DNA of 64,000 nucleotides, taken from NCBI GenBank assembly GCA_016787345.1, contig JAEUUU010000176.1:1-64000 (forward strand). Reading direction: 5' to 3'. Of this stretch, positions 1 through 64,000 are shown piece by piece. Numbering within the stretch: position 1 is the first letter of the stretch; every line of letters begins with the position of its first letter. Both the position numbers and the translations under genes were made by a program. Under the pieces are notes generated by a model. That model ran no database searches, was not told the origin of the DNA, and was given only the letters and a program-made list of their open reading frames with translations. The DNA comes from Saprospiraceae bacterium. GTDB lineage: Bacteria; Bacteroidota; Bacteroidia; Chitinophagales; Saprospiraceae.

Positions 1-1010
1 CGACCGAAGTAGTTGGCCGACATACCGTTTTCCTGGTTGCCGTCGCCGGCGTTGTCGGGCACGTAGTTGGCGTTCGGGTGCAGGCCGCCCTGCTCCTGGA
101 TACCGAAGTCGTTGTTGTTGACCGTGTTGTTGAGCACCGAGTGGTTGGTACCCTCGATCACGATGCCGTAGCCTTTTTCCGAACTGCCAGGGTTTTGCTG
201 CTTATAACCGGCAACGGTGTTGTTGCGCACCACCACACCCGTCGGGATGTTGGGGTAACCTTCGGAGTTGCCCATCAGGAAGGCCCGGCGGAACACCGCG
301 ATACCGGCGTGGTCTCGGTTGTTCATCGACGGCGAGGCCGTGAAGTTCACCGTGTTGTTTTCCACCACGATGGAGCCCGTGCCGCTGGTCTGGCCGGTGC
401 CGTTCGGGTTTTTGACCTCAATGCCGAATCGGCCGTTGTTGCTCAGGGTGTTGTTGGCGATCAGGTTGGCGCCTGTGCCGCCTTTCAGGCCCGAAAGGCC
501 GATACCGTTGTCGCCGTTGTTGTACACGTTGTTGCCCGTCATCGTGACGCCGGAGGCCGTGCCGTCCTGGAGTTCGATACCGCAGCAGTTGTTGTTGTAC
601 ACGTCGCAGTTGGTGATCGTGATATTTTCCTTAAAGCCGTTCCACACCACGATGCCGCGCGCGGCGCCGAAGGTGTTGGGGTGGCCCGATACGTCGAGGT
701 TGTTGAGCAAAAGGCCGTTGACCGGGCCATTGGCGTAGAAGCCGCTGCAACCCACATTATCCTTGATGGTGCAATGTTGCACATTGAGGCCGCTGTTGTT
801 GGCCGGGGCATAAATACCGCCGAAGGTGTTCGGGTTGGTGCCGTTGTGGTTTTTGATGGTGAATTTTTCGATGCCGACGTTGGTCACGCCGGATGCGATC
901 GTCACGCCTGAACCATTGCCCAGGCCCGTACCGTCGATAATCGTATTGGCCTCGCTGACGCCTTTGAGGGTCAGGGTTTTGCTCACATTGACTTTTTCAC
1001 GGAAGGTGTA
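1..1010. repeat. Internal duplicated beta-helix block, copy near the C-terminal side
   Basis: Within the giant beta-helix gene this block is homologous to 4195-5195. Both encode the same succession: NGxNxxT-type strands, ARGIVxWNG, NNNCCGIELQDG, NGRFGIEVK, and a block end at YFGR. The first bases of the window align with position 4195. The copies are diverged in DNA but nearly co-linear in protein, which indicates an old intragenic duplication. Confidence 0.75.
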
Positions 1011-4000
1011 TTCTTCGCATTCGATCACGTCGCTGGCATTAGCGGCGTTGATCGCTTCCTGAATGGTCAGGTAGTAGGTATTCTGTGTGAGGTTGTGTAC
1101 CGGGAAGATGTAAATCAAATTGCCCAGGCACAAATTATCGGAGCGATGGTACAGATTGGTTTCGAGCGTAGTACGCTGTGCGAAGCTCATGGCCGAAGGC
1201 AGTTGCAAACCTGCGCCGACGTCAAATTTATTGTTTTGAACATTCACATCCGGCACCCAGCAAGCCATCGTGGTGAGGGCATTGGCGCCGGCGCCGATCA
1301 GCGAAGTGTAGGCCGGGAAAGTGGCGCCGCTGCTGGTACCGGTTTGGTCGTCGAGCCGGATGAAGGTGGCGATACCGCTGTTGAAGTTGTTTTCGTTGCC
1401 GGGCGTACCGATCGTAAAGGTGCCGAAAGCGGCAGCATCGCTGTCGTGGTTGTGGAACGAGAGGGCCGTACCGCCCGGCGTACCGGAACCGTTGAAAATG
1501 TTGTTGGTCAGCACTGCGCCCACCGTGGTCTGAACGATCAGGGCGGAGTTGGTGCTGATCGATTTGGTATTGACGGCGATGTGGTGGTAAGTGGTCGAAC
1601 CGCTTTTGGGGGTAAAGCTGTTATTGTCCAGCGTTACGGAATTATAGTTTTCCAGACTGACGGCCCACTCGTGGTTGCTGAACGTATTACCGCTCACCTG
1701 CGTGGTTTTCATCTGCTGGTTGTTCTTCATGCGCAACACGGCTGCGCCGGGAGCAGAGACATTGGCAAAAGTGGCGTCGAAAATGTTGTTCGATACCGTC
1801 AGCGTAGCAGCGCCGGCATTGATGTCGGACAATTCGACACCGCCGCCGTTGAAGTTGTTGTTCGAGATCGTGACATTGCCATTGGAAGCAAAACGCACCA
1901 GCACATCGTGATTGATTGTCTGGAAGGTATTGCCGGTGAAAGAACCTCCGCCTTCGTCGAGCGCAACAGCCGCGCGGAAATAACGCGGCTGGCCGAATCC
2001 GTCGTTGGCAACCCCCGATACGGTGCTGTTCTGCACCGTGACATTGTCGACACCTCCAACGGCAATACGATAGTCGATCGGGCCTCCATAGTTGATGCTG
2101 ATGGCGTTGCGGTTGCTGTACGAGCCGTATGAAGCGGCGCCACTGGAACCATAGGCTTCCACCGCGCTGTTTTTCACCGTGAAGTTATCGATATCGCTTG
2201 CGCTCGCAATGATGGCGCTGCTGAGTTTGGTCAGGTCAACTTTGAACTTGAGGTTGTCAAATGTGACGCCGGGTTTCGATACATCGGCCAGGGCTGGTTT
2301 GCCGCTTATGGTGCCGGTAAAATCGATCACTGGCTGGGAAGCCCCTACCCCTTTGAGGGTCAGACTTTTGTTGACGAGTAATTGCTCGTTGTAGGTGCCG
2401 GGAGACACTTCAAGGGTATGGCCGTCGGCCGTGTTGGCATCGTCGATGGCCGCTTGAATCGTACAGAATGTTTCGAGGGTCGTGGTATTTTTAACCGGGC
2501 CGACGGGCGTGCCGGAGGGCGGAGCAGCGTTCAGCCAGGGGCAATACAACACTTTGGTCGTGATATTCGCGCCTGCACCGATCGGGCCGACCGGGCCGGG
2601 GCCGTTGGGGTCTTCCCAGTAGCAGTACGAGGCATCAATGTTTGTGGCGCTGAGGTTTTCCACGCCGTAGGTATTGCCGGCGAAGGAGTTGTTGGGAGTA
2701 GCCGTCACAGCGCCTGCCGTAGCCGTGGCCTGAATATCGCGACCGTTGTCGGGGCTTGCGCCGCCGTCGAAATTGTTCAGGTTGTTCACCGTACCGGTAC
2801 CGCCGTTGGTGAAGCGGATACCGATGGTGTTGTCATAGATGTGGTTGCCCTGAATGGTAGCGGCGCTGCCATCGACATCGATGCCGATCGGGTTGCCATG
2901 AATAGAGGCATCGTTGGCAGTAATGCTGGCGCTTACGTCGGTTCCGCGCAAGCGAATACCCGCGGTGGTTGCAGTGCTGAAATCACAATCGTCCGTCACG
3001 GTCAGCACGATTGGCTTGGACGCAGCGGTAGTATCGACGGCATTGATTCCAAACAAACCGCCTGAAACGTCGACATTCGAGAGTTTGAGTTTGGTATCGC
3101 TGGTGGCGTCGCCAAACCCGGCGTAGTTATTGACCACAAACACACCGAAACGAGTCGGGTTGGTGATCGTCATATTCGACACGGTTACTTCTGCCGAAGT
3201 ATTCCACACGCGAAGGCCGTCCTGAGCATTGGCGCCTACCGTGTTATTGTTCACGACCAGGCTATTGGCAACAAACATCGAAGTGATTTGCATACCGCGG
3301 TTGGTCGTTGCCCCACTTTCCGTATTGAGCGTATTGTTGGCCACGGTACAAACCGGGGCTGCGCTATGGTGGTTATTGACCCAGATACCCGTGAAGTAGG
3401 AGGTAATTTCGTTGCCGGAAAACTCAAAAGGAGCATTAACCATGGAGCCGAGCGTAGCAGACATAATACCCCGGCCCACCCGTGTCATTTTGTTGTTCTT
3501 CACATCGGTCGTCGACTCGTTCTCCATGTACACGGCCGTCGCTGTGCCGTCGGCCACGAGGCGGTGGATGTTGTCGAAGACGTTCTTTTCCACCAGGTTA
3601 TTTTGCTGCAATGCAAAGGATGGCGTGAACAGGTACACGCCATGACGGTACAGGTTTTGGGTAATGTTGTTTTTAAACGTGAGGTTGGAAATGCCCGTGG
3701 CCGGCGACTGCAGATTGTGCACAGCGCGTGCAGCGTGCAGATCGACACCATTGATATTAATACCGCCACTCAGCGCAGTGTTGTTGCCATTGAAGGTAAA
3801 GCCGTCGATCGTAACATTATTGGCAGAGACGGAAATCAGTGCGCCGTCGGTTGTATTGACGGATGGCGGCAACAAAATAGACTCTCCACCGGGGCGCGCA
3901 GTTGTACCTGTCGGTCGCGGATCAACGCCGTATTGCGCCCCGCGCAGGGACAGCGACTTGGTGATGTTGGTGTAGGCCACATACGTACCGGGTTCTGCCG

Positions 4001-6905
4001 TAATGATATTCCCGTTAGCCGTATTAGAGTCGTCGTTGGCCTGCTGCAGGGAGCAGAACGTTTCCCCCGTGCTGGTATTAAACACCACCCCGGCCAGCGT
4101 ATTCACCCCGGCGCCCACATTGCGGGTATTGGTGGTGTTGCCGCTGAACGTATTGCCCGTGATGACGTTGCCGCAGGTAAACGGCGCGTTGCCGCGACCG
4201 AAATACTGGTCGGACAGGTTGCTTTGATCGCCGTCATTTGTGCCGCCGCCCACGTTCTCCACATAAGGCGTATGGCCGGCCTGCTGCTGAATGCCCACGT
4301 TGTTGTTCGACACCGTATTGTTCTGCACTATGTGGTTGGTGCCTTCCACCACGATACCGAAACCGTCGGAAGTACTGGGCTGGCTGTAACCCGACACAGT
4401 GTTGTTTTGAATCACCACGCCGGTCGGGATATTGACGTTGCCAGTCGAAAGCGCGCCGCGGCGGTACACGGAGATGCCGGCGATGTCGCGGTTTTCGGGA
4501 ATAATGCTGACCGTGCGCGTCACCGTATTGCCCTGCACCACGATGCTTCCCGCGCCGGAAGTAGCGCCGGAGCCGTTGGGCAATTTGACCTCGATGCCGA
4601 AACGGCCGTTGTTGGTCACAGTGTTGTTCTCGATCAGATTGGCGCCCGGGCCGCTCAAGCCGATGGGGCTGATGCCGCTGTCGGAGTTGTCGTGAACGTT
4701 GTTGTTTTTGATCGTGATGCCGGTGGCCGAGCCGTCCTGCAATTCGATACCGCAGCAATTGTTGTTATAAACTTCGCAGTTCTGGATCGTTATATTGGAT
4801 TTGACGCCGTTCCATATGACGATGCCGCGGGCGAAGTTGCCGGGTGCACCGTGTCCGAACGACTTGACGTTGTCGATCAGCACGTTGCTGATATTGGCGT
4901 TGCCCTCGATGTAAATACCCGAGCAGTTGGGGTTGTTGTAAACGTCGCAGTTTTTGATGGTCAGGTTGTTGTTGCCGCCGGCCGCGTAGATACCGCCGGT
5001 GGTATTGGGCGTGCTGCCGGTGTACTGCGTCACGGCCAGGTCCTGAATGGTCACGTTGGTGACGCCGGAATTGATCGTGATGCCGCTGGCGCCCGAACTC
5101 AGGCCGGTGCCGAAAAGTACGGAATTGAGCGCGCCGTTGCCGTCGAGGGTCAGCGATTTGGAGATCGTGACGCGCTGGTTATAGGCGCCGTCTTCGAGGA
5201 AGATGGTTTTGCCGGAGGCGATATAATCGACGGCGGCCTGTACGGTCATGGGCGTGCTGGCGTCGCCGGCGGGGTCGTCGTCGACGTAGAAATTGCCCGT
5301 GGCGATGTCCTCTACATATACTAAGGTGTTGGAATAGCTGAACGGCGCGTCGAAGGATGCCGCGGCCACCGCGTAGGCCGTTGCCTGGTCGGGCCAGTAC
5401 GATTTATTCAAGGGCCCTACCCCGACAGCCCAGTCGATGCTGGCGCCGCTCAGACCGGTGATCACGTCGTTGGCGTTGACTTTTTGCGAATAGACCTTGA
5501 CCGGCTCGCCGATGCTCACCGTGCCCGTGAGGGTGAAGCCGTTGATACCTGCCGGCGGGCAGTACACGCCGCTGGTAAACAGGCCGATACCGGCGCTGAA
5601 AGCCGGGCTGAAAGCATTGCCGCTCGACGTGAAGCCGTTGATCGTCAGGTTGTTGCAATCGGTGATGGAAAGCCCGTTGCCGACGTTGTTGGTGGTCGTG
5701 AGGTTGGTCAAAACGACGTTATCGGAGCCGTTGATACCGATACCGGTACCGCCGCTGCTGTTGACGGTCACATTGGTCATAACCAGGTTGTGCGCGTCGC
5801 AGTCGACCTGAATGCCGAAAGTGGTGGCGTCAAAAACCGTCAGGTTCTGGATGGTGACGTTGGCCACGGCAACTTCGATGCCGTAGGTGGCAGATGTGGT
5901 AGAGGTGAGGATTTTACCGTCGCCGTCGATGATGACGGCTTTATTGACCACAACGAGGTCTTCACTCAGGTTACCTTCGAGTTTTAGGGTGTGCCCTGCC
6001 AGCGTGGCGGCATCGTCGATGGCTTCCTGGAGGGAGCAGAAAGATTTATTAGTCGTGAGGTTTTTTACCACGTTTCCGCCGGTGACGCCATTGGTAATCA
6101 GGTTGTCCCACCAGGCATCGTAGGTATTATCGGCGCTGGGATCGTATTGAGCAGGGGGCAGGGTATTGTCATTGAAATTGTACGCCTGCATAATAATATC
6201 GCCGTAATACACGGAAGCAGCAGATGCGACCGTCCCTACGGTTGTGCCGTTGACTTTGTACACGATATTACCACCGGAAAGGCTTGCCTCCAGCGTGATC
6301 CAGGTATCGTAGGCCAACCCGGCCACGTTTACCCATGCAGTGCCGTCCCAGTAACGCAGGGTCGGCGAGGCGCCGTCGACATTGGCGAAACCGATGATAG
6401 GATAATCGGAAATAGCGTCGCTGATATCGAACGCCGTGGCCCACATATCGGTACGGCGGTGTTTGGTAGCCCAGTCGGCTGGAATCCAGATGTCCCCTTT
6501 TACCGAGGTCACGCATTTCCCGCATTGGTTGAGTTTGCGACCCTGGGTATTGTAAAACTGGCCGCTGTAAGCGGGTGGGCGGTTTTGTGCGCCATCGGCA
6601 GCGCTGATGGAGATTTTCAGCGCATTGCTGCCTCCGATAGTACCCGAACTGAATCCGGCGGGCGGATAGCGGTCAGGGTACCAGGCGCCATCAACGTTGG
6701 TCGGTGAAAGCACCGGATTGACGTCGAATGTCTCATTGAGCAAATTGCATTGCGCTTTGACTTCTTCTGTCGAGAGAGTCACCAATCCCGCGATCAGGCC
6801 AAAGACAAGAAAACTTCCCATAAGGCGATGACGGCAGCAGGCGATGTGATTTTGCGCATTGGAGTATGCGCCGGAGAACATCGGGGTAAGTACAAAACCT
6901 TTCAT
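1..6905 (-). CDS. Giant secreted parallel beta-helix (pectin-lyase-fold) repeat protein, C-terminus beyond the window
   Basis: Reading from the ATG at 6905 the minus strand stays open for 2301 codons to the left edge, so the gene is partial and its stop is not in the window. The N-terminus has a hydrophobic segment (GSFLVFGLIAGLVTLS) ending in VKAQ, a plausible signal peptide; an in-frame ATG at 6821 just before it is an alternative start. About 230 residues resembling a laminin-G/concanavalin-like domain follow. After that come at least five modules, each opening with a phrase like FCSLQEAIDDA, then NKSLTLKG, then rows of short Asn/Gly/Ile-rich strands (for example NNTVTNNGRFGIEV), typical of PbH1/NosD right-handed beta-helices. 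It is probably exported to the surface; T9SS export is likely but the C-terminal sorting domain would lie off the edge. Substrate unknown: adhesin or polysaccharide-active protein are both possible. Confidence 0.88.
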   Translation of the reverse strand, partial: MKGFVLTPMFSGAYSNAQNHIACCRHRLMGSFLVFGLIAGLVTLSTEEVKAQCNLLNETFDVNPVLSPTNVDGAWYPDRYPPAGFSSGTIGGSNALKISISAADGAQNRPPAYSGQFYNTQGRKLNQCGKCVTSVKGDIWIPADWATKHRRTDMWATAFDISDAISDYPIIGFANVDGASPTLRYWDGTAWVNVAGLAYDTWITLEASLSGGNIVYKVNGTTVGTVASAASVYYGDIIMQAYNFNDNTLPPAQYDPSADNTYDAWWDNLITNGVTGGNVVKNLTTNKSFCSLQEAIDDAATLAGHTLKLEGNLSEDLVVVNKAVIIDGDGKILTSTTSATYGIEVAVANVTIQNLTVFDATTFGIQVDCDAHNLVMTNVTVNSSGGTGIGINGSDNVVLTNLTTTNNVGNGLSITDCNNLTINGFTSSGNAFSPAFSAGIGLFTSGVYCPPAGINGFTLTGTVSIGEPVKVYSQKVNANDVITGLSGASIDWAVGVGPLNKSYWPDQATAYAVAAASFDAPFSYSNTLVYVEDIATGNFYVDDDPAGDASTPMTVQAAVDYIASGKTIFLEDGAYNQRVTISKSLTLDGNGALNSVLFGTGLSSGASGITINSGVTNVTIQDLAVTQYTGSTPNTTGGIYAAGGNNNLTIKNCDVYNNPNCSGIYIEGNANISNVLIDNVKSFGHGAPGNFARGIVIWNGVKSNITIQNCEVYNNNCCGIELQDGSATGITIKNNNVHDNSDSGISPIGLSGPGANLIENNTVTNNGRFGIEVKLPNGSGATSGAGSIVVQGNTVTRTVSIIPENRDIAGISVYRRGALSTGNVNIPTGVVIQNNTVSGYSQPSTSDGFGIVVEGTNHIVQNNTVSNNNVGIQQQAGHTPYVENVGGGTNDGDQSNLSDQYFGRGNAPFTCGNVITGNTFSGNTTNTRNVGAGVNTLAGVVFNTSTGETFCSLQQANDDSNTANGNIITAEPGTYVAYTNITKSLSLRGAQYGVDPRPTGTTARPGGESILLPPSVNTTDGALISVSANNVTIDGFTFNGNNTALSGGININGVDLHAARAVHNLQSPATGISNLTFKNNITQNLYRHGVYLFTPSFALQQNNLVEKNVFDNIHRLVADGTATAVYMENESTTDVKNNKMTRVGRGIMSATLGSMVNAPFEFSGNEITSYFTGIWVNNHHSAAPVCTVANNTLNTESGATTNRGMQITSMFVANSLVVNNNTVGANAQDGLRVWNTSAEVTVSNMTITNPTRFGVFVVNNYAGFGDATSDTKLKLSNVDVSGGLFGINAVDTTAASKPIVLTVTDDCDFSTATTAGIRLRGTDVSASITANDASIHGNPIGIDVDGSAATIQGNHIYDNTIGIRFTNGGTGTVNNLNNFDGGASPDNGRDIQATATAGAVTATPNNSFAGNTYGVENLSATNIDASYCYWEDPNGPGPVGPIGAGANITTKVLYCPWLNAAPPSGTPVGPVKNTTTLETFCTIQAAIDDANTADGHTLEVSPGTYNEQLLVNKSLTLKGVGASQPVIDFTGTISGKPALADVSKPGVTFDNLKFKVDLTKLSSAIIASASDIDNFTVKNSAVEAYGSSGAASYGSYSNRNAISINYGGPIDYRIAVGGVDNVTVQNSTVSGVANDGFGQPRYFRAAVALDEGGGSFTGNTFQTINHDVLVRFASNGNVTISNNNFNGGGVELSDINAGAATLTVSNNIFDATFANVSAPGAAVLRMKNNQQMKTTQVSGNTFSNHEWAVSLENYNSVTLDNNSFTPKSGSTTYHHIAVNTKSISTNSALIVQTTVGAVLTNNIFNGSGTPGGTALSFHNHDSDAAAFGTFTIGTPGNENNFNSGIATFIRLDDQTGTSSGATFPAYTSLIGAGANALTTMACWVPDVNVQNNKFDVGAGLQLPSAMSFAQRTTLETNLYHRSDNLCLGNLIYIFPVHNLTQNTYYLTIQEAINAANASDVIECEEYTFREKVNVSKTLTLKGVSEANTIIDGTGLGNGSGVTIASGVTNVGIEKFTIKNHNGTNPNTFGGIYAPANNSGLNVQHCTIKDNVGCSGFYANGPVNGLLLNNLDVSGHPNTFGAARGIVVWNGFKENITITNCDVYNNNCCGIELQDGTASGVTMTGNNVYNNGDNGIGLSGLKGGTGANLIANNTLSNNGRFGIEVKNPNGTGQTSGTGSIVVENNTVNFTASPSMNNRDHAGIAVFRRAFLMGNSEGYPNIPTGVVVRNNTVAGYKQQNPGSSEKGYGIVIEGTNHSVLNNTVNNNDFGIQEQGGLHPNANYVPDNAGDGNQENGMSANYFG
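4195..5195. repeat. Internal duplicated beta-helix block, copy near the N-terminal side
   Basis: This is the partner of 1-1010, about 4.19 kb away in the same reading frame. After the YFGR end of this copy the protein continues with a short stretch and a new FCSLQ-type module. The same arrangement may follow beyond the left edge for the other copy. Confidence 0.75.
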
Positions 6906-7624
6906 ATAAAACAGATTAGCTGACGGTAAACTCGATATCTGAGTGATAAAAGTGATTATTGAAAGCGGTATTTTGATTTTCTATATATCCAACAATAAAT
7001 TCAACGCACACAAACCCACCAGCGATGATATTCGCTGGTAAAGCAGATGCATGAACAAATCGCAGGGTCGACTGACCAGTCAACACAAACAATAGGGTTA
7101 GCGACAGAGTGTGCCGGCGTTATTCGCCGGACTTATCGGAAATGGGAAAGTATGGGAGAGAGTAGCGCCCAAGCGCTTAAGGTGAGGAATTGATCCTTTG
7201 GTAGTTTAGTTGGGCAAACTCGTCTCACGGGATTCTTCGGATTAAAAAATACATGTCAAAACAAATAAGGATTGATTACACATCCTCATCCGTCTTTACC
7301 CAAGCTAAGGTAATAGCATGCCAATTGATTGGTATTTTCTAATAAAATTTTAATGCATGAAATAATAGCCTGGCGCGGTATTATATTGTTAAATGGCCAT
7401 TAACAATCTGATTACACATTTCTCCTCCTGATCTACTTTAAAAACTTAATCTTAATCCCCCGGCCCTGGAATACATCCGGCCCGGATGTCCATCCGCCCT
7501 GTCGTGTCATTAATCGAAAAAATCTTCGAGTGCTTCCAAATTACGCGACAGCTCGTACGGGTAACGCTACCTTTGAACTGCTCAACCCCAAAATCATTTC
7601 TTTTTTTCATCCATCTGATCGTCA
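6906..7624. other. 719-bp AT-rich divergent intergenic region with small hairpins
   Basis: No credible gene is seen. It separates the beta-helix gene (minus) from the ABC permease gene (plus), so it should carry promoters for both. Visible structures are an 8-bp stem ACCAGCGA/TCGCTGGT (7018-7039), GACTG/CAGTC (7070-7081) and CCGGCG/CGCCGG (7114-7130). A TACCTTTG box matching the Bacteroidota -7 element lies at 7568-7575, about 50 bp before the permease start, without a clear -33 partner. Confidence 0.5.
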
Positions 7625-8863
7625 ATGCCTTTTAGCGAAATACTCAGTATGGCCCTGCGCAACATACGCGCCAATATGTTGCGCGCAGTGCTCACCCTGC
7701 TCATCATTGCCTTCGGCATCATGGCGCTGGTGGGTATTCTGACCGCCATCGACGCGATTGCTTATTCGCTCAACGACAATTTTTCGGGCCTGGGCGCCAA
7801 CTCGTTCAGCATCAACCGTAAATGGGAAGAGGTGTCGAGTAAAAAACGCGGGCGGCGGCAGAAAGTCAGCGAACCCATTTCGTTCAAACAAGCCCTCGAA
7901 TTCAAAGAGCGCTACCAGTTTCCCGCCAAGGTGTCGGTCTCTTTTTGGGCTAACAATCTCTCGACAGTCAAGTACGCCGATAAAAAAACCAACCCCAATA
8001 TCGGTCTGGTGGGCATCAACGAAAATTACTTCGACGCCAAGGGTATGGAGGTGGAATTCGGCCGCGCTTTTTCCCGCACGGAAATCGAAGACGGCCAGGC
8101 TAAATGCGTGCTGGGCCGCGATCTGGTGAAAACGCTGTTCGACGACAAACCCGACAAGGCGCTCGATCAAATCATTTCCGTCAATGGCGAGCGCTACCGT
8201 GTGATCGGGGTGCTGAAAAAGAAAGGCGCCGCAATGGGCAGCAGCAACGACCGCGCGGTGTATGCGCCGCTGGTCAACGTAAAAGGCCGCTACGGCACCG
8301 AAGACACCGACTACGACCTTATGGTGGCCGTCACCAATACCGTCGACATAGAAACGGCCAAAGCGGAAGCCACCGGGCTTTTCCGCCAGATTCGCGGCCT
8401 CCGACCGGGTGAAGACGAAGACTTCGAGATATTCGCCAGCGACAGTCTGGTGGCTATTTTGAAAGAAAACACCACCACGCTCCGTCTGGCCACCATCGCC
8501 ATCGGGCTGATGACCCTGCTGGGCGCCGCGATCGGGCTCATGAACATCATGCTGGTGAGCGTGACCGAACGCACCCGCGAAATCGGGATTTACAAGGCCC
8601 TGGGCGCAACCCGCCGGAGTATCCTGCTCCAGTTCCTCACCGAAGCGATCATTATTTGCCAGATCGGCGGCATCGTGGGCATTCTGCTCGGTATCCTGGT
8701 GGGCAATATCGTGACCCCGATGCTCGGCGGCAGCTTCCTGATCCCCTGGGGCTGGATGTTTCTGGGCTTTACGCTTTGTATGATTGTCGGGATCGTGTCG
8801 GGTTTTTACCCGGCCATGAAAGCCGCCCGACTCGACCCTATCGAATCGCTGCGCTACGAATAA
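7625..8863 (+). CDS. MacB/FtsX-family ABC transporter permease
   Basis: The 412-residue protein has one N-terminal transmembrane helix (about 18-42), a MacB-type periplasmic core (about 45-270) and three C-terminal helices. The FtsX signature TREIGIYKALGATRRSILLQF precedes the last helices and the end is MKAARLDPIESLRYE, as is usual for the family. Such permeases pair with an ATPase of the LolD/MacB type and act on envelope substrates by mechanotransmission. No ATPase or adaptor is adjacent, so the partner must be encoded elsewhere (24585-25262 belongs to another operon). The next gene starts directly after the stop, so the two are probably co-transcribed. Confidence 0.9.
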   Translation: MPFSEILSMALRNIRANMLRAVLTLLIIAFGIMALVGILTAIDAIAYSLNDNFSGLGANSFSINRKWEEVSSKKRGRRQKVSEPISFKQALEFKERYQFPAKVSVSFWANNLSTVKYADKKTNPNIGLVGINENYFDAKGMEVEFGRAFSRTEIEDGQAKCVLGRDLVKTLFDDKPDKALDQIISVNGERYRVIGVLKKKGAAMGSSNDRAVYAPLVNVKGRYGTEDTDYDLMVAVTNTVDIETAKAEATGLFRQIRGLRPGEDEDFEIFASDSLVAILKENTTTLRLATIAIGLMTLLGAAIGLMNIMLVSVTERTREIGIYKALGATRRSILLQFLTEAIIICQIGGIVGILLGILVGNIVTPMLGGSFLIPWGWMFLGFTLCMIVGIVSGFYPAMKAARLDPIESLRYE

Positions 8864-9235
8864 ATGGAAACCTGGGAACTCGATTTTGAATGGTTGCGCG
8901 TGCAACACATCGTCCGCAAAGCCATGCGGCGCGAGCAACTGCCCGATCTGAATACTGTTTTGTTTCTCGTGGGTATTCAGGAACTCGGTCGTTGGAAAAA
9001 AGGCTTTTCCAAAGAAGAAAAACAGGACCTGATGCACATCGCGGTGTGCCGCCTGCTCAGCTACGAAGGTTATTTCGAGTTTGTCGGCCGCGACGCCGAC
9101 GGCTGGCCGCACTGGCGCCAGGTTCTGGAGATGCCGCGCCGGGACACTGCTGCCCAGGAAACCCTGCTCAAAATTCTCGCCGTGCGTTATTTTAAGGAAC
9201 TCGAAGTTGAAAACGGCGGGTTTGAAACGGAATAA
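8864..9235 (+). CDS. Conserved hypothetical protein, 123 aa
   Basis: The ATG directly follows the TAA of the permease gene, indicating translational coupling. The protein is soluble and mostly helical by composition, with a Trp-rich N-terminus (METWELDFEWLRV), a central GRWKKGFSKEEKQDL segment and DADGWPHW near residue 78. It has no signal peptide or membrane helix. I do not recognise a characterised family. Its place between an ABC permease and a lipoprotein prolyl isomerase suggests an operon but does not give a function. Confidence 0.8.
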   Translation: METWELDFEWLRVQHIVRKAMRREQLPDLNTVLFLVGIQELGRWKKGFSKEEKQDLMHIAVCRLLSYEGYFEFVGRDADGWPHWRQVLEMPRRDTAAQETLLKILAVRYFKELEVENGGFETE

Positions 9236-9242
9236 CGACGCT

Positions 9243-9839
9243 ATGCCCAGGCTCGCACTGTTCTTATGTCCCCTGTTGGTTCTGCTCGCGGCTTGCAACG
9301 CCGACAAAGCGCAGAACCTGCTTCTGCACACGAGCAATGGCGACATTCACATCGCCTTGTCGGATCGCGCACCCGAGCATTGCAACGATTTTATCGCCAT
9401 GTTGCGACTGCCCCGCCGTGATTCTTTGACTTTTTACCGCGTCGAGCGCGATTTCGCCATACACTTCGGCGTCGGCCCTGCCGATTCGCTGGCGCACATC
9501 GGCGTCGTCGAATACGAAGCCGGCGAGTTGCCGCTCGGCGGCAGTCTGGCCTCGGTCGCGGAGCAGCCCGGCAAGTGGTCCCAATCCGGCAATTATTTCC
9601 TGATCCTCGATCGCCCACAGTCGGATGCCACGCTTGACGCCCTGGAGAAAAAAACCGGCCGCCGCTTTACTCCTGCCGAGCGCCAGGCCTACAAAAAACA
9701 CGGCGGCTTGCCCCAATTGCAAGGCCAGGTAACCGTATTCGGCCGCATCACCGAGGGCCTGGAAATCGCCCAGCGCATCGCCGCCCTGCCGCGCGACGCC
9801 AAGGGGAGGCCGCTGGAAAGAGTGGTAGTGTGGGAATGA
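9243..9839 (+). CDS. Lipoprotein cyclophilin-type peptidyl-prolyl isomerase
   Basis: The start at 9243 gives a lipoprotein signal peptide (LALFLCPLLVLLAAC) whose Cys would be lipidated, so an envelope location is expected. The cyclophilin fold is visible as LLLHTSNGDIHIAL, APEHCNDFIAML, FYRVERDFAIHFGVG (with the Arg of the FxR motif) and GQVTVFGRITEGLEIAQRI. The usual QGGD and GSQFFI motifs are degenerate (HFGVG and SGNYFLIL), so activity may be altered. At 198 residues it is family length. The TGA stop overlaps the first unit of the tandem-repeat array that follows. Confidence 0.85.
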   Translation: MPRLALFLCPLLVLLAACNADKAQNLLLHTSNGDIHIALSDRAPEHCNDFIAMLRLPRRDSLTFYRVERDFAIHFGVGPADSLAHIGVVEYEAGELPLGGSLASVAEQPGKWSQSGNYFLILDRPQSDATLDALEKKTGRRFTPAERQAYKKHGGLPQLQGQVTVFGRITEGLEIAQRIAALPRDAKGRPLERVVVWE

Positions 9840-10051
9840 GGATTTGAGGATGCGAGGATGCGAGGATGCGAGGATGCGAGGATGCGAGGATTTGAGGATG
9901 CGAGGATTTGAGGACGCGAGGATGCGAGGATGCGAGGATGCGAGGATGCGAGGATTTGATAAAAGGGTTGTTTCTGCTCTCGAAAACAAAACAATCTCTA
10001 TACAACTCCCGAGAGCAGAAACAGCCCTTTTATCAAATCCTCGCATCCTCA
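9838..10051. repeat. 15-unit GAGGATGC tandem array joined to a 41-nt-arm hairpin
   Basis: From 9838 to 9957 there are 15 consecutive 8-bp units, mostly GAGGATGC with GAGGATTT and GAGGACGC variants. The last two units continue into a large inverted repeat: arm 9942-9982, loop 9983-10009, arm 10010-10050, with 40 of 41 positions paired and the other a G-T. The inner part of the arms contains GAGAGCAGAAAC. The element lies between the convergent cyclophilin and ftsK genes and includes both stop codons (TGA at 9837-9839; ftsK TGA at 10049-10051 on the minus strand). It has no spacers, so it is not CRISPR. Confidence 0.9.
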
Positions 10052-12538
10052 AATCCTCCTGTTCTTCAACTCCGTCAGAAAACGTTCGAGTTCGTCCATG
10101 CCGTAGTAGAGCACTTCGCGGGGTTTGGAGCCTTCTGCGGGGCCCACGATACCGAGGCCTTCGAGTTGGTCCATAATACGGCCGGCGCGGTTGTAGCCCA
10201 GTTTGAGGCGGCGCTGGATCATGCTGGTGGAGCCGTGCTGGGTTTCCACCACGAGGCGGGCTGCGTCTTCCATCATATCGTCGAGCTCGGACAAGCTGAC
10301 GTTTTTTGATTCGCCGCCCTGCTCGCCTTCCGGGTGGAACTCGGGCAGGAAGAAGGGTTCGGCAAAACCTTGCTGATTGGCGATAAATTCGATCACGCGC
10401 TCCACCTCCGGCGTATCTACAAAAGCCGACTGAAGGCGGATAATATCGCCGCCCACAGACAACAACATATCGCCGCGGCCGGTGAGTTGCTCAGAGCCGC
10501 CGGCATCGAGAATGGTGCGAGAGTCGACCTTGGAGGCCACCTTAAAAGCAATACGGGCCGGGAAGTTGGCTTTGATCACACCGGTGATAATATTCACTGA
10601 GGGACGCTGCGTGGCGATAATAAGGTGGATGCCCACGGCGCGGGAGAGCTGCGCCAGGCGGCCGATGGGCAATTCCACTTCCTTGCCGGCGGTCATGATG
10701 AGGTCGGCGAACTCGTCGATAATCAGGACGATATATGGCAGAAAACGGTGGCCTTTGTTGGGGTTGAGGCGGCGTGCGACGAACTTGTCGTTGTACTCGG
10801 CGATGTTGCGCGTTTCGGCCTTTTTTAGCAGGTCGTAGCGCGATTCCATCTCGATGATCAGCGAATTGAGCGTATGCACCACCTTGGTCGTATCGGTTAC
10901 GATAGGCTCCAGCTGATCAGGTAGAAAGCTGAGGAAGTGATTTTCGAGTTTGGCGTAGGGAAACAGCTCGACCTTTTTGGGGTCAATGAGAATAAATTTG
11001 ACCTGCGAGGGGTGTTTTTTGTACAACAGCGACATCAGCACCACGTTGATGCCCACGGATTTGCCCTGGCCGGTGGCGCCGGCGATGAGCAGGTGCGGCA
11101 TTTTGGTCAGGTCGGCCACAAACACTTCATTGGCGATGGTTTTGCCCAGGGCAATGGGCAGTTCCATTTTGGCGCGTTTGAACTTGTCGCTGGTCAGCAC
11201 CTCGCGCATGCCCACGATTTGCCGGTTTTTATTCGGCACCTCGATACCGATGGTACCCTTACCAGGGATAGGCGCGATGATACGGATACCCAGGGCCGAG
11301 AGGTTGAGGGCGATGTCGTCTTCGAGGTTTTTGATCTTGGAAATCCGGATGCCGCGCGCCGGGATGATCTCGTACAGCGTCACCGTCGGGCCGATGGTAG
11401 CGCGTATTTTTTCGATCTCGATCTTGAAGTGCAGCAGCGTCTGGATAATCTGGTTTTTATTGGTTTCCAATTCCTCCCGGTCGATTTCGAGCACCTGATT
11501 GTCGTGGTCGACGAGCAACTGGAGGTGCGGATATTCGTAATGTGAAAGTTCGAGCGTGGGGTCGTAGGGCTCCGACAGGTTGGGGTTATCTTCCTGCACG
11601 ACCTGTACCGGCGGCTTGTAGGCGTCGGCTTTTTCGGGCGTCACCGGTTCGCTGGGCGTTTCTACCGGCGGCAGGTTGATTTCCAGTTCGGCTTCGCCGG
11701 TTTTGGGCAGTTTGGCGGGCGGCGTATCGGCGAACAGGGCGCTTTTTTGCGACAGGTCGAACGACAGTTGTCCGTCGGTCGATTCGGCGGGTTTGACGGG
11801 CGGCGGGTTAAGCGTCACGTCGCCCGAGGCGCCGAGGGTTGCGGCGAAATCGGTTTTTTCCGTATCGATCGGACTGACCGGCGACTTTACGACCGGCGGC
11901 GGCGTGGGGCGGCGTTTGGCGTAGTTGCCGGAAAGCAAATCTTCCCAGGCCCGGCGAAATTCGTAGCCGAGTTTGTGCCAGCTGAAATCGGTGAGGTCGG
12001 GGTTGTTGTTCCAGATAAATACGGCCACCAGGGCAAACAGCAGCAAGGCCAGGGTGCCGATAATGCCGAGGAAATTCTGCACCCATTCACTGATCGCCTG
12101 GCCGAACACCCCGCCAACCGGAAATTCGAGCCGTTGAAAAAAGAACGCCGACACGACCGATACGATGGCCATCCAGATAGCGGTGCGTTGCAAAACCGGC
12201 GTCAGGTAACCCAGGGGCGTACGGCGCACGAAAGCCAGACCATATTTGTACAACAGGTATACAAACCCGTACGACGACAAACCGAAGCCCCAGTAGATCA
12301 CGCTGTCGGAAACGAAAGCGCCCAGCCGGCCCAGCCAGTTGTCGACCTCCACGTCGCCCAAAAACATATCCCAGGAAAAGCGGAATACGATGTCGTGGTC
12401 GTTTTCCCAGGTAAAAAAATAAGAGGTAAAAGCGACGAACAGGTAAAACGACAGGAAAATGAGCACCACCCCGATGAGTTTTGGGGTGCGTTCACTGTCG
12501 AAATTCATGCTGAGTTGTGAGCGTTTGCGCGCGGCCAT
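10049..12538 (-). CDS. ftsK: DNA translocase FtsK/SpoIIIE
   Basis: This 829-residue protein couples chromosome segregation to septation. The N-terminus has about four membrane helices (roughly 20-180), then a Pro-rich linker (210-320), then the motor. Walker A is GATGQGKS (487-494), followed by FILIDPKKVELFPY; Walker B is LIIDEFADL (605-613). A C-terminal winged-helix gamma domain (SMIQRRLKLGYNRAGRIMD) would read KOPS-like sites. The last codons, AGG AGG ATT TGA, lie in the adjacent repeat element, so the C-terminal RRI may be element-derived. The start is set by MAARKRSQLS before the first helix. Confidence 0.97.
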   Translation of the reverse strand: MAARKRSQLSMNFDSERTPKLIGVVLIFLSFYLFVAFTSYFFTWENDHDIVFRFSWDMFLGDVEVDNWLGRLGAFVSDSVIYWGFGLSSYGFVYLLYKYGLAFVRRTPLGYLTPVLQRTAIWMAIVSVVSAFFFQRLEFPVGGVFGQAISEWVQNFLGIIGTLALLLFALVAVFIWNNNPDLTDFSWHKLGYEFRRAWEDLLSGNYAKRRPTPPPVVKSPVSPIDTEKTDFAATLGASGDVTLNPPPVKPAESTDGQLSFDLSQKSALFADTPPAKLPKTGEAELEINLPPVETPSEPVTPEKADAYKPPVQVVQEDNPNLSEPYDPTLELSHYEYPHLQLLVDHDNQVLEIDREELETNKNQIIQTLLHFKIEIEKIRATIGPTVTLYEIIPARGIRISKIKNLEDDIALNLSALGIRIIAPIPGKGTIGIEVPNKNRQIVGMREVLTSDKFKRAKMELPIALGKTIANEVFVADLTKMPHLLIAGATGQGKSVGINVVLMSLLYKKHPSQVKFILIDPKKVELFPYAKLENHFLSFLPDQLEPIVTDTTKVVHTLNSLIIEMESRYDLLKKAETRNIAEYNDKFVARRLNPNKGHRFLPYIVLIIDEFADLIMTAGKEVELPIGRLAQLSRAVGIHLIIATQRPSVNIITGVIKANFPARIAFKVASKVDSRTILDAGGSEQLTGRGDMLLSVGGDIIRLQSAFVDTPEVERVIEFIANQQGFAEPFFLPEFHPEGEQGGESKNVSLSELDDMMEDAARLVVETQHGSTSMIQRRLKLGYNRAGRIMDQLEGLGIVGPAEGSKPREVLYYGMDELERFLTELKNRRI

Positions 12539-12550
12539 ATTTCGTTGTTT

Positions 12551-12597
12551 CGCCTTTTAACCCTATAAGGGTTTCCAACCCTTATAGGGTTAAGGCG
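12551..12597. repeat. Palindromic REP-like element, left of the RAYT gene
   Basis: AACCCTATAAGGGTT (12559-12573), a 3-nt loop and its exact complement (12577-12591) make a 15-bp stem; each half is itself a 6-bp palindrome around ATA or TAT. Outer CGCCTT/AAGGCG pairs extend it with a two-base bulge. It lies in the 5' leader of ftsK, between the predicted promoter and the ATG, and the same palindrome core recurs downstream of the RAYT gene. Confidence 0.9.
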
Positions 12598-12624
12598 CCA
12601 TATTTTCGGGATGTTGAGATTTTG

Positions 12625-12653
12625 CAAAAGTAAGGCTGACGGATTAAAAGCAA
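12625..12653 (-). promoter_or_regulatory. Predicted ftsK promoter (TTG-N18-TACTTTTG)
   Basis: On the minus strand TACTTTTG (12632-12625) fits the Bacteroidota -7 consensus TANNTTTG, with TTG at 12653-12651 after an 18-nt spacer. Transcription would begin near 12618, giving a leader of about 80 nt that contains the REP-like hairpin. Confidence 0.55.
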
Positions 12654-12693
12654 TTTTTTTTATAAAAATAAAACAAAAAATGTTTAAATAGGG

Positions 12694-12701
12694 TATTTTT
12701 G
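12694..12701 (+). promoter_or_regulatory. Predicted -7 box of the RAYT gene
   Basis: TATTTTTG matches TANNTTTG and lies about 53 bp before the RAYT ATG in strongly AT-rich DNA. No convincing -33 element is seen at 19 nt. Confidence 0.4.
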
Positions 12702-12753
12702 TTTTGAATTTTCTACACCTTATTCAGTAACCACCCAACCCGTTCCCCAACCG

Positions 12754-13398
12754 ATGGAAACACAGGCCCAATTCGTTCCAACCGTATTTTACCATGTGTA
12801 CAACCACGCCGTTGGCCATGAGAACTTGTTCCGCGAACCGGAAAACTACCTGTATTTTCTGCGCCGGTATTCCGAGCATTTATATCCTTTTTTAGAAACC
12901 TATGCCTATTGCCTTTTGCCCAATCATTTTCATCTGATTGTCAGGGTCAGATCCAAGGAAGTCTTATTTGAACAGTTTTGCAGGCGCCAGAAAATCAAGT
13001 ACCCCGATTTTCAAGCAACGATTGTTGATGTATCCGAATTAAACTGGCATAAGATAGTTATGCAGCCATTTCAAGACTTTTTGAATGGGTATGCACAAGC
13101 TTATAATCGCAGATTCAAACGCCGGGGAGCGCTTTTTCTCGATTACATCAAACGAAAATCGCTGGATGAAGACTGGTATCTGGCCCAGGCGATCCAGTAT
13201 GTGCACAACAATGCAGCTCATCATGGTTTTGTAAAGCAACCGTTGGACTGGCCTCATACTTCCTTGCACGCATTGTTCAGTAACCGTCCCAGTCGAATCG
13301 AACGACAAAAAGTTCACGAACTTTTGATGGGAAGCAACCCCTCCGATTACTTTTCCAGCAGCAAGGTTGATTTCATGTTGGCACAAGAGCTGGCTTAA
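12754..13398 (+). CDS. REP-associated tyrosine transposase (RAYT, Y1/IS200-like)
   Basis: The 214-residue protein carries the HUH-nuclease signature: FYHVYNHAVG near the N-terminus, then LLPNHFHLIV with the His-x-His at 58 and 60, then NGYAQAYNRRFKRRGALF (about 111-128), where Tyr113 or Tyr117 is the candidate nucleophile, and a HNNAAHHGFV segment typical of RAYT proteins. Family members nick single-stranded DNA at palindromic REP sequences. Here the gene stands alone between ftsK and parC, flanked on both sides by hairpins built from AACCCTATAAGGGTT, as expected for a RAYT with its own REPs. It appears intact. No IS-type ends or target duplications are recognisable, so autonomous movement is uncertain. 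Confidence 0.9.
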   Translation: METQAQFVPTVFYHVYNHAVGHENLFREPENYLYFLRRYSEHLYPFLETYAYCLLPNHFHLIVRVRSKEVLFEQFCRRQKIKYPDFQATIVDVSELNWHKIVMQPFQDFLNGYAQAYNRRFKRRGALFLDYIKRKSLDEDWYLAQAIQYVHNNAAHHGFVKQPLDWPHTSLHALFSNRPSRIERQKVHELLMGSNPSDYFSSSKVDFMLAQELA

Positions 13399-13418
13399 GC
13401 AGCCTGCCCCCAGCCCTC

Positions 13419-13491
13419 CCAACCCCAGCCCCAACCCCAACCCTTATAGGGTTTGTAACCCTATAAGGGTTGGGGTTGGGGCTGGGATTGG
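13419..13491. repeat. Long REP-like hairpin, right of the RAYT gene
   Basis: A perfect 29-bp stem (13425-13453 with 13457-13485) encloses a 3-nt loop. The apex is AACCCTTATAGGGTT/TGT/AACCCTATAAGGGTT; the base is made of CCAACCCC/GGGGTTGG repeats and extends a few more pairs with one mismatch. The apical 15-mers are those of the left element in swapped order. It could also act as a terminator for the RAYT mRNA, although a T-tract is present only in a limited form. Confidence 0.9.
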
Positions 13492-13532
13492 CTAAAAAAA
13501 CAAAAAGTTTTATTTTTAATCTCTCTTTTCCC

Positions 13533-13540
13533 TACTTTTG
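13533..13540 (+). promoter_or_regulatory. Predicted -7 box of parC
   Basis: TACTTTTG matches TANNTTTG and lies 37 bp before the ATG, just after the right REP-like hairpin. The T-rich sequence at about 13508-13518 may serve as the -33 region. Confidence 0.5.
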
Positions 13541-13577
13541 CCAGTTCCATCGCCCATTCACCCATTAAGCACTCAGA

Positions 13578-16277
13578 ATGGCCCGCGCAAAAAAAGACAC
13601 TACCGTACCGCCTACCACCTCCCAGCATGGAGAAGACCAGGTCATCACCCTTTCGGGGATGTACCAGAATTATTTTCTCGACTACGCCTCTTACGTCATC
13701 CTCGAACGCGCCGTGCCAGCCGTGGAAGACGGGCTCAAACCCGTGCAGCGCCGCATCCTGCACGCCATGTTCGAGCAACACGACGGCCGCTACCACAAGG
13801 TAGCCAACCTCATCGGCCAAACCATGCAGTACCACCCCCACGGCGACGCCGCCATCGGGGAAGCAATGGTTAACATGGGGCAAAAAGAACTGATGATCGA
13901 TTGCCAGGGCAACTGGGGTGATTATCGCACCGGCGACGACGCCGCTGCCCCGCGTTACATCGAGGCGCGCCTGACCAAATTCGCCCTCGACGTGGCCTTC
14001 AACCACGATACTACCGTGTGGCAACTCTCCTACGACGGCCGCAAACGCGAACCCGTCACCCTGCCCATGAAATTCCCGCTTGTGCTTGCACAGGGCGTCG
14101 AGGGCATCGCCGTGGGCCTAAGCACCAAAATCCTGCCGCACAACTTCACCGAACTCATCAAAGCCAGCATAGCCGTACTCAAAGGCCGCAAAGCCGACCT
14201 TTACCCCGACTTCCCCACCGGCGGCATGATCGACGTACGCGACTACAACGGCGGCGCGCGCGGCGGCAAGGTGCGCGTAAGGGCCCGCATCCGCGAAATT
14301 GACAAAAAAACGCTGCAAATCACCGAAATTCCGTTCGGCGTTTACGTCAGCGACCTGATCGAAAGTATCATCAAGGCCAACGACAAAGGCCAGATCAAGA
14401 TCAAAAAAGTGGTTGACAAAACCGCGGCCGAAGTCGATATCGAAATCGAACTGCAACCCGGCGTCAGCCCCGACGTGACCATCGACGCACTCTACGCTTT
14501 TACCGACTGCGAAGTCTCCATTTCCCCCAACTGCTGCATCATTGTCGACAATCGGCCGGTGTTCACCGACGTCAACGAACTGCTGCGCATTTCTACCGAA
14601 AATACCAAAGACCTGCTGCGCCAGGAACTCGAGATCCAGCAAAAAGACCTCGAAGAAAAATTGCACTTCGCCTCGCTGGAAAAGATTTTTATAGAAAAAC
14701 GCATATACCGCGATATAGAAGAGTGCGAAACCTGGGAGGCCGTGCTTTCTACCATCGATGAGGGGCTCAAAAAGTATGTCGCCACGCCCGGCGAACCCGG
14801 ATACGCCAAGGAGACGAAAAAAATCAAGTTGTTGCGCGATATCACCGAAGACGACCTCATCCGCCTGACGGAAATCCGCATCAAACGTATCTCCAAATTC
14901 AACTCTTTTAAAGCTGACGAACAAATCGCCGAACTGGGCGCCGAACTCGAACAAACCAAACACCACCTCGCACACCTGACAGAATACGCCGTCGCCTACT
15001 TCGAAAATCTGCTCTCCAAATATGCCAAAGGCCGCGAACGCCGCACGGAGATCATTACTTTCGACGAAATACGTGCCACCGAAGTGGTGGCCAACAACGC
15101 CAAACTGTACGTCAACCGCACCGACGGTTTTATCGGCACGGGGTTGAAAAAAGACGAATTCGTGCAAGACTGCTCCGATATCGACGATATCATCATCTTC
15201 CGCCGCGACGGCGTGATGAAGGTCGTCCGCGTCGGAGATAAAACCTTCGTCGGCAAAGACGTCGTACACGTGGCCGTCTGGAAAAAGAACGACGAACGCA
15301 CCACCTACAACCTCGCCTACGTCGATGCCAAAACGGGTAAAAGCTTCGTCAAACGCTTCAACGTCACCGCCATCACCCGCGACAAAGAGTACCAGCTCGG
15401 CTCCGACGCCAAAGGCTCAAAACTGCTCTACTTCACCGCCAACCCCAACGGCGAGAGCGAAGTGGTCAGCGTGACCCTCAGCCCGGGCAGTACCGCCAAA
15501 ATCAAGGTGTTCGACTACGATTTCGGTGAACTGGCCATCAAAGGCAGAGACTCGCTGGGCAATGTTTTGACCAAATACCCGGTTAAACAGATCAAACAAA
15601 AAGAGGTGGGGAAAAGTACCATCGGCGCCCAGAAAATCTGGTTCGACGACATCACCGGACGCCTCAATACCCAGGAGCGCGGACGCCTGCTCGGCGAATT
15701 CGACACCGGCGACACCCTTCTGTTGCTCTACAACGACGGCTCCTACGAAGTAACCGACCCCGATACCAGCCAGCGCTTCGAACCCAAGGAAATCCTTCAC
15801 CTCGGCAAATTCCATCCCGAACTGGTTATCAGTGCCGTGCATTTCGACGGCCTCAAAGGCTGGACGATGGTCAAACGCTTCCGCGTCGAAACCAACAAAC
15901 TGCGCGAACGATACTCCTTCCTGACCGACCACAACAAGTCAAAATTACTCTTTGCCTCTGTCAAGGAAAATCCGCGCATTCGGTATACCATCAAAATCAA
16001 GGGCAAACCCATGAGCGGCGAACTAAGCCTGGGCGATTTTATGGATGTCAAAGGCTGGAAAGCCGTGGGCAACAAACTGAGCGATCAGGCCCTGAGCGGT
16101 ATCAAGGAAGTGGAGTCGGACAGCCGCCCGCCCAAGGCCGACAAACACGCTCCGGAAGCGCAGCAGACCGAACTGTTCGGTTCAAGCGAGGAAGCCTCCG
16201 CGCCGGCTGAAATCATTCCGCCCAAAGAAGACGGTAAGAAGATTTTCAAAGCTGGTGATACGATAGAGTTTGATTGA
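13578..16277 (+). CDS. parC: DNA topoisomerase IV subunit A (GyrA/ParC family)
   Basis: The 899-residue type IIA topoisomerase A subunit cuts and religates DNA. Conserved breakage-reunion motifs are DYASYVILERAVP, DGLKPVQRRILHAM, YHPHGD and AAPRYIEARLT, whose Tyr127 is the active-site tyrosine. A coiled-coil/tower region follows, and the C-terminal domain has diverged blades. No GyrA-box (QRRGGRG-like) is visible, which favours ParC (decatenase) over GyrA. The tail after about 850 is acidic and Pro-rich. No parE is adjacent. The gene ends just before a bidirectional terminator. Confidence 0.93.
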   Translation: MARAKKDTTVPPTTSQHGEDQVITLSGMYQNYFLDYASYVILERAVPAVEDGLKPVQRRILHAMFEQHDGRYHKVANLIGQTMQYHPHGDAAIGEAMVNMGQKELMIDCQGNWGDYRTGDDAAAPRYIEARLTKFALDVAFNHDTTVWQLSYDGRKREPVTLPMKFPLVLAQGVEGIAVGLSTKILPHNFTELIKASIAVLKGRKADLYPDFPTGGMIDVRDYNGGARGGKVRVRARIREIDKKTLQITEIPFGVYVSDLIESIIKANDKGQIKIKKVVDKTAAEVDIEIELQPGVSPDVTIDALYAFTDCEVSISPNCCIIVDNRPVFTDVNELLRISTENTKDLLRQELEIQQKDLEEKLHFASLEKIFIEKRIYRDIEECETWEAVLSTIDEGLKKYVATPGEPGYAKETKKIKLLRDITEDDLIRLTEIRIKRISKFNSFKADEQIAELGAELEQTKHHLAHLTEYAVAYFENLLSKYAKGRERRTEIITFDEIRATEVVANNAKLYVNRTDGFIGTGLKKDEFVQDCSDIDDIIIFRRDGVMKVVRVGDKTFVGKDVVHVAVWKKNDERTTYNLAYVDAKTGKSFVKRFNVTAITRDKEYQLGSDAKGSKLLYFTANPNGESEVVSVTLSPGSTAKIKVFDYDFGELAIKGRDSLGNVLTKYPVKQIKQKEVGKSTIGAQKIWFDDITGRLNTQERGRLLGEFDTGDTLLLLYNDGSYEVTDPDTSQRFEPKEILHLGKFHPELVISAVHFDGLKGWTMVKRFRVETNKLRERYSFLTDHNKSKLLFASVKENPRIRYTIKIKGKPMSGELSLGDFMDVKGWKAVGNKLSDQALSGIKEVESDSRPPKADKHAPEAQQTELFGSSEEASAPAEIIPPKEDGKKIFKAGDTIEFD

Positions 16278-16299
16278 AATTCAATAGAGATTATTGAAT

Positions 16300-16338
16300 A
16301 AAAAAGGCGCAGGAACGGTTGTTCGCTGCGCCTTTTTT
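16300..16338. terminator. Bidirectional rho-independent terminator
   Basis: AAAAAAGGCGCA (16300-16311) pairs with TGCGCCTTTTTT (16327-16338), with further pairing GAAC/GTTC inside. The A/T flanks make it usable for parC on the plus strand and for the DUF1572 gene on the minus strand. Confidence 0.85.
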
Positions 16339-16393
16339 CATAAAAGCCGTCTTGAAAATACTCGCCACGCAGATTTTTAAAATGGCTTCCGGT

Positions 16394-16957
16394 CTATTTG
16401 GCAAAAAACCGACGGCTTTTCTCTTCCGCGAATTTCTCGGAATTAAAAGCCTGCGACCCGCCTTTCGGTATCGACAAGGTCTGCCAGTTTTCGCCGGTCA
16501 GCATCCTGCACAAAAACACGATCTGGCCAGTATGGTAGGCGTAGTGCGCCAATTGACGATTGAGGGCCTCCAGCACGGTATGCCCCTGATTCCGGATATA
16601 AACGATACGGCCCAGATCGGCTTCCGTCAGCGGGTCGAGTGCCTGGAAAAAACAGTTCCAGCCCTCTTGCCAGGCGTTCAGCAGTTCATCTTTCGAGGCG
16701 TAATCGTTTTCAAATTCCGCATCACGGTTGCGCCAGGGTTTTTCACCGTCTTCAGTCAGAAAATTGGTAAATCTGCTCAACATATTGCCGCTCATGTGTT
16801 TGACGACGACGGCAACACTGTTGCTTTCCGGAGCGGGTTGCCAGTGGATCTGTTCGTCGCCGATCTGCGCCAGCGCCTTGTCGCCCAGCTCGCGATAATA
16901 ACGAAAGAGCGCACGGGTGGTTTCCAGGTAATTTTGAGCGGCGGAATACTCGTTCAT
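16394..16957 (-). CDS. DinB/YfiT-like DUF1572 family protein
   Basis: This 187-residue four-helix-bundle protein has the family's putative metal triad: VVKHMSGN (His about 74) and LAHYAYHTGQI (two His about four residues apart near 137-141). DinB-like proteins often act as thiol-dependent S-transferases or have unknown roles. The gene starts 8 bp after the end of the SDR gene in the same direction, so they probably form an operon. Confidence 0.85.
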   Translation of the reverse strand: MNEYSAAQNYLETTRALFRYYRELGDKALAQIGDEQIHWQPAPESNSVAVVVKHMSGNMLSRFTNFLTEDGEKPWRNRDAEFENDYASKDELLNAWQEGWNCFFQALDPLTEADLGRIVYIRNQGHTVLEALNRQLAHYAYHTGQIVFLCRMLTGENWQTLSIPKGGSQAFNSEKFAEEKSRRFFAK

Positions 16958-16965
16958 AGATTTTT

Positions 16966-17886
16966 CTATTTATTTTTATAATAAGTCACCGTTTGGGCGA
17001 CACCATCGGCATTTGTTGTGGGTTTCATACCGAAAGTCTTTTCAAACCTGGCCGACGACAACACGTAATCGTGGGTAAACTGGTAGTTCATTTCCACCAG
17101 CTCGCGGAAGAGTTTGTTGAACACCCCGATTATCCGGAGCATAAACGTCGGTGTTGCCTGGTATTTGGGCTGTACGCCGAAACCCCTGGCCGCGGCATCG
17201 ACCCAGTCGCGGTTCGTCCAGGGCTCGTTCGAGGTCGGCAGGTGCCACACCTGGCCATCGGCGCGGGCGTCGGTACCCAGAATAGCCAGTGCCGGGCCGA
17301 TATCGTCGGTAAAGGTAAAGGTGTGCACCTTGTCGGCGCGGCCCATCAAAAACGCCGATTTGCCGGCGGCAAAGCGTTCAAAAACCGTTGTATTTAGCAT
17401 AGAAGTCGCACAGCGCGGGCCGTAAAAATCAGCGGCCCGGCCGATACAGGCGCGCAGACCGCGTTCGCGCACGGCATCGAGCAGCATTTCTGCAATTTGT
17501 TTGCGCACCTTGCCTTTTTTGCTGTTGGGACGCATGGGCGTATCTTCGGTCATAGGACCTTTAACCAGGCCGTAGGCATACACATTGTCCATAAAAACCA
17601 GTTTGGCCTTGTGCATCAAACAAGCCTCGATTGCATTTTGCATAATAACCGGCCAGTCGCGCCGCCACACTTTGATGTCGTATTGCAGGCCCACCAACAA
17701 ATACACCACTTCGGAGCCATCGACCACCCGCATCATATCCGTGAGGTTGGTCACATCGGCAGTCACGTGTTCCCAATCGCCTTCGGCGGGTCGGCGGCTG
17801 ACGCCCCTGACGCGAATATTTTGTTTTTTCAAAGCTGCCGCCAGGCCGGGGCCGGAGGTTCCGTTAATGCCGAGTATCGTGTGCAT
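16966..17886 (-). CDS. NAD(P)-dependent epimerase/short-chain dehydrogenase-like protein
   Basis: Starting at MHTILGINGTSGPG (17886) gives 306 residues with a nucleotide-binding loop GINGTSG at 6-12 and an extended-SDR layout. The catalytic-type sequence is YAYGLVKG. FTDDIGPALA and PTSNEPWTNRDWV are typical of atypical SDR epimerase/reductase proteins. Substrate is unknown. The frame remains open upstream to 18216, but that extension is read through the repeat element at 17990-18164 and has no protein-like character, so I reject it. Confidence 0.87.
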   Translation of the reverse strand: MHTILGINGTSGPGLAAALKKQNIRVRGVSRRPAEGDWEHVTADVTNLTDMMRVVDGSEVVYLLVGLQYDIKVWRRDWPVIMQNAIEACLMHKAKLVFMDNVYAYGLVKGPMTEDTPMRPNSKKGKVRKQIAEMLLDAVRERGLRACIGRAADFYGPRCATSMLNTTVFERFAAGKSAFLMGRADKVHTFTFTDDIGPALAILGTDARADGQVWHLPTSNEPWTNRDWVDAAARGFGVQPKYQATPTFMLRIIGVFNKLFRELVEMNYQFTHDYVLSSARFEKTFGMKPTTNADGVAQTVTYYKNK

Positions 17887-17989
17887 AGTGTTTCGTTTTT
17901 TATCAAACGAAAGTAGCGGGAGTAACGGCCGGCTGCAACATGTTTCTGGCGAATGGGAGATTTGGATCGATGAACGGCCTGTCGCGCCG

Positions 17990-18164
17990 CTGTAGCGCCG
18001 ACCTCCAGGTCGGCGAGTCTGAGAGCAGAAACAACCCGCAATTACACTGTATGCGTGGAGCGATTCCGGTTGATTCCCGATACGAACTATGGCTGGTAAT
18101 CGCGGGTAACTACTGATCGTTGCATCGCCGACCTGGAGGTCGGCGCTACAGGTCGGCGCTACAG
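17990..18164. repeat. 162-bp composite palindromic element, copy 1 (plus 13-bp end duplication)
   Basis: The core 17990-18151 has perfect 27-bp terminal inverted repeats starting CTGTAG and built on the palindrome CGCCGACCTCCAGGTCGGCG. The inner arms (ACCCGCAATTAC and GTAATCGCGGGT) also pair. The interior carries GAGAGCAGAAACAACCC. A partial duplicate of the right end (GGTCGGCGCTACAG) extends to 18164. The htrA-like gene's TAG stop (18161-18159 on the minus strand) is inside this duplicate. Confidence 0.93.
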
Positions 18165-19187
18165 CGCGCCCGGCGTCACGTCCAGACTTTTCAAGGCCCC
18201 ATCCCGAATCACCCAAATCCGGAGCGTTCGACCGATCGTGCGCTCATCCAGCGCTTTATGCAAGGCGTCGATCGAATCGATCGGCCGGCCTTCAAACTGG
18301 ACGATCACGTCGCCGGCGCGCAAACCGGAATTTCCGGCCGGTCCATCGGGTTCGACGCTTTGCACCTGGATGCCGCCCGTCGTTTGCAATTGCAGTGCAT
18401 TCAGCCATTTGGGGGGCAAAGGCACGGTTTGGGCGCCGATACCAAGGTAACCGCGACGAACACGGCCTTCGAGGATCAGCTTGCCCACGACAAACTCGGC
18501 GAGATTGGAAGCCACTGCAAAACAAATCCCCTGTGCCGGCAGGATCACGGCGGTATTGACCCCGATCACTTCGCCGAAGGAATTGACCAGCGGACCGCCG
18601 GAATTGCCCGGATTGAGCGCTGCGTCGGTCTGGATAACATCGTCGATGAGGCGCCCCGTTTGTGTACGGAGTGTACGGCCCAGCGCGCTGACGACCCCGG
18701 CGGTGACGGAGTATTGAAAGCCGTAGGGATTGCCGATGGCAATGGCAATCTGGCCGACTTTAAGCCGGTCGCTGGCGCCAAAGCCCACCGTGGCGAGGTT
18801 GTCGGCGTCGATTTTTACCACGGCCAGGTCGGTCGCCGGATCATCGCCCACGATACGGGCCTGGAAACTCCGGCCGTCGGGCAAACTGGCTTCGATACGC
18901 TCGGCGCCGTTGACGACGTGGCTGTTGGTGACCACGTAACCGTCGGAACTGATAACGAAACCGGAACCGGAACCCTCGCCCTGCCCGTTGCGGGGCGGCG
19001 CCGGCCGGCGCCCCGCAGGTGTCTGTTTTTGAACTTTAAGATGAACGACAGCAGCGCTTACGCGCTCGGTGACGTCCACAACGGTTTGAGAATACGCATC
19101 GAGCAATTGTGCGTCGGAAAAAGAAGAGGTCGGGCGGGATGATCGGGATTCACCCGCAGCGCCTTCAGAGGCGAGAAATTGATACAT
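18159..19187 (-). CDS. HtrA/DegP-like trypsin-type serine protease with PDZ domain
   Basis: The 342-residue S1C protease has the complete triad: His90 in VVTNSHVV, Asp120 in ATDLAVVK and Ser196 in NPGNSGGPL. One C-terminal PDZ domain (about 240-335) contains GYLGIG and GLRAGDVIVQFEGRP. Family members degrade or chaperone misfolded proteins in the periplasm. Unusually, no signal peptide or membrane anchor precedes the catalytic domain; the N-terminus is hydrophilic and Ser-rich. Either the protein is cytoplasmic or the true start is different. Its stop lies in a repeat element. It is divergent from porX. Confidence 0.93.
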   Translation of the reverse strand: MYQFLASEGAAGESRSSRPTSSFSDAQLLDAYSQTVVDVTERVSAAVVHLKVQKQTPAGRRPAPPRNGQGEGSGSGFVISSDGYVVTNSHVVNGAERIEASLPDGRSFQARIVGDDPATDLAVVKIDADNLATVGFGASDRLKVGQIAIAIGNPYGFQYSVTAGVVSALGRTLRTQTGRLIDDVIQTDAALNPGNSGGPLVNSFGEVIGVNTAVILPAQGICFAVASNLAEFVVGKLILEGRVRRGYLGIGAQTVPLPPKWLNALQLQTTGGIQVQSVEPDGPAGNSGLRAGDVIVQFEGRPIDSIDALHKALDERTIGRTLRIWVIRDGALKSLDVTPGAL

Positions 19188-19390
19188 AAACAGGAAACGA
19201 TGTGGGTAGCGGGTATTCCGGCAGCCTCATGGCGAGAATTATGCCAGATCAAAAGCACCCGCCATTTTGGCAGCAAAGCCCTGTTCTGTCCTCGTTTTTC
19301 CCGGTCCGGGTGTTTTTTTAACAGAAGCCATAACTTCGCCCCAGCTTTCGCGTTACACCTTTTCAACATCCCGAACAGACATTTTTCCCA

Positions 19391-20950
19391 ATGGATAAAA
19401 TCAAAATACTCTGGGCCGACGATGAAATCGATCTGCTCAAACCACACCTGATGTTCCTGCAAGCCAAAGGCTACGAAGTCATTACCGCCAGCAATGGCCA
19501 CGACGCCCTCGAATCCTATGATGAAGCGGCGGGCGAAATTGACGTCGTGTTTCTCGACGAATCCATGCCGGGCCTCACCGGTCTCGAAGTATTACCCCGC
19601 CTGAAAGAGCGAAACGCCAATATTCCGGTGGTCATGATCACCAAAAACGAGGCGGAACACGTGATGGAAGAAGCCATCGGCTCCCAGATTTCCGACTACC
19701 TGATCAAACCCGTCAACCCCAACCAAATCCTGCTGACCCTCAAGAAAATCATCGACAACAAGCGACTCGTGCGCGAAAAAACGACGATGGACTACCAGCA
19801 GGAATTCCGCCAAATCTACATGCAGGTCACTGGCGGGCTCAACCACGAAGAATGGGTCGATGCCTACCGCCGCATCATCAACTGGGAACTCCGCCTCGAT
19901 GCCAACCACGCCGAAGTGGGCGACATTTTGGCACAACAAAAAGAACAGGCCAATACCGAGTTCAGCAAATTCGTGGTCAAAAACTATTTCGATTGGGTAG
20001 ACCGCAACAAGGAAGTCGGCCCCATTATGTCGCACTCCATGATGCGCAAACGCATCTTCCCGCATATTGGCAACGGCACACCAACCATCGTGGTGCTGCT
20101 CGACAACCTGCGCTACGACCAGTGGAAAGTGATAGAACCCATCCTGCACGACCTGTTCCGCACCGAACAGGAAGATTATTTCTACAGCATCCTGCCCACG
20201 GCCACTCAATACAGCCGCAACGCCATCTTCGCCGGCATGATGCCCGACGATATCGCCGCCAATTTCCCCGACAAGTGGAAAAACGACAACGACGAGGGTG
20301 GTAAAAACCTGAACGAAGACTTTTTCCTGGGCAAACAGATCGAACGCGCCTTCCGCAAACCGATCAAATGGGACTACATGAAAGTCACCAACGTCAACCA
20401 CGGCAAAGAACTCACCGACAATATCCTCAACTACCTGAACAACGACATCACCGTGGTGGTGTACAACTTTATCGATATGCTCTCCCATGCCCGCACGGAG
20501 ATGGAAGTGCTCAAGGAACTGGCCGGCGACGAACGCGCCTATCGCTCGCTCACCCGCTCCTGGTTCCTGCACTCGCCGCTCTGGGCTGCACTGCAACGCC
20601 TCGAAGGCCGCGACGTACAACTTTTTGTGACCACCGACCACGGCACTATCCGCGTACAAACGCCCTCCAAAGTGGTGGGCGACCGCGAAACCACCACCAA
20701 CCTGCGTTATAAAGTGGGCCGCAACCTCCAGTTCGATCCAAAAGACGTTTTGGTTGTTCGCGAACCCAAACAGGCCGGACTGCCCAGACCGAACGTGAGC
20801 TCAACTTTCATTTTTGCCAAAGAGGACTTTTTCTTCCTCTATCCGAACAACTATAATCACTATCACAATTATTATAAAAACACCTTCCAGCACGGAGGCA
20901 TTTCACTGGAGGAAATGATCTGCCCGGTGATTCGGATGCGGACGAAGTAG
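19391..20950 (+). CDS. porX: PorX: response regulator with PglZ domain, type IX secretion regulator
   Basis: The 519-residue protein has an N-terminal receiver (DDE at 10-12, phosphoacceptor Asp56 in VVFLDESMP, Lys in YLIKPVNP), a helical linker, and a PglZ/alkaline-phosphatase-like domain (IVVLLDNLRYDQW, ATQYSRNAIFAGM, TTDHGTIRV). This architecture is that of PorX, the response regulator that with PorY controls T9SS genes and gliding/secretion in Bacteroidota; its PglZ domain has oligonucleotide phosphodiesterase activity in studied homologues. No porY is adjacent. A TAACTTCG sequence at 19331-19338 could be a weak -7 box. The stop is 5 bp from a composite repeat element. Confidence 0.94.
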   Translation: MDKIKILWADDEIDLLKPHLMFLQAKGYEVITASNGHDALESYDEAAGEIDVVFLDESMPGLTGLEVLPRLKERNANIPVVMITKNEAEHVMEEAIGSQISDYLIKPVNPNQILLTLKKIIDNKRLVREKTTMDYQQEFRQIYMQVTGGLNHEEWVDAYRRIINWELRLDANHAEVGDILAQQKEQANTEFSKFVVKNYFDWVDRNKEVGPIMSHSMMRKRIFPHIGNGTPTIVVLLDNLRYDQWKVIEPILHDLFRTEQEDYFYSILPTATQYSRNAIFAGMMPDDIAANFPDKWKNDNDEGGKNLNEDFFLGKQIERAFRKPIKWDYMKVTNVNHGKELTDNILNYLNNDITVVVYNFIDMLSHARTEMEVLKELAGDERAYRSLTRSWFLHSPLWAALQRLEGRDVQLFVTTDHGTIRVQTPSKVVGDRETTTNLRYKVGRNLQFDPKDVLVVREPKQAGLPRPNVSSTFIFAKEDFFFLYPNNYNHYHNYYKNTFQHGGISLEEMICPVIRMRTK

Positions 20951-20955
20951 CGCTG

Positions 20956-21130
20956 CTGTAGCGCCGACCTCCAGGTCGGCGATGCAACGATCAGTAGTTA
21001 CCCGCGATTATCAGCCAATGCTCGTATCGGGAATCAACCAGAAACGGCCCTCGCATTCAGGGTAATCGCGGGTTATTTCTGCGCTCAGCATCGCCGACCT
21101 GGAGGTCGGCGCTACAGGTCGGCGCTACAG
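20956..21130. repeat. 162-bp composite palindromic element, copy 2, interior inverted relative to copy 1
   Basis: The core 20956-21117 has the same 27-bp terminal inverted repeats as copies 1 and 3. Its interior aligns with copy 1 only after reverse complementing. The same 13-bp end duplication extends to 21130. It fills the space between convergent porX and tolC-like genes. The tolC-like TAG stop (21127-21125 on the minus strand) is inside the duplicated end; the porX TAG is in a degenerate TAGCGC just outside the core. Confidence 0.93.
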
Positions 21131-22432
21131 CGTCTTCTCGTAATTCAATCGCGCCACCAAATACGCATACACGGCATTCAGATAGTTATTCTCCGCCGTT
21201 TGCAAGGCAAACTCGCTGTTTTTCAGATCCGTTTGTTTGAGCACACTCTGCTCGAAACGCAGTTGGTCGGTGGATAACAATTGGCGGGCGAGCGCCACAT
21301 TTTTCAAACTTTCCTGCACATCCAGGCGGGCTTGTTCCATGGCGCTGGCCTGCGCTGTGGCTTCAAAATTGAAGTTCGCCCGCAAGCGATCGAGGTTGTA
21401 CCGGTTCATCTCCTGCCGCAAAGCAAATTCGCGGGCGCCGAGGCGGGCCTGACGGCCGTCGAAAATGGGTACGCTGGCTTTTACGCCGATAAAACTATAC
21501 GGGAACCAGGTGTCGGCAGCAACAGGATTGAAGGTTTCACTGAGTTGCAACAAGGTGTAGTTGCCATAAGCCGACACCGTCGGCAAACGCCGGGCCAGCT
21601 GTTTTTCCCGATTGAGGGCATTGAGGCGCAGCGCAATGTTTTCCGACAATATTTCGGGGCGCTGTTCAATACGATTGACCAGTAAAACCGTGTCGGTCAA
21701 CAAGGCGGCGACGTTTTCCGACAATTGCAGCGAACCGTCGGGCGCAGTGCCCATTTGGTATTGCAAACGTTTGACACTCAGCGCATAATCCTGCTCCGCT
21801 TTTTTGAGCGACAATTGCGCGTTGCTGACGTCGAGCGCGAGGCGGTCGACGTCGTTCGGCAAGGCAGCGCCGGCCTGCAACTGGTTTTCCGCGGTGCGCA
21901 GGTTGAGCTGGGCGCGATCGAGCGCCTGGCGCGCCAGTTCGCGTTTTTCGCGGTTGAATACGGCGGCGTAGTAGGCCTCGGTAATGGCAAAACGAATGTC
22001 GCGCGTTTCCTGCGACAGCGCAATCTGCCGGCTTTCCACCTGCGCTGCGTTGATCTGCCGGTCGATGCGGCGGTTGGCGTCGTAGATTTTCTGCTCGGCC
22101 TGCACGCCCAGCGCATTGTTGAACGGCACGCCGATCTGTATTTCCTGTGTGGCATCGGATGGCACACCCGGCAGTCCGAACTGGCCGATGGGCAATACGC
22201 TGGTTTGCAATTCGGTGTTCCAGCGCAGATCGGCCGATGCGCTCAGCTGGGGCAGCCACTGAGCCCGCAATTTGTCCTTTTCACCCTCCGCGATACGAAG
22301 CTGCACCTCCTGCGCTTTTAATTCCGGCCGGTTGCGCAAGCCCTGTGCGATCGCCTCATCGAGCGTGGTCGTTTGTGCGAAGGTTGCTGCCGATAAAACA
22401 GACAACAGCAGGACTGAAATAGAACGAAGCAT
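21125..22432 (-). CDS. TolC-family outer membrane efflux protein
   Basis: The 435-residue protein begins with a signal peptide (ISVLLLSVLSAATFAQ) and shows two outer-membrane efflux protein repeats with long coiled-coil helices (for example the 100-200 and 310-420 regions, rich in Ala, Gln, Leu, Arg). It would form the trimeric exit duct. It is the last gene of the ATPase-HlyD-permease-TolC operon; the gap to the permease gene is 35 bp. The final CTG TAG belongs to the repeat element downstream. Confidence 0.93.
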   Translation of the reverse strand: MLRSISVLLLSVLSAATFAQTTTLDEAIAQGLRNRPELKAQEVQLRIAEGEKDKLRAQWLPQLSASADLRWNTELQTSVLPIGQFGLPGVPSDATQEIQIGVPFNNALGVQAEQKIYDANRRIDRQINAAQVESRQIALSQETRDIRFAITEAYYAAVFNREKRELARQALDRAQLNLRTAENQLQAGAALPNDVDRLALDVSNAQLSLKKAEQDYALSVKRLQYQMGTAPDGSLQLSENVAALLTDTVLLVNRIEQRPEILSENIALRLNALNREKQLARRLPTVSAYGNYTLLQLSETFNPVAADTWFPYSFIGVKASVPIFDGRQARLGAREFALRQEMNRYNLDRLRANFNFEATAQASAMEQARLDVQESLKNVALARQLLSTDQLRFEQSVLKQTDLKNSEFALQTAENNYLNAVYAYLVARLNYEKTL

Positions 22433-22467
22433 AGTATTGGATAAATTTTTCTGTAAAACAAACTGCC

Positions 22468-23592
22468 TTACCCGCGGAACACCTGCGCGGGCTCCAGTGA
22501 ATTGATCCGGCGAATGGCGAACAAACTGCCACCCAGCGCGATAAACAAAGTGAGCAAAAAGAAGCCGATCTGCATGTCGACGGGAAACTCGAAGATGGTA
22601 CCCGCATTGGCTACCCCAAGCCGAAAACCTTCCACCAGCGCGCGGCCAAGCAAAAAGCCGACCAGCGAGATGAGAAACGCCTGGGTCAGAATAAGCCGGG
22701 TGATGTAGCCGTTGGTAGCGCCGATGGCTTTCAGCGTGCCGTAGTCTTTGATGCGGTCGATAGCCGCTGAATAGAGCGTGAGACCAATGATGATAAAACC
22801 CGATAGAACCGCGAAGATGATCAGCGAGCCCACCGACAAGGCGATGCCGCTCGAACCGAGCACCTTCGTGACGGTCGAATTGGCCAGTGCCTGCGCATCC
22901 CAGGCGCGCACGACGGGGAAGGTTGCGTTGATCTCGGCAATGACCCGGTTCGGATCGACACCGGGTTTTGATTTGACCAAAAACAAACTGGCCTTGTCGG
23001 TCGGATAATTGCCCAGCGCCCGCGCCCTTTCAATAGTCGTAAACACATAGGGCGCCCCGCCGAAACCGCGCACCCCGCGCGTAAAACCGGCGTTGTACAC
23101 CTTGTTTCCGTTGAGTTCGAAATACTCGCCGATAGCCACCCCGCCGTAGGTTTTTTGGTCAAAAAACTCGGTAATGATGGCGCCCTCGGGGATCATGTCC
23201 ACCTTCCGCGCCGAATCGATGCCCCAGGGTCCGCCTACAAAATCGGGCGCCTGCGAGCCGATGATGGTCATGCCCGCCGTAGTGCCGTCGGCAAATTGCG
23301 CGGCGCCGGCAGCAATCACGACCGGGTACACCTGATCGACGGAGGGCAAGCTGGCCATCTCGCGACCGAGGCGCATGTCGAGGCGGGCCAGTTGGTTGGC
23401 GTTGTCGGTTTTGGAGTCCACCACCCAGATGTAGCCGGCGTTGTTGGCCACCAGGCTTTTCATGGCATTGGTCAAAAAGATAAAAATACCCGCCTGCTGC
23501 CCCACCAGAAAGATAGAAATGACCACCCCGGCCAGGGCGCCGATCGACTTGGGTTTGTCGTAGCGGATAAACTGTATGGCTGTTTTGAACAT
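22468..23592 (-). CDS. DevC/MacB-type ABC transporter permease
   Basis: The 374-residue protein has an N-terminal helix (about 15-40), a periplasmic domain (about 45-260) and three C-terminal helices, with the FtsX-like IKDYGTLKAIGATNGYI motif and a terminal NSLEPAQVFRG. The length and lack of a fused ATPase resemble DevC of the DevBCA exporter. It lies 12 bp after the HlyD-like gene and completes a tripartite efflux pump with the neighbouring ATPase and TolC. Substrate unknown. Confidence 0.92.
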   Translation of the reverse strand: MFKTAIQFIRYDKPKSIGALAGVVISIFLVGQQAGIFIFLTNAMKSLVANNAGYIWVVDSKTDNANQLARLDMRLGREMASLPSVDQVYPVVIAAGAAQFADGTTAGMTIIGSQAPDFVGGPWGIDSARKVDMIPEGAIITEFFDQKTYGGVAIGEYFELNGNKVYNAGFTRGVRGFGGAPYVFTTIERARALGNYPTDKASLFLVKSKPGVDPNRVIAEINATFPVVRAWDAQALANSTVTKVLGSSGIALSVGSLIIFAVLSGFIIIGLTLYSAAIDRIKDYGTLKAIGATNGYITRLILTQAFLISLVGFLLGRALVEGFRLGVANAGTIFEFPVDMQIGFFLLTLFIALGGSLFAIRRINSLEPAQVFRG

Positions 23593-23604
23593 GGCAAAGG
23601 CGGC

Positions 23605-24552
23605 TTATTGATCAACGGTGATGACGCATTCGACCCGCGCGCCGAGCAGCACTTTGGAGGGGTCGTCGAGTTGCACGCGCACTTCGCGCACGCGGCGGTC
23701 TTCGAGGTCGCCCACCTTGTCGGCAAACAGGGATTTTTTACGCAAATAAGGCGAAGCCAGCACGACTGTGCCGGTGGTCAGCACCTCCTTGCTGCCCTGG
23801 GGCCGGATGGCGGCTTTCTGGCCCACTTTGACCTTGGCAGCAAACATTTCATCAATTTCCGTGAGGGCAATGGTCGGTCCTTCGGGCGCGAATTCGCCGA
23901 ACCCGGTTTTGTTGTCGAGGTACTGCCCCACCCTGGCGTCGAGTGAAAGTACGGTGCCGTTGGCGGGTGCGCGCACGATCTTGTTGTCGGCCAGAGTGCG
24001 GTAATAATCGACGTCGGAGCCGAGCTCGCCGAGGCGGGTTTGTTGCTGGCGCAGGCCGGCTTCCTGGGCGCGTATCTGCTGGTCGAGTTCGGTCAGCACG
24101 GCGCGGGTGTTGTCGAGTTGCTGGCGGGTGATGGCATTGCCTTTGAACAGCGCTTCGTCGCGGTCGAGGTCGGCTTTGGCCTTGTCGCGCTGCACCTGAA
24201 GCAGTTTGAGGTTTTCGCGGGCGAGGGCAACGGCGTCATTCTGGGTAGCGATTTTGGCATTGGCCTGGGCGACCTGGGCGGATTCCACGTCGGCGGCGAG
24301 CACGACGAGCGTCTGGCCTTTTTTGACCGCGTCGCCGGTTTTGGCCTTCACCTCACGGATGTAGCCGCTTTGTTCGGCGGCCAGAGTGACGATGCGTTCG
24401 CTGGGCTCGATGATGGCGATGCCCAACACCTCGCGCACCTGCACGGCCTGCGCCAGCGAGTCGGGCGAGGGCGCGGCGGCGGGCGGCGTTTCTTTTTTGC
24501 CGCAGGAAGCCAGGAGCAGCAGCAAGGGAAGAAAGAAGATCAGATTTTTCAT
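23605..24552 (-). CDS. HlyD/RND-type periplasmic adaptor lipoprotein
   Basis: This 315-residue protein begins with a lipoprotein signal peptide (FFLPLLLLLASCGKKE). A biotinyl-lipoyl-like half domain (SGYIREVKAKTGDAVKKGQTL) is followed by a coiled-coil hairpin (about 85-190), the second lipoyl half (VRAPANGTVLSLDARVGQYL) and a beta-barrel domain. It would link the inner-membrane permease to TolC. Confidence 0.93.
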   Translation of the reverse strand: MKNLIFFLPLLLLLASCGKKETPPAAAPSPDSLAQAVQVREVLGIAIIEPSERIVTLAAEQSGYIREVKAKTGDAVKKGQTLVVLAADVESAQVAQANAKIATQNDAVALARENLKLLQVQRDKAKADLDRDEALFKGNAITRQQLDNTRAVLTELDQQIRAQEAGLRQQQTRLGELGSDVDYYRTLADNKIVRAPANGTVLSLDARVGQYLDNKTGFGEFAPEGPTIALTEIDEMFAAKVKVGQKAAIRPQGSKEVLTTGTVVLASPYLRKKSLFADKVGDLEDRRVREVRVQLDDPSKVLLGARVECVITVDQ

Positions 24553-24584
24553 ATTGCGAAGCAGGAAAATGACATCAGAAACGG

Positions 24585-25262
24585 TTAAAAATCAGTGATT
24601 TCGGTAGCGAATCCGTTTTCCACCGAAATGACGCGGTGGGCGTAGGGTTTGAGACGCGGGTCGTGGGTGACCACGGCGACCGACTTGCCTTCGTCGGCCA
24701 GCGCGCGCAATTCCTGCATGACGATGCCCATCGAATCCTTGTCGAGCGAAGCCGTGGGCTCGTCGCAGAGGATGAGTTTGGGGTCGGTCACCAGGGCGCG
24801 GGCGATGGCGATGCGCTGTTGCTGGCCGCCGGAGAGCTGGCGGGGCAGGTTTTTGCGGCGGTCTGTCATGCCAACCATGTCGAGGGCCGAGGCGACGCGT
24901 TTTTTGAGTTCGGCGCCCCGGATGCCCTGCAGTCGAAGGGGCATGGCCACGTTGTCTTCGGCGCTGAGCGGGGCCAGCAGGTTGAAACTTTGAAAAACGA
25001 ACCCGATGGTATGGAGGCGCAGGCGGGCCAGGGCGCGTTCTTTCATGTGGTTGATGTGGTTGCCGTCGACCCAGAGATCGCCCGCCGTGGGATAGATCAC
25101 GCAGCCGAGCAGGGAAAGCAGGGTGGTTTTGCCGCTGCCGGAGGGACCGATGATGAGTGTCAGTTCGCCTTCATTGAATTGCAGGGTAGTCGGCTGCAGC
25201 GCGACGATGGTCTGGTCGCCCGTCTGGTATTCCTTTCCGGCATTTTTGAGTTCAGCGATCAT
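24585..25262 (-). CDS. ABC transporter ATP-binding protein (LolD/MacB/DevA type)
   Basis: The 225-residue ATPase has Walker A GPSGSGKT (39-46), Q-loop region [10 protein letters not shown], signature [15 protein letters not shown], Walker [13 protein letters not shown] and the H-loop VVTHDPRL. It is the first gene of the efflux operon and energises the permease at 22468-23592. Its start is about 100 bp from the palindromic operator shared with the divergent MarR gene. Confidence 0.95.
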
Positions 25263-25360
25263 GGTGGATGATTTGTCGCAATTTATTATGCTTTCAAACT
25301 ATTTTTAGAAAAATTGGTTTTAAATCATCGTAAATATTTTTAAAAAAAGATATTTTTTTT

Positions 25361-25390
25361 CAAAATTACTACGAAATCGTAGTTAATTTG
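25361..25390. promoter_or_regulatory. Palindromic operator between efflux operon and marR-like gene
   Basis: The 30-bp dyad has half-sites CAAAATTACTACGA and TCGTAGTTAATTTG around AA; the inner ACTACGA/TCGTAGT is perfect. On the minus strand TAATTTTG (25368-25361) fits the -7 box TANNTTTG, and on the plus strand TTAATTTG is close to it. A regulator bound here could shut off both directions. This is the expected position for a MarR autoregulatory site. Confidence 0.65.
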
Positions 25391-25411
25391 CATTGCGGCA
25401 ATTAAAAAGAT

Positions 25412-26035
25412 ATGAAAAACAAACTGGTGGAGCTCGTCAATCTGTGGGCTGAATACGAGGAAGCGCAGCCCGAGCCCGGCATCGAGGGCTTTTGTCGCTG
25501 GGTGCTGGCCCGGGAAGAAGCCGCGCAGCCCCGCGAGGCGGTCATGGCCGGGGTTCCGGTCGATGGCCGGATCGGCCGTTTGATCGGCAAACTGGGGCGT
25601 TACGCCGGCATTTATTCCAAAAAAGCCTTTGCCGGGCTGCCGCTCAACAATTTTGAAGACCTGGGTTACCTCTGGCAGGTGGAGTACATGGGCGAGCCGA
25701 AAAAAAGCGAGCTCATCTACGCCATGCTCTCCGAATTCCCCTCCGGTGTGGACGTCATCAAACGCCTCATGAGCCTGGGCCTGCTGGAGGAATTCCCCGA
25801 TGCGCACGACAAACGCTCCAAACGCGTGCGCCTCACGCCCGCCGGCCGCGCCTTGGCCCACGACAGTCGCCCCCTCGCCGGCCGCGTCGCCAATGCCGTG
25901 GTGGCCGACCTCTCCGCCGCCGACAAAACCGTGCTGCTGGACCTGCTCGAACACCTGTCGGCCTACCACGACGAGCGCTACAAGGCCGTGCGGGGCGCGG
26001 AGGACTGGGGGGAGGTGGAACGGGGGTTGAAGTAG
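25412..26035 (+). CDS. MarR-family transcriptional regulator
   Basis: The 207-residue protein has a winged helix-turn-helix: LSEFPSGVDVIKRLMSLGLLEEFPDAHDKRSKRVRLTPAGRAL includes the recognition helix and the D-x-R wing typical of MarR. The N-terminal helical part is longer than the usual 140-150-residue family members. It is divergent from the efflux operon with a dyad in between, so it probably represses both itself and the pump, responding to an exported ligand. Confidence 0.88.
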   Translation: MKNKLVELVNLWAEYEEAQPEPGIEGFCRWVLAREEAAQPREAVMAGVPVDGRIGRLIGKLGRYAGIYSKKAFAGLPLNNFEDLGYLWQVEYMGEPKKSELIYAMLSEFPSGVDVIKRLMSLGLLEEFPDAHDKRSKRVRLTPAGRALAHDSRPLAGRVANAVVADLSAADKTVLLDLLEHLSAYHDERYKAVRGAEDWGEVERGLK

Positions 26036-26056
26036 TGCGTTTTTTACCTATCTTTG
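26027..26056 (+). promoter_or_regulatory. Promoter TTG-N19-TATCTTTG
   Basis: TTG at 26027-26029, exactly 19 nt, then TATCTTTG at 26049-26056 is an excellent match to the Bacteroidota sigma-ABfr consensus. It overlaps the end of the MarR gene and gives the small-protein/HNH pair its own transcript starting near 26063. Confidence 0.7.
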
Positions 26057-26071
26057 TTCAAAATACAATCT

Positions 26072-26350
26072 ATGAGTGCCCAATTCGAACTGTACGAAGA
26101 AATGGCGGAAATTCTGGCTCAGATGGACCCCGAAAAAGTTCTTCGCCTGAAAGCATCGCCCGCCCGCAGCCGACGCCTCGAAGCCTTACTGGAGAAAAAC
26201 AGAGAAAAGGGCCTGAATGAAGATGAAATTGCCGAGCTGGATCGGATGTTAATGCTGAACCGGATGATCGGATTGGCGAAAATGCGGGCTAAACAGGTGT
26301 TGAATGAAACGAAAGAAAATACCCCCATCACTCAGGAATCTGGTCGCTGA
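26072..26350 (+). CDS. Small helical protein upstream of and overlapping the HNH gene
   Basis: Starting at MSAQFELYEEM (26072, just after the predicted transcription start) gives 92 residues. It is charged and helical (EILAQMDPEKVLRLKA, LEALLEKNREKGLNEDE, ELDRMLMLNRMIGLAKMRA) with no enzymatic motif. Its 3' end overlaps the HNH gene by 47 bp in another frame. The two-gene layout resembles toxin-antitoxin or nuclease-partner modules, but I do not recognise an antitoxin family, so that role is only a suggestion. Confidence 0.75.
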   Translation: MSAQFELYEEMAEILAQMDPEKVLRLKASPARSRRLEALLEKNREKGLNEDEIAELDRMLMLNRMIGLAKMRAKQVLNETKENTPITQESGR

Positions 26351-26717
26351 GCGAGCTGCTTTTCGCTGTGAGTATTGTCGAATACTGGAAAGTGATTTTT
26401 ATGACGCTTTTCAGATAGACCACATTATAAGTCAGAAGCATGGGGGCGCTACTGAACTTGACAATCTGGCTTTTTCATGTCCAGACTGCAATCGTTACAA
26501 AGGAAGCGATATTGCAACCTTCATGGGCACACCGCCTGTTCTAACTACTCTGTTCAACCCACGTAAAGAAGTTTGGAAGGCCCATTTTGAAGTTAAAGAT
26601 GGATTGATGATGGCTCTAACTCCTGTGGCAGAAGCTACCATCAGACTGCTCAGATTAAACGACCCTGATCGTGTAATTCTAAGGAGCGAAATGATAAAGC
26701 AAAACAGATTCTATTAA
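26304..26717 (+). CDS. HNH endonuclease
   Basis: The 137-residue protein has CEYCRI and CPDC zinc-binding pairs around a classical HNH core, FQIDHIISQKHGGATELDNLAFSC (the His of DHI, Asn of DNLA and the CxxC arrangement). The C-terminal half is a short helical region. Such stand-alone HNH nucleases are widespread and often occur in accessory regions. It is coupled to the small upstream gene and is followed by the convergent NACHT gene with only 34 bp between. Confidence 0.9.
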   Translation: MKRKKIPPSLRNLVAERAAFRCEYCRILESDFYDAFQIDHIISQKHGGATELDNLAFSCPDCNRYKGSDIATFMGTPPVLTTLFNPRKEVWKAHFEVKDGLMMALTPVAEATIRLLRLNDPDRVILRSEMIKQNRFY

Positions 26718-26751
26718 TCTGCTTGGCGCCTGCTTTTTGCCCCCCCTGCCC

Positions 26752-28791
26752 CTACTCCCCCATCTCCGCAAAATAATCCTGCAAAATCTTGTGCCGGAAA
26801 CGCCAGCTCGTCCCCCGCATTTTTCTGCCTTTTTTGTCGAGCCGGCGGTTGTCTTCAAAAATACGCCGGTCGCTCATGCGATCGAGAAACGTGACGAGGC
26901 GGAGGGGGATTTTGTGTTCGAGGTAGAGGACGAGGCGGAGGGAGAAGTGTTGGAGGAATTTGGAGACGCTCAATGGAAGAAACAATAACAGGGGCATACC
27001 AGCCAATATTGAACGCCAAAAAATTGCTGAACTAAACAGTTCCTGAAAGTCAGCCAGCATCATGTGCTGCACAAAGTAACCATGTGAAATACCCGCCGCC
27101 AGCAAACCCAACACCAGGGCCAAATTATACCGAAAACCATACAACAAGGTCGCCCAAAAACGCTGATAAGGACTGGGCAAACTGAGCAGGTAGGACTCAA
27201 CCGTCCCCGCCTTCATCAGACCTCCGGCCAAACCTCCGACCAATCCGAAGACCATACCGAAGACCATACCGAAGACCAAACCGACGGCCAAACCGAAGTC
27301 CAAACCGAAGGCCAAACCTCCGACCAATCCGAAGACCATACCGAAGACCATACCGAAGACCATACCGAAGACCAAACCTAAGACCAAACCTGGTATCCAG
27401 TTTTTTTTAAACTTATGGCAACTCCAGGTTTGAATTTCAGATGTAGAAATATATCCACTATCGACCAAACCGAAGAACAAACCTCCGACCAAACCGAAGA
27501 CCAAACCGACGACTAAACCGGCGACCAAACCGAAGACCAAACCGACGACCAACCGATACCGCCATCTCCCACCACACCAATCCGGCTGCAAACTCAACAT
27601 CTCCAGCACCAAATAACTTTTCTCTTCCATCTTGCCCGCCAAAAAACGCAAATACCGCCGGTCCTGCTCCGCCGGCAGCTGCCCGGTTACAAAACGCTCT
27701 TCCAGTTCTTTTTTTCGCCCCGCTTCGTCTGTCGCGACGAAAGCAAAATCCGTCCAGGTCTTTTCCCCCTGCCCGAACAGATACGAGGCCGTGTTCAAAT
27801 AAAACGGCGTCTCCACGGCCTTTCGCAGCAGTTCGTCGCGCTCCAGGGCGTCCAGCAGGGCGCGGTCGGCGCGTTGTCGCTCGGCAGTGAGTGAGAGGGC
27901 GGTTTTGATCTGCTCCAGCGTGAGCGGCTGCACTTCCAGTTCGCAGTACACGGGCGCGTCGGCCTGTGCGGCGGCGTATTCCGCCTTGCGCGAGCAAACG
28001 ATCAGCCGGCGCTCGCGCAGGTCGCCAAACCAGGCTTTCATTTTGAGCAGGCAATCGTCGCGGTGCTTTTCGTGTATCTCGTCGAAGCCGTCGAAAACCG
28101 GCACGATCAGGTTGCGGCGGAGGAGGTCTTTGGCAAAAAGGGGGCTCAGGTTGTAGCTCTGTGCCACGTTCTGCACATACCAGGCTTCAAAATCCCGGTC
28201 GGAATGCCAGGTGGCCAGGTTCAGGATCAGCGGCAGCCGAGGGTGTTTTTCGTCGCGCAGCAGGTCGAGCGCGGTGTACAGCACAATCGTCGTTTTCCCC
28301 GCCCCCGGCTCCCCGATAATCAGCAGGCGGCGCACGGTTTCGAGTATTTTACCCGCCTCGCTCGCGATGTCGGCGCTTTCGATGGTCCGCTGGTCGAAGT
28401 ACAGGCGCGCTCGCTCTTCGCTGGTACCGAAATCGGTGGAGCGGGCCGCGAGGTTGACGGGCAGCCGGTCGCTGATCTTGTTGTTGAGCCGGAGCTGGTA
28501 CTGAATGATCAGTTCGTCGCGGAACTCGCGCAGGGCCGTCTGAAAGCGATCCTCGTCAATCGTCTCCGCTTCTTCTTTTTTCTCCTTTTTCAGTCCTTCG
28601 GCGTACCAGTAGCCGAGCGCGGCCAGCGCCACGGCCAGTACGACGAGCAGCCATTTGTTGTCGCGAAACATCCGCTGAATGTCTTCGCCCCACATATCGC
28701 TGATCACGTTGGTAAATACCCCCACACCCAACGCGGCAAGCGCGAGGATCAGGACAGAAAGTACAATACCGGATTGCTGGCGGAAATTCAT
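26752..28791 (-). CDS. Membrane-anchored NACHT ATPase with glycine-rich transmembrane repeats
   Basis: From MNFRQQSGIVL (28791) the protein has 679 residues; an upstream in-frame ATG at 28848 adds 19, but a GAAGTTTG -7-like sequence lies inside that extension. Two N-terminal helices (about 7-30 and 47-62) precede a STAND/NACHT module with Walker A GEPGAGKTT (160-168) and the NACHT-type Walker B VFDGFDEI (232-239). Then two blocks of (GLVFGLVxGL/GMVF)n repeats (about 415-443 and 467-525) form glycine-zipper-like membrane segments, encoded by a 12-bp DNA repeat. More helices and a basic tail end the protein. NACHT proteins are the bacterial relatives of NLR immune receptors; some defend against phage. 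That function is inferred here. Confidence 0.85.
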   Translation of the reverse strand: MNFRQQSGIVLSVLILALAALGVGVFTNVISDMWGEDIQRMFRDNKWLLVVLAVALAALGYWYAEGLKKEKKEEAETIDEDRFQTALREFRDELIIQYQLRLNNKISDRLPVNLAARSTDFGTSEERARLYFDQRTIESADIASEAGKILETVRRLLIIGEPGAGKTTIVLYTALDLLRDEKHPRLPLILNLATWHSDRDFEAWYVQNVAQSYNLSPLFAKDLLRRNLIVPVFDGFDEIHEKHRDDCLLKMKAWFGDLRERRLIVCSRKAEYAAAQADAPVYCELEVQPLTLEQIKTALSLTAERQRADRALLDALERDELLRKAVETPFYLNTASYLFGQGEKTWTDFAFVATDEAGRKKELEERFVTGQLPAEQDRRYLRFLAGKMEEKSYLVLEMLSLQPDWCGGRWRYRLVVGLVFGLVAGLVVGLVFGLVGGLFFGLVDSGYISTSEIQTWSCHKFKKNWIPGLVLGLVFGMVFGMVFGMVFGLVGGLAFGLDFGLAVGLVFGMVFGMVFGLVGGLAGGLMKAGTVESYLLSLPSPYQRFWATLLYGFRYNLALVLGLLAAGISHGYFVQHMMLADFQELFSSAIFWRSILAGMPLLLFLPLSVSKFLQHFSLRLVLYLEHKIPLRLVTFLDRMSDRRIFEDNRRLDKKGRKMRGTSWRFRHKILQDYFAEMGE
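27225..27550. repeat. Intragenic 12-bp repeats encoding Gly-rich membrane segments
   Basis: Units such as CCGAAGACCATA and CCGAAGACCAAA recur in register of 12 bp (four residues, GMVF or GLVF on the minus strand) in two blocks, separated by a unique part at about 27380-27470. Register-keeping repeats of this kind can change in copy number without a frameshift. Confidence 0.85.
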
Positions 28792-28945
28792 TCGGATGGA
28801 GCGCAATTTCGTGCCGCTAAATAACGCAAACTTCGCCACCTTGCCCACCCCGCCCCCCTTGAAAGACTTAACAATAACGTAAACACCTGCCCCTCGGAAA
28901 CCCGCTCAAGCCCCCCATAACTTGCCTGTCCAATCATATCTGGCC

Positions 28946-29842
28946 ATGGCAAAATTTATGTGGACGGGCCTTTTGCTCCTCCTTCTCGCCTGCACCGGCC
29001 GCCGCGTCGAAACCCTGGTGATCAAGGGCTCCGACACCGAGGTCAACGCCGTATTACAACTCGCCGAACGATACATGGAACTGGATTCCGCCGTCTCGAT
29101 CAGCATCACCGGCGGCGGCTCAGGGGTCGGCATCGCCGCCTTGCTCAACGGCAAAATTCACCTTGCCAATTCCTCCCGCGAACTCAACAGCCACGAACTT
29201 CAGTACGCCGAACAACACGGCCTGCGCATCGTGCCGCACATCCTGGCCGCCGACGCCCTGGTGATCATCACGCACCCCTCGGTCGGGCTCGACAGTCTGG
29301 ACATGACCCAACTGGCCGGCTTGTTTGCCGGCGACGTCAGCGACTGGCAGGCGCTGGGCGCGCGGTCCGGCCCCGTGTCGCTCTACGGCCGGCAGAGCAA
29401 CTCCGGCACCTTCATGTATTTTCGGGATAAAGTGCTGGGCCGCGACTTCTCCCCCACCCTCAAACAAATGAACGGCACCGCCCAGATCATCGAAGCGGTG
29501 CGCAACGACCCCGGCGCCATCGGTTACGTGGGCCTGGGTTACGTTACCGAACCCGACGGCAGTCCACGCCAGGGCATCCGGGTCCTTGGCATCGTGCCCG
29601 CCGGACAAACATCCGCCATATCGCCCCTGCACCGCGACAACCTGACCCAGGGCCGCTATCCGCTCCTGCGCCCCCTGTACCAGTTCACTATCGGTGAAGC
29701 CCAGGGCCGCCTCCGCGCCTTCCTCGATTTTGAACAATCGGCCGAAGGCCGCCGCATCATTGAGGGAAACGGGTATTTGCCGGTGGAAAAAGGAACATTT
29801 GTTACAAAAGGGGTTGATGAGGTTGATAAAAGGGGTTTATAA
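28946..29842 (+). CDS. pstS: Phosphate ABC transporter substrate-binding lipoprotein PstS
   Basis: The start at 28946 gives 298 residues with a lipoprotein signal (TGLLLLLLACTG). PstS features are IKGSDTEVN, ISITGGGSGVGIAALLNG, NSSRELNSHE, SLYGRQSNSGTFMYF and DPGAIGYVGLGYV; these line the phosphate-binding cleft. The last residues (VDEVDKRGL) and the TAA stop are encoded by the repeat element that follows. pstC and pstA are downstream, so this is the high-affinity phosphate uptake operon. Confidence 0.92.
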   Translation: MAKFMWTGLLLLLLACTGRRVETLVIKGSDTEVNAVLQLAERYMELDSAVSISITGGGSGVGIAALLNGKIHLANSSRELNSHELQYAEQHGLRIVPHILAADALVIITHPSVGLDSLDMTQLAGLFAGDVSDWQALGARSGPVSLYGRQSNSGTFMYFRDKVLGRDFSPTLKQMNGTAQIIEAVRNDPGAIGYVGLGYVTEPDGSPRQGIRVLGIVPAGQTSAISPLHRDNLTQGRYPLLRPLYQFTIGEAQGRLRAFLDFEQSAEGRRIIEGNGYLPVEKGTFVTKGVDEVDKRGL

Positions 29843-29948
29843 AGTTTATAAAAAGGAGATTGGTCGCTCTCAGCAATAAACCTTATCAACCCCTCTTATA
29901 AACCTTATCAACCTTATAAACCCCTCTTATAAACCCCTTCTATCAACC
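29811..29948. repeat. GTTGATGAGGTTGAT-type inverted/tandem repeat element between pstS and pstC
   Basis: The left arm has GTTGATGAGGTTGATAAAAG and GGGTTTATAAAG (29813-29858). After a core with CGCTCTCAGCAA, the right arm repeats AAACCTTATCAACC and TTATAAACCCC several times (29877-29948), an imperfect complement of the left. The left end encodes the last residues and stop of PstS; the right end is 9 bp from the pstC ATG, so the hairpin is inside the operon mRNA. Related sequences flank the TonB receptor gene at 49817 and 52432. Confidence 0.85.
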
Positions 29949-29957
29949 CATTCACCC

Positions 29958-30842
29958 ATGCTTATCCGCCACTTCTGGGACAAATTCTGGGAAAAAACGC
30001 TGGCCGCGTTAGCGCTGGTCGCCGTATTGACCCTGGGCGGAATTTTTTTGCTGTTGCTGACCAACAGCTGGAAAGCGTTTTCCCACATATCCTTGTCCGA
30101 ATTTTTCTCGGCAGCGGCCTGGAATCCGGCTGCGTATGAAACGCCGACTTTTGGCATCGGGGCCATGCTGTGGAGTACCTTGCTGGTCACCCTCGGCGCC
30201 ATGGCCATTGGCGTGCCGCTCGGGTTGGGCACGGCCGCTTTTATGTCGGAACTCGCCCCCGCCCGCCTGCGCAACCTGCTGAAACCCGCCGTGGAAATGC
30301 TCGCCGCCGTGCCATCGGTGGTTATCGGCTTTTTGGGCATAGTGCTGGTGGGGCCTTTTTTAGCGCGTGTATTCCATCTGCCCAACGGCCTGAATGCCCT
30401 GAACGGCGCTATTTTGCTCGCCGTCATGTCGCTGCCCACGCTGGTGAGCATCGCCGAAGACGCCATTCATGCCGTACCGAAGGCGTACAAAGAGGCCAGT
30501 TATGCCCTTGGCGCCACCCGTTGGGAGACCCTGCTGAGGGTTACCCTGCCCTCGTGCCGTTCGGGACTGATCGCCGCCATCATGCTGGGCATGGGGCGGG
30601 CCATCGGCGAAACGATGACCGTGCTCATGGCCACGGGCAATGCCACGGCCATGCCGAACGGCTTTTTCGATCCGGTGCGCACGCTCACGGCTACCGTGGC
30701 CATTGAAATGGGAGAAACGCCACAGGGCACGACCCATTTTTACGCGCTCTTTGCCTGCGCGCTGACGCTGTTTGTCATCACCCTGCTCATCAATGTCGCT
30801 GCAGAACGGCTGGCGGCATCCTATCGCAAAAAAGGACAATGA
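29958..30842 (+). CDS. pstC: Phosphate ABC transporter permease PstC
   Basis: The 294-residue permease has six predicted helices and the BPD-transport EAA loop (EASYALGATRWETLLRVTLP). AVPSVVIGFLGIVLVGP is characteristic of PstC, as is the GMGRAIGETMTVLMATGNA segment. The stop overlaps the pstA start (ATGA). Confidence 0.95.
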   Translation: MLIRHFWDKFWEKTLAALALVAVLTLGGIFLLLLTNSWKAFSHISLSEFFSAAAWNPAAYETPTFGIGAMLWSTLLVTLGAMAIGVPLGLGTAAFMSELAPARLRNLLKPAVEMLAAVPSVVIGFLGIVLVGPFLARVFHLPNGLNALNGAILLAVMSLPTLVSIAEDAIHAVPKAYKEASYALGATRWETLLRVTLPSCRSGLIAAIMLGMGRAIGETMTVLMATGNATAMPNGFFDPVRTLTATVAIEMGETPQGTTHFYALFACALTLFVITLLINVAAERLAASYRKKGQ

Positions 30843-31684
30843 ACCGCCATTTCATTCAAACCCTCGGACACGCCTCCATGGTCGCCTGCGCCGCCGCGGT
30901 GGTCGCATTTTTGGGACTGATCCTGTTCGAACTGGTGGGTCAGGGCAGCACGGTATTGTCCTGGGAGTTTTTGAGCGCTTTTCCGCGAAAAGGCATGACC
31001 GAAGGGGGCATTTTTCCAGCCGTCTTCGGCACGACGCTGGTGACGCTCGTGTCCACCCTTTTTGCCGCGCCGCTGGGCATTGCCTGTGCAATTTATCTGC
31101 AGGAATACGCGGCCGACAACTTTTTCACCCGGCTGGTGCGGGCGTCGATCCGCAACCTGGCCGGGGTGCCTAGTATCGTGTACGGGCTTTTTGGGCTGGC
31201 CCTGTTTGTGCAGGGGATGGGCCTGGGCGCTTCGGTGCTGACTTCCGGCCTCACCCTGGCCCTGCTCACCCTGCCCTCCGTGATCACCACCACCGAGGAG
31301 GCGCTGCGCAATGTGCCACGGCTCACCCGCGAGGGCGCGCTGGCGCTCGGCGCCACCAAGTGGGAGACGATTTATACGGTGGTGCTGCCTTCGGCCGTCC
31401 CGGGTATCCTGACGGGCGTCATCCTGGCGCTTTCACGGGCGGCGGGCGAAACCGCCCCGATCCTTTTTACCGGCGTGGCTTTTTATACCCGTTACCTGCC
31501 CGGCTCGCCCTTCGATGAATTTATGGCCCTGCCCTACCACCTCTACATCCTGTCGACCCAGCACCACGCCATAGCGGAAGTGCGGCCACTGGCCTACGGC
31601 ACGGCATTGGTGCTGCTGCTGCTGGTGTTGCTGCTCAACATGATGGCGTTCGTGGTACGCGCCCGATACCGCCGGAGCGCATGA
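30839..31684 (+). CDS. pstA: Phosphate ABC transporter permease PstA
   Basis: The 281-residue second permease starts in a 4-bp overlap with pstC, implying translational coupling. The EAA motif EGALALGATKWETIYTVVLP and the PstA-type AGVPSIVYGLFGLALFVQ and SRAAGETAPILFTG are present. It forms the channel heterodimer with PstC. The ATPase gene pstB is separated by three unrelated genes. Confidence 0.95.
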   Translation: MNRHFIQTLGHASMVACAAAVVAFLGLILFELVGQGSTVLSWEFLSAFPRKGMTEGGIFPAVFGTTLVTLVSTLFAAPLGIACAIYLQEYAADNFFTRLVRASIRNLAGVPSIVYGLFGLALFVQGMGLGASVLTSGLTLALLTLPSVITTTEEALRNVPRLTREGALALGATKWETIYTVVLPSAVPGILTGVILALSRAAGETAPILFTGVAFYTRYLPGSPFDEFMALPYHLYILSTQHHAIAEVRPLAYGTALVLLLLVLLLNMMAFVVRARYRRSA

Positions 31685-31778
31685 TTTTGACAAAAATCGC
31701 CGCTTGTATTGCTCAAAATCAGCTCGATAAATGCTGCGCCCCAGGACCTTTGAAGACACGACCATAACCTATCGTATC

Positions 31779-32402
31779 ATGGAAAAACTTGACCTGAAAA
31801 AACAACTCGCCTCCCTCTACAACCAACCCGCCGGCCGTATCAGCATCGTGGACGTGCCCGCGGCGCAGTTTCTGATGATCGACGGTGAGGGCAACCCGAA
31901 TAACTCGCAATCCTTTGCGGAGGCCGTGGAGGCTTTGTTCGGGCTTTCCTACACCCTCAAATTTATGGTTAAAAAAGGCGCAAACCCGATCGATTACAGC
32001 GTCATGCCCCTTGAAGGACTATGGTGGACCGACGACATGAACCATTTCTCCATGGACGACAAAGACAGCTGGAAATGGACGCTCATGATCCGCCAACCCG
32101 ATTTCATCACCCCCGAGATGGTGCGCGAAGCGACGGCTCAACTGGACAAGAAAAAAGGCGCCGAACTCCCGGCGCTGCGGCAGATTCGGTTTGAAAGCAT
32201 GACCGAGGGCGCCTGCGCCCAGATCCTGCACACCGGTCCATACAGTGCCGAGCCGCCGACCATTCAGAAACTGCACGATTTTATCCATGAAAACGGATAT
32301 GCACTGCACGGCAAACACCGCGAAATCTACCTCAGCGATGCCCGCCGGACGGCGCCGGAAAAAATGAAAACAATCATCCGCCAACCCGTTCGAAAAATCT
32401 GA
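31779..32402 (+). CDS. GyrI-like small-molecule-binding domain protein
   Basis: The 207-residue protein starts at MEKLDLKKQLASLY (31779). It has the GyrI/SOUL-like duplicated fold: VDVPAAQFLMIDGEGNPN, FGLSYTLKFMVKK, YSVMPLEGLWW, TEGACAQILHTGPYSAEPPTIQKL and HREIYLSDARRTAPEKMKTI. Close relatives are stand-alone, annotated as GyrI-like proteins, some binding or hydrolysing cyclopropane-containing or other xenobiotic compounds. No DNA-binding domain is attached. The frame extends upstream to 31731, but the shorter start fits the family. Confidence 0.87.
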   Translation: MEKLDLKKQLASLYNQPAGRISIVDVPAAQFLMIDGEGNPNNSQSFAEAVEALFGLSYTLKFMVKKGANPIDYSVMPLEGLWWTDDMNHFSMDDKDSWKWTLMIRQPDFITPEMVREATAQLDKKKGAELPALRQIRFESMTEGACAQILHTGPYSAEPPTIQKLHDFIHENGYALHGKHREIYLSDARRTAPEKMKTIIRQPVRKI

Positions 32403-32411
32403 TTATCGGCC

Positions 32412-33227
32412 ATGACCACCGCACTGCTTCGTTTTTTTCTGCTGGCGTACGCCCTCTCCTGGCTCATCTGGGCGCCGCTCTGGCTGCCGGCGCTGGGCAT
32501 AGAGGGCCTGCCGGTTTTGCCTTTTCACCATGCGTTGGGCGGTTTCGGGCCCATGCTCGCCGCGCTGTGGTGCAGCCGGCGGGAGAACGGCCGGGAGGGT
32601 TTGGCAGCCTTGTTGCGCGCCATGTTCGCTTTAAGACCGGTTTTGTGGCTGGCAGTCGCATTTTTCAGTCCCTTCGTACTCAATGTATTTGCCGCGTTCC
32701 TGCACCAGTTGATCAGCGGCGAGCTCGTCGACTGGAATGGCTGGGGCAGAAGCCGGGAGTTTCCGGAGTTGGGGTTTGCCGGTTTTTTCGCCTACAACCT
32801 CCTGTTTTTCGGCTGGGGTGAAGAGACGGGCTGGCGCGGGTTTGCATTGCCTCGTTTGCAGCAGCGATACAGTGCAGGCACGGCAGCCCTCGTTCTGACG
32901 GTCTTTTGGGCGCTCTGGCACTGGCCGTTGTTTTTGTACCGGCCCGGCTACACGGAAATGGATGCCGGCGGAATATTCGGCTGGGTATTCAGTCTGGCGA
33001 CCGGCAGTATTTTACTCAGTTGGTTGTTCAACAGCGCCCGGGGCAGCGTGCTGGTGTGCGCGGTGTTCCACGCCACGATCGACATTGCATTTACCTCCGA
33101 TGTCGTACAGAAGGAAATGATGCAATACACGGGTCTGCTGATTACCCTTTGGGGCATCGCCACCCTGTTGATATTTGGTTGGAAAAATCTGGCGCCCGTA
33201 GCGCGAACGACCAAACTTTTTCCCTGA
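32412..33227 (+). CDS. CPBP-family intramembrane metalloprotease (Abi/CAAX-like)
   Basis: The 271-residue membrane protein has about seven helices and the three CPBP motifs: EETGWRG (the EExxxR glutamates), WALWHWPLFLY (His) and FHATIDIAF (His, Asn/Asp-like position). It probably binds zinc in the membrane. Family roles include prenyl-protein processing and bacteriocin self-immunity; here the substrate is not evident. It begins 9 bp after the GyrI-like gene, so they may be co-transcribed. Confidence 0.9.
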   Translation: MTTALLRFFLLAYALSWLIWAPLWLPALGIEGLPVLPFHHALGGFGPMLAALWCSRRENGREGLAALLRAMFALRPVLWLAVAFFSPFVLNVFAAFLHQLISGELVDWNGWGRSREFPELGFAGFFAYNLLFFGWGEETGWRGFALPRLQQRYSAGTAALVLTVFWALWHWPLFLYRPGYTEMDAGGIFGWVFSLATGSILLSWLFNSARGSVLVCAVFHATIDIAFTSDVVQKEMMQYTGLLITLWGIATLLIFGWKNLAPVARTTKLFP

Positions 33228-33303
33228 AAACCGCATCCTGAAAGCCTGTTTTTTGTTGTAAAAACCGGCCTGGAACTGCACCAATCTCCACGCCCGTTGT
33301 CCG

Positions 33304-33507
33304 ATGAAATTACACCTCCGCTTGTTGATCTTTTTTGCCGCCTTGCTGCTGCTGACGGCGCTCGGCCTCAATCAAAACGACTTCATGTTCTGGTCGGGCT
33401 TTTTGATCCCGATCTTTATCGTCTGGCATGTAATTATCGTGTTACGCGATCCCGGCGACAACAAACAAAAGCCGGAATTTAACGACCGTTGGTACGAAAA
33501 CCCCTGA
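33304..33507 (+). CDS. Small two-helix membrane protein
   Basis: This 67-residue protein has two hydrophobic helices ([15 protein letters not shown] and [19 protein letters not shown]) and a charged C-terminal tail ending NDRWYENP. The pstB ATG begins 2 bp after its stop, so the two are translated together. I do not recognise the family; coupling to pstB may point to a role at the transporter, but this is not established. Confidence 0.7.
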
Positions 33508-33509
33508 TT

Positions 33510-34271
33510 ATGCACCACAACTACAAAATGCGCATCCGGAACCTGGATCTCCACTTCGGTTCCAAACACGTGTTAAAAAACGTTTCGCTCGACATTCCAC
33601 CCAACAAGATCGTGGCGCTGATCGGGCCCTCCGGCTGTGGCAAAAGCACCCTGCTGCGCTGCCTCAACCGCATGCACGACCTCAACCCGGATGCGCGCAT
33701 AAAAGGCGAAATCCTGCTCGACGGGCACAATATCCTGCACGGCAACACCAACCCCGTAGGCGTGCGCCGCAAAGTGGGTATGGTGTTTCAAAAACCCAAC
33801 CCCTTTCCCAAATCGGTGTTTGACAACGTAGCCTACGGCCTGGAAATCAACGGCCTGAACGACCGTCATAAAATGGCGGCGCGTGTCGAAGAAAGTCTGC
33901 GCGGCAGCTACCTCTGGGACGAAGTCAGCGACGATCTTCACCGTTCGGCGCTCGATCTTTCGGGCGGGCAGCAGCAGCGTCTGTGTATTGCCCGCGCCAT
34001 CGCCGTGGCGCCCGAAGTGGTGCTGATGGACGAGCCCTGTTCGGCCCTCGACCCGATCAGCACAGCCCGCATTGAAGCGCTGATGCTGGAACTGAAAAAA
34101 GATTTTACCATCGTAATCGTGACCCACAATATGCAGCAGGCGCAGCGGGTAGCCGATTACACGGCATTTATGTACCTCGGCGAGCTCATCGAATTCGGCG
34201 AAACCCGGCAGGTGTTCGAATCACCGAGGGAAGATCTGACGCGGGAGTACGTCAAGGGGCATTTCGGGTAA
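33510..34271 (+). CDS. pstB: Phosphate ABC transporter ATP-binding protein PstB
   Basis: The 253-residue ATPase has Walker [10 protein letters not shown], the PstB-specific [31 protein letters not shown], signature [15 protein letters not shown], Walker [14 protein letters not shown] and [25 protein letters not shown]. It energises PstCA. No phoU follows, although phoU normally ends the operon. The ATG at 33510 is chosen for its coupling with the preceding gene and for family length. Confidence 0.95.
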
Positions 34272-34288
34272 CCCCCCTCGGGAGGCCC

Positions 34289-34879
34289 CTATTGCAAAGG
34301 GCCGCCCCCGCCTACTATTTCCACTTTCCAGCCTGCGCCTTCGCCCATAAAGCGAATAAGATCAAGCATTTGGCCAGCCTGGGTGCGCGCCGCTTCGAGC
34401 AGTCCGCTGCGCTGCGCTTCGTCGCGTATGAGGTCTTTGGCTTTTTGGTTGATGCGGTTGTAGTCCTCAGGAGAGAAGTCAGTAAAAATGCCCTCCGAAA
34501 TATCGTAGTAATCCAGCGTGTGGTCGATGCTCAGAATTTGCGGCTCGGGCAGTGGCCCGATGCGCAGCGTACGGGTGAGCGAATCGGCCTCCACGCGCAG
34601 GTTGTTGAGGTCGTAGCCGGCCGATACCGTGGCACGAACGCGCACCAGCGCTTTTTTATCCCAGAAAAATGTGAAGTAGCCCTGGTATTCGCTGTAGTTG
34701 TAAATTTCGGAAAACTGGCCCTCCACCGTGGTCAGTTTCAGCACCGGGCGGATTTTTTCCAGCAACACCGTGGCGTTTTCGACCGGGCGGGCCGAGGGTT
34801 TGAGGTAGCGGTACATCAGCCAGCCGCCGAGGGCGAAGGCTACGATCAGGAGCAGAATTTGGACAATGCGGTTCGACAT
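34289..34879 (-). CDS. DUF4230 family membrane-anchored protein
   Basis: Starting at MSNRIVQILLLIVAFALGG (34879) gives 196 residues with one N-terminal helix and a DUF4230-type domain (VLLEKIRPVLKLTTVEGQFSEIYNY, YFTFFWDKKALVRVRATVSAGYDLNNL, FSPEDYNRINQKAKD). The function of the family is unknown. It is convergent with pstB and divergent from the CapA-like gene. Confidence 0.85.
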   Translation of the reverse strand: MSNRIVQILLLIVAFALGGWLMYRYLKPSARPVENATVLLEKIRPVLKLTTVEGQFSEIYNYSEYQGYFTFFWDKKALVRVRATVSAGYDLNNLRVEADSLTRTLRIGPLPEPQILSIDHTLDYYDISEGIFTDFSPEDYNRINQKAKDLIRDEAQRSGLLEAARTQAGQMLDLIRFMGEGAGWKVEIVGGGGPLQ

Positions 34880-34964
34880 GCGGACAAAGGGTTTGGGCGG
34901 GTGATCGGTTGGGCCGCCAAAGTTGGCGACATTTGGCCGTTCTTTGCACAAAATATCGACCGCC

Positions 34965-36077
34965 ATGTTCCGCAAAACCCGGTTTTTCACCCTTCTTCTT
35001 TTGTTCATTGCCGCCGCCGTGCCGGCGCAGCCCGATACGCTTCGCCTGATTTTCGCCGGCGACATCATGGGCCATTCGCCCCAGATCAAAAGCGCCGAAA
35101 CCGCCCCGGGGAAGTACGACTACACCCCCTGCTTCCGGTACGTCAAACCCGTGCTGAGCAAAGCCGACCTTGCCATCGGCAACCTCGAACTCACCCTGCC
35201 CGGCAAGCCGCCCTACACCGGCTACCCCATGTTTCGCAGCCCCAATGCGCTGGCGCCGGCGCTCAAAGACGCGGGATTCGACATCCTCGTCACGGCCAAC
35301 AACCACTCCAACGACAGCCGCGGACAGGGCGTCGCAAATACCATCGAGGTATTGCAGCAGCAGGGATTTTTACAAACCGGAACCTTTAAAAACCAACGCG
35401 AACGCGGCGCGCTTTACCCGCTTATGGTGTACAAAGACGGGTTCAAACTCGCATTTCTGAATTATACCTACGGCACCAACGGCGTGCCGACCGAAGCGCC
35501 CACAATCGTCAACCTCATCGATACCGTCCAGATCAAAGCCGACCTTGCCGAAGCCCGTGCACGGCAGCCCGATTGTATCATCGTCGTCATGCACTGGGGC
35601 CTTGAATACCAGCTCGCCGAAAATGCCGAACAACGCGCCCTCGCCCGCCTGCTCATCGCACACGGCGCCGACATGGTCATCGGGGCGCACCCGCACGTGG
35701 TGCAACCCATCAAAAAAGAGAGCGCCACAGCGCCCGACGGTACGCGGCGCGAGGCGGTTGTGGTGTATTCCATGGGCAATTTTATCTCCAACCAGCAACA
35801 GGCCAACACCGATATCGGCATCCTTTTTCAGGTGGAAATTGTCAAAAACAAAGGCGTGAGCAAAGCCCGGGTAGGGCGCTACGGCTATATCCCCGTCTGG
35901 CGATATATCCACAAGGCCGCCAATGGCAAAAGCACCTACTTTGCCCTGCCGGTCAGTCGGGTGGAACAAAACGCCGATCTGCTGCCCGGCATGCCGGCCG
36001 CCTCCCGTTCGGTTATGATCAAATCTGCCGAAACCGTACGCAAACGCCTTGCGGGTGTGCCCGAGATTAAACCCTGA
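34965..36077 (+). CDS. CapA-family metallophosphatase-like protein
   Basis: The start at 34965 gives 370 residues with a signal peptide (FFTLLLLFIAAAVPAQ). CapA/PgsA motifs are FAGDIMGHSPQI, AIGNLELTL, VTANNHSNDSRGQG, VVMHWGLEYQ, GAHPHVVQP and YSMGNFISNQQ, which make the di-metal site of the calcineurin-like fold. CapA homologues take part in poly-gamma-glutamate capsule synthesis, but many Bacteroidota members occur without the other cap genes, as here, so the role is uncertain. A GTTCTTTG sequence before the start resembles a -7 box. Confidence 0.9.
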   Translation: MFRKTRFFTLLLLFIAAAVPAQPDTLRLIFAGDIMGHSPQIKSAETAPGKYDYTPCFRYVKPVLSKADLAIGNLELTLPGKPPYTGYPMFRSPNALAPALKDAGFDILVTANNHSNDSRGQGVANTIEVLQQQGFLQTGTFKNQRERGALYPLMVYKDGFKLAFLNYTYGTNGVPTEAPTIVNLIDTVQIKADLAEARARQPDCIIVVMHWGLEYQLAENAEQRALARLLIAHGADMVIGAHPHVVQPIKKESATAPDGTRREAVVVYSMGNFISNQQQANTDIGILFQVEIVKNKGVSKARVGRYGYIPVWRYIHKAANGKSTYFALPVSRVEQNADLLPGMPAASRSVMIKSAETVRKRLAGVPEIKP

Positions 36078-36135
36078 ACGGGAACAAAAATTTATACAGA
36101 GAAAAAGGCTGTTTTTATTTCCGGAAATATCGTAT

Positions 36136-36143
36136 TACCTTCG
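36136..36143 (+). promoter_or_regulatory. Possible rpsA promoter (TACCTTCG)
   Basis: TACCTTCG is one base from TANNTTTG and has TTTA about 18 nt upstream, leaving a leader of about 95 nt before rpsA. The ATG is preceded by a T-rich sequence and no Shine-Dalgarno, as is typical of Bacteroidota ribosomal protein genes. Confidence 0.35.
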
Positions 36144-36243
36144 CGGCCGCTTTTGAAAAAAGCACGGACAACGGCCTCGTCCGCGAAGTGGAGCCGAACA
36201 TGGTCAAACCTGACAAAAGCCTCAAAATCAACCTGTTTTTATT

Positions 36244-38370
36244 ATGTTACTGGACGACGAAAAAGAACCCCGGGAAGAGCAGGAAAACTCCGAGCCCACT
36301 CCCGAAGAAACACCCGCCGCCGAAGAAGTAAGCAACGAAGCAGAAACTGTTGAAGCCCCCGCGGCCGAAGAAACAGTGGTTGCCGAAGCCGAAATGCCTG
36401 CAGAAGAGCCTGCAGTGGTAGCAGAACCTGAACCGGCCGAAGAACCCGCAGTAGCGGCAGAGCCTGAACCGGCTGAAGAGCCCGTAGTGGTAGCAGAAGC
36501 AAAGCCGGAAGAAAAGCCGGTCGTTGCAGAAGCCGAAGCCACCGAAGAAGAAGAGGAGGAAGAAATCGAACTCCCCATTTTCGAAACCCCGGCCCCCGGC
36601 GGCGCACACGACGACTTCAACTGGAAGATGGACAAACGCGGCGCCATTGCCTACACGGACCTCGAGCGCTCCGAATTGCTCAAATCTTACGACAAAACCC
36701 TCAGCTCGGTGGTTGAAAACGAGGTGATCCGCGGCAAAGTCTCCGCTATCAGCGGCGGCGACGTGGTGCTCGACATCAACTACAAAAGCGACGGTTTGAT
36801 TCCGCTCAACGAATTCCGCGATACGCCCGACCTCAAACAAGGCGACGAAGTGGAAGTGTACGTGGAAAGCCAGGAAGACAGCCAGGGCCAACTCGGCCTG
36901 TCGCGCAAAAAAGCCAAGATCCTGCGCGCCTGGGAAAGCATCGTGGATTCGTTCAAAAACGGCACGATCATCCGCGGTACTGTTATCAGCAAAACCAAAG
37001 GCGGCCTGATCGTCGACTGCGGTGGTCTGGAGACCTTCCTCCCGGGCTCGCAAATCGACATCAAACCCGTGATCGACTACGACCAGTATGTCGGCAAAGT
37101 CATGGAATTCAAGGTCGTTAAAGTCAACGAGCAAATCAAAAACGCCGTTGTCAGCCACAAAGCCCTCATCGAGAGCGATCTGGCCGAACAACGCGAGCAA
37201 ATCCTCCAGAGCCTCGAAAAAGGCCAGGTACTCGAAGGTATCGTCAAGAACATCACCGATTTCGGTGCGTTCCTCGATCTCGGCGGCGTCGACGGTCTGC
37301 TCTACATCACCGACATCTCCTGGGGCCGCATCGGTCACCCGAGCGAAGTACTGCAACTCAACCAGCGCATCAACGTGGTGGTGCTCGATTTTGACGAGAA
37401 CAAAAAACGTATCTCGCTCGGTCTCAAGCAGCTCACCCCGCACCCCTGGGAAGTACTCTCTGCCGATATCACCGAAGGCGCAACCGTTACCGGCAAAGTG
37501 GTCAACATTGAAGACTACGGCGCATTCGTGGAAATCCAGCCCGGCGTCGAAGGCCTCATCCACATCAGCGAAATTAGCTGGGGCAACCAGAGCATTCCGG
37601 CCAAGGAATTCTTCAAAATGGGCCAGGAAGTCGAAGCCCGCGTCGTTACGATCGACCGCATCGACCGCAAAATGTCGCTCTCGATCAAACAACTGGGCGC
37701 CGACCCCTGGAGCGAAATTGAAGAACGCTTCCCCGTGGGCAGCAAACACTCCGGCACGGTCAAAAACATCACCAACTACGGCATCTTCGTTGAACTTTCC
37801 GAAGGCGTCGGCGGCATGGTGCACATCAGCGACCTGAGCTGGACGAAGCGCTACGCTCACCCGAGCGAGTTCACCAAACCCGGTAGCCAGATTGACGTGA
37901 TGGTGCTCGATATCGACAAGGAAAAACGCCAGATCAGCCTTGGCCACAAGCAAGTGCAGGAAAACCCCTGGGATACGTTCGAAAACCTCTTCCCGGTCAA
38001 TTCCTACCACGAAGCTACCGTGCTCAAGCGCGACGACAAAGGCGCCACCTTCCAGATGCCGCACGGCCTCGAAGCTTTCGCTCCGGCCAAACACATCCGC
38101 AAGGAAGATGGCCAGCCGGTCAACGTAGGCGATACCGTCACGGTGAAAGTGATCGAATTCAACAAAGACGACCGCCGCATCCTCGTGTCGCACACCCGCT
38201 ACCTCGAGGATCTGAAATCCAAGGCCGAAGCCGTTGTTAAAGCGGAACGCGTCAAGGAAGAAGGCGAATCTCAGGCTGCTATCCAGGACGTTCAGAAGAA
38301 AGTCGAGAAAGAAACCCTCGGCGATCTCGCTGCCCTGGCTCAGTTGAAAGAACAGCTGAAAGACGAGTGA
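36244..38370 (+). CDS. rpsA: 30S ribosomal protein S1 with an acidic N-terminal extension
   Basis: The 708-residue protein contains six S1 RNA-binding domains between about 155 and 650 (starts such as [54 protein letters not shown] and [17 protein letters not shown]), preceding a charged tail. The first 115 residues are a low-complexity Glu/Ala/Pro/Val region (repeats of [11 protein letters not shown]) not found in proteobacterial S1. S1 binds mRNA at the small subunit and helps initiation, which matters in a phylum that hardly uses Shine-Dalgarno pairing. A terminator follows. Confidence 0.96.
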
Positions 38371-38421
38371 TCCGGTAAGGCCGACCCTTAAAGTCGGCAA
38401 GCCATCCGGTCAAAATACACG

Positions 38422-38454
38422 ATCCCTCATTCCTTCCGGAATGGGGGATTTTTT
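38422..38454 (+). terminator. Rho-independent terminator of rpsA
   Basis: ATCCCTCATTCC (38422-38433) pairs with GGAATGGGGGAT (38438-38449) around TTCC, with a run of T following to 38454. A smaller stem GCCGAC/GTCGGC lies just after the stop at 38380-38398. Confidence 0.85.
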
Positions 38455-38475
38455 GTGTAGCACCGCAGCACCGAC

Positions 38476-38648
38476 CTGTAGCGCCGACCTCCAGGTCGGC
38501 GAACCTGAGCGCAGAAACAACCCGCGATTACCCTGAATGCGTGGAGCGATTCTGGTTGACTCTTGATACGAACTAGGGCGGGTAATCGCGGGTAACTACT
38601 GATTGTAACATCGCCGACCTGGAGGTCGGCGCTACAGAGGCGCTACAG
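38476..38648. repeat. 162-bp composite palindromic element, copy 3
   Basis: The core 38476-38637 has the 27-bp terminal inverted repeats, the same orientation as copy 1, and a perfect 14-bp inner inverted repeat ACCCGCGATTACCC (38520-38533) with its complement at 38580-38593. An 11-bp partial copy of the end (GCGCTACAG-like) runs to 38648 and contains the kynureninase TAG stop. A further partial end (ACCGACCTGTAG) lies on the left. Confidence 0.93.
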
Positions 38649-39896
38649 CAGTTGCCCAAGCGCCCACACTTCCTCAAACGAATTATACAGCGGTACCGGC
38701 GCAAACCGAATCACATTCGGCTCCCGCCAGTCGGCCACCACGCCGTTTTCACTCAGATAGTCAAACAGCGCCCGGCCCCGCTCATCGGTCAGCGCCGAAA
38801 TCTGACAACCGCGCTGCGCCGGGTCACGAGGCGTGATGATGCGGAAGCGGTTTTTGCCCCGGTTGGCTTCGTCGAGGATAAATTCAAGGTATGCCGTGAG
38901 CAAAAGACTTTTGGCGCGCAAGGCGTCCATACCCACGGCGTCAAAAATATCGAGACTGGCCTTGTGGGCTGCGAAAGACAATATTTGCGCATTGCTGAGT
39001 TGCCAGCCGGCCGCGCCGGGCATCGGTTTGAACCCCTTGCGCATCTGAAAACGCACCGACTCGTCGTGCCCCCACCAGCCGGCAAAACGCGGCAGCTCGG
39101 GACGGTTGGCGTGCCGCTCGTGTACAAAAGCGCCGGACGGGCCACCGGGACCGGAATTGAGGTATTTATAACTGCACCAAACGGCAAAATCGGGGCCCCA
39201 GTCGTGCAGCCGTAGCGGCAGATTGCCGGCGGTGTGTGCCAGGTCGAAACCGACAAAAGCGCCGGCGCGATGACCCGCGGCCGTGATTTGTTCCAGATCG
39301 TAAAACTGGCCCGTGTAGTAATTCACTCCGCCGAACATCACCAGGGCCGTCGACGGGCCTTCTTTTTCAATGATCGAGAGAATATCTTCCGTACGAAGGC
39401 AATCCTCCCCTTCTCGCGGCGCCACCTCCACGATAGCTTCTTCGGGCGAAAAGCCATGCCAGCGCACCTGACTCTCCACCGCATACTGATCGCTGGGAAA
39501 AGCGCCGGCTTCCATAATGATCTTAAACCGCTCGCGGGTCGGGCGATAAAACGAAACCATCATCAGGTGAAGATTAACCGTCAGGGTATTCATCACCACC
39601 ACTTCCAGCGGCAAGGCGCCCACGAGCCGGGCCGATTGTTCGGCGACAAACTTGTGGTAGTGCATCCAGGGCAGGTCGCCGCGAAAATGACCTTCTACGC
39701 CGTGCGTTTCCCACTGGTCGAGTTCGGCCAACAGGGCGGGGCGCACGCTTTGGGGCTGCAAACCCAGTGAGTTACCACAAAAATAGCGGACAGGGCGCCC
39801 CTCATGTCGGGGAAAAAGAAACAGGTCGCGGTATTCGCGAAGCGGATCGGAGGCATCGAGCTGACGGGCAAAGGCGAGGGTATTTTCGAATTGCAT
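38643..39896 (-). CDS. kynU: Kynureninase
   Basis: The 417-residue PLP enzyme cleaves kynurenine to anthranilate (or 3-hydroxykynurenine to 3-hydroxyanthranilate) in tryptophan catabolism. Motifs are RYFCGNSLGLQP, WETHGVEGHFRGDLPWMHYH, GAFPSDQYAVESQ, FVGFDLAHTAGNLPLRLHDW with Asp218, and the PLP lysine in WCSYKYLNSGPGG (Lys244). The start is the ATG at 39896. No other kynurenine-pathway genes are nearby. The last codons, CTG CTG TAG, merge into the repeat element. Confidence 0.95.
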   Translation of the reverse strand: MQFENTLAFARQLDASDPLREYRDLFLFPRHEGRPVRYFCGNSLGLQPQSVRPALLAELDQWETHGVEGHFRGDLPWMHYHKFVAEQSARLVGALPLEVVVMNTLTVNLHLMMVSFYRPTRERFKIIMEAGAFPSDQYAVESQVRWHGFSPEEAIVEVAPREGEDCLRTEDILSIIEKEGPSTALVMFGGVNYYTGQFYDLEQITAAGHRAGAFVGFDLAHTAGNLPLRLHDWGPDFAVWCSYKYLNSGPGGPSGAFVHERHANRPELPRFAGWWGHDESVRFQMRKGFKPMPGAAGWQLSNAQILSFAAHKASLDIFDAVGMDALRAKSLLLTAYLEFILDEANRGKNRFRIITPRDPAQRGCQISALTDERGRALFDYLSENGVVADWREPNVIRFAPVPLYNSFEEVWALGQLL

Positions 39897-39976
39897 GGGC
39901 AAGGCAAGTTGTTATTCCAGGCGCAAAGGTGGGCAGAGTACCGAACTTTTTCTGCTTCGATGTATTTTCACCGGAT

Positions 39977-41176
39977 ATGGATAATAAATACCCCTACATA
40001 TTACTCGTCGCCGGTCTATTGGTTGTGATCAGTCTGCTGGCGACGCGATTTTTTCGCCGCTGGGGGGTACCCTCTTTGCTGGTTACGCTGGGAGTAGGTT
40101 TGCTGTTTGGCAACGGTGGGCGCTACGACTTCGATTACAATTATCCCGGCCTTACCCTGCACATCAGCGAAATCGCTCTTTGTATCATCATTTTCGCGGG
40201 CGGTCTCGAATCCAATCTGAAACGTTTTCAGCCCATATTGAAGCAAGGCATCGCATTGGCTACCCTCGGGGTGGTGCTTACCATGGTAGCATTGGGCGCA
40301 TTTGCGCATTATGTACTGAGTTGGCCCTGGCTGCCGGCGCTGCTGCTTGGCGCCGCGGTATCGTCTACGGATGCTGCAGCGGTATTCTCTATTTTGGAAA
40401 ACAGCCAGTTGAAACTGCGCAAAGGCGTAAGCGAAACACTCGAACTGGAATCGGGTACCAACGATCCCATGGCCTATTTTCTTACCCTGAGTTTGTCCGA
40501 ACTGCTGCTTACCCCGGAGGGCGCCGACTCGTCGGGGTACCTTTGGCTGGCCGGAAAGTTTTTCTGGAGCATGCTCGTGGGTTGGGGTACGGGTTTGTTG
40601 GCGGGCAAAGGGTTGTTGTTGTTTATTAATAAACTCGAATTGAAACGAGGCCAATTCCCCGTGTTGCTATTGGCCGGCGTTATCATTGTATATGCCACAA
40701 ACGTGATTACCGGCGGCAGTGCACTGTTGGCGCTGTATGTGATGGGCATCCTGTTGGGCAATGCGCCCTGGATACAACGCGATATCAACCTCAATTTCTT
40801 CGAAGGCATGTCGTGGCTGATGGAAACCGCTTTGTTTTTGCTGCTTGGCCTGCAGGTGTACCTGTTCGAACTCGACGAAGTTTTCTGGGAAGGGCTGATT
40901 CTGGCGCTGGCATTGATTTTAATTGCACGGCCGATAGGCACAATATTGTCTTTGTCGTTTTTTAAAAATTGCGGCCGGCGTGAAAAGGTATTTTTTTCCT
41001 GGGTAGGCTTGCGGGGCGCCACCCCGATCGTTTTTGCCCTTATTCCCTTGGTGCTCCACGTGCCTTTTTCTCACAAAATTTTCAACGTTTCCTTTATTAT
41101 TGTCGTCGTTTCCATGCTCCTGCAAGGTACTACCGTGGGCCGCATGGCGCGATTCACCGAACTGGAAGATTCCTGA
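39977..41176 (+). CDS. CPA1-type cation/proton antiporter (NhaP2/CvrA-like)
   Basis: The 399-residue membrane protein has about 12-13 helices. The functional region is SSTDAAAVFSILENSQLKLRKGV followed by ELESGTNDPMAYFLTL, the ND of which is the ion-binding signature of CPA1 exchangers of the NhaP2 type. The C-terminal TrkA/RCK domain found in some NhaP2 proteins is absent. It probably exchanges K+ or Na+ for H+. The start at 39977 precedes the first helix; upstream sequence in the same frame overlaps the kynU leader and is not protein-like. Confidence 0.9.
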   Translation: MDNKYPYILLVAGLLVVISLLATRFFRRWGVPSLLVTLGVGLLFGNGGRYDFDYNYPGLTLHISEIALCIIIFAGGLESNLKRFQPILKQGIALATLGVVLTMVALGAFAHYVLSWPWLPALLLGAAVSSTDAAAVFSILENSQLKLRKGVSETLELESGTNDPMAYFLTLSLSELLLTPEGADSSGYLWLAGKFFWSMLVGWGTGLLAGKGLLLFINKLELKRGQFPVLLLAGVIIVYATNVITGGSALLALYVMGILLGNAPWIQRDINLNFFEGMSWLMETALFLLLGLQVYLFELDEVFWEGLILALALILIARPIGTILSLSFFKNCGRREKVFFSWVGLRGATPIVFALIPLVLHVPFSHKIFNVSFIIVVVSMLLQGTTVGRMARFTELEDS

Positions 41177-41199
41177 ACGAATAAATCCAAAACCAGGCT

Positions 41200-41913
41200 A
41201 TGACAGTAGAAAACATCCTCGAATCCCTGAAAGAAATGGGCAGCGAATCGGTCCGCCGCATTTTTCGCAACCATGGCGCCCCCGATTCTATGTTCGGCGT
41301 CAAAGTGGGCGACATGAAAAATATTATCAAAAAACTGCCCCGTAAAAAAGACCATGAACTCTCCCTGGCGCTCTACGACTCCGGCAATTCCGACGCCATG
41401 TACTTCGCCGGACTGATCGCCGATGAAAAACAGATCAACGCCGACCAACTCCGCCACTGGGCGGAAAAAGCGCCCTGGTACATGATCAGCGAATTCACCG
41501 TTCCCTGGGTAGCCGCCGAAAGCCCGCACGGCTGGCCGTTGGCACTCGAATGGATCGAGAGCCCGAAAGAGCACGTTGCCGCGGCCGGCTGGAGTACCCT
41601 GGCCAACCTGTGTACCATCCGCCCCGATTCGGCACTCGACCTGCCCGCCCTCGAAGCACTGCTCGACCGCGTGGCCGCCACCCTGCAGCAGTCGCCCAAC
41701 AGGGTGCGCTATGCCATGAATTCCTTCGTGATTGCAGCCGGTATCTGTGTACTGCCATTGACCGATAAAGCCCTGGCGACAGCCCGGCGGGCAGGACTGG
41801 TAAAGGTCGATCTGGGCAACACAGATTGCAAGGTACCCGCCGCCGAAGAATACATCGAAAACGCCCGTGCAAAAGGACGGCTGGGTACAAAAAAGAAGAT
41901 GGCGCGCTGCTGA
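41200..41913 (+). CDS. DNA alkylation repair-like HEAT protein (AlkD family)
   Basis: The 237-residue all-helical protein resembles AlkD-type HEAT-repeat proteins: RNHGAPDSMFGVKVGDMKNIIKKL, HELSLALYDSGNSDAMYFAGLIAD, WEIDGW-like segment replaced by APWYMISEFTVPWVAAES, and PKEHVAAAGWSTLANL. Close relatives in this subgroup are annotated as DNA alkylation repair proteins, but the glycosylase residues of AlkD are not clearly conserved, so activity is uncertain. Basic tail KKKMARC. Confidence 0.85.
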   Translation: MTVENILESLKEMGSESVRRIFRNHGAPDSMFGVKVGDMKNIIKKLPRKKDHELSLALYDSGNSDAMYFAGLIADEKQINADQLRHWAEKAPWYMISEFTVPWVAAESPHGWPLALEWIESPKEHVAAAGWSTLANLCTIRPDSALDLPALEALLDRVAATLQQSPNRVRYAMNSFVIAAGICVLPLTDKALATARRAGLVKVDLGNTDCKVPAAEEYIENARAKGRLGTKKKMARC

Positions 41914-41924
41914 TTCACCCGATG

Positions 41925-43208
41925 TTACAACCCGTGCATTAGCGCATATTGCATCACGTACGTAGCCGCGCCGGCCAGATAACCCACCACGGCCAAGAGG
42001 GTAATTTTTTTGAAATACCAGAAAAAATCGATCTTTTCCATACCCATCGCCGCCACGCCTGCCGCCGAACCGATAATCAGCGCGCTGCCCCCGGTGCCCG
42101 TGCAATAGGCCAGCAATTCCCAGAAAAAATGATCGGTCGGGTATTGACTTAAAGGATACATGCCCTGTGTGGCAGCCACCAACGGCACATTGTCCACAAT
42201 GGCGGACAAAAACCCGATGATAATCCCGATCAGTGTGATGTTGCCCACGCTGTGGTCGAGCCAGTTGGCTACCTGTCCCAGAATACCCGCGCTTTGCAAA
42301 GCCGATACGGCGACCAGGATGCCCAGAAAAAACAAAATGCTCGGCGAGTCGATCCGCTGCAAAGCGCTGACGACCGAGTAGCGCCCTTTTATTTGATCGT
42401 CTTTGCGGGTATGAATCACTTCAGTGACCATCCACAACACCCCCAGGCCCAGCAACATCCCCATAAATGGGGGTAAATGCGTGACCGTTTTAAATACCGG
42501 CACGAAAAGCAAGGCGCCCAGTCCTGTTGCAAAAACCGTTCGGCGCTCAAACGGCGTACTGACCATTTTTTTCTCCGAAGCCTCCTTCGGCGCTTCCACG
42601 CGGCCTTTCACCCGGCGCGACAACATCAGCAAAGGAATGAGCAGGCACACCAGACTGGGCACAAACAAGGTGACAATGATGTTCAAGGCCGTGATTTGTC
42701 CGCCGATCCACAACATAGTGGTCGTAACGTCGCCCATGGGCGACCAGGCGCCGCCGGCATTGGCGGATATGACGATGAGGCCGGCAAACATCAGCCGGTC
42801 GTTTTGCGAGGCAACCAGTTTGCGCAACAGACTGATCATGACGATCGTGGTCGTCAGGTTGTCGAGCAAAGCCGACATAAAAAAAGTGATGAGGCCGATC
42901 AACCAGAGCAAGCGGCGTTTGTCGGTCACCCGGATGCGCTCCGTGACGAGTTCGAAGCCGTCGTGGGTGTCGATCAGCTCGACGATGACCATGGCGCCCA
43001 GCAAAAAGAACAGAATACCGCTGATCTCGCTGAAATGCTCCATCAGGGCATGATGGCTTTCCTCGGCAGCGCCGCCCAGCAGCACGTAAAACGTCCAGCA
43101 CAATACCCCGGTGACCAGCGCAGAAGCGGCTTTGTTGATATTTATGTAGTGTTCGAAAGCGATCGCCAGGTAGCCCAGCACAAAAACAAGGATGATCAGA
43201 GTAAGCAT
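41925..43208 (-). CDS. nhaD: NhaD-type sodium/proton antiporter
   Basis: This 427-residue protein has about 12 helices and NhaD/IT-superfamily motifs: LLDNLTTTIVMISLLRK, SANAGGAWSPMGDVTTTMLW, DNVPLVAATQGMYPL and GTGGSALIIGSAAGVAAMGMEK. NhaD expels Na+ at high salt or alkaline pH, and many are found in marine bacteria. It is convergent with the AlkD-like gene (11 bp apart) and divergent from the mannosylglycerate genes. Confidence 0.93.
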   Translation of the reverse strand: MLTLIILVFVLGYLAIAFEHYININKAASALVTGVLCWTFYVLLGGAAEESHHALMEHFSEISGILFFLLGAMVIVELIDTHDGFELVTERIRVTDKRRLLWLIGLITFFMSALLDNLTTTIVMISLLRKLVASQNDRLMFAGLIVISANAGGAWSPMGDVTTTMLWIGGQITALNIIVTLFVPSLVCLLIPLLMLSRRVKGRVEAPKEASEKKMVSTPFERRTVFATGLGALLFVPVFKTVTHLPPFMGMLLGLGVLWMVTEVIHTRKDDQIKGRYSVVSALQRIDSPSILFFLGILVAVSALQSAGILGQVANWLDHSVGNITLIGIIIGFLSAIVDNVPLVAATQGMYPLSQYPTDHFFWELLAYCTGTGGSALIIGSAAGVAAMGMEKIDFFWYFKKITLLAVVGYLAGAATYVMQYALMHGL

Positions 43209-43367
43209 AATCGTACAGGATCGGGACAGACTTGAAAAACGCAAATTAAACGCAACCCGGCGACTTCGACCGGCTCCGGGCGCAAAAAGCCGAAAACATT
43301 TTGCGCTTTGGCTTGTTGCCAATTGGTCATCCCCCCGGGGTATTTTCATTAAAAAAGTGTGTAAATC

Positions 43368-44564
43368 ATGCGTATCGACCTCCCTGTACTAACCGAACGC
43401 TTTGGCGCCAACCGCTTTTATCAGGTTCAGAAAATTTACGAACTGGACGGCGGTATCGAGCAGGACGATGAATTTTCAAACCCTTTTCACGTCATTCGCC
43501 AGATTCCCTACGAAAGGCTGTACGAGATAGAAAAAAACATGGCCGTCATCATTCCGGTCAAAAACGAGCGCCTGCGCCTGCTCGAGGGCGTTCTGTCGGG
43601 TATACCGCACGCCTGCCTGCCCATTATTATCTCCAACAGCCAGCAGACCCCCATCGATCGATACCGGATGGAACGGGAAATGGTCGACAGTTTTTGCCGT
43701 TATGCGAAGAAAAAGTACGTCATCGCGCACCAGCGTTCGCCCCGAACGGCAGCGCTTTTCAAGGCAGGCGGCTATACCGCGCTGCTCGACGAAGAAGGCT
43801 TTTTGCGCAACGGCAAGGCCGAGGGTATGTTGGCTGGCATGGCTTTGGCCCGAATTCTGGGCAAACGTTATGTCGGTTTTATCGACGCCGACAACTACTT
43901 CCCGGGATCGGTTCTGGAATACGTGCGCATTTTTTCCGCCGGGCTTTCACAAAGCAACTCTCCTTTCAGTATGGCGCGCGTTCAATGGCACAGCAAACCC
44001 AAAATCGTGGAGGAGGGCCTTTATTTCGCCAAATGGGGGCGCGTGTCGCGCATTACCAACGAATACCTCAACCGGTTGTTGGGATACTACACCGGATTTG
44101 AAACGGAGGCGCTCCGCACAGGCAACGCCGGCGAACACGCCCTGACGATGGAGCTGGCGCTGATGCTCGACTATTCCGCCGGCTTTTCCATCGAAACCCA
44201 CCATTTTGTCAGTTTGCTCGAAAAATTCGGCGGCATCCTGCCCAATCCGGATACGGAAAGTATGAAAGCCGGTGTCGATATTTTTCAAATACAGTCGCGC
44301 AACCCGCATTTTCACGCCGCCGACAAAGGCGACGAACACCTGGGCGATATGATCGGAGGCTCCCTTTCAGTGCTCTTCCATTCACCGGTATGCCCCGATG
44401 CCTTGAAAAAAGAGATCCTCGGCGAACTCAGAAAACGGCATATCGTGGGCAAAAACGAACTCCCCTCACAACCGCATCGGTATCCGCCACTGGCCGGCAT
44501 GGATTTCGAGGCTGCCGCCAAAGTATACGACTGGACACGCCAAAGCAATTTTATCCACACATGA
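43368..44564 (+). CDS. mpgS: Mannosyl-3-phosphoglycerate synthase
   Basis: The 398-residue GT55 enzyme transfers mannose from GDP-mannose to 3-phosphoglycerate. GT-A features are VIIPVKNERLRLLEGVL, IISNSQQTPIDRYR, GKAEGMLAGMALARILGKRYVGFIDADNYFPG (DxD) and a long conserved C-terminal part (HFVSLLEKFGG, IQSRNPHFHAADKGDEHLGDM). The product is dephosphorylated by the next gene's enzyme to mannosylglycerate, a compatible solute. The stop overlaps the phosphatase start by 4 bp. The pathway is best known from thermophiles and Rhodothermus. Confidence 0.93.
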   Translation: MRIDLPVLTERFGANRFYQVQKIYELDGGIEQDDEFSNPFHVIRQIPYERLYEIEKNMAVIIPVKNERLRLLEGVLSGIPHACLPIIISNSQQTPIDRYRMEREMVDSFCRYAKKKYVIAHQRSPRTAALFKAGGYTALLDEEGFLRNGKAEGMLAGMALARILGKRYVGFIDADNYFPGSVLEYVRIFSAGLSQSNSPFSMARVQWHSKPKIVEEGLYFAKWGRVSRITNEYLNRLLGYYTGFETEALRTGNAGEHALTMELALMLDYSAGFSIETHHFVSLLEKFGGILPNPDTESMKAGVDIFQIQSRNPHFHAADKGDEHLGDMIGGSLSVLFHSPVCPDALKKEILGELRKRHIVGKNELPSQPHRYPPLAGMDFEAAAKVYDWTRQSNFIHT

Positions 44565-45370
44565 CCCGGATTATCCTGTTCAGCGACCTTGACGGCACTT
44601 TTCTCGACCATCATCACTACATGCCGGGACCGGCCCTCGACGCCTGGAAAATGCTGGAAGCAAGGGGCATACCGCTGGTTTTTTGTTCGTCCAAAACATT
44701 CGCCGAACAAACCGCGCTGCAAAACGAATTGGGAATGCGGCAACCTTTTATTCTGGAAAACGGCAGCGCCATTGCGCTGCCGAGAGGCTATTTCCCGCCG
44801 GCATCCTATTCCGCCGACCAAGTATCGGGCTCCTGGGACCTTGTAGTGCTGAGCCATGCCGACCGGAGCGGTCTGCTGGCGCTTATAGCGCAATACCCTG
44901 GCCTGCGCGGCTTTTCACAGGTCGGCAAGGATGCTTTGGCTGCCGCGACGGGCCTGACAGGAGCAGCGCTGGACCGCGCCCGCGAGCGCTGGTTTACCGA
45001 AACCTTGCTTTACCCCGATGAAGAAGCGGGCGTGGCGCCCCTGCGCGAACCATTCTTGCGGGCAGGCTGGAGATTCAGCCGGGGTGGGCGTTTTTTTACC
45101 CTGCAGTCTGCCGCGGCCGATAAAGGCAAAGCCCTGACACGGCTTCGCGATATGTTTCAACAAAAATACCCGGACGCCCGCCTGCATACGGTGGCGGTGG
45201 GCGACAGCCCCAACGACGCCCCCATGCTCGCGGCTGCCGATACCGCCTGCCAGGTGCAGTCGTACGACGGGCGCTGGGCCGACCTGGGCGTTGCGGACCC
45301 GATTCGGATTGAGGCCCCGGGACCGGCAGGGTTCAGCGAACTTGTCCGGCGCATGCTGTCGCCGCTTTGA
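44561..45370 (+). CDS. mpgP: Mannosyl-3-phosphoglycerate phosphatase (HAD)
   Basis: The 269-residue HAD-superfamily enzyme has the nucleophile motif FSDLDGTF (Asp9, Asp11), VFCSSKTFAEQ (motif II Ser), a type-C2B cap, SAAADKGKAL (motif III Lys) and VGDSPNDAPMLAAAD (motif IV). It releases phosphate from mannosyl-3-phosphoglycerate to give mannosylglycerate. The start at 44561 overlaps mpgS as ATGA, so the two are translationally coupled. Confidence 0.92.
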   Translation: MTRIILFSDLDGTFLDHHHYMPGPALDAWKMLEARGIPLVFCSSKTFAEQTALQNELGMRQPFILENGSAIALPRGYFPPASYSADQVSGSWDLVVLSHADRSGLLALIAQYPGLRGFSQVGKDALAAATGLTGAALDRARERWFTETLLYPDEEAGVAPLREPFLRAGWRFSRGGRFFTLQSAAADKGKALTRLRDMFQQKYPDARLHTVAVGDSPNDAPMLAAADTACQVQSYDGRWADLGVADPIRIEAPGPAGFSELVRRMLSPL

Positions 45371-45384
45371 GGCAGGCAGGTTTC

Positions 45385-46608
45385 CTACTCATTGGACAAA
45401 GGCGCGCCCTCTTCCCGTATCTCCACCGGCTGGTCGCGATACAACAGCGAACCGATCATCATAATCAGGGTGGTAGCAAGGATGACAAAAAACAGCACCC
45501 GTTCGTCGAACGCTTCCGTGCGCTGCCAGTCGGGTATTTTATAAAAAAGCAACACTGTAATCAGCCCCCTCGGAATATAAAGCAACTCCGGGAATAGGTC
45601 GTAGCGGTGTACGATTCGCAGATAAACAAAGCGCAGCACCAGCAAGGTGGCGGTAATACCGCCTCCGAGGAGCCATACTTCCCGCTCGTGAATAAAATCG
45701 AGTTCGATGCCATAGCCGAAAATGACAAAGAAAAAAGTGCGGATGAGGAAGGCCGATTCGGCGGTGATAGATTTCAAAAACGCTGCTGCCTCGTCGACGC
45801 TTTCGTCGGAAAAGTAGTTTTTGAGCGGTTTCCAACGAATCAACTCCCAGTTGTTGACCACCAGGCCAAAAACCAGAATGGTGATCAGCGACGGCAAATG
45901 CATCATTTTCCCACCTACATAAATGACGATCAGCACCGCGAAGGCCAGGAAAAACTTGATGTTGATCCGGTTGCGCACCAACAACAGCATCAGACCGAAA
46001 CACACGCCGACCGACAGCACCAGCGATACCGGAATACTTCCGAAAAACCAGCTCACTTCCCGAAAGCCGATTTCCTTTCCGGCCGTAAAAAAATTAAAAG
46101 CCATAATGCCCAATACATCGGAAAACGAAGCCTCGTAGATCAAAAACTCCTTCTTTTCGTGCCCCAAATGATGCACGCTGGGCAATACGATCGCGCTGCT
46201 GACTATACTCAGGGGGATGGCATACACCACGCATTGAATGATGGTCGCATCAGGCATCCACCAGTGTAAAATACCCGCGACACCCAAAATGGACAACACC
46301 AGCACTACCAGCGCCGACCAGAATGAACTGCGAATCATGGGCAATTTCTCCCGCGTGATTTCCAGATCCAGACCCGCCTCCAGTACGATCATGATCAAAC
46401 CCAGGGTGCCCAAAAACTCGATCAGCGCCGGCGGTATCTGAAACGACCAACCCGCCGAATCGGAGAGCGCCCGCAGCGCAATACCCGTACCCAGAAGCAT
46501 GAGCACAGAGGGTATGCGGGTCAGTCGGTTGAGCACAGAAAAAAGATAAGACAGGATAACCAATCCGCAAAAAGCGAAAAGGACATGATAGGCCGTAATA
46601 TTTTCCAT
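45385..46608 (-). CDS. Cation/proton antiporter (CPA family)
   Basis: The 407-residue membrane protein has about 12 helices: GLIMIVLEAGLDLEITREKL, PLSIVSSAIVLPSVHHL, YEASFSDVLGIMAFNFF and FFFVIFGYGIELDF show the sodium/hydrogen exchanger fold. ASFSDVLG takes the place of the usual ND or DD ion site, so ion selectivity cannot be told. It is the third antiporter within 7 kb and converges with mpgP (14 bp apart). Confidence 0.88.
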   Translation of the reverse strand: MENITAYHVLFAFCGLVILSYLFSVLNRLTRIPSVLMLLGTGIALRALSDSAGWSFQIPPALIEFLGTLGLIMIVLEAGLDLEITREKLPMIRSSFWSALVVLVLSILGVAGILHWWMPDATIIQCVVYAIPLSIVSSAIVLPSVHHLGHEKKEFLIYEASFSDVLGIMAFNFFTAGKEIGFREVSWFFGSIPVSLVLSVGVCFGLMLLLVRNRINIKFFLAFAVLIVIYVGGKMMHLPSLITILVFGLVVNNWELIRWKPLKNYFSDESVDEAAAFLKSITAESAFLIRTFFFVIFGYGIELDFIHEREVWLLGGGITATLLVLRFVYLRIVHRYDLFPELLYIPRGLITVLLFYKIPDWQRTEAFDERVLFFVILATTLIMMIGSLLYRDQPVEIREEGAPLSNE

Positions 46609-46687
46609 ATTGGGCAAAGATTGAAAAACTGCCCCACACTTCCTTTTTAAGTTTCCCTATTTTGCCTGCCAAAATCACCGCTTGCAT

Positions 46688-47743
46688 ATGACAACTATCC
46701 AGGGCCCCGCTATTTTTCTTGCCCAGTTTATGGGCGATTCTGCCCCCTTCAACTCCCTCGAAAGCATCTGTCGCTGGGCCGCCTCGCTCGGCTATGTCGG
46801 CGTGCAAATACCCACCTGGGACAGCCGCCTGATCGACCTCGAAAAAGCCGCCGAATCCAGGGCCTATTGCGACGACCTGCGCGGCCGCGTGGAAGCCTGC
46901 GGCGTCAAAATCACCGAATTGTCGACCCACCTGCAGGGCCAACTCGTGGCCGTACACCCGGCCTACGACCTGATGTTCGACGCCTTCGCCCCCGAACACC
47001 TGCGCAACAACCCCAAAGCCCGCACCGAATGGGCCGTGCAAACCCTCAAAAACGCCGCCCGCGCCAGTCGCAACCTCGGTCTCGACGCCCACGTGACCTT
47101 CTCCGGCGCCCTGATCTGGCACACCGTATACCCCTGGCCGCAACGCCCCAAGGGCCTGGTAGAAGCCGGCTTCGCCGAACTCGCCCGGCGCTGGCGCCCG
47201 ATTCTCGACGAATTCGAGGAAAACGGCGTCGACCTCTGTTATGAGGTCCACCCTGGCGAAGACCTGCACGACGGCGTCACTTTCGAGCGCTTCCTGGCCG
47301 CCGTGGACAATCATCCGCGCTGCAATCTCCTGTACGATCCTTCCCACTTCGTTTTGCAACAACTCGACTACCTCCAGTACATCGACTTCTACCACGAACG
47401 CATCAAGATGTTCCACGTCAAAGACGCGGAATTCAACCCCACGGGTAAAAGCGGCGTGTATGGCGGCTATCAGGACTGGATCGACCGTCCCGGCCGTTTC
47501 CGTTCGCTGGGCGACGGACAGGTCGATTTCGCCGGCATTTTTTCCAAACTGGCCCAATACAACTACAAAGGCTGGGCCGTGCTCGAATGGGAATGCTGCA
47601 TCAAAGACGCCGAACAGGGCGCCCGCGAAGGCGCGCCTTTTATCGCCGACCACATCATCAAAGTGACCGAAAAAGCATTCGACGACTTCGCCGGCGGCGC
47701 TGCCGACGAGGCGCTTTTGCGGAAAATCATCGGGCTGGATTGA
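46688..47743 (+). CDS. Sugar phosphate isomerase/epimerase-like TIM-barrel protein
   Basis: The 351-residue protein belongs to the xylose-isomerase-like/AP-endonuclease 2 superfamily. Metal-ligand positions are visible in CYEVHPGEDLHDG (Glu), LLYDPSHFVLQQ (Asp, His), FHVKDAEFNPT (His, Asp) and AVLEWECCIKD (Glu). Related enzymes act in inositol or sugar catabolism. The substrate is unknown. The short distance (11 bp) to the lysozyme-like gene suggests co-transcription. Confidence 0.9.
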   Translation: MTTIQGPAIFLAQFMGDSAPFNSLESICRWAASLGYVGVQIPTWDSRLIDLEKAAESRAYCDDLRGRVEACGVKITELSTHLQGQLVAVHPAYDLMFDAFAPEHLRNNPKARTEWAVQTLKNAARASRNLGLDAHVTFSGALIWHTVYPWPQRPKGLVEAGFAELARRWRPILDEFEENGVDLCYEVHPGEDLHDGVTFERFLAAVDNHPRCNLLYDPSHFVLQQLDYLQYIDFYHERIKMFHVKDAEFNPTGKSGVYGGYQDWIDRPGRFRSLGDGQVDFAGIFSKLAQYNYKGWAVLEWECCIKDAEQGAREGAPFIADHIIKVTEKAFDDFAGGAADEALLRKIIGLD

Positions 47744-47754
47744 AGGGGACGGCT

Positions 47755-48768
47755 ATGAAACACTTGCGCTGGCTTTTCGCCCTGGTTCCGCTGGCCGGCT
47801 GCTCCCGCGCCGAAGGCAAGTCGCTGGCCGACTTTTTGCAACTGCTCCTGCAACAGGAAAGCGCCCTGCGCTGGTTGTTCTGCCTGATCCTGGTGTTTCT
47901 GGCCCTGCAAATCTGGCGCATTGCCCGGCTGGTGACCGTGCAAAGTTTCCGTCTGTTGAAAGGCAGCTGGCGTTTCGTATTCGGCTGGGGCAAACGCCAC
48001 CTCATCGCTATCGGCATACTGGGCACCCTGCTGTGGCTGTTCAGCACCCCGCTGGTCGATTTGATCCAGGACGTGGAACAGCGCTACCTGCGCCCGGTGT
48101 GGCTGCAGCAATACGACCACCTCGCCGAGGCGCACCAGATCGCCATTTACGAAGAGGAACTTGGCAAACGAATCGACCCGTATCAGAAACAGGTCGTCAT
48201 GCAACGCACCCGGGAAATCGCCGCCAAAATACAATCGACCCCGCTGGCCATTTACGAATGCGCCTACCTCGAATGCGGGCTGTACCCATTCACCGTGCGG
48301 CGCGACCGCGTGGCAGCCGGCTGGATACAGTTTACCCGCGTCGGACTGGGCGGCTTGCGGTATCAGGGCCGGCCCGTCGCATATGAAGAGGTATTGCAGG
48401 CCTGCGCCGACAAAAATATCGAGTTTATGATGGACCTGACCGAGCTCTACCTGGTGGACAAATACCAGCGCGCCGGACGGCGACCGTTGATCAATACCAT
48501 CGACTTGTACCTCGCCCTGTTTGCGCCCGCACTGATCGGGGCGGAATCGGAGCGCATCGTGTATCAGGGATACAACAACCCCAGCTATTACCTCAACGAC
48601 GGCCTCGACGGCTGGTATGTCGCCAATGAAGGCCCCGGTGGCCGCCGACAGATATTCCGTAAAAACAGCATGAAAGACGGCAAGATCACCATTTGGGAAA
48701 TGTACCTCGCTTTGGAAGCCAAAAAAGGGCGTTTGATCGGCTCTTATTTGAAAAAAGGGGGATTTTAG
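47755..48768 (+). CDS. Membrane-anchored lysozyme-like (lytic transglycosylase-type) protein
   Basis: The start at 47755 gives 337 residues. Three hydrophobic helices at the N-terminus (about 5-20, 40-60, 78-98) precede a domain whose YECAYLECGLYPF and RVAAGWIQFTRVGLGGL resemble the ESGFxP and AAGLxQFMP motifs of Slt-type transglycosylases, with a likely catalytic Glu in YLECG. The last part (NNPSYYLNDGLDGWY) may bind glycans. It could remodel peptidoglycan from the inner membrane, perhaps for a trans-envelope machine. Function is inferred from weak motifs. Confidence 0.7.
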   Translation: MKHLRWLFALVPLAGCSRAEGKSLADFLQLLLQQESALRWLFCLILVFLALQIWRIARLVTVQSFRLLKGSWRFVFGWGKRHLIAIGILGTLLWLFSTPLVDLIQDVEQRYLRPVWLQQYDHLAEAHQIAIYEEELGKRIDPYQKQVVMQRTREIAAKIQSTPLAIYECAYLECGLYPFTVRRDRVAAGWIQFTRVGLGGLRYQGRPVAYEEVLQACADKNIEFMMDLTELYLVDKYQRAGRRPLINTIDLYLALFAPALIGAESERIVYQGYNNPSYYLNDGLDGWYVANEGPGGRRQIFRKNSMKDGKITIWEMYLALEAKKGRLIGSYLKKGGF

Positions 48769-48814
48769 CGCATACAAAGCCGACGTTTTAACTAAAAATA
48801 GAAAAATTCGGCTA

Positions 48815-48822
48815 TACTTTTG
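48815..48822 (+). promoter_or_regulatory. Predicted -7 box very close to the 48827 start
   Basis: TACTTTTG fits TANNTTTG. Its end is only 4 nt from the ATG, so the transcript could be leaderless or nearly so. No clear -33 element is seen. Confidence 0.45.
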
Positions 48823-48826
48823 CCCG

Positions 48827-49810
48827 ATGAAATGGTTTCCTCCGCTATTGTGCGCAGTGCTGTTGTGCTGCGCCTTTACTCCCGTCTTCAGCGCGACCAA
48901 AACGGAACAGGTCGAGCGTTATCTCGGTAAATACCGCTTCGAGCACGACCGCCCGGTCGGTACGGTCAAATTTATTTTTCAAAAAGCCGTGCTCAAGCGA
49001 CAGGGCAACGGCAAATTGACCTACAAACAATTGCTCCTGGGCGAACCTTATTTTTCCAACGAAGACAATGCCGGCAAACTCATCGGTATCCAGGTGGTCA
49101 ATCAGGGTAAAACCATGACCATCCTGCCCGAGCCGCCCGATAAACCGGCTTCTGCCCCGGCGCCGGCAAAAAAAGCGGAACCCGCGCCCAAACCCAAAGC
49201 GCAACCCAAACCCCGACAGCAACCTGCCCCTGCGGAACCGGAGACAGCCAACGGCGAGGAGGACGCCGCGGCCGCTCCCACCGCTCCCGCAACCCCGACC
49301 AACGATCCTGTTCGGCCGCGCACCGTCACCGGTGTAAAAACCGTGGGTGGCATCATGCCCGATTCCGTCGCACTGGCCGAAGGCCTGAGCAATGCCCGCC
49401 ACAACGTGGAAGCCTGGAAGGGCCAGTTTTGGCAAACCATGCGGCCAATCTGGTCGTTTGTGATGTGGATTTTCAACTCTATCCTGGTGCTGCTCGTCTG
49501 TTTTGGCGGCTTGTGCCGATACGTCGCCAAAACCGCCGCTTCGGAAAGCCTGATCAACAGCTACGGTCGCATCATCGTCGGTCGCTGGATCGTGGCCGCA
49601 CACCAGAACGCCGCCGCCCTCTTGCTGGTCATTACCTGGATCATCGCCATTGTGCTGCTCATCGATGTGTTCATGTGGCTGGTTTTCCTTGATTTTCCGG
49701 TCTGGATGCTCGTTGTGATCTGGTTCCCGATACTTTGGGTCGCCGAAAAACTCACCAACTTTATCGTGCCGAACATTCCTATTTTGGGTCCGGGGCCGGA
49801 TCAACATTGA
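48827..49810 (+). CDS. Unknown membrane protein with signal peptide and Pro/Ala-rich linker
   Basis: The 327-residue protein begins with a signal peptide (PPLLCAVLLCCAFTPVFSA). It has a small N-terminal domain (about 25-105), a low-complexity Pro/Ala/Lys linker (about 105-165), then three or more hydrophobic segments (about 210-232, 260-305) ending in a soluble tail. I do not recognise a family. Its neighbour encodes a lysozyme-like membrane protein, so a joint envelope role is possible. The TGA stop is at the edge of a GTTGATGAGGTTGAT repeat. Confidence 0.75.
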   Translation: MKWFPPLLCAVLLCCAFTPVFSATKTEQVERYLGKYRFEHDRPVGTVKFIFQKAVLKRQGNGKLTYKQLLLGEPYFSNEDNAGKLIGIQVVNQGKTMTILPEPPDKPASAPAPAKKAEPAPKPKAQPKPRQQPAPAEPETANGEEDAAAAPTAPATPTNDPVRPRTVTGVKTVGGIMPDSVALAEGLSNARHNVEAWKGQFWQTMRPIWSFVMWIFNSILVLLVCFGGLCRYVAKTAASESLINSYGRIIVGRWIVAAHQNAAALLLVITWIIAIVLLIDVFMWLVFLDFPVWMLVVIWFPILWVAEKLTNFIVPNIPILGPGPDQH

Positions 49811-49816
49811 TGAAGG

Positions 49817-49847
49817 GTTGATGAGGTTGATAAGGGTTTACAGGGTT
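49817..49847. repeat. GTTGATGAGG-family repeat, left of the TonB receptor gene
   Basis: GTTGATGAGGTTGATAAGGG followed by TTTACAGGGTT matches the reverse complement of 52432-52463 with few differences, and the left arm of the pstS element. The preceding gene's TGA (49808-49810) is in the same GATGAAGGGTTGATGAGG run. Confidence 0.85.
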
Positions 49848-49984
49848 GATGGGGAGGGTGGTTGAACCCCCTTTTTTTGCCATTCACCGCTTTGCTCTGC
49901 CGGTTGGCGGCAAATAGCTTTCATGCCAGCGGCAAAGCATTCAGGTTTGCATCGTCAAATTGTTCAACAACTACATTTCAGGCG

Positions 49985-52354
49985 ATGAAAACTACACTCC
50001 GTTTCCTTTTTCTTTTTTTCCCGCTTTTCCTGCCCATCTGGGTGCTGGCGCAGCAGTCGGTCATCCGGGGCGCCGTACTTGATCAGCAATCGGAAATGCC
50101 CCTGGTGGGTGCAACCGTCCAACTGGTACAGCCCGAAGGCCAGACGCCCATCGGCGCCATGACCGATGCCAACGGCGTATTTGTATTGAAAAACGTGCCG
50201 GTGGGCCGGCAAGCCATTCGCGTCAGCTATTTGGGTTATGAGCCGCTGACGGTGCCCAACATCCTTCTGACGGTCGGCAAGGAAGCCCAGCTCGACCTGC
50301 GCATGCAGGAATCGCTGTCGACACTCGGCGAAGTGGTGGTGACCGCCGCCGTCGACAAAGACCGGCCGGTCAACGAACTGGCCACCATCAGCGCCCGGCA
50401 ATTCAATACCGAAGAAGTGCAGCGTTTTTCAGGCGGCAGCAACGACGTATCGCGCCTGGTGACCAACTTCGCTGGTGTAGCAGCTGCCAACGACTCCCGC
50501 AACGACATCGTGATCCGCGGCAATTCTCCGGTAGGCGTGCTCTGGCGCATCGAAGGGGTGCCCGTACCCAGCCCCAATCACTTCGCCACCCTCGGCACCA
50601 CGGGAGGGCCGGTCAGTGCCCTCAACCCCAACATGATCCGCAACTCCGATTTTCTCACCTCGGCCTTCCCGGCCGAATACGGCAACGCCACGGCCGGTGT
50701 GTTCGACATAGGTTTTCGCCAGGGCAATCAGGAACGATTTGAATTCACGGCACAGCTGGCCGCCTTTTCAGGCCTCGAAGCCATGGCCGAAGGCCCCATC
50801 AACAATCGACAGGGCACCTTCGTAGTGTCGTACCGGCATTCGTTTGTAGAAGTAGCCGACGCGGCTGGCATCAATGTGGGCACAACCGCAACGCCGCGCT
50901 ACAAAGACCTGACCTTCAACATCGATTTCGGTCAATCCAAATTCGGCCGCTTCTCGCTCTTCGGTCTGGGCGGCACAAGCGACATCGACTTTCTGGGCGA
51001 CGACATCACCGAAGACGACCTCTGGGCCGAACCTAATGAAGACGCCTATTCGACCTCGAAACTGGGCATCTTCGGGCTCAAACACAACCTGCTGATCGGC
51101 GACAATACCTACCTGCGCACCATCGTATCCGGCTCTCATGCCGCCACCACTTATGATGTGGATCGCGACAAGGACGGCGAATCCCGCAAACACGTATTGA
51201 GTTTCGACGACGCTACGACCGATTTTCGGGTATCGAGCTTTGTCAACCACAAATTTGACGCCCGCAGCACCCTGCGCGCCGGCGTGCTTTACCAACAATT
51301 TAACCTCGACGTATTCGACCGCTCCCGCGAACGCACGTCCGACTGGGTGCCTTTTCGCGCTTTCGACGGCCAGATGCACCTGCTGTCGGGCTTCGCCCAG
51401 AGCCAGTGGCGCGTCACCCCGCGCCTTACGCTCAACGCCGGCATGCATGCCCAGCACCTGACGTTCAACTCGACCAGTTCCATTGAACCGCGCACCGCAG
51501 TCAATTATCAACTTTCTTCCAAACAGACCCTCAGTGCAGGCTATGGCTTGCACGGGCAAATGCAGCCGCTGCCTATTTTGTTGTATGAAGAACAACTGCC
51601 CGACGGCAGCCTGACGCGCAGCAACAAAGACCTTGATTTTACCCGAAGCCACCACTTCGTACTCGGCTACGACCTCAAACCCGACGCCAACTGGCACGCC
51701 AAACTGGAGGTGTATTACCAACGCCTCACCGACGTGCCGGTGGAGCGCACCCCCAGCGAATTCTCCTTGCTGAATACCGGCGCCGATTTCGGTTTCCCGG
51801 AAAAAGGCTCCCTCGTCAACGAAGGCAGCGGCGAAAACCTGGGGCTGGAACTCACCGTGGAGAAATTTTTCTCCAATGGCTGGTACGGCTTGCTCACCGG
51901 CTCCCTCTTCGACTCCAAATACACGGGCAGCGACGGCGTGGAGCGCAACACCGCCTTCAACGGCAATTACGTGCTGAACGTGCTGGCGGGCAAGGAATTC
52001 AAATTCGGTCGCAACCGCCAGAACGCCTTCACCCTCGACACACGCCTGAGCACCGCCGGCGGCCGGCCCTACACGCCCGTCGACCTCGACGCCTCGGTCG
52101 CCGCGCAACAGGAAGTGCTGACCGACAATTACTTCGGAGAACGGCATTCGGATTATTTCCGTTGGGATATCAAAGTGGGCTACCGCCTCAATTCGACCAA
52201 AAGACGCATGACCCAACACTTTTTCCTCGACTTCCAGAATGTCACCAACCACCAGAACGTGTTCCAGCAGCGTTTTTCGCCGGCACGGGGAACGATCAAT
52301 ACCGTATACCAGCGGGGCTTTTTCCCCGACGTGTTGTGGCGCGTACAATTTTAA
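49985..52354 (+). CDS. TonB-dependent receptor with carboxypeptidase-like domain
   Basis: The 789-residue outer-membrane protein starts with a signal peptide (FLFLFFPLFLPIWVLAQ), then a CarboxypepD_reg-like domain (VIRGAVLDQQSEMPLVGATV to about 115), a plug domain (EVVVTAAVDKDRPVNELATISARQF, NDIVIRGNSPVGVLWRIEGVPVP) and a 22-strand-type barrel ending NTVYQRGFFPDVLWRVQF with the usual terminal aromatic residue. The ligand is unknown. No SusD partner is adjacent. It lies between inverted repeats and before a LytS/LytTR pair. Confidence 0.94.
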   Translation: MKTTLRFLFLFFPLFLPIWVLAQQSVIRGAVLDQQSEMPLVGATVQLVQPEGQTPIGAMTDANGVFVLKNVPVGRQAIRVSYLGYEPLTVPNILLTVGKEAQLDLRMQESLSTLGEVVVTAAVDKDRPVNELATISARQFNTEEVQRFSGGSNDVSRLVTNFAGVAAANDSRNDIVIRGNSPVGVLWRIEGVPVPSPNHFATLGTTGGPVSALNPNMIRNSDFLTSAFPAEYGNATAGVFDIGFRQGNQERFEFTAQLAAFSGLEAMAEGPINNRQGTFVVSYRHSFVEVADAAGINVGTTATPRYKDLTFNIDFGQSKFGRFSLFGLGGTSDIDFLGDDITEDDLWAEPNEDAYSTSKLGIFGLKHNLLIGDNTYLRTIVSGSHAATTYDVDRDKDGESRKHVLSFDDATTDFRVSSFVNHKFDARSTLRAGVLYQQFNLDVFDRSRERTSDWVPFRAFDGQMHLLSGFAQSQWRVTPRLTLNAGMHAQHLTFNSTSSIEPRTAVNYQLSSKQTLSAGYGLHGQMQPLPILLYEEQLPDGSLTRSNKDLDFTRSHHFVLGYDLKPDANWHAKLEVYYQRLTDVPVERTPSEFSLLNTGADFGFPEKGSLVNEGSGENLGLELTVEKFFSNGWYGLLTGSLFDSKYTGSDGVERNTAFNGNYVLNVLAGKEFKFGRNRQNAFTLDTRLSTAGGRPYTPVDLDASVAAQQEVLTDNYFGERHSDYFRWDIKVGYRLNSTKRRMTQHFFLDFQNVTNHQNVFQQRFSPARGTINTVYQRGFFPDVLWRVQF

Positions 52355-52431
52355 TGTGATGCGTTTTTTTGCTAAAGATGAAACATTTGCGCTTTCTTTC
52401 ATCTAAAACCGATCTTTACCCAAATTCATAT

Positions 52432-52463
52432 AAACCCTCGTAAACCTTATCAAGCTCATCAAC
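52432..52463. repeat. GTTGATGAGG-family repeat, right of the TonB receptor gene (inverted)
   Basis: AAACCCTCG then TAAACCTTATCAAGCTCATCAAC is the inverted counterpart of 49817-49847, 2.6 kb away. It ends 1 bp before the histidine kinase ATG, so it is in that gene's leader. Confidence 0.85.
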
Positions 52464-52464
52464 A

Positions 52465-53511
52465 ATGGGAAAAAAATGTTTCAGGGAAATTGCCGGCTTC
52501 GACGACCGCTGGATGCTGATTATCGGCATTCCAGCGGCCGGCATCCTGGTCTCGTTGTTGTTGTTCAACGACTATTACGAGCAGGGGCGCTGGGCATTTC
52601 TGAGCGTGTGCATCCCCATGTCGATGGCTTACACCGCGGCATTCTGGTTTTCGCTTCGCTGGATGTATACCCGCATCAAACTACGCTATCCGCGCTTCGA
52701 AGACATCGGCAAACGCATCATGTGGCTGCTGCCCTTGTTTCTGCTGATCTTTTTCAGCGTCAATTACGTGCTGGATCAGCTTTTCACCCTTCTTTTTCCG
52801 GAGCACCATACCACCCCCAGTTTGCTGGTCGAGTTTATCGCCAGTTTGATTCTTTCGGCCCTGGTGTTGGCCGTATATGAAGCCTTTGGTTTTTACCTTC
52901 AACTGGAGCGCGCCCTGGCAGAAAAGGCCAACCTGCAACGCCAAAACCTCGAATCACAACTCGAAGGCTTGCGCAATCAGGTCAATCCGCACTTTTTATT
53001 CAACAGCCTGAATACGCTCATTTACCTCATTCCCGAAGAGCCCGACCGCGCCGTTCGTTTTGTACAGCAACTGAGCAAGGTGTACCGCTACGTGCTCGAA
53101 AGCCGCGAAGCCAAAGTCATTCCGCTGGGTGAAGAACTGGACTACCTGCAGTCGTATATTTTTCTGCTGAAAGAACGCTTCGGCGACAACCTGCGCACCG
53201 ACTTGCACGGACTGAACGGCCGAAGCAACGCCGGCGTTGTACCCCTGTCGCTGCAAATGCTGTTTGAAAACGCCATCAAACACAACGTGATTTCCACGGA
53301 AAAACCGCTCACCATCGAGGTGTTTACCGAAAACGGCCGCCTCGTGGTGCGCAACAACCTGCAGCGCAAAAACCAGGTCATGGACTCCACCGGCGTCGGG
53401 CTCGACAATATCCGCTCGCGTTATCGAATCCTCACCGACCAATCGGTCGATGTGATCGTTTCGCGGGAGTATTTTACGGTGCTGCTGCCGTTGATTGATT
53501 TGGAAAAATAA
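52465..53511 (+). CDS. LytS-type sensor histidine kinase
   Basis: The 348-residue kinase has four membrane helices (about 17-35, 45-65, 85-105, 120-145) without a large extracytoplasmic sensor, then the His_kinase domain with QVNPHFLFNSLNTLIYL (phospho-acceptor His176) and an ATPase part (VPLSLQMLFENAIKHN, STGVGLDNIRSRY). It probably phosphorylates the LytTR regulator encoded 10 bp downstream. Confidence 0.93.
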   Translation: MGKKCFREIAGFDDRWMLIIGIPAAGILVSLLLFNDYYEQGRWAFLSVCIPMSMAYTAAFWFSLRWMYTRIKLRYPRFEDIGKRIMWLLPLFLLIFFSVNYVLDQLFTLLFPEHHTTPSLLVEFIASLILSALVLAVYEAFGFYLQLERALAEKANLQRQNLESQLEGLRNQVNPHFLFNSLNTLIYLIPEEPDRAVRFVQQLSKVYRYVLESREAKVIPLGEELDYLQSYIFLLKERFGDNLRTDLHGLNGRSNAGVVPLSLQMLFENAIKHNVISTEKPLTIEVFTENGRLVVRNNLQRKNQVMDSTGVGLDNIRSRYRILTDQSVDVIVSREYFTVLLPLIDLEK

Positions 53512-53520
53512 ACAGTGGCC

Positions 53521-54267
53521 ATGCGCATTCTCCTCATCGAAGACGAACTCCCCGCCGCCCGCCAGCTCGGCAAACTGCTCCAGTTGGCCCGCCCCGGCTG
53601 TCAATTGCTCGACACCCTCGATTCTGTCGAAAGCGCCGTGCGCTGGCTGCGCGCATTCCCGGCGCCCGATCTGGTGTTTATGGATATTCAGATCGCCGAC
53701 GGACTGAGTTTCGACATTTTCCGGCAGGTAGAAGTGCCGGCGCCCGTGATTTTTACCACCGCCTTCGACCAGTATGCCGTTCAGGCCTTCAAGGTCAATG
53801 CCGTGGACTATCTGCTCAAACCCGTCGATCCGGAAGAGCTCGGCAAGGCGCTCGAAAAGGTCGAAAACCGGCGCGTCAGCCCGGGCATCGACATGGGCCT
53901 GATCGAGCGTTTATTTAAAAAAGACGCCTACAAAGACCGGTTTTTGGTCAAAACCGGCCAGCAAATGAGCTTCCTGCTCAGCACCGACATTGCTTTTTTC
54001 CGCTCTGCCGACGGCCTTACCCAGGCTTTTACTTTTTCCGGAAAAAAATACTTCGTCGAACACACCCTCGAAGAACTGGAACGCCTGCTTGACCCGCGCG
54101 ACTATTTCCGCATCAGCAGGGGCATGTGCATCCGGCTCAATGCCATCGGCAAAATCGCGCCGCACCTCAACGGTCGCCTCAAACTGGAAACCAACCCGCC
54201 AGCGCCCGAAGAAGTGTTTGTGAGCCGGGAAAGAGCGGGGGATTTTAAGAGCTGGTTGGGGGGCTGA
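53521..54267 (+). CDS. LytTR-family response regulator
   Basis: The 248-residue protein has a receiver domain (ED at 7-8, phosphoacceptor Asp55 in DLVFMDIQIAD, Lys in YLLKPVDPEELG) and a LytTR DNA-binding domain (about 145-245; IAFFRSADGLTQAF, LEELERLLDPRDYFRISRGMCIRLNAI). It is paired with the upstream LytS-type kinase. Starts at GTG 53515 or ATG 53521 are both possible; ATG is chosen. Its target genes are unknown; the TonB receptor gene upstream is a natural candidate. Confidence 0.93.
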   Translation: MRILLIEDELPAARQLGKLLQLARPGCQLLDTLDSVESAVRWLRAFPAPDLVFMDIQIADGLSFDIFRQVEVPAPVIFTTAFDQYAVQAFKVNAVDYLLKPVDPEELGKALEKVENRRVSPGIDMGLIERLFKKDAYKDRFLVKTGQQMSFLLSTDIAFFRSADGLTQAFTFSGKKYFVEHTLEELERLLDPRDYFRISRGMCIRLNAIGKIAPHLNGRLKLETNPPAPEEVFVSRERAGDFKSWLGG

Positions 54268-54332
54268 CCCAAGACAGACGCATGAACGCTGAATGGTCTC
54301 AATCTAAAATTCAAATTATTGATCATCAGTTG

Positions 54333-54540
54333 GATTACATGATTGCAGATTACATGATTTTAGATTGTTGATTTAAGAAGTATCCTTAGCGTATAGCGCG
54401 ACACTTAGTCAAGTGAAAAGCGGCCAATGCTAACACCTTCAACAATTTTAAATCATGTAATCTTAAATCATGTAATCTGCAATCATGTAATCTGCAATCA
54501 TGTAATCTGCAATCATGTAATCTGCAATCATGTAATTTGA
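54333..54540. repeat. 15-bp AATCATGTAATCTGC array with an inverted arm
   Basis: Six 15-bp units lie at 54451-54540: the first ends CTTA, four are AATCATGTAATCTGC and the last is degenerate. A left arm at 54333-54371 (GATTACATGATTGCAGATTA and TTTTAGATTGTTGA) is the inverted complement, with a unique core of about 65 bp between. Spacers are absent, so it is not CRISPR. It fills the convergent region between the LytTR and M43 protease genes. Confidence 0.9.
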
Positions 54541-54576
54541 CTTTGCAGGTGTTTATGCCTCAATTTATTGACCCAT

Positions 54577-55890
54577 TTACCGAACCACCAGCCGCTCGGC
54601 CGACCATTGCCGCCCGTTGTGTACCCGCACCATGTACAAGCCCGGCGGCAGTCCGCCCAGTTCGACCCACTCGGAAGCCGTGCCCTCCGGCAGGGTCTTG
54701 CTTTGCAACAACCGCCCCTCCGAGCCGTACAATTGCAGGCTGCTGCCGGCCGAAGCGGGCGTCGACAAATCAACGCGTACGCGGTCGTTTGCCGGGTTGG
54801 GCAACAGGCGGAATCCCGCCGCTGTCGCCGAAGGCTGATGGGTCGCCACTGATTCGAGCAGGCCGCTGCGCGGGCCTGTGAGCACGTTGCGCATGAGCTC
54901 GACCTGGCCTTTGGTAAACATATTCATGCAGTCTTCGCTGGCATAGTCCATGTAATTTTCGATCAGGTCGGGCATGTCGGTTCCGTAAAACAGCTCCACC
55001 TGCGGACAGGTATTTTTGCTGACGTCGCAGTCGAAGTTCGACTGGGCATTGGCATAGGGCGTATCGTCGACGCCGTCGCTTTGGTCGCAGTCGTTGGGCC
55101 CCAGCACGCCGCCGTCGCCCCAGATGTGGCGCAGCCCGAGGTAGTGGCCCACCTCGTGCGTGGGCGTGCGGCCTTTGACGCTGAGCGTGCCCACACCCGG
55201 AAATTCGAGCGGATTGGGGTTGTTGCTGCCGAAAGCGCGGAAATCGATCACCACGCCGTCTTCATCGAGGTTGGGCGCGCCCGAATCGGCAGGCCAGTGG
55301 GGCAGGTTGTTGGGGGGAAATGCGAAGCCGAGCACCTGGCCGATCACGATCGGGCCGAAGGCCAGCGGCTGGATTTTGCAGACCCAGATATTGAGGTAGT
55401 GGTCGGTATCCCAGGCATCGCTGCCGCCCTCGTCGGAATGTTTGAGGTTGCCGAGCAGGTCGGTACCCAACACATCGATCTCGAAGAGCGCATTGGTTTG
55501 AACGCGCTCGATAGCGACGAGATTGAAATGAATATCGGCGGCGCCGGCGGCCGGCTGAAACTGCGGGCGCAGGTTGCCGGTATCGGCGTTGAGGCGGTTG
55601 TAATCGGCGTTGAGCACGGCGATCTGGTCGTAAATGACGTCGTCGGAGAGGTTTTCGGCGGGATCTTTCCACACGACGTGCACCACGACGTTGATCGTGA
55701 GCGGTCCGCGCGGATGGGCGCCGGGCTGGCGGGCTTCGTCGAAAGCTGCGTCGAAGCCGGCGGCCAGTTCGGGGTGGTGGGTGCGGACGATCTGGTTAAA
55801 AATATCGTTGCCGCAAAGGATGGAGGGGGTTTGGGCATTTGCCGTGAGGCAGGACAACAACAGGAGAAAAAGGCTGGTAAGTGGTTTCAT
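54577..55890 (-). CDS. Secreted pappalysin-like M43 metalloprotease with T9SS C-terminal domain
   Basis: The start at 55890 gives 437 residues with a signal peptide (SLFLLLLSCLTANAQ). The catalytic zinc motif HEVGHYLGLRH (245-255) and the Met-turn NYMDYASEDCMNMFT identify the M43/metzincin group. The last about 80 residues (FRLLPNPANDRVRVDL, LQLYGSEGRLLQ, GLYMVRVHNGRQWSAERLVVR) are a type-A por secretion domain, so it should be exported by the type IX system that PorX regulates, then attached or released at the surface. Calcium-rich loops (DCDQSDGVDDTPYA) are visible. Confidence 0.94.
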   Translation of the reverse strand: MKPLTSLFLLLLSCLTANAQTPSILCGNDIFNQIVRTHHPELAAGFDAAFDEARQPGAHPRGPLTINVVVHVVWKDPAENLSDDVIYDQIAVLNADYNRLNADTGNLRPQFQPAAGAADIHFNLVAIERVQTNALFEIDVLGTDLLGNLKHSDEGGSDAWDTDHYLNIWVCKIQPLAFGPIVIGQVLGFAFPPNNLPHWPADSGAPNLDEDGVVIDFRAFGSNNPNPLEFPGVGTLSVKGRTPTHEVGHYLGLRHIWGDGGVLGPNDCDQSDGVDDTPYANAQSNFDCDVSKNTCPQVELFYGTDMPDLIENYMDYASEDCMNMFTKGQVELMRNVLTGPRSGLLESVATHQPSATAAGFRLLPNPANDRVRVDLSTPASAGSSLQLYGSEGRLLQSKTLPEGTASEWVELGGLPPGLYMVRVHNGRQWSAERLVVR

Positions 55891-56069
55891 GAATGCGGTG
55901 AGGGTAGGTAAACGAATATTCAAAGGTAGGTTTGGCGCGGCGGGGGCAAGTGAAATTTCGGGGAAAAAGTCTCCAAACGACTTTTAATAATAAAACCGGC
56001 CGCCTGAAGGCAGCCGGTTCGGTTTAAAATCTGAACGTAGAGAGAAAATAGTCGCCGTCGCGGTAACCA

Positions 56070-56855
56070 TTAAAGGCTCGCATGTTTCAGCGAACGGCTA
56101 CCCAATGCCTGTACCGGGCGGGCGTTGTCGTGCTCCACGTCGTGGAAAGCTTCGATTTGTTCGTGCGAAGCCTCGACGGGATGCTCCATCACCAGCCAGG
56201 TCACGATTTCCGAGCAGGGCGGCGTGGTAAGCGAACCGCCATAGGTGTAGTAGCTGCGATTGGAGGGCAGGCAATCCGATACGTTGAACGTCAGGTTGGC
56301 ATCGTCGAAAGTGGCGTCTTTGGTGGCCGGCAAGTGCTCAATGAAGGGCTTGAGAAAGTTGTTTTCGGCGCCTTCCTTGAAAAACACGCCAATCACGGCA
56401 AGTTTTCCGGTGCTTTCGTTTTTGTGTACGAAGTGCACTTCCATCGGGTACGAAACACCGCCTACGGTGTGCTCGCTATGGGTGTGGAAGTGGTACTGGA
56501 GGAGTTTGTACGTTTGGCCGCCCAGCGTGATTTCGCTGCCGGCGTCGCAGTTGAACTGAACGGTATGGCCGTTATTGACGGCATGCGTCGCGGAAGCAAC
56601 GAAATGTTCGCCGATGGCGGCCAGGGAGTTGTCGTCCATGGCGCCGGCAATGTCGATGGGCGACTGGGCAGCGCCGCCGCATTCCGTGTAGTCGATGCAG
56701 AGGTCTTTCCAGTGCTCGGGGCCGTCTTCGCCGGAATACTCCCAATGCACGCCATCACAGGAAGGCAGCGTGGTTTGTTTGTCGTCTTTGCAGGAAGTAA
56801 GGGTCAGGAAAGCGCCGCCTAGCAGCAGAAAACTGAGTTGAAATACATTTTTCAT
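56070..56855 (-). CDS. Alpha-class carbonic anhydrase lipoprotein
   Basis: The 261-residue protein starts at 56855 with a lipoprotein signal (FLLLGGAFLTLTSCKDD). Alpha-CA motifs are WEYSGEDGPEHW, GAAQSPIDI, YHFHTHSEHTVGG (two zinc His plus the proton path), MEVHFVHK (third zinc His) and YYTYGGSLTTPPCSEIVTW. It interconverts CO2 and bicarbonate in the periplasm or at the surface. It shares a divergent regulatory region with the ECF sigma gene, where each side carries the same 13-bp sequence pointing outward. Confidence 0.95.
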   Translation of the reverse strand: MKNVFQLSFLLLGGAFLTLTSCKDDKQTTLPSCDGVHWEYSGEDGPEHWKDLCIDYTECGGAAQSPIDIAGAMDDNSLAAIGEHFVASATHAVNNGHTVQFNCDAGSEITLGGQTYKLLQYHFHTHSEHTVGGVSYPMEVHFVHKNESTGKLAVIGVFFKEGAENNFLKPFIEHLPATKDATFDDANLTFNVSDCLPSNRSYYTYGGSLTTPPCSEIVTWLVMEHPVEASHEQIEAFHDVEHDNARPVQALGSRSLKHASL

Positions 56856-56960
56856 GTTAGATAGAGCAGATAAATGAAGGATGAAGGATAGTTCTTTAAA
56901 CAAAAGCCGTCGGTAGCGACACCTCCGTGCATTTGCTTATGGGGAGATATGAGCACAGGG

Positions 56961-57065
56961 GACAAAACGTGACAGCCTGAGGAAAAAAAATTTCTACCCC
57001 TTACCCGGTTTTGGTTTTTTTTGCGCTCCGATTATTTTTTTTAAAAAAAATGGTCACGTTTTGTC
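56961..57065. promoter_or_regulatory. Pair of identical outward-facing 13-bp sites between carbonic anhydrase and ECF sigma genes
   Basis: GACAAAACGTGAC (56961-56973) and its perfect complement GTCACGTTTTGTC (57053-57065) lie 79 nt apart. In transcription direction both read GTCACGTTTTGTC followed by a C-rich sequence (CCCC on the left, TACCCC on the right). The right one is 15 nt from the sigma ATG. They may be regulator or ECF promoter sites shared by the two divergent genes. Confidence 0.55.
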
Positions 57066-57080
57066 TACCCCTTTCATGTC

Positions 57081-57746
57081 ATGAATGAAGGCATTCAGAG
57101 TGCGTCGCAAACCAGTGATTTTTCTTTACTCATCGCCCGGCTGAGGCGGCGGGATGAAAAAGCCTGGACGGAATTGGTCGGCTCGCTGCGGCAAGTCACT
57201 TTGCCGTGGCTGCGAAAGCGAATAGGCCGGCTACCGGCCTATGCCGTCACGACGGAGCAAGAGTTTGCTATGGAAATTTTCTCGGAAAGCCTGTCGAGAT
57301 TTTACACCCTGTTTGAAAAAGGCCGGTTTGAACAAGCCCGGGAATTGCAATCCCTCATGTTCAAAATAGCCGAGCTGACCCTGAAGGAAGGCTTCGCACG
57401 TTTGAAAAAAGAAGCGCTTATCTACCGACCCGACGACCCGGCCGGTTTTCAAACGGTACAACAGGAACTGAGCGACTGGACGAACGACGACGAACTTGCC
57501 CGCCAACGCGCCCGCGACATCAGGCAAAAACTCCTCGAATTGAATGAAAACGACCGCGACCTGCTATGCCGCTTTTACGCCGGGGAGAAACTTGCCGACC
57601 TGGCCCGCGAAATGGAAGTCTCGGAAGAAAACATACGAAAACGCAAGCAACGCGCCTTCGATCGATTGAAACAACTGATCGGCATGGCGCAACTATTTCT
57701 GATTGGTAACCTATGGACCGCCCAACTATCGACCGTGACAATATAA
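57081..57746 (+). CDS. ECF-type RNA polymerase sigma factor
   Basis: The 221-residue protein has a sigma-70 region 2 (about 15-95, LIARLRRRDEKAWTELV, LFEKGRFEQA) and region 4 helix-turn-helix (about 145-200, ENDRDLLCRFYAGEKLADLAREMEVSEENIRKRKQRAFDRLKQ). The length and the unusual region 2 match the sigma factors that accompany CHAT-TPR proteins in Bacteroidota. The anti-sigma-like gene overlaps its 3' end by 34 bp, implying coupled translation. Confidence 0.9.
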   Translation: MNEGIQSASQTSDFSLLIARLRRRDEKAWTELVGSLRQVTLPWLRKRIGRLPAYAVTTEQEFAMEIFSESLSRFYTLFEKGRFEQARELQSLMFKIAELTLKEGFARLKKEALIYRPDDPAGFQTVQQELSDWTNDDELARQRARDIRQKLLELNENDRDLLCRFYAGEKLADLAREMEVSEENIRKRKQRAFDRLKQLIGMAQLFLIGNLWTAQLSTVTI

Positions 57747-58504
57747 TCGAACGTTTCGTTTTAGGTCAACTGACCGACGCGGAACTCGATGCTTTCCTGA
57801 CGTATCAGCTCTTTCACCCGGAAATCAAAACCGAGGTGGAAGCCCTGCGCGCAGTAGCAAAAACGACCCGCGGGCTGGCACCCTCCCGGCAAGTGAAATG
57901 GTGGCAAAAAAGGGGTATTCAAATCGGTTTGCTGCTCCTTACCGTCGTGCTGGGCGTGGCACTCTGGCAGTTGGCCGGCCGCGGGCGCCAGCACGATACT
58001 TCCCCTGCCGCCCCCCAACAACAAAACACAGAACCTCCCACCCTCATCACCCCCGGCGATACAACCGAAACGCACCCGCCCCCCCCATCATCCCGTCAGA
58101 TTGCGGCCGACTTCCGGCCCAATCCGCACCTGGAAGCGCTTCTGGGTCCGGGCAGGTTTCGCGGCAATGCCGACGAGCAGCCGGCCTGGGTAAAAACGCC
58201 CCCGGCCGAACAACAATGCGAGAGCGCCGCGACAATGTGCCGGATCAACCTCAGAGGCCAGTTGCGCGGCGATATCGAGGCAATCAAACAGTTCCGCTGG
58301 CTGCTTTTCTCCAACAAACCCGCCGATTTTACTGCCCTGCGCCCGCTTCAAAGCGGTTCTTTTTCCACAAAAAACAACCCGGACCAGACCATTGGCATCG
58401 ACGCCGGTATCAGCCTGCGCCTTGCACCCGGCTTGTATTATTACCTGATTGAAGACGCCGAAAGCGGGGCAACCTACTTCACCGGCAAACTGACCGTTCG
58501 CTGA
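57713..58504 (+). CDS. Predicted anti-sigma-like membrane protein
   Basis: The 263-residue protein has a short cytoplasmic N-terminus (IIERFVLGQLTDAELDAFLTY, like the anti-sigma zinc-less ASD), one membrane helix (about 70-88, IGLLLLTVVLGVALWQLAG), a Pro-rich linker and an extracytoplasmic domain with two Cys (CESAATMCRINLRG). The overlap with the sigma gene and its topology fit an anti-sigma factor, but no canonical ZAS motif is present, so the role is inferred from context. Confidence 0.75.
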   Translation: MDRPTIDRDNIIERFVLGQLTDAELDAFLTYQLFHPEIKTEVEALRAVAKTTRGLAPSRQVKWWQKRGIQIGLLLLTVVLGVALWQLAGRGRQHDTSPAAPQQQNTEPPTLITPGDTTETHPPPPSSRQIAADFRPNPHLEALLGPGRFRGNADEQPAWVKTPPAEQQCESAATMCRINLRGQLRGDIEAIKQFRWLLFSNKPADFTALRPLQSGSFSTKNNPDQTIGIDAGISLRLAPGLYYYLIEDAESGATYFTGKLTVR

Positions 58505-58523
58505 ACCCGGCCAGGCGCATGTG

Positions 58524-61259
58524 CTAACGGATCAATACGAATGCTGCCCAGAGCGCCGGCTGGTTGGGCGCTTCGCGGCGCATGTGGTTCTGGGCATACT
58601 GATAGGCGTCTGGAATGGTCGCGCCGCCAGCTTGCCATTTCCGGTAAAATTCGCGCATGAACAATTGGGTAAAATGATCGTCGACGCTCCATAGCGTCAT
58701 CAGCACGTAATGCGCGCCGGCTATGCGGAAGGCTCTTTGAAGGCCATACACGCCTTCGTCCGACGACAATTCGCCCAGCCCTGTGCCGCAGGCCGAGAGC
58801 ACCACCAACTCGGTATGGCTCAAATCCATCCGTGCAATCTCGTCGGCAGTCAGGATGCCGTCTTCCTGGTCGGGTAGTATTTCCTTCCCGCTCCACACCC
58901 GGTTGGCGCCCGCGAGCACCATACCGGATCGAATAAGCGGGTTCCGGGCATCGACAAATCCCATACTCGCGTTGTCGTGCGGCTCGGGGTAAAAAAAGCC
59001 GTGGGTTGCCAGATGAATGACGTAGGGTGAGGGACCCTGTTTGAAGGACTCTTCTGTCGCCGCAGAATCGCTCAATCGAACGACCTCGAATTGCCGGCTT
59101 TCTAAATAATATGCAACCTCGTTGGCCTCGTCCAGCGTGGCCGGCAGGTAAACCCAGGTCTGGCCGGCAGTACCGTTTCTGAACCCGTTAGCGGATACGC
59201 CGTTCAGCCTCGACTGAAAAGCGGACGCCTCCGGCCGCGTTGTGTTCGGGGCGATGGCTGCCGTACCGGCGCGGTCGTAATCGATTCCGCCCAAAACCCG
59301 GGCGGTCTTTGGGCCGGGCGCCGGCTCAAGCAATCTGCCCGAAACGAGATCGCGGGTGGAGCCCACCCGCACAATTTGCAAGCGATCAGAAAAAACCTCG
59401 TCGGGGCCCACAGGTACTGCGCTCATATTGATCAGGTTGAATTGGCCGTAGGGCGACAGGTACAAGCGCGAAATATTGGGCAAAAGGGGCAGAAGCGGCT
59501 GTCCAACAAGCCATTGCAGGTTGTCGGTTTTTTGAGCCGAATAGCCGTATGCCTTTCGCAAGGCCGTGGATTTGGGGAACGAGGCCGCCGGACCGAAATC
59601 GATAACTTTCGGGAGCGTTGAATTTTTATGGATAAAAAAGCCGACCAGATGAAGGCTGTCGTGCCAGGTAAAACCGCTGATTTCAAGCGCGGCTTCGCCG
59701 GGTTTCAGGGCGTTTTGTACGTCTTGCCAGTGAACGATCCGGCGGGCGTCGCGAAAAGCGTCCGAATGACGGGCCAGGCGGTTTTCAAGCAAGGTGGCGC
59801 GTTGTTGCAGGCTGTCGATATCGGGTCGGCGTTTGGCCGAGGGTTTTGCATATTGGGCGGTGAGCAAGGTTTGCAGGTCTTCCCATTCGGTAAATTCCCG
59901 ACGGATTTCGGGGTCGGGAATATCGCGAAGCGATTGCATCATGCGGCGGCGGTTGTCAAAAAGCAGGTTTTTGGAAAGCAGCAGGTTGTCGTAGGCAATA
60001 CCCGAAAAAACACTGTCCTGCGGAAATTGCCAGGCCAGTTGGTTGGCCAGTTCGACCAAAGGGTACAATTGCTGCGCGAGCCCGCGCTGTTCGGCTTCGC
60101 CCATTTGACTAAAATTCAGCCGCATAAATTCGGCGCCGTGTTCCGATGCGAATGCCAGATGCCGGGCACTTGGTTCCAATTGCCCGAGCTGCGCATAGGT
60201 TTCGGCCAGTTCGCGGTGTTCTACCCAGCCTTGCGGGGCATAAATGCCGTATGAACTTTCCCGCAGGGCGGCCATCTCCTCCCACATTTCAATGGCCTGT
60301 TCGGTGTGGCCGCCGGCTTTTTTCACAATGGCCAGGGAGAACAGGTAAGAGGCATACAGCACGTGCGTTTTGCCCAAAAGACTGTCGATGCGTTGCAGGG
60401 CATCCTCCAGGTAGCGGTCGGCCAGTTCGTATTGACCGAGTTTGCAGTAAACAACGCCGATTTCGCCCAGACACGAAAAGTAGTTGGGGTGATTTTTGCC
60501 GTTATTGGCTTCGTTGATGGCCAGGGCTTCCTGAAACAGGCCGAGCGCCTCTTCGAGGTGTCCGTTGCGCCGCTGCAAAACGGCGAGGTTGTACAAACGG
60601 GTGGCGTATTTCGGGTGTTTTTTGCCCAGCGAGCGGGCAGTAATATCGAGTGATTGCCGGTAATACGTGGCGGCCTGGTCGAAACGGCCGGTTTGTTCGC
60701 AGAGGATACCCGCGTTGTTGAGGAAAATGCCGTAGGTAGGGTCGTCTTTGCCAAACACCTCCGCGCTGGTGCTCAGCAATTCTTCAAAAGCGGCCATGGA
60801 AAGGTTGTACTCCTGCAGGTCTTTGTAAAGCATGGCCAGGTTGTTGAGCCGGGTAAGGTAGTCTTCGTGGCGAGGCCCCAGGTAGCTGGCAGCATGGCGG
60901 AGAGCATCTTCCAGCGCCGGGCGGGCTTCGCGAAGTTTGCCGGCGTGGTGCAGAGTGGTGCCCAGGTTGTCGAGGCTGGTACCGATCAGCGGATGAGATG
61001 GCGGGAAATGCGCCCGGGCAAAGGTGTTAGCCTCCTCGGCCAGTCGGGCAGATTCGAGATAATTACCTTTGTTGAAGGCCGTTTCCATAAGCCGGCCTAT
61101 GGAATCCCAGACGAGGCTGTCGCGGACGAAAACGGTGTCGGATTGTGCTTGCGAACGCGATGTGGCGAAAGCCATGACGACGCAACACGCGATGAGCCGC
61201 AGCGATAACGACAGTATAGCCGATCCGAGGGAGCGGACGCCCAATTTGCAATAGTTCAT
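58524..61259 (-). CDS. Exported TPR-CHAT protein (caspase-like)
   Basis: The 911-residue protein starts with a signal-peptide-like segment (RLIACCVVMAFATSRSQAQS). About eight TPR units (45-340; for example LDNLGTTLHHAGKLREARPALEDAL) are followed by a helical linker and a C-terminal CHAT domain with the caspase dyad His753 (VIHLATHGFFYP) and Cys824 (VVLSACGTGLGE), ending WAAFVLIR. CHAT proteases are known in type III-E CRISPR and other stress or defence modules. Here the gene is convergent with the sigma/anti-sigma pair (about 20 bp), which suggests a signalling module. Whether the protease is exported or the leader is a membrane anchor is not clear. Confidence 0.92.
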   Translation of the reverse strand: MNYCKLGVRSLGSAILSLSLRLIACCVVMAFATSRSQAQSDTVFVRDSLVWDSIGRLMETAFNKGNYLESARLAEEANTFARAHFPPSHPLIGTSLDNLGTTLHHAGKLREARPALEDALRHAASYLGPRHEDYLTRLNNLAMLYKDLQEYNLSMAAFEELLSTSAEVFGKDDPTYGIFLNNAGILCEQTGRFDQAATYYRQSLDITARSLGKKHPKYATRLYNLAVLQRRNGHLEEALGLFQEALAINEANNGKNHPNYFSCLGEIGVVYCKLGQYELADRYLEDALQRIDSLLGKTHVLYASYLFSLAIVKKAGGHTEQAIEMWEEMAALRESSYGIYAPQGWVEHRELAETYAQLGQLEPSARHLAFASEHGAEFMRLNFSQMGEAEQRGLAQQLYPLVELANQLAWQFPQDSVFSGIAYDNLLLSKNLLFDNRRRMMQSLRDIPDPEIRREFTEWEDLQTLLTAQYAKPSAKRRPDIDSLQQRATLLENRLARHSDAFRDARRIVHWQDVQNALKPGEAALEISGFTWHDSLHLVGFFIHKNSTLPKVIDFGPAASFPKSTALRKAYGYSAQKTDNLQWLVGQPLLPLLPNISRLYLSPYGQFNLINMSAVPVGPDEVFSDRLQIVRVGSTRDLVSGRLLEPAPGPKTARVLGGIDYDRAGTAAIAPNTTRPEASAFQSRLNGVSANGFRNGTAGQTWVYLPATLDEANEVAYYLESRQFEVVRLSDSAATEESFKQGPSPYVIHLATHGFFYPEPHDNASMGFVDARNPLIRSGMVLAGANRVWSGKEILPDQEDGILTADEIARMDLSHTELVVLSACGTGLGELSSDEGVYGLQRAFRIAGAHYVLMTLWSVDDHFTQLFMREFYRKWQAGGATIPDAYQYAQNHMRREAPNQPALWAAFVLIR

Positions 61260-61362
61260 GACGAAGGATGTTCTAAGATTGCAAATATGCGGCGGAGGAA
61301 TGGGAAACGGTTGCCGAGCCTGATTTTGAGGCGATTATTGGGTAGATTTCTTTAAAAAAGTT

Positions 61363-61406
61363 CAAAAACAAAAAGCCGCGCAGAGCATCCAGATTCTCCG
61401 CGCGGC
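61363..61406 (-). terminator. Terminator downstream of recQ
   Basis: GCCGCGCAGAG (61375-61385) pairs with CTCCGCGCGGC (61396-61406) with one mismatch; on the minus strand a T-rich run (complement of AAAAACAAAA, 61363-61374) follows. Confidence 0.8.
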
Positions 61407-61435
61407 CTCTTGTTTGCAAGCCACCAATCAGGGCC

Positions 61436-63652
61436 TCAGTTGGCGTAATCGCTCAAAAACTTCAATCGTATCAGCTGGATTTCCTCCCAGGTAATTTCCT
61501 CGTCTTTGAGTTCCTGATAGGCCACGTCCACGTCGGGCGTTTCGGCTTCCTTGAAGTATTCGATGATGGTTTCGCGCACGTACTCGTCGGGTACGACTTT
61601 GTTGAGGTAGTAGTCGAGGCGGAGTTTGGTGCCCGAGTTGACGATGCCGTCGAGTTCTTCCATCAATTCCTGGAAGCTGAGGTCGTTGGATTTGGCGATG
61701 TCTTCGAGCGGGATTTTTCGGTCGATGGACGTGATGATGTTGATCTTGGTTTTCGACTTGTTGGCCACCGTTTTGATGGTGATGTCCATCGGTCGTTCGA
61801 TGTCGTTCTCTTCGCAGTATTTCTGGATGGCGTCGATAAAGGGTTGGGCGTATTTCTGCGCCTTGCCCTGCGACACGCCCGTGATTTTGCCCATGTCTTC
61901 CATCGAAATGGGATACTGGGTCGCCATTTCTTCGAGCGAGGGGTCCTGGAAAATGACGTAAGGCGGCAGGTTGTGTTTTTTGGCTACCTGTCGCCGCAGG
62001 TCTTTCAGGATGTTCATCAGGGTTTCGTCGAGCACGGCGGTACCGCCTTTTTCGTCGTCGAAATCGTATTCGCCGTCTTCAAAGTTGTGGTTGACGGTGA
62101 TCTGGACCGGGAAGGGGTTTTGCAGGTATTTGCGGCCTTCTTCGGATACTTTCAGGAGGCCGAACTGTTCGATTTCCTTGTACACCAGGTTGTGAATCAT
62201 GGCGTGCCGGATGACCGAGTTCCAGAAGTTTTCGTCGTTGTGGTCTTCGCCCACGCCGAAGTTTTCGAGTTCGGTGAAACGAAAGTCCTTCATTTCCTTG
62301 GTTTCGCGGCCGAGGATGAAGTCGACGATCGTTTTCATCAGGTAGTTTTCGTTCAGTTCGAGGATGGAAGCGATCACGGCCTTCAGTTCCTCCTGTACTT
62401 CTACTTTTTCTTTGGGTGTGCGGCAGTTGTCGCACATTTTATGGCAGTTGTGCTCGTCGAATTCTTCGCCGAAGTAGTGCAGCAGGAAGCGGCGGCGGCA
62501 GGAGGCGGTTTCCGCGTAGGCGACGACTTCCTGCATGAGTTGCACGCCCATTTCGCGTTCGGCGACGGGTTTGTCGCGCAGGAATTTTTCGAGCCTGACG
62601 ATGTCCTGATAATTGTAAAAAGCGATGCACTTGCCCGTCAGTCCGTCGCGGCCGGCACGGCCGGTTTCCTGGTAGTAGTTTTCGATGGATTTGGGGATAT
62701 CGTAGTGGATCACGAAGCGCACGTCGGGCTTGTCGATGCCCATACCGAAGGCGATGGTGGCGCAGATGACGTCGATTTCCTCCATGAGGAAGTCGTCCTG
62801 GGTTTTGGAGCGGGTTTTGGGATCGAGGCCGGCGTGATAGGGCGCGGCTTTGATATCGTTGACGGAGAGGACCTGGGCGAGGTCTTCGGCGGTTTTGCGG
62901 TTCTGGACGTAGATGATGCCCGATTCGTTGCGGAATTCCTCTTTGATCGTCTGGATGATCTGGCGAATCGTCTGGTCTTTTTTAACCTTCGGGCGGATTT
63001 CGTAGAAGAGGTTGTCGCGATTGAACGACGAAACGAAGGTGTGTTCGCCTTCCATGCCCAGGTTTTTCAGGATATCCACCTGTACTTTGGGCGTCGCGGT
63101 GGCGGTGAGGGCGATGATGGGCACGCTGCCGGCGATGGCATCGAGCATGGCCCGGATGCGGCGGTACTCCGGCCGGAAATCGTGGCCCCATTCGGAGATA
63201 CAGTGGGCTTCGTCGACGGCGACGAAAGAGATTTCCGAGCTCCGGAAGAATTCGATATTTTCTTCTTTGGTCAGGGTTTCGGGGGCGACGTAGAGCATTT
63301 TGGTTTTGCCGTCGCTGATGTCCTGCTTCACTTTTTTCATCTGCGCTTTGGTGAGCGAAGAGTTGAGAAAGTGCGCCACTTCGTCTTCATCGGAATAGCC
63401 GCGTATAGCGTCGACCTGGTTTTTCATCAGGGCGATGAGCGGGCTGATGATGATGGCGGTGCCGGGCAGCATAAGGGCGGGGAGTTGGTAGCAAAGACTT
63501 TTACCGCCGCCGGTAGGCATAATCACGAAGGTATCTTTACCATCGAGCAGGCTTTGGATAATGGTGCGTTGTTCGCCTTTGAAGGCATCAAAACCGAAAT
63601 AGCGGTGTAAGTTTTCCTGGAGGGTGTCGCGTTCAGTGGAAATCGCAGTCAT
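61436..63652 (-). CDS. recQ: ATP-dependent DNA helicase RecQ
   Basis: The start at 63652 gives 738 residues. Motif I is MPTGGGKSLCYQLP (Walker A 47-52), motif II VDEAH (146-150), and motifs YVQNRKTAEDLAQVL, VIHYDIPKSIENYYQETGRAGRDG complete the helicase core. The zinc region CRRRFLLHYFGE...CHKMCDNC, the RQC winged helix and an HRDC domain (VLDETLMNILKDLRRQVAKK, about 530-610) follow; the last about 110 residues are a family extension with a RecQ-CTD-like wHTH. RecQ unwinds 3'-5' and acts in recombinational repair. The length is longer than E. coli RecQ (609) but usual for Bacteroidota. Confidence 0.96.
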   Translation of the reverse strand: MTAISTERDTLQENLHRYFGFDAFKGEQRTIIQSLLDGKDTFVIMPTGGGKSLCYQLPALMLPGTAIIISPLIALMKNQVDAIRGYSDEDEVAHFLNSSLTKAQMKKVKQDISDGKTKMLYVAPETLTKEENIEFFRSSEISFVAVDEAHCISEWGHDFRPEYRRIRAMLDAIAGSVPIIALTATATPKVQVDILKNLGMEGEHTFVSSFNRDNLFYEIRPKVKKDQTIRQIIQTIKEEFRNESGIIYVQNRKTAEDLAQVLSVNDIKAAPYHAGLDPKTRSKTQDDFLMEEIDVICATIAFGMGIDKPDVRFVIHYDIPKSIENYYQETGRAGRDGLTGKCIAFYNYQDIVRLEKFLRDKPVAEREMGVQLMQEVVAYAETASCRRRFLLHYFGEEFDEHNCHKMCDNCRTPKEKVEVQEELKAVIASILELNENYLMKTIVDFILGRETKEMKDFRFTELENFGVGEDHNDENFWNSVIRHAMIHNLVYKEIEQFGLLKVSEEGRKYLQNPFPVQITVNHNFEDGEYDFDDEKGGTAVLDETLMNILKDLRRQVAKKHNLPPYVIFQDPSLEEMATQYPISMEDMGKITGVSQGKAQKYAQPFIDAIQKYCEENDIERPMDITIKTVANKSKTKINIITSIDRKIPLEDIAKSNDLSFQELMEELDGIVNSGTKLRLDYYLNKVVPDEYVRETIIEYFKEAETPDVDVAYQELKDEEITWEEIQLIRLKFLSDYAN

Positions 63653-64000
63653 CTTCTGATCTGTCAAGTTTGCGGGTCCTGTCGTTACGGTGCCTGAACG
63701 CTCAGGCGCGGGATACGATGGAATTATGATAAAAAGTCAAAAACTCGGGTGCTGCGGGAGACTGATAATTGAGCCGATGAAGTTAGAAAAAAAGCCAATT
63801 GCAAAGTTTGAATTGAACTTTTTTTTCGACTCCAGATGAGTTTCGTTGCGCACGCCCGACTTTCGGAGGACAAAGGCCAATTTCCTTTGCCGCGAAAGCG
63901 GCTTTTATACAAAAAGCCCCGACTTTTGCGGGGCCTTTTTCAAAAAGCCGCCAAAGATAGTAAAAATGTTTTGGAATTACACGCGAATTTTCCATGCATT
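63653..64000. other. Right-edge intergenic region with hairpin and minus-strand -7 box
   Basis: No convincing gene is found in the last 348 bp; small open frames here have no protein-like features. It holds a stem GCCGC/GCGGC near 63890-63903, the terminator-like hairpin at 63911-63940, and TATCTTTG on the minus strand (63959-63952). The latter would start transcription just before the hairpin. Confidence 0.5.
63911..63940. terminator. Terminator-like hairpin near the right edge
   Basis: AAAAAGCCCCG (63911-63921) pairs with CGGGGCCTTTTT (63929-63940) with one extra G in the right arm. A- and T-runs on both sides allow bidirectional use. The gene it serves is not in the window, unless it ends the transcript started at the nearby -7 box. 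Confidence 0.7.

Follow-up and report, generated by a model that had tools for sequence, protein, structure and literature searches.

In the account of Bertels and Rainey (2011; PMC3116915), REPINs are pairs of inverted REPs around a spacer that occur in tandem clusters of near-identical units and in clusters beside a cognate RAYT, and their asymmetric unit ends inside the second REP. As presented there, the movement of REPINs by RAYTs and the rebuilding of a symmetric pair from an asymmetric intermediate were left open. REPIN is the later name for the BIME unit composed of two inverted REPs, according to the nomenclature given in PMC6006769. In the GTAG superfamily as described by Di Nocera et al. 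(2013; PMC3733652), GTAG is found at one end of a palindrome, and the repeats lie mostly near gene 3′ ends. In that description, the taxa listed for GTAG repeats are Proteobacteria, Cyanobacteria, Chloroflexi, and the PVC group, and Bacteroidetes are named for CGTC repeats.

The window, the whole 64,000-nt stretch of Saprospiraceae DNA that was analyzed, contains three copies of a 162-bp element: copy 1 at 17990..18151 (plus strand), copy 2 at 20956..21117 (minus strand, opposite in orientation to the other two), and copy 3 at 38476..38637 (plus strand). A sequence-only reading had reported three elements of 162 bp, each with perfect terminal inverted repeats of 27 bp; coordinates, lengths, and the perfect repeats were verified at all three sites. 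All three cores start with CTGTAG and end with CTACAG. Each element consists of two inverted REPs, and each REP is a GTAG foot followed by the hairpin CGCCGACCTCCAGGTCGGCG; GTAG abuts the 5′ side of a short-looped palindrome, as is characteristic of GTAG-type REPs. In copy 1, the REP (GTAG foot and then a hairpin with a TCCA loop) lies at 17992..18015 on the plus strand and the inverted REP at 18126..18149 on the minus strand. The corresponding REPs are at 20958-20981 in copy 2 and 38478-38501 in copy 3, and the corresponding inverted REPs are at 21092-21115 and 38612-38635, respectively. The hairpin pattern, with up to 3 mismatches allowed, matched six times in the window, each time with 0 mismatches, against 0.03 matches expected. 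The 162-bp elements are free of genes.

Other details of that first description were refined. The interior of copy 2 had been called inverted; copy 2 aligns to the minus strand of copy 3 at 88% and is therefore one and the same element, oppositely oriented. Copies 1 and 2 carry mismatches in the inner 14-bp inverted repeat, which is perfect in copy 3 only. The supposed partial duplicates of the ends are present at the copies but are truncated extra feet of 11 or 13 nt, located at 18150..18162 beside copy 1 (13 nt; GTAGCGCCGACCT on the minus strand), at 20947..20957 (11 nt, plus strand) and 21116..21128 (13 nt, minus strand) beside copy 2, and at 38636..38646 beside copy 3 (11 nt, minus strand). 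The family had also been left unrecognized, yet it is of a known kind. We are highly confident that the elements are REPINs, non-autonomous units in which a variable spacer separates two inverted GTAG-type REPs and which a single RAYT probably moves in trans. They differ from the REPINs described in PMC3116915 in the sequence of the REP and in that most of their outer ends carry truncated extra feet. The Saprospiraceae elements have a long conserved half of about 55 nt with a nearly invariant CCGCGAT box. They also depart from the superfamily as described in PMC3733652, being GTAG-type in a phylum named there for CGTC. The Saprospiraceae REPs and REPINs are a previously unreported member of the known REPIN kind, with an informative record of junctions.

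Across the genome, the element gave 180 BLAST matches, and the exact REP was found 110 times. The REP pattern at up to 2 mismatches matched 147 times, versus 0 for a reversed control pattern. The parsed set comprised 124 hairpins in 44 arrays and included all 110 exact REPs, with degenerate REPs (compare the 147 matches) only partly represented; 4 of the 124 hairpins lack a foot, so 120 feet were counted. Among the 85 outer ends, three pairs with near-identical flanks (L038/L041 on both sides and L010/L037) were kept in the counts. A scan of an extra 632,252 bases of contigs C165 to C191 yielded 0 hairpins. The arrays included 17 simple pairs, 20 pairs extended on one side, and 7 single or irregular forms, and REPs were found in head-to-tail arrays too. 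As in REPINs generally, the inverted pair and its spacer can form a long hairpin, and the many copies are dispersed and mostly extragenic. Loops were strand specific: 49 of the 52 forward REPs had TCCA, and 66 of the 68 inverted REPs had TGGA. Copies differ in their interiors. Equal length, previously taken as a hallmark of the unit, holds for the three window copies but not for the family: the distance from GTAG to CTAC, which is 158 bp in the three window copies, falls within 152 to 164 bp in 33 of 41 core units and outside it, from 96 to 312, in the other 8.

A RAYT gene (G000:C151:51283-51894) has an array of the same REP on either side and so adjoins its cognate clusters. Its 204-amino-acid product, with motifs NHVH, WQ, and YILNNP, scored 100.4 bits against the curated REP_Tyr_transpos model NF047646 (cut-off, 80) and 33.2 against the Y1_Tnp model (cut-off, 23). 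The TnpA_REP structure 4er8 was its only solved-structure match at an E value of ≤0.001 (9.9e-8). By these comparisons, the protein is a TnpA_REP, a Y1 HUH transposase, with a putative role in cutting. Its motifs and length fit both TnpA_REP subclass 2.4 (Bertels group 4) and subclass 2.7 as tabulated in PMC6006769, an assignment by motif match and not by tree; subclass 2.4 is described there as abundant in Cyanobacteria and Bacteroidetes. In this comparison, the Saprospiraceae REPs flank the RAYT gene, inside which exact patterns alone were examined. The system shares with IS200/IS605 insertion sequences (IS608 and ISDra2) the Y1 HUH family and, from the description in PMC8266576, a short cut site chosen by a guide tetranucleotide. 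However, the RAYT is single copy (one match in the genome) and falls below the cut-off of the IS200 model (21.6 bits versus 55), and the 162-bp elements, which carry no transposase gene of their own, are not IS200/IS605 insertion sequences. Three other Y1 transposase loci (L029, L030, and L032) contained none of these REPs, and no other GTAG or GTGG hairpin with a perfect stem of ≥7 was found within the 3.2 to 3.3 kb searched per locus, which leaves the C151 gene as the only candidate partner. Repeated GTAG or GTGG hairpins of their own were detected at 36 of 89 other RAYT loci, compared with 0 in five shuffles and 1 of 69 loci of other genes; at the remaining 53 related RAYT loci, the detector found no repeated hairpin family.

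The distribution of the element in relatives lends indirect support to mobility as a unit. In five of 17 relatives, the two genes that flank copy 1 are kept as a pair but the element is missing, and these are the empty sites that the sequence-only reading had proposed to look for. Neither 24 same-genus genomes nor the positions behind the three compared genes in relatives yielded the element, and a search of relatives at an E value of ≤0.001 gave matches in the Saprospiraceae genome itself but none in the remaining 39 or 40 genomes. The exact REP was present in the Saprospiraceae genome only among 396 searched genomes of the order (0 in the other 395), and none was found in viral contigs. The empty sites at copy 1, the confinement of the REP to one genome, and the position of the RAYT between arrays support the earlier suggestion of a mobile or recombining BIME-like unit. 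As judged from one metagenome-style assembly, in which no transposition event was seen, the REPIN family is a small mobile element that appears to have multiplied within one environmental bacterium, a Saprospiraceae relative.

CT directly preceded the foot in 112 of 120 cases (80 of 85 outer feet and 32 of 35 inner feet). In the cleavage data given in PMC8266576, CT is the cleavage site of the Stenotrophomonas TnpA_REP and one of two for that of Marinomonas. The CT before the feet is consistent with cleavage of the cognate REP at CT by the RAYT. In such a reaction, the RAYT would bind the folded, single-stranded REP and cut 3′ of CT, directly before GTAG; the lifted unit would begin with GTAG, include the spacer, and end inside the far hairpin, and it would then be attached behind another CT, in many cases one within the final codons of a gene. 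The 27-bp perfect terminal inverted repeats, small size, and many copies would also suit a MITE of a DDE-type insertion sequence, moved via those repeats with target duplication. However, the constant junction is CT before GTAG, the ends are foot-plus-hairpin REPs, two arrays enclose a Y1 transposase gene, and head-to-tail REP arrays exist. Moreover, direct repeats of 2 to 8 nt flanked at most 2 of the 41 arrays with both ends and were no commoner than in permuted pairs (means up to 0.95), so the target duplications sought at the earlier reading's suggestion are missing. We regard a DDE-type MITE as very improbable. Insertion sequences of the IS200/IS605 family are not known to make target duplications.

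Truncated extra feet were present at 63 of 85 outer ends. Many of them terminate in CGCCGCT, and simple cutting and joining at a CT inside an intact REP explains none of these ends. The tandem unit extends from GTAG into the second hairpin, which is cut short (CGCC..CT), at 28 of the 35 inner junctions; the putative REPIN intermediates or excision products depicted in PMC3116915 are equally asymmetric. Polar tandem arrays and truncated feet might arise from re-insertion beside an existing copy or from slippage between repeated CGCCG stretches. Tentatively, and with more doubt than conviction, the junctions may be taken as a fossil record of the RAYT reaction, in which cuts at CT^GTAG would lift an asymmetric unit with its end inside the second hairpin and the lost half would be recopied from the flank. 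Mirrored truncated feet on the two sides of an array would follow if the lost half were rebuilt in this way. Truncated feet were mirrored across arrays by edit distance (4.27 versus 4.95 permuted; p about 0.003) and were identical on both sides in 5 of 22 cases versus 1.6 expected (p about 0.015); by a common suffix measure, mirroring was not significant (p = 0.075).

It is a serious possibility, if one that we place below an even chance, that the REPIN was once mobile but that its tandem arrays and truncated feet came from short CGCCG repeats undergoing ordinary slippage or unequal exchange and not from the RAYT. Interiors from one array resemble each other more (mean, 76%; n = 43 pairs) than do interiors from different arrays (48%; n = 2,585), the CGCC stretch common to the foot and the far hairpin constitutes microhomology, and inner and outer truncations match in some arrays by eye. 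Contigs C11 and C177 carry two assembled versions of one locus, with flanks 92 to 98% alike, that stand one unit apart, a difference that counts in favor of the REPIN reading and that slippage would also produce. On the other hand, CT before GTAG is kept at the 32 inner junctions noted above, and inner and outer truncations differ by eye in many arrays. Unequal exchange as the sole source predicts that inner tails equal the growing-side outer foot, which by eye is true in some arrays and fails in many. Neither model of array origin is proven, and tandem growth could proceed by slippage without the RAYT. For movement of REPINs by their RAYT, the genome is a compact source of evidence, with 110 identical REPs, junctions fixed at CT, polar tandem arrays, extra feet that are truncated, a single candidate enzyme, and sites that are empty in relatives, and the mechanism could be tested with one RAYT and one REP.

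Selection might instead keep the elements as transcription terminators or mRNA stabilizers at gene ends and not as selfish mobile DNA. Consistent with such a function, long ORFs point in from both sides at 28 of 44 arrays (one side at 11, neither at 2, and undefined at 3), and the strand folds far better than shuffled sequences (z = −11.5 for copy 3 and −7.9 for copy 1). Nevertheless, the absence of the element from the same-genus genomes and from behind the three compared genes, the lack of the exact REP in the rest of the order, and the variation of interiors among copies make this explanation improbable; the element may have a role after insertion. Selection on pairing between the arms is not claimed: despite the strong folding, covariation in 33 core units scored 0.122 versus 0.146 in shuffles, and all five measures were under the shuffled means. 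Arm pairing far exceeded that of a slid control (76.0% against 36.6 to 47.6%), as expected since both arms keep one consensus. Seven pairs in the CCGCGAT box are intact in every sequence or in every sequence except one and, because they hardly vary, are uninformative on pairing. Given the absence of covariation, the conserved subterminal 30 nt look to be kept as sequence and not via pairing.

Long ORFs that reach an array mostly end within it: 33 of 37 stop on the TAG of a GTAG foot (the near-duplicate L010/L037 pair enters the 33 twice), and 4 of 69 aimed ORFs read beyond an outer foot. In the window, the truncated feet beside copies 1, 2, and 3 contain, on the minus strand, the stop codons of a trypsin-like gene (18159-19187; TAG at 18159-18161), a TolC-like gene (21125-22432; TAG at 21125-21127), and a kynureninase-like gene (38643-39902; TAG at 38643-38645), respectively. 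Insertion behind a CT in the last codons of a gene would create the junction CTG TAG, an in-frame stop. On the tentative reading of the junctions given above, the CT^GTAG rule would also be a built-in safe landing for the element, since such an insertion would cost the gene only a residue or so. Termini of GTAG REPs were already reported to supply the TAG stop of flanking ORFs often (PMC3733652), and this donation is here given numbers. Beside copy 2, a PorX-like gene stops on the TAG at 20948-20950 (plus strand), within the 11-nt GTAGCGCTGCT at 20947..20957 (plus strand). Because most relatives stop the PorX-like gene at the same residue, this GTAG may be native sequence.

The three 162-bp elements at 17990-18151 (+), 20956-21117 (-) and 38476-38637 (+), here copies 1, 2 and 3, were confirmed, with terminal inverted repeats perfect over 27 bp, and BLAST showed copy 2 to be the same element in the opposite orientation. 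The inner 14-bp inverted repeat described in the sequence-only reading is perfect in copy 3 but not in copies 1 and 2, and the extra piece taken for a partial duplicate of each copy's end proved to be a run of truncated extra feet arranged as a ladder. Each element end carries a REP, in which an 8-bp stem, closed by a loop of four bases, follows immediately 3′ of a GTAG foot (the loop is TCCA in 49/52 forward REPs and TGGA in 66/68 inverted REPs). In a search allowing up to 3 mismatches, the hairpin CGCCGACCTNNAGGTCGGCG matched the window six times with 0 mismatches, versus 0.03 matches expected. The facing REP pair around a spacer is a REPIN.

The window's genome (5.28 Mb in 191 contigs) gave 180 BLAST matches to the element and 147 matches to the REP pattern with up to 2 mismatches, versus 0 for the reversed pattern. 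It holds 110 exact REPs; in a search of 396 genomes within the order, the remaining 395 had none. Among its four Y1_Tnp matches, a RAYT gene (C151:51283-51894, between clpB-like and rpsF-like genes named by eye from translations) is flanked by two arrays of the window elements' REP, while the other three loci have no such hairpins within the stretches examined. The RAYT passed the NCBIfam REP_Tyr_transpos model (100.4 bits; cutoff, 80), and its sole match among solved structures at an E value of ≤0.001 was TnpA_REP 4er8, an E. coli protein (PMC6006769). Its motifs (NHVH, WQ, and YILNNP) are compatible, as a motif match only, with TnpA_REP subclass 2.4 or 2.7 as described in that paper. The genome, that of a Saprospiraceae relative, carries a REPIN-RAYT system; a literature search, which was not exhaustive, found no report on REPINs in Saprospiraceae. 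Where an array and the RAYT gene lie together (L033:1779-2895), the clpB-like gene stops on the foot of this adjoining array (CTG TAG), and a 279-codon frame containing the RAYT gene stops at a TAG within an extra foot belonging to the same array.

The parsed set comprised 124 hairpins, including all 110 exact REPs, in 44 arrays (REP clusters at one site). Simple pairs accounted for 17 arrays and one-side extensions for 20 (9 ><<, 5 ><<<, 5 >><, and 1 >>><), and 7 were single or irregular. CT directly precedes GTAG at 80/85 outer feet, at array ends, and at 32/35 inner feet, between units. At 28/35 inner junctions, the tandem unit starts with GTAG and ends in a cut-short second hairpin (CGCC, up to 3 bases, and CT). 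Excised REPINs are described by Bertels and Rainey (PMC3116915) as beginning at one REP and ending within the other, and TnpA_REP is described as cleaving at CT in Stenotrophomonas and at CT and CA in Marinomonas (PMC8266576).

One to three truncated extra feet are present at 63/85 outer ends; of these 81 feet, 74 have CT at their end and 58 have CT directly before them. Across 41 arrays, the two sides were more alike by edit distance than permuted sides (P of about 0.003), and identical feet on both sides occurred in 5/22 (P of about 0.015 versus permuted sides). The common suffix of the sides in the 41 arrays showed no clear excess over permuted sides (P = 0.075). Target duplications were not found; direct repeats of 2 to 8 nt occurred in at most 2/41 arrays, like permuted pairs. 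A pair at L020:1485-1690 has an unusual 18-nt truncated foot (GTAGCGCCGACCGCC[G/A]CT) on each side, mirrored, with one difference.

Empty sites in related genomes were found for copy 1. The trypsin-like gene and the same neighbor remain adjacent, with the element lacking, in 5 of 17 relatives (G004, G007, G008, G009, and G022); in the other 12 a search of the stretch examined did not find the neighbor. (Trypsin-like, PorX-like, TolC-like, and kynureninase-like are names read from translations, without family search.) The gene's C terminus is GELK or GELR in 11/17 relatives, versus GAL, one residue shorter, in the window's genome, where CTG|TAG comes from the foot. For copies 2 and 3, the stretches examined in the relatives did not show the neighbor next to the corresponding gene, so these are gene-end comparisons and not full empty sites. 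At copy 3, the end of the kynureninase-like gene reads QLL and falls within a tail that is variable among 21 relatives. At copy 2, which lies by PorX-like and TolC-like genes, the PorX-like stop is at the same residue in 18/21 relatives, one residue earlier than in the other 3; because this residue is common to most relatives, the stop may be native. In other species of the genus (L176 and L230), unrelated short tandem repeats, in L176 including several copies of CTTGTCATCCCGTAGGGAAC, lie directly 3′ of the PorX-like and trypsin-like genes, indicating that gene ends there gather different repeats.

Stop codons donated by feet were frequent. At 69 of 85 outer ends, an ORF of 120 codons or more was aimed at the array, ending inside it or up to 200 nt away (16 had none); 32 of these end before the feet, 33 end on the TAG of a foot (the near-identical loci L010 and L037 both being counted), and 4 continue past. 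Of the 37 ORFs reaching the feet, 30 end at the outermost one, against a one-in-three expectation (binomial, 3e-9). Choosing the longest ORF favors reading past, so this bias is not produced by that choice. The codon 5′ of the donated stop is CTG in 26/33 cases, AAG in 3, CAG in 3, and GAG in 1; among the seven non-CTG cases there may be native TAG stops, as for PorX. GTAG REP ends are already described by Di Nocera et al. (PMC3733652) as frequently supplying stop codons, and thus, relative to that account, only the counts are new here.

Arm pairing was examined in 33 aligned core units with 29 arm pairs (8/41 units were excluded for length). Standard pairs made up 76.0%, far above slid versions (36.6 to 47.6%) but fewer than in shuffles (78.2%), and covariation in the same units was likewise lower than in shuffles (0.122 versus 0.146). 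What is kept in the arms is their sequence, and the box CCGCGAT hardly varies. Single-strand folds of copies 3 and 1 are far stabler than shuffles, and in the predicted structures the REP ends pair together over 25 bases. Subterminal arms of one unit tend to differ (alignment A2 columns 25-44 and 122-141), 499/500 shuffles pairing equally well or better, as though the sequence avoided long, perfect palindromes.

One locus occurs in two versions, at C11:1-1363 (L038) and at the start of C177 (L041:1-1524 or so), with 92% identity on one side of the element and 98% on the other. The C11 version has one REPIN, to which the C177 version adds a degenerate second unit and one additional truncated foot. 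The location of both versions at contig ends leaves two possible origins, strain variation at a single site or duplication of a segment; under either origin the difference is one unit, possibly reflecting strain variation in array length.

Repeated GTAG or GTGG hairpin families of their own sequence were found at 36 of 89 RAYT loci of other genomes (drawn from two collections, in which a few records may be doubled; G009 was counted once). Five triplet shuffles each gave 0, and loci of other genes gave 1/69. The detector used found none at the other 53 RAYT loci. Related RAYTs thus often possess their own REP, in agreement with the literature. Among named genomes, the closest RAYT relative is L073 (Saprospiraceae bacterium ACE_BAC3; also L054), which is 59% identical to the C151 RAYT and has the coordinates of G009, a genome that shares its genus with the window's genome. 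Seven GTGG hairpins surround it (L073:3680-4829), all in one direction, mostly at 44- to 45-bp spacing and with no inverted pairs, a layout that is a different REP grammar inside one genus.
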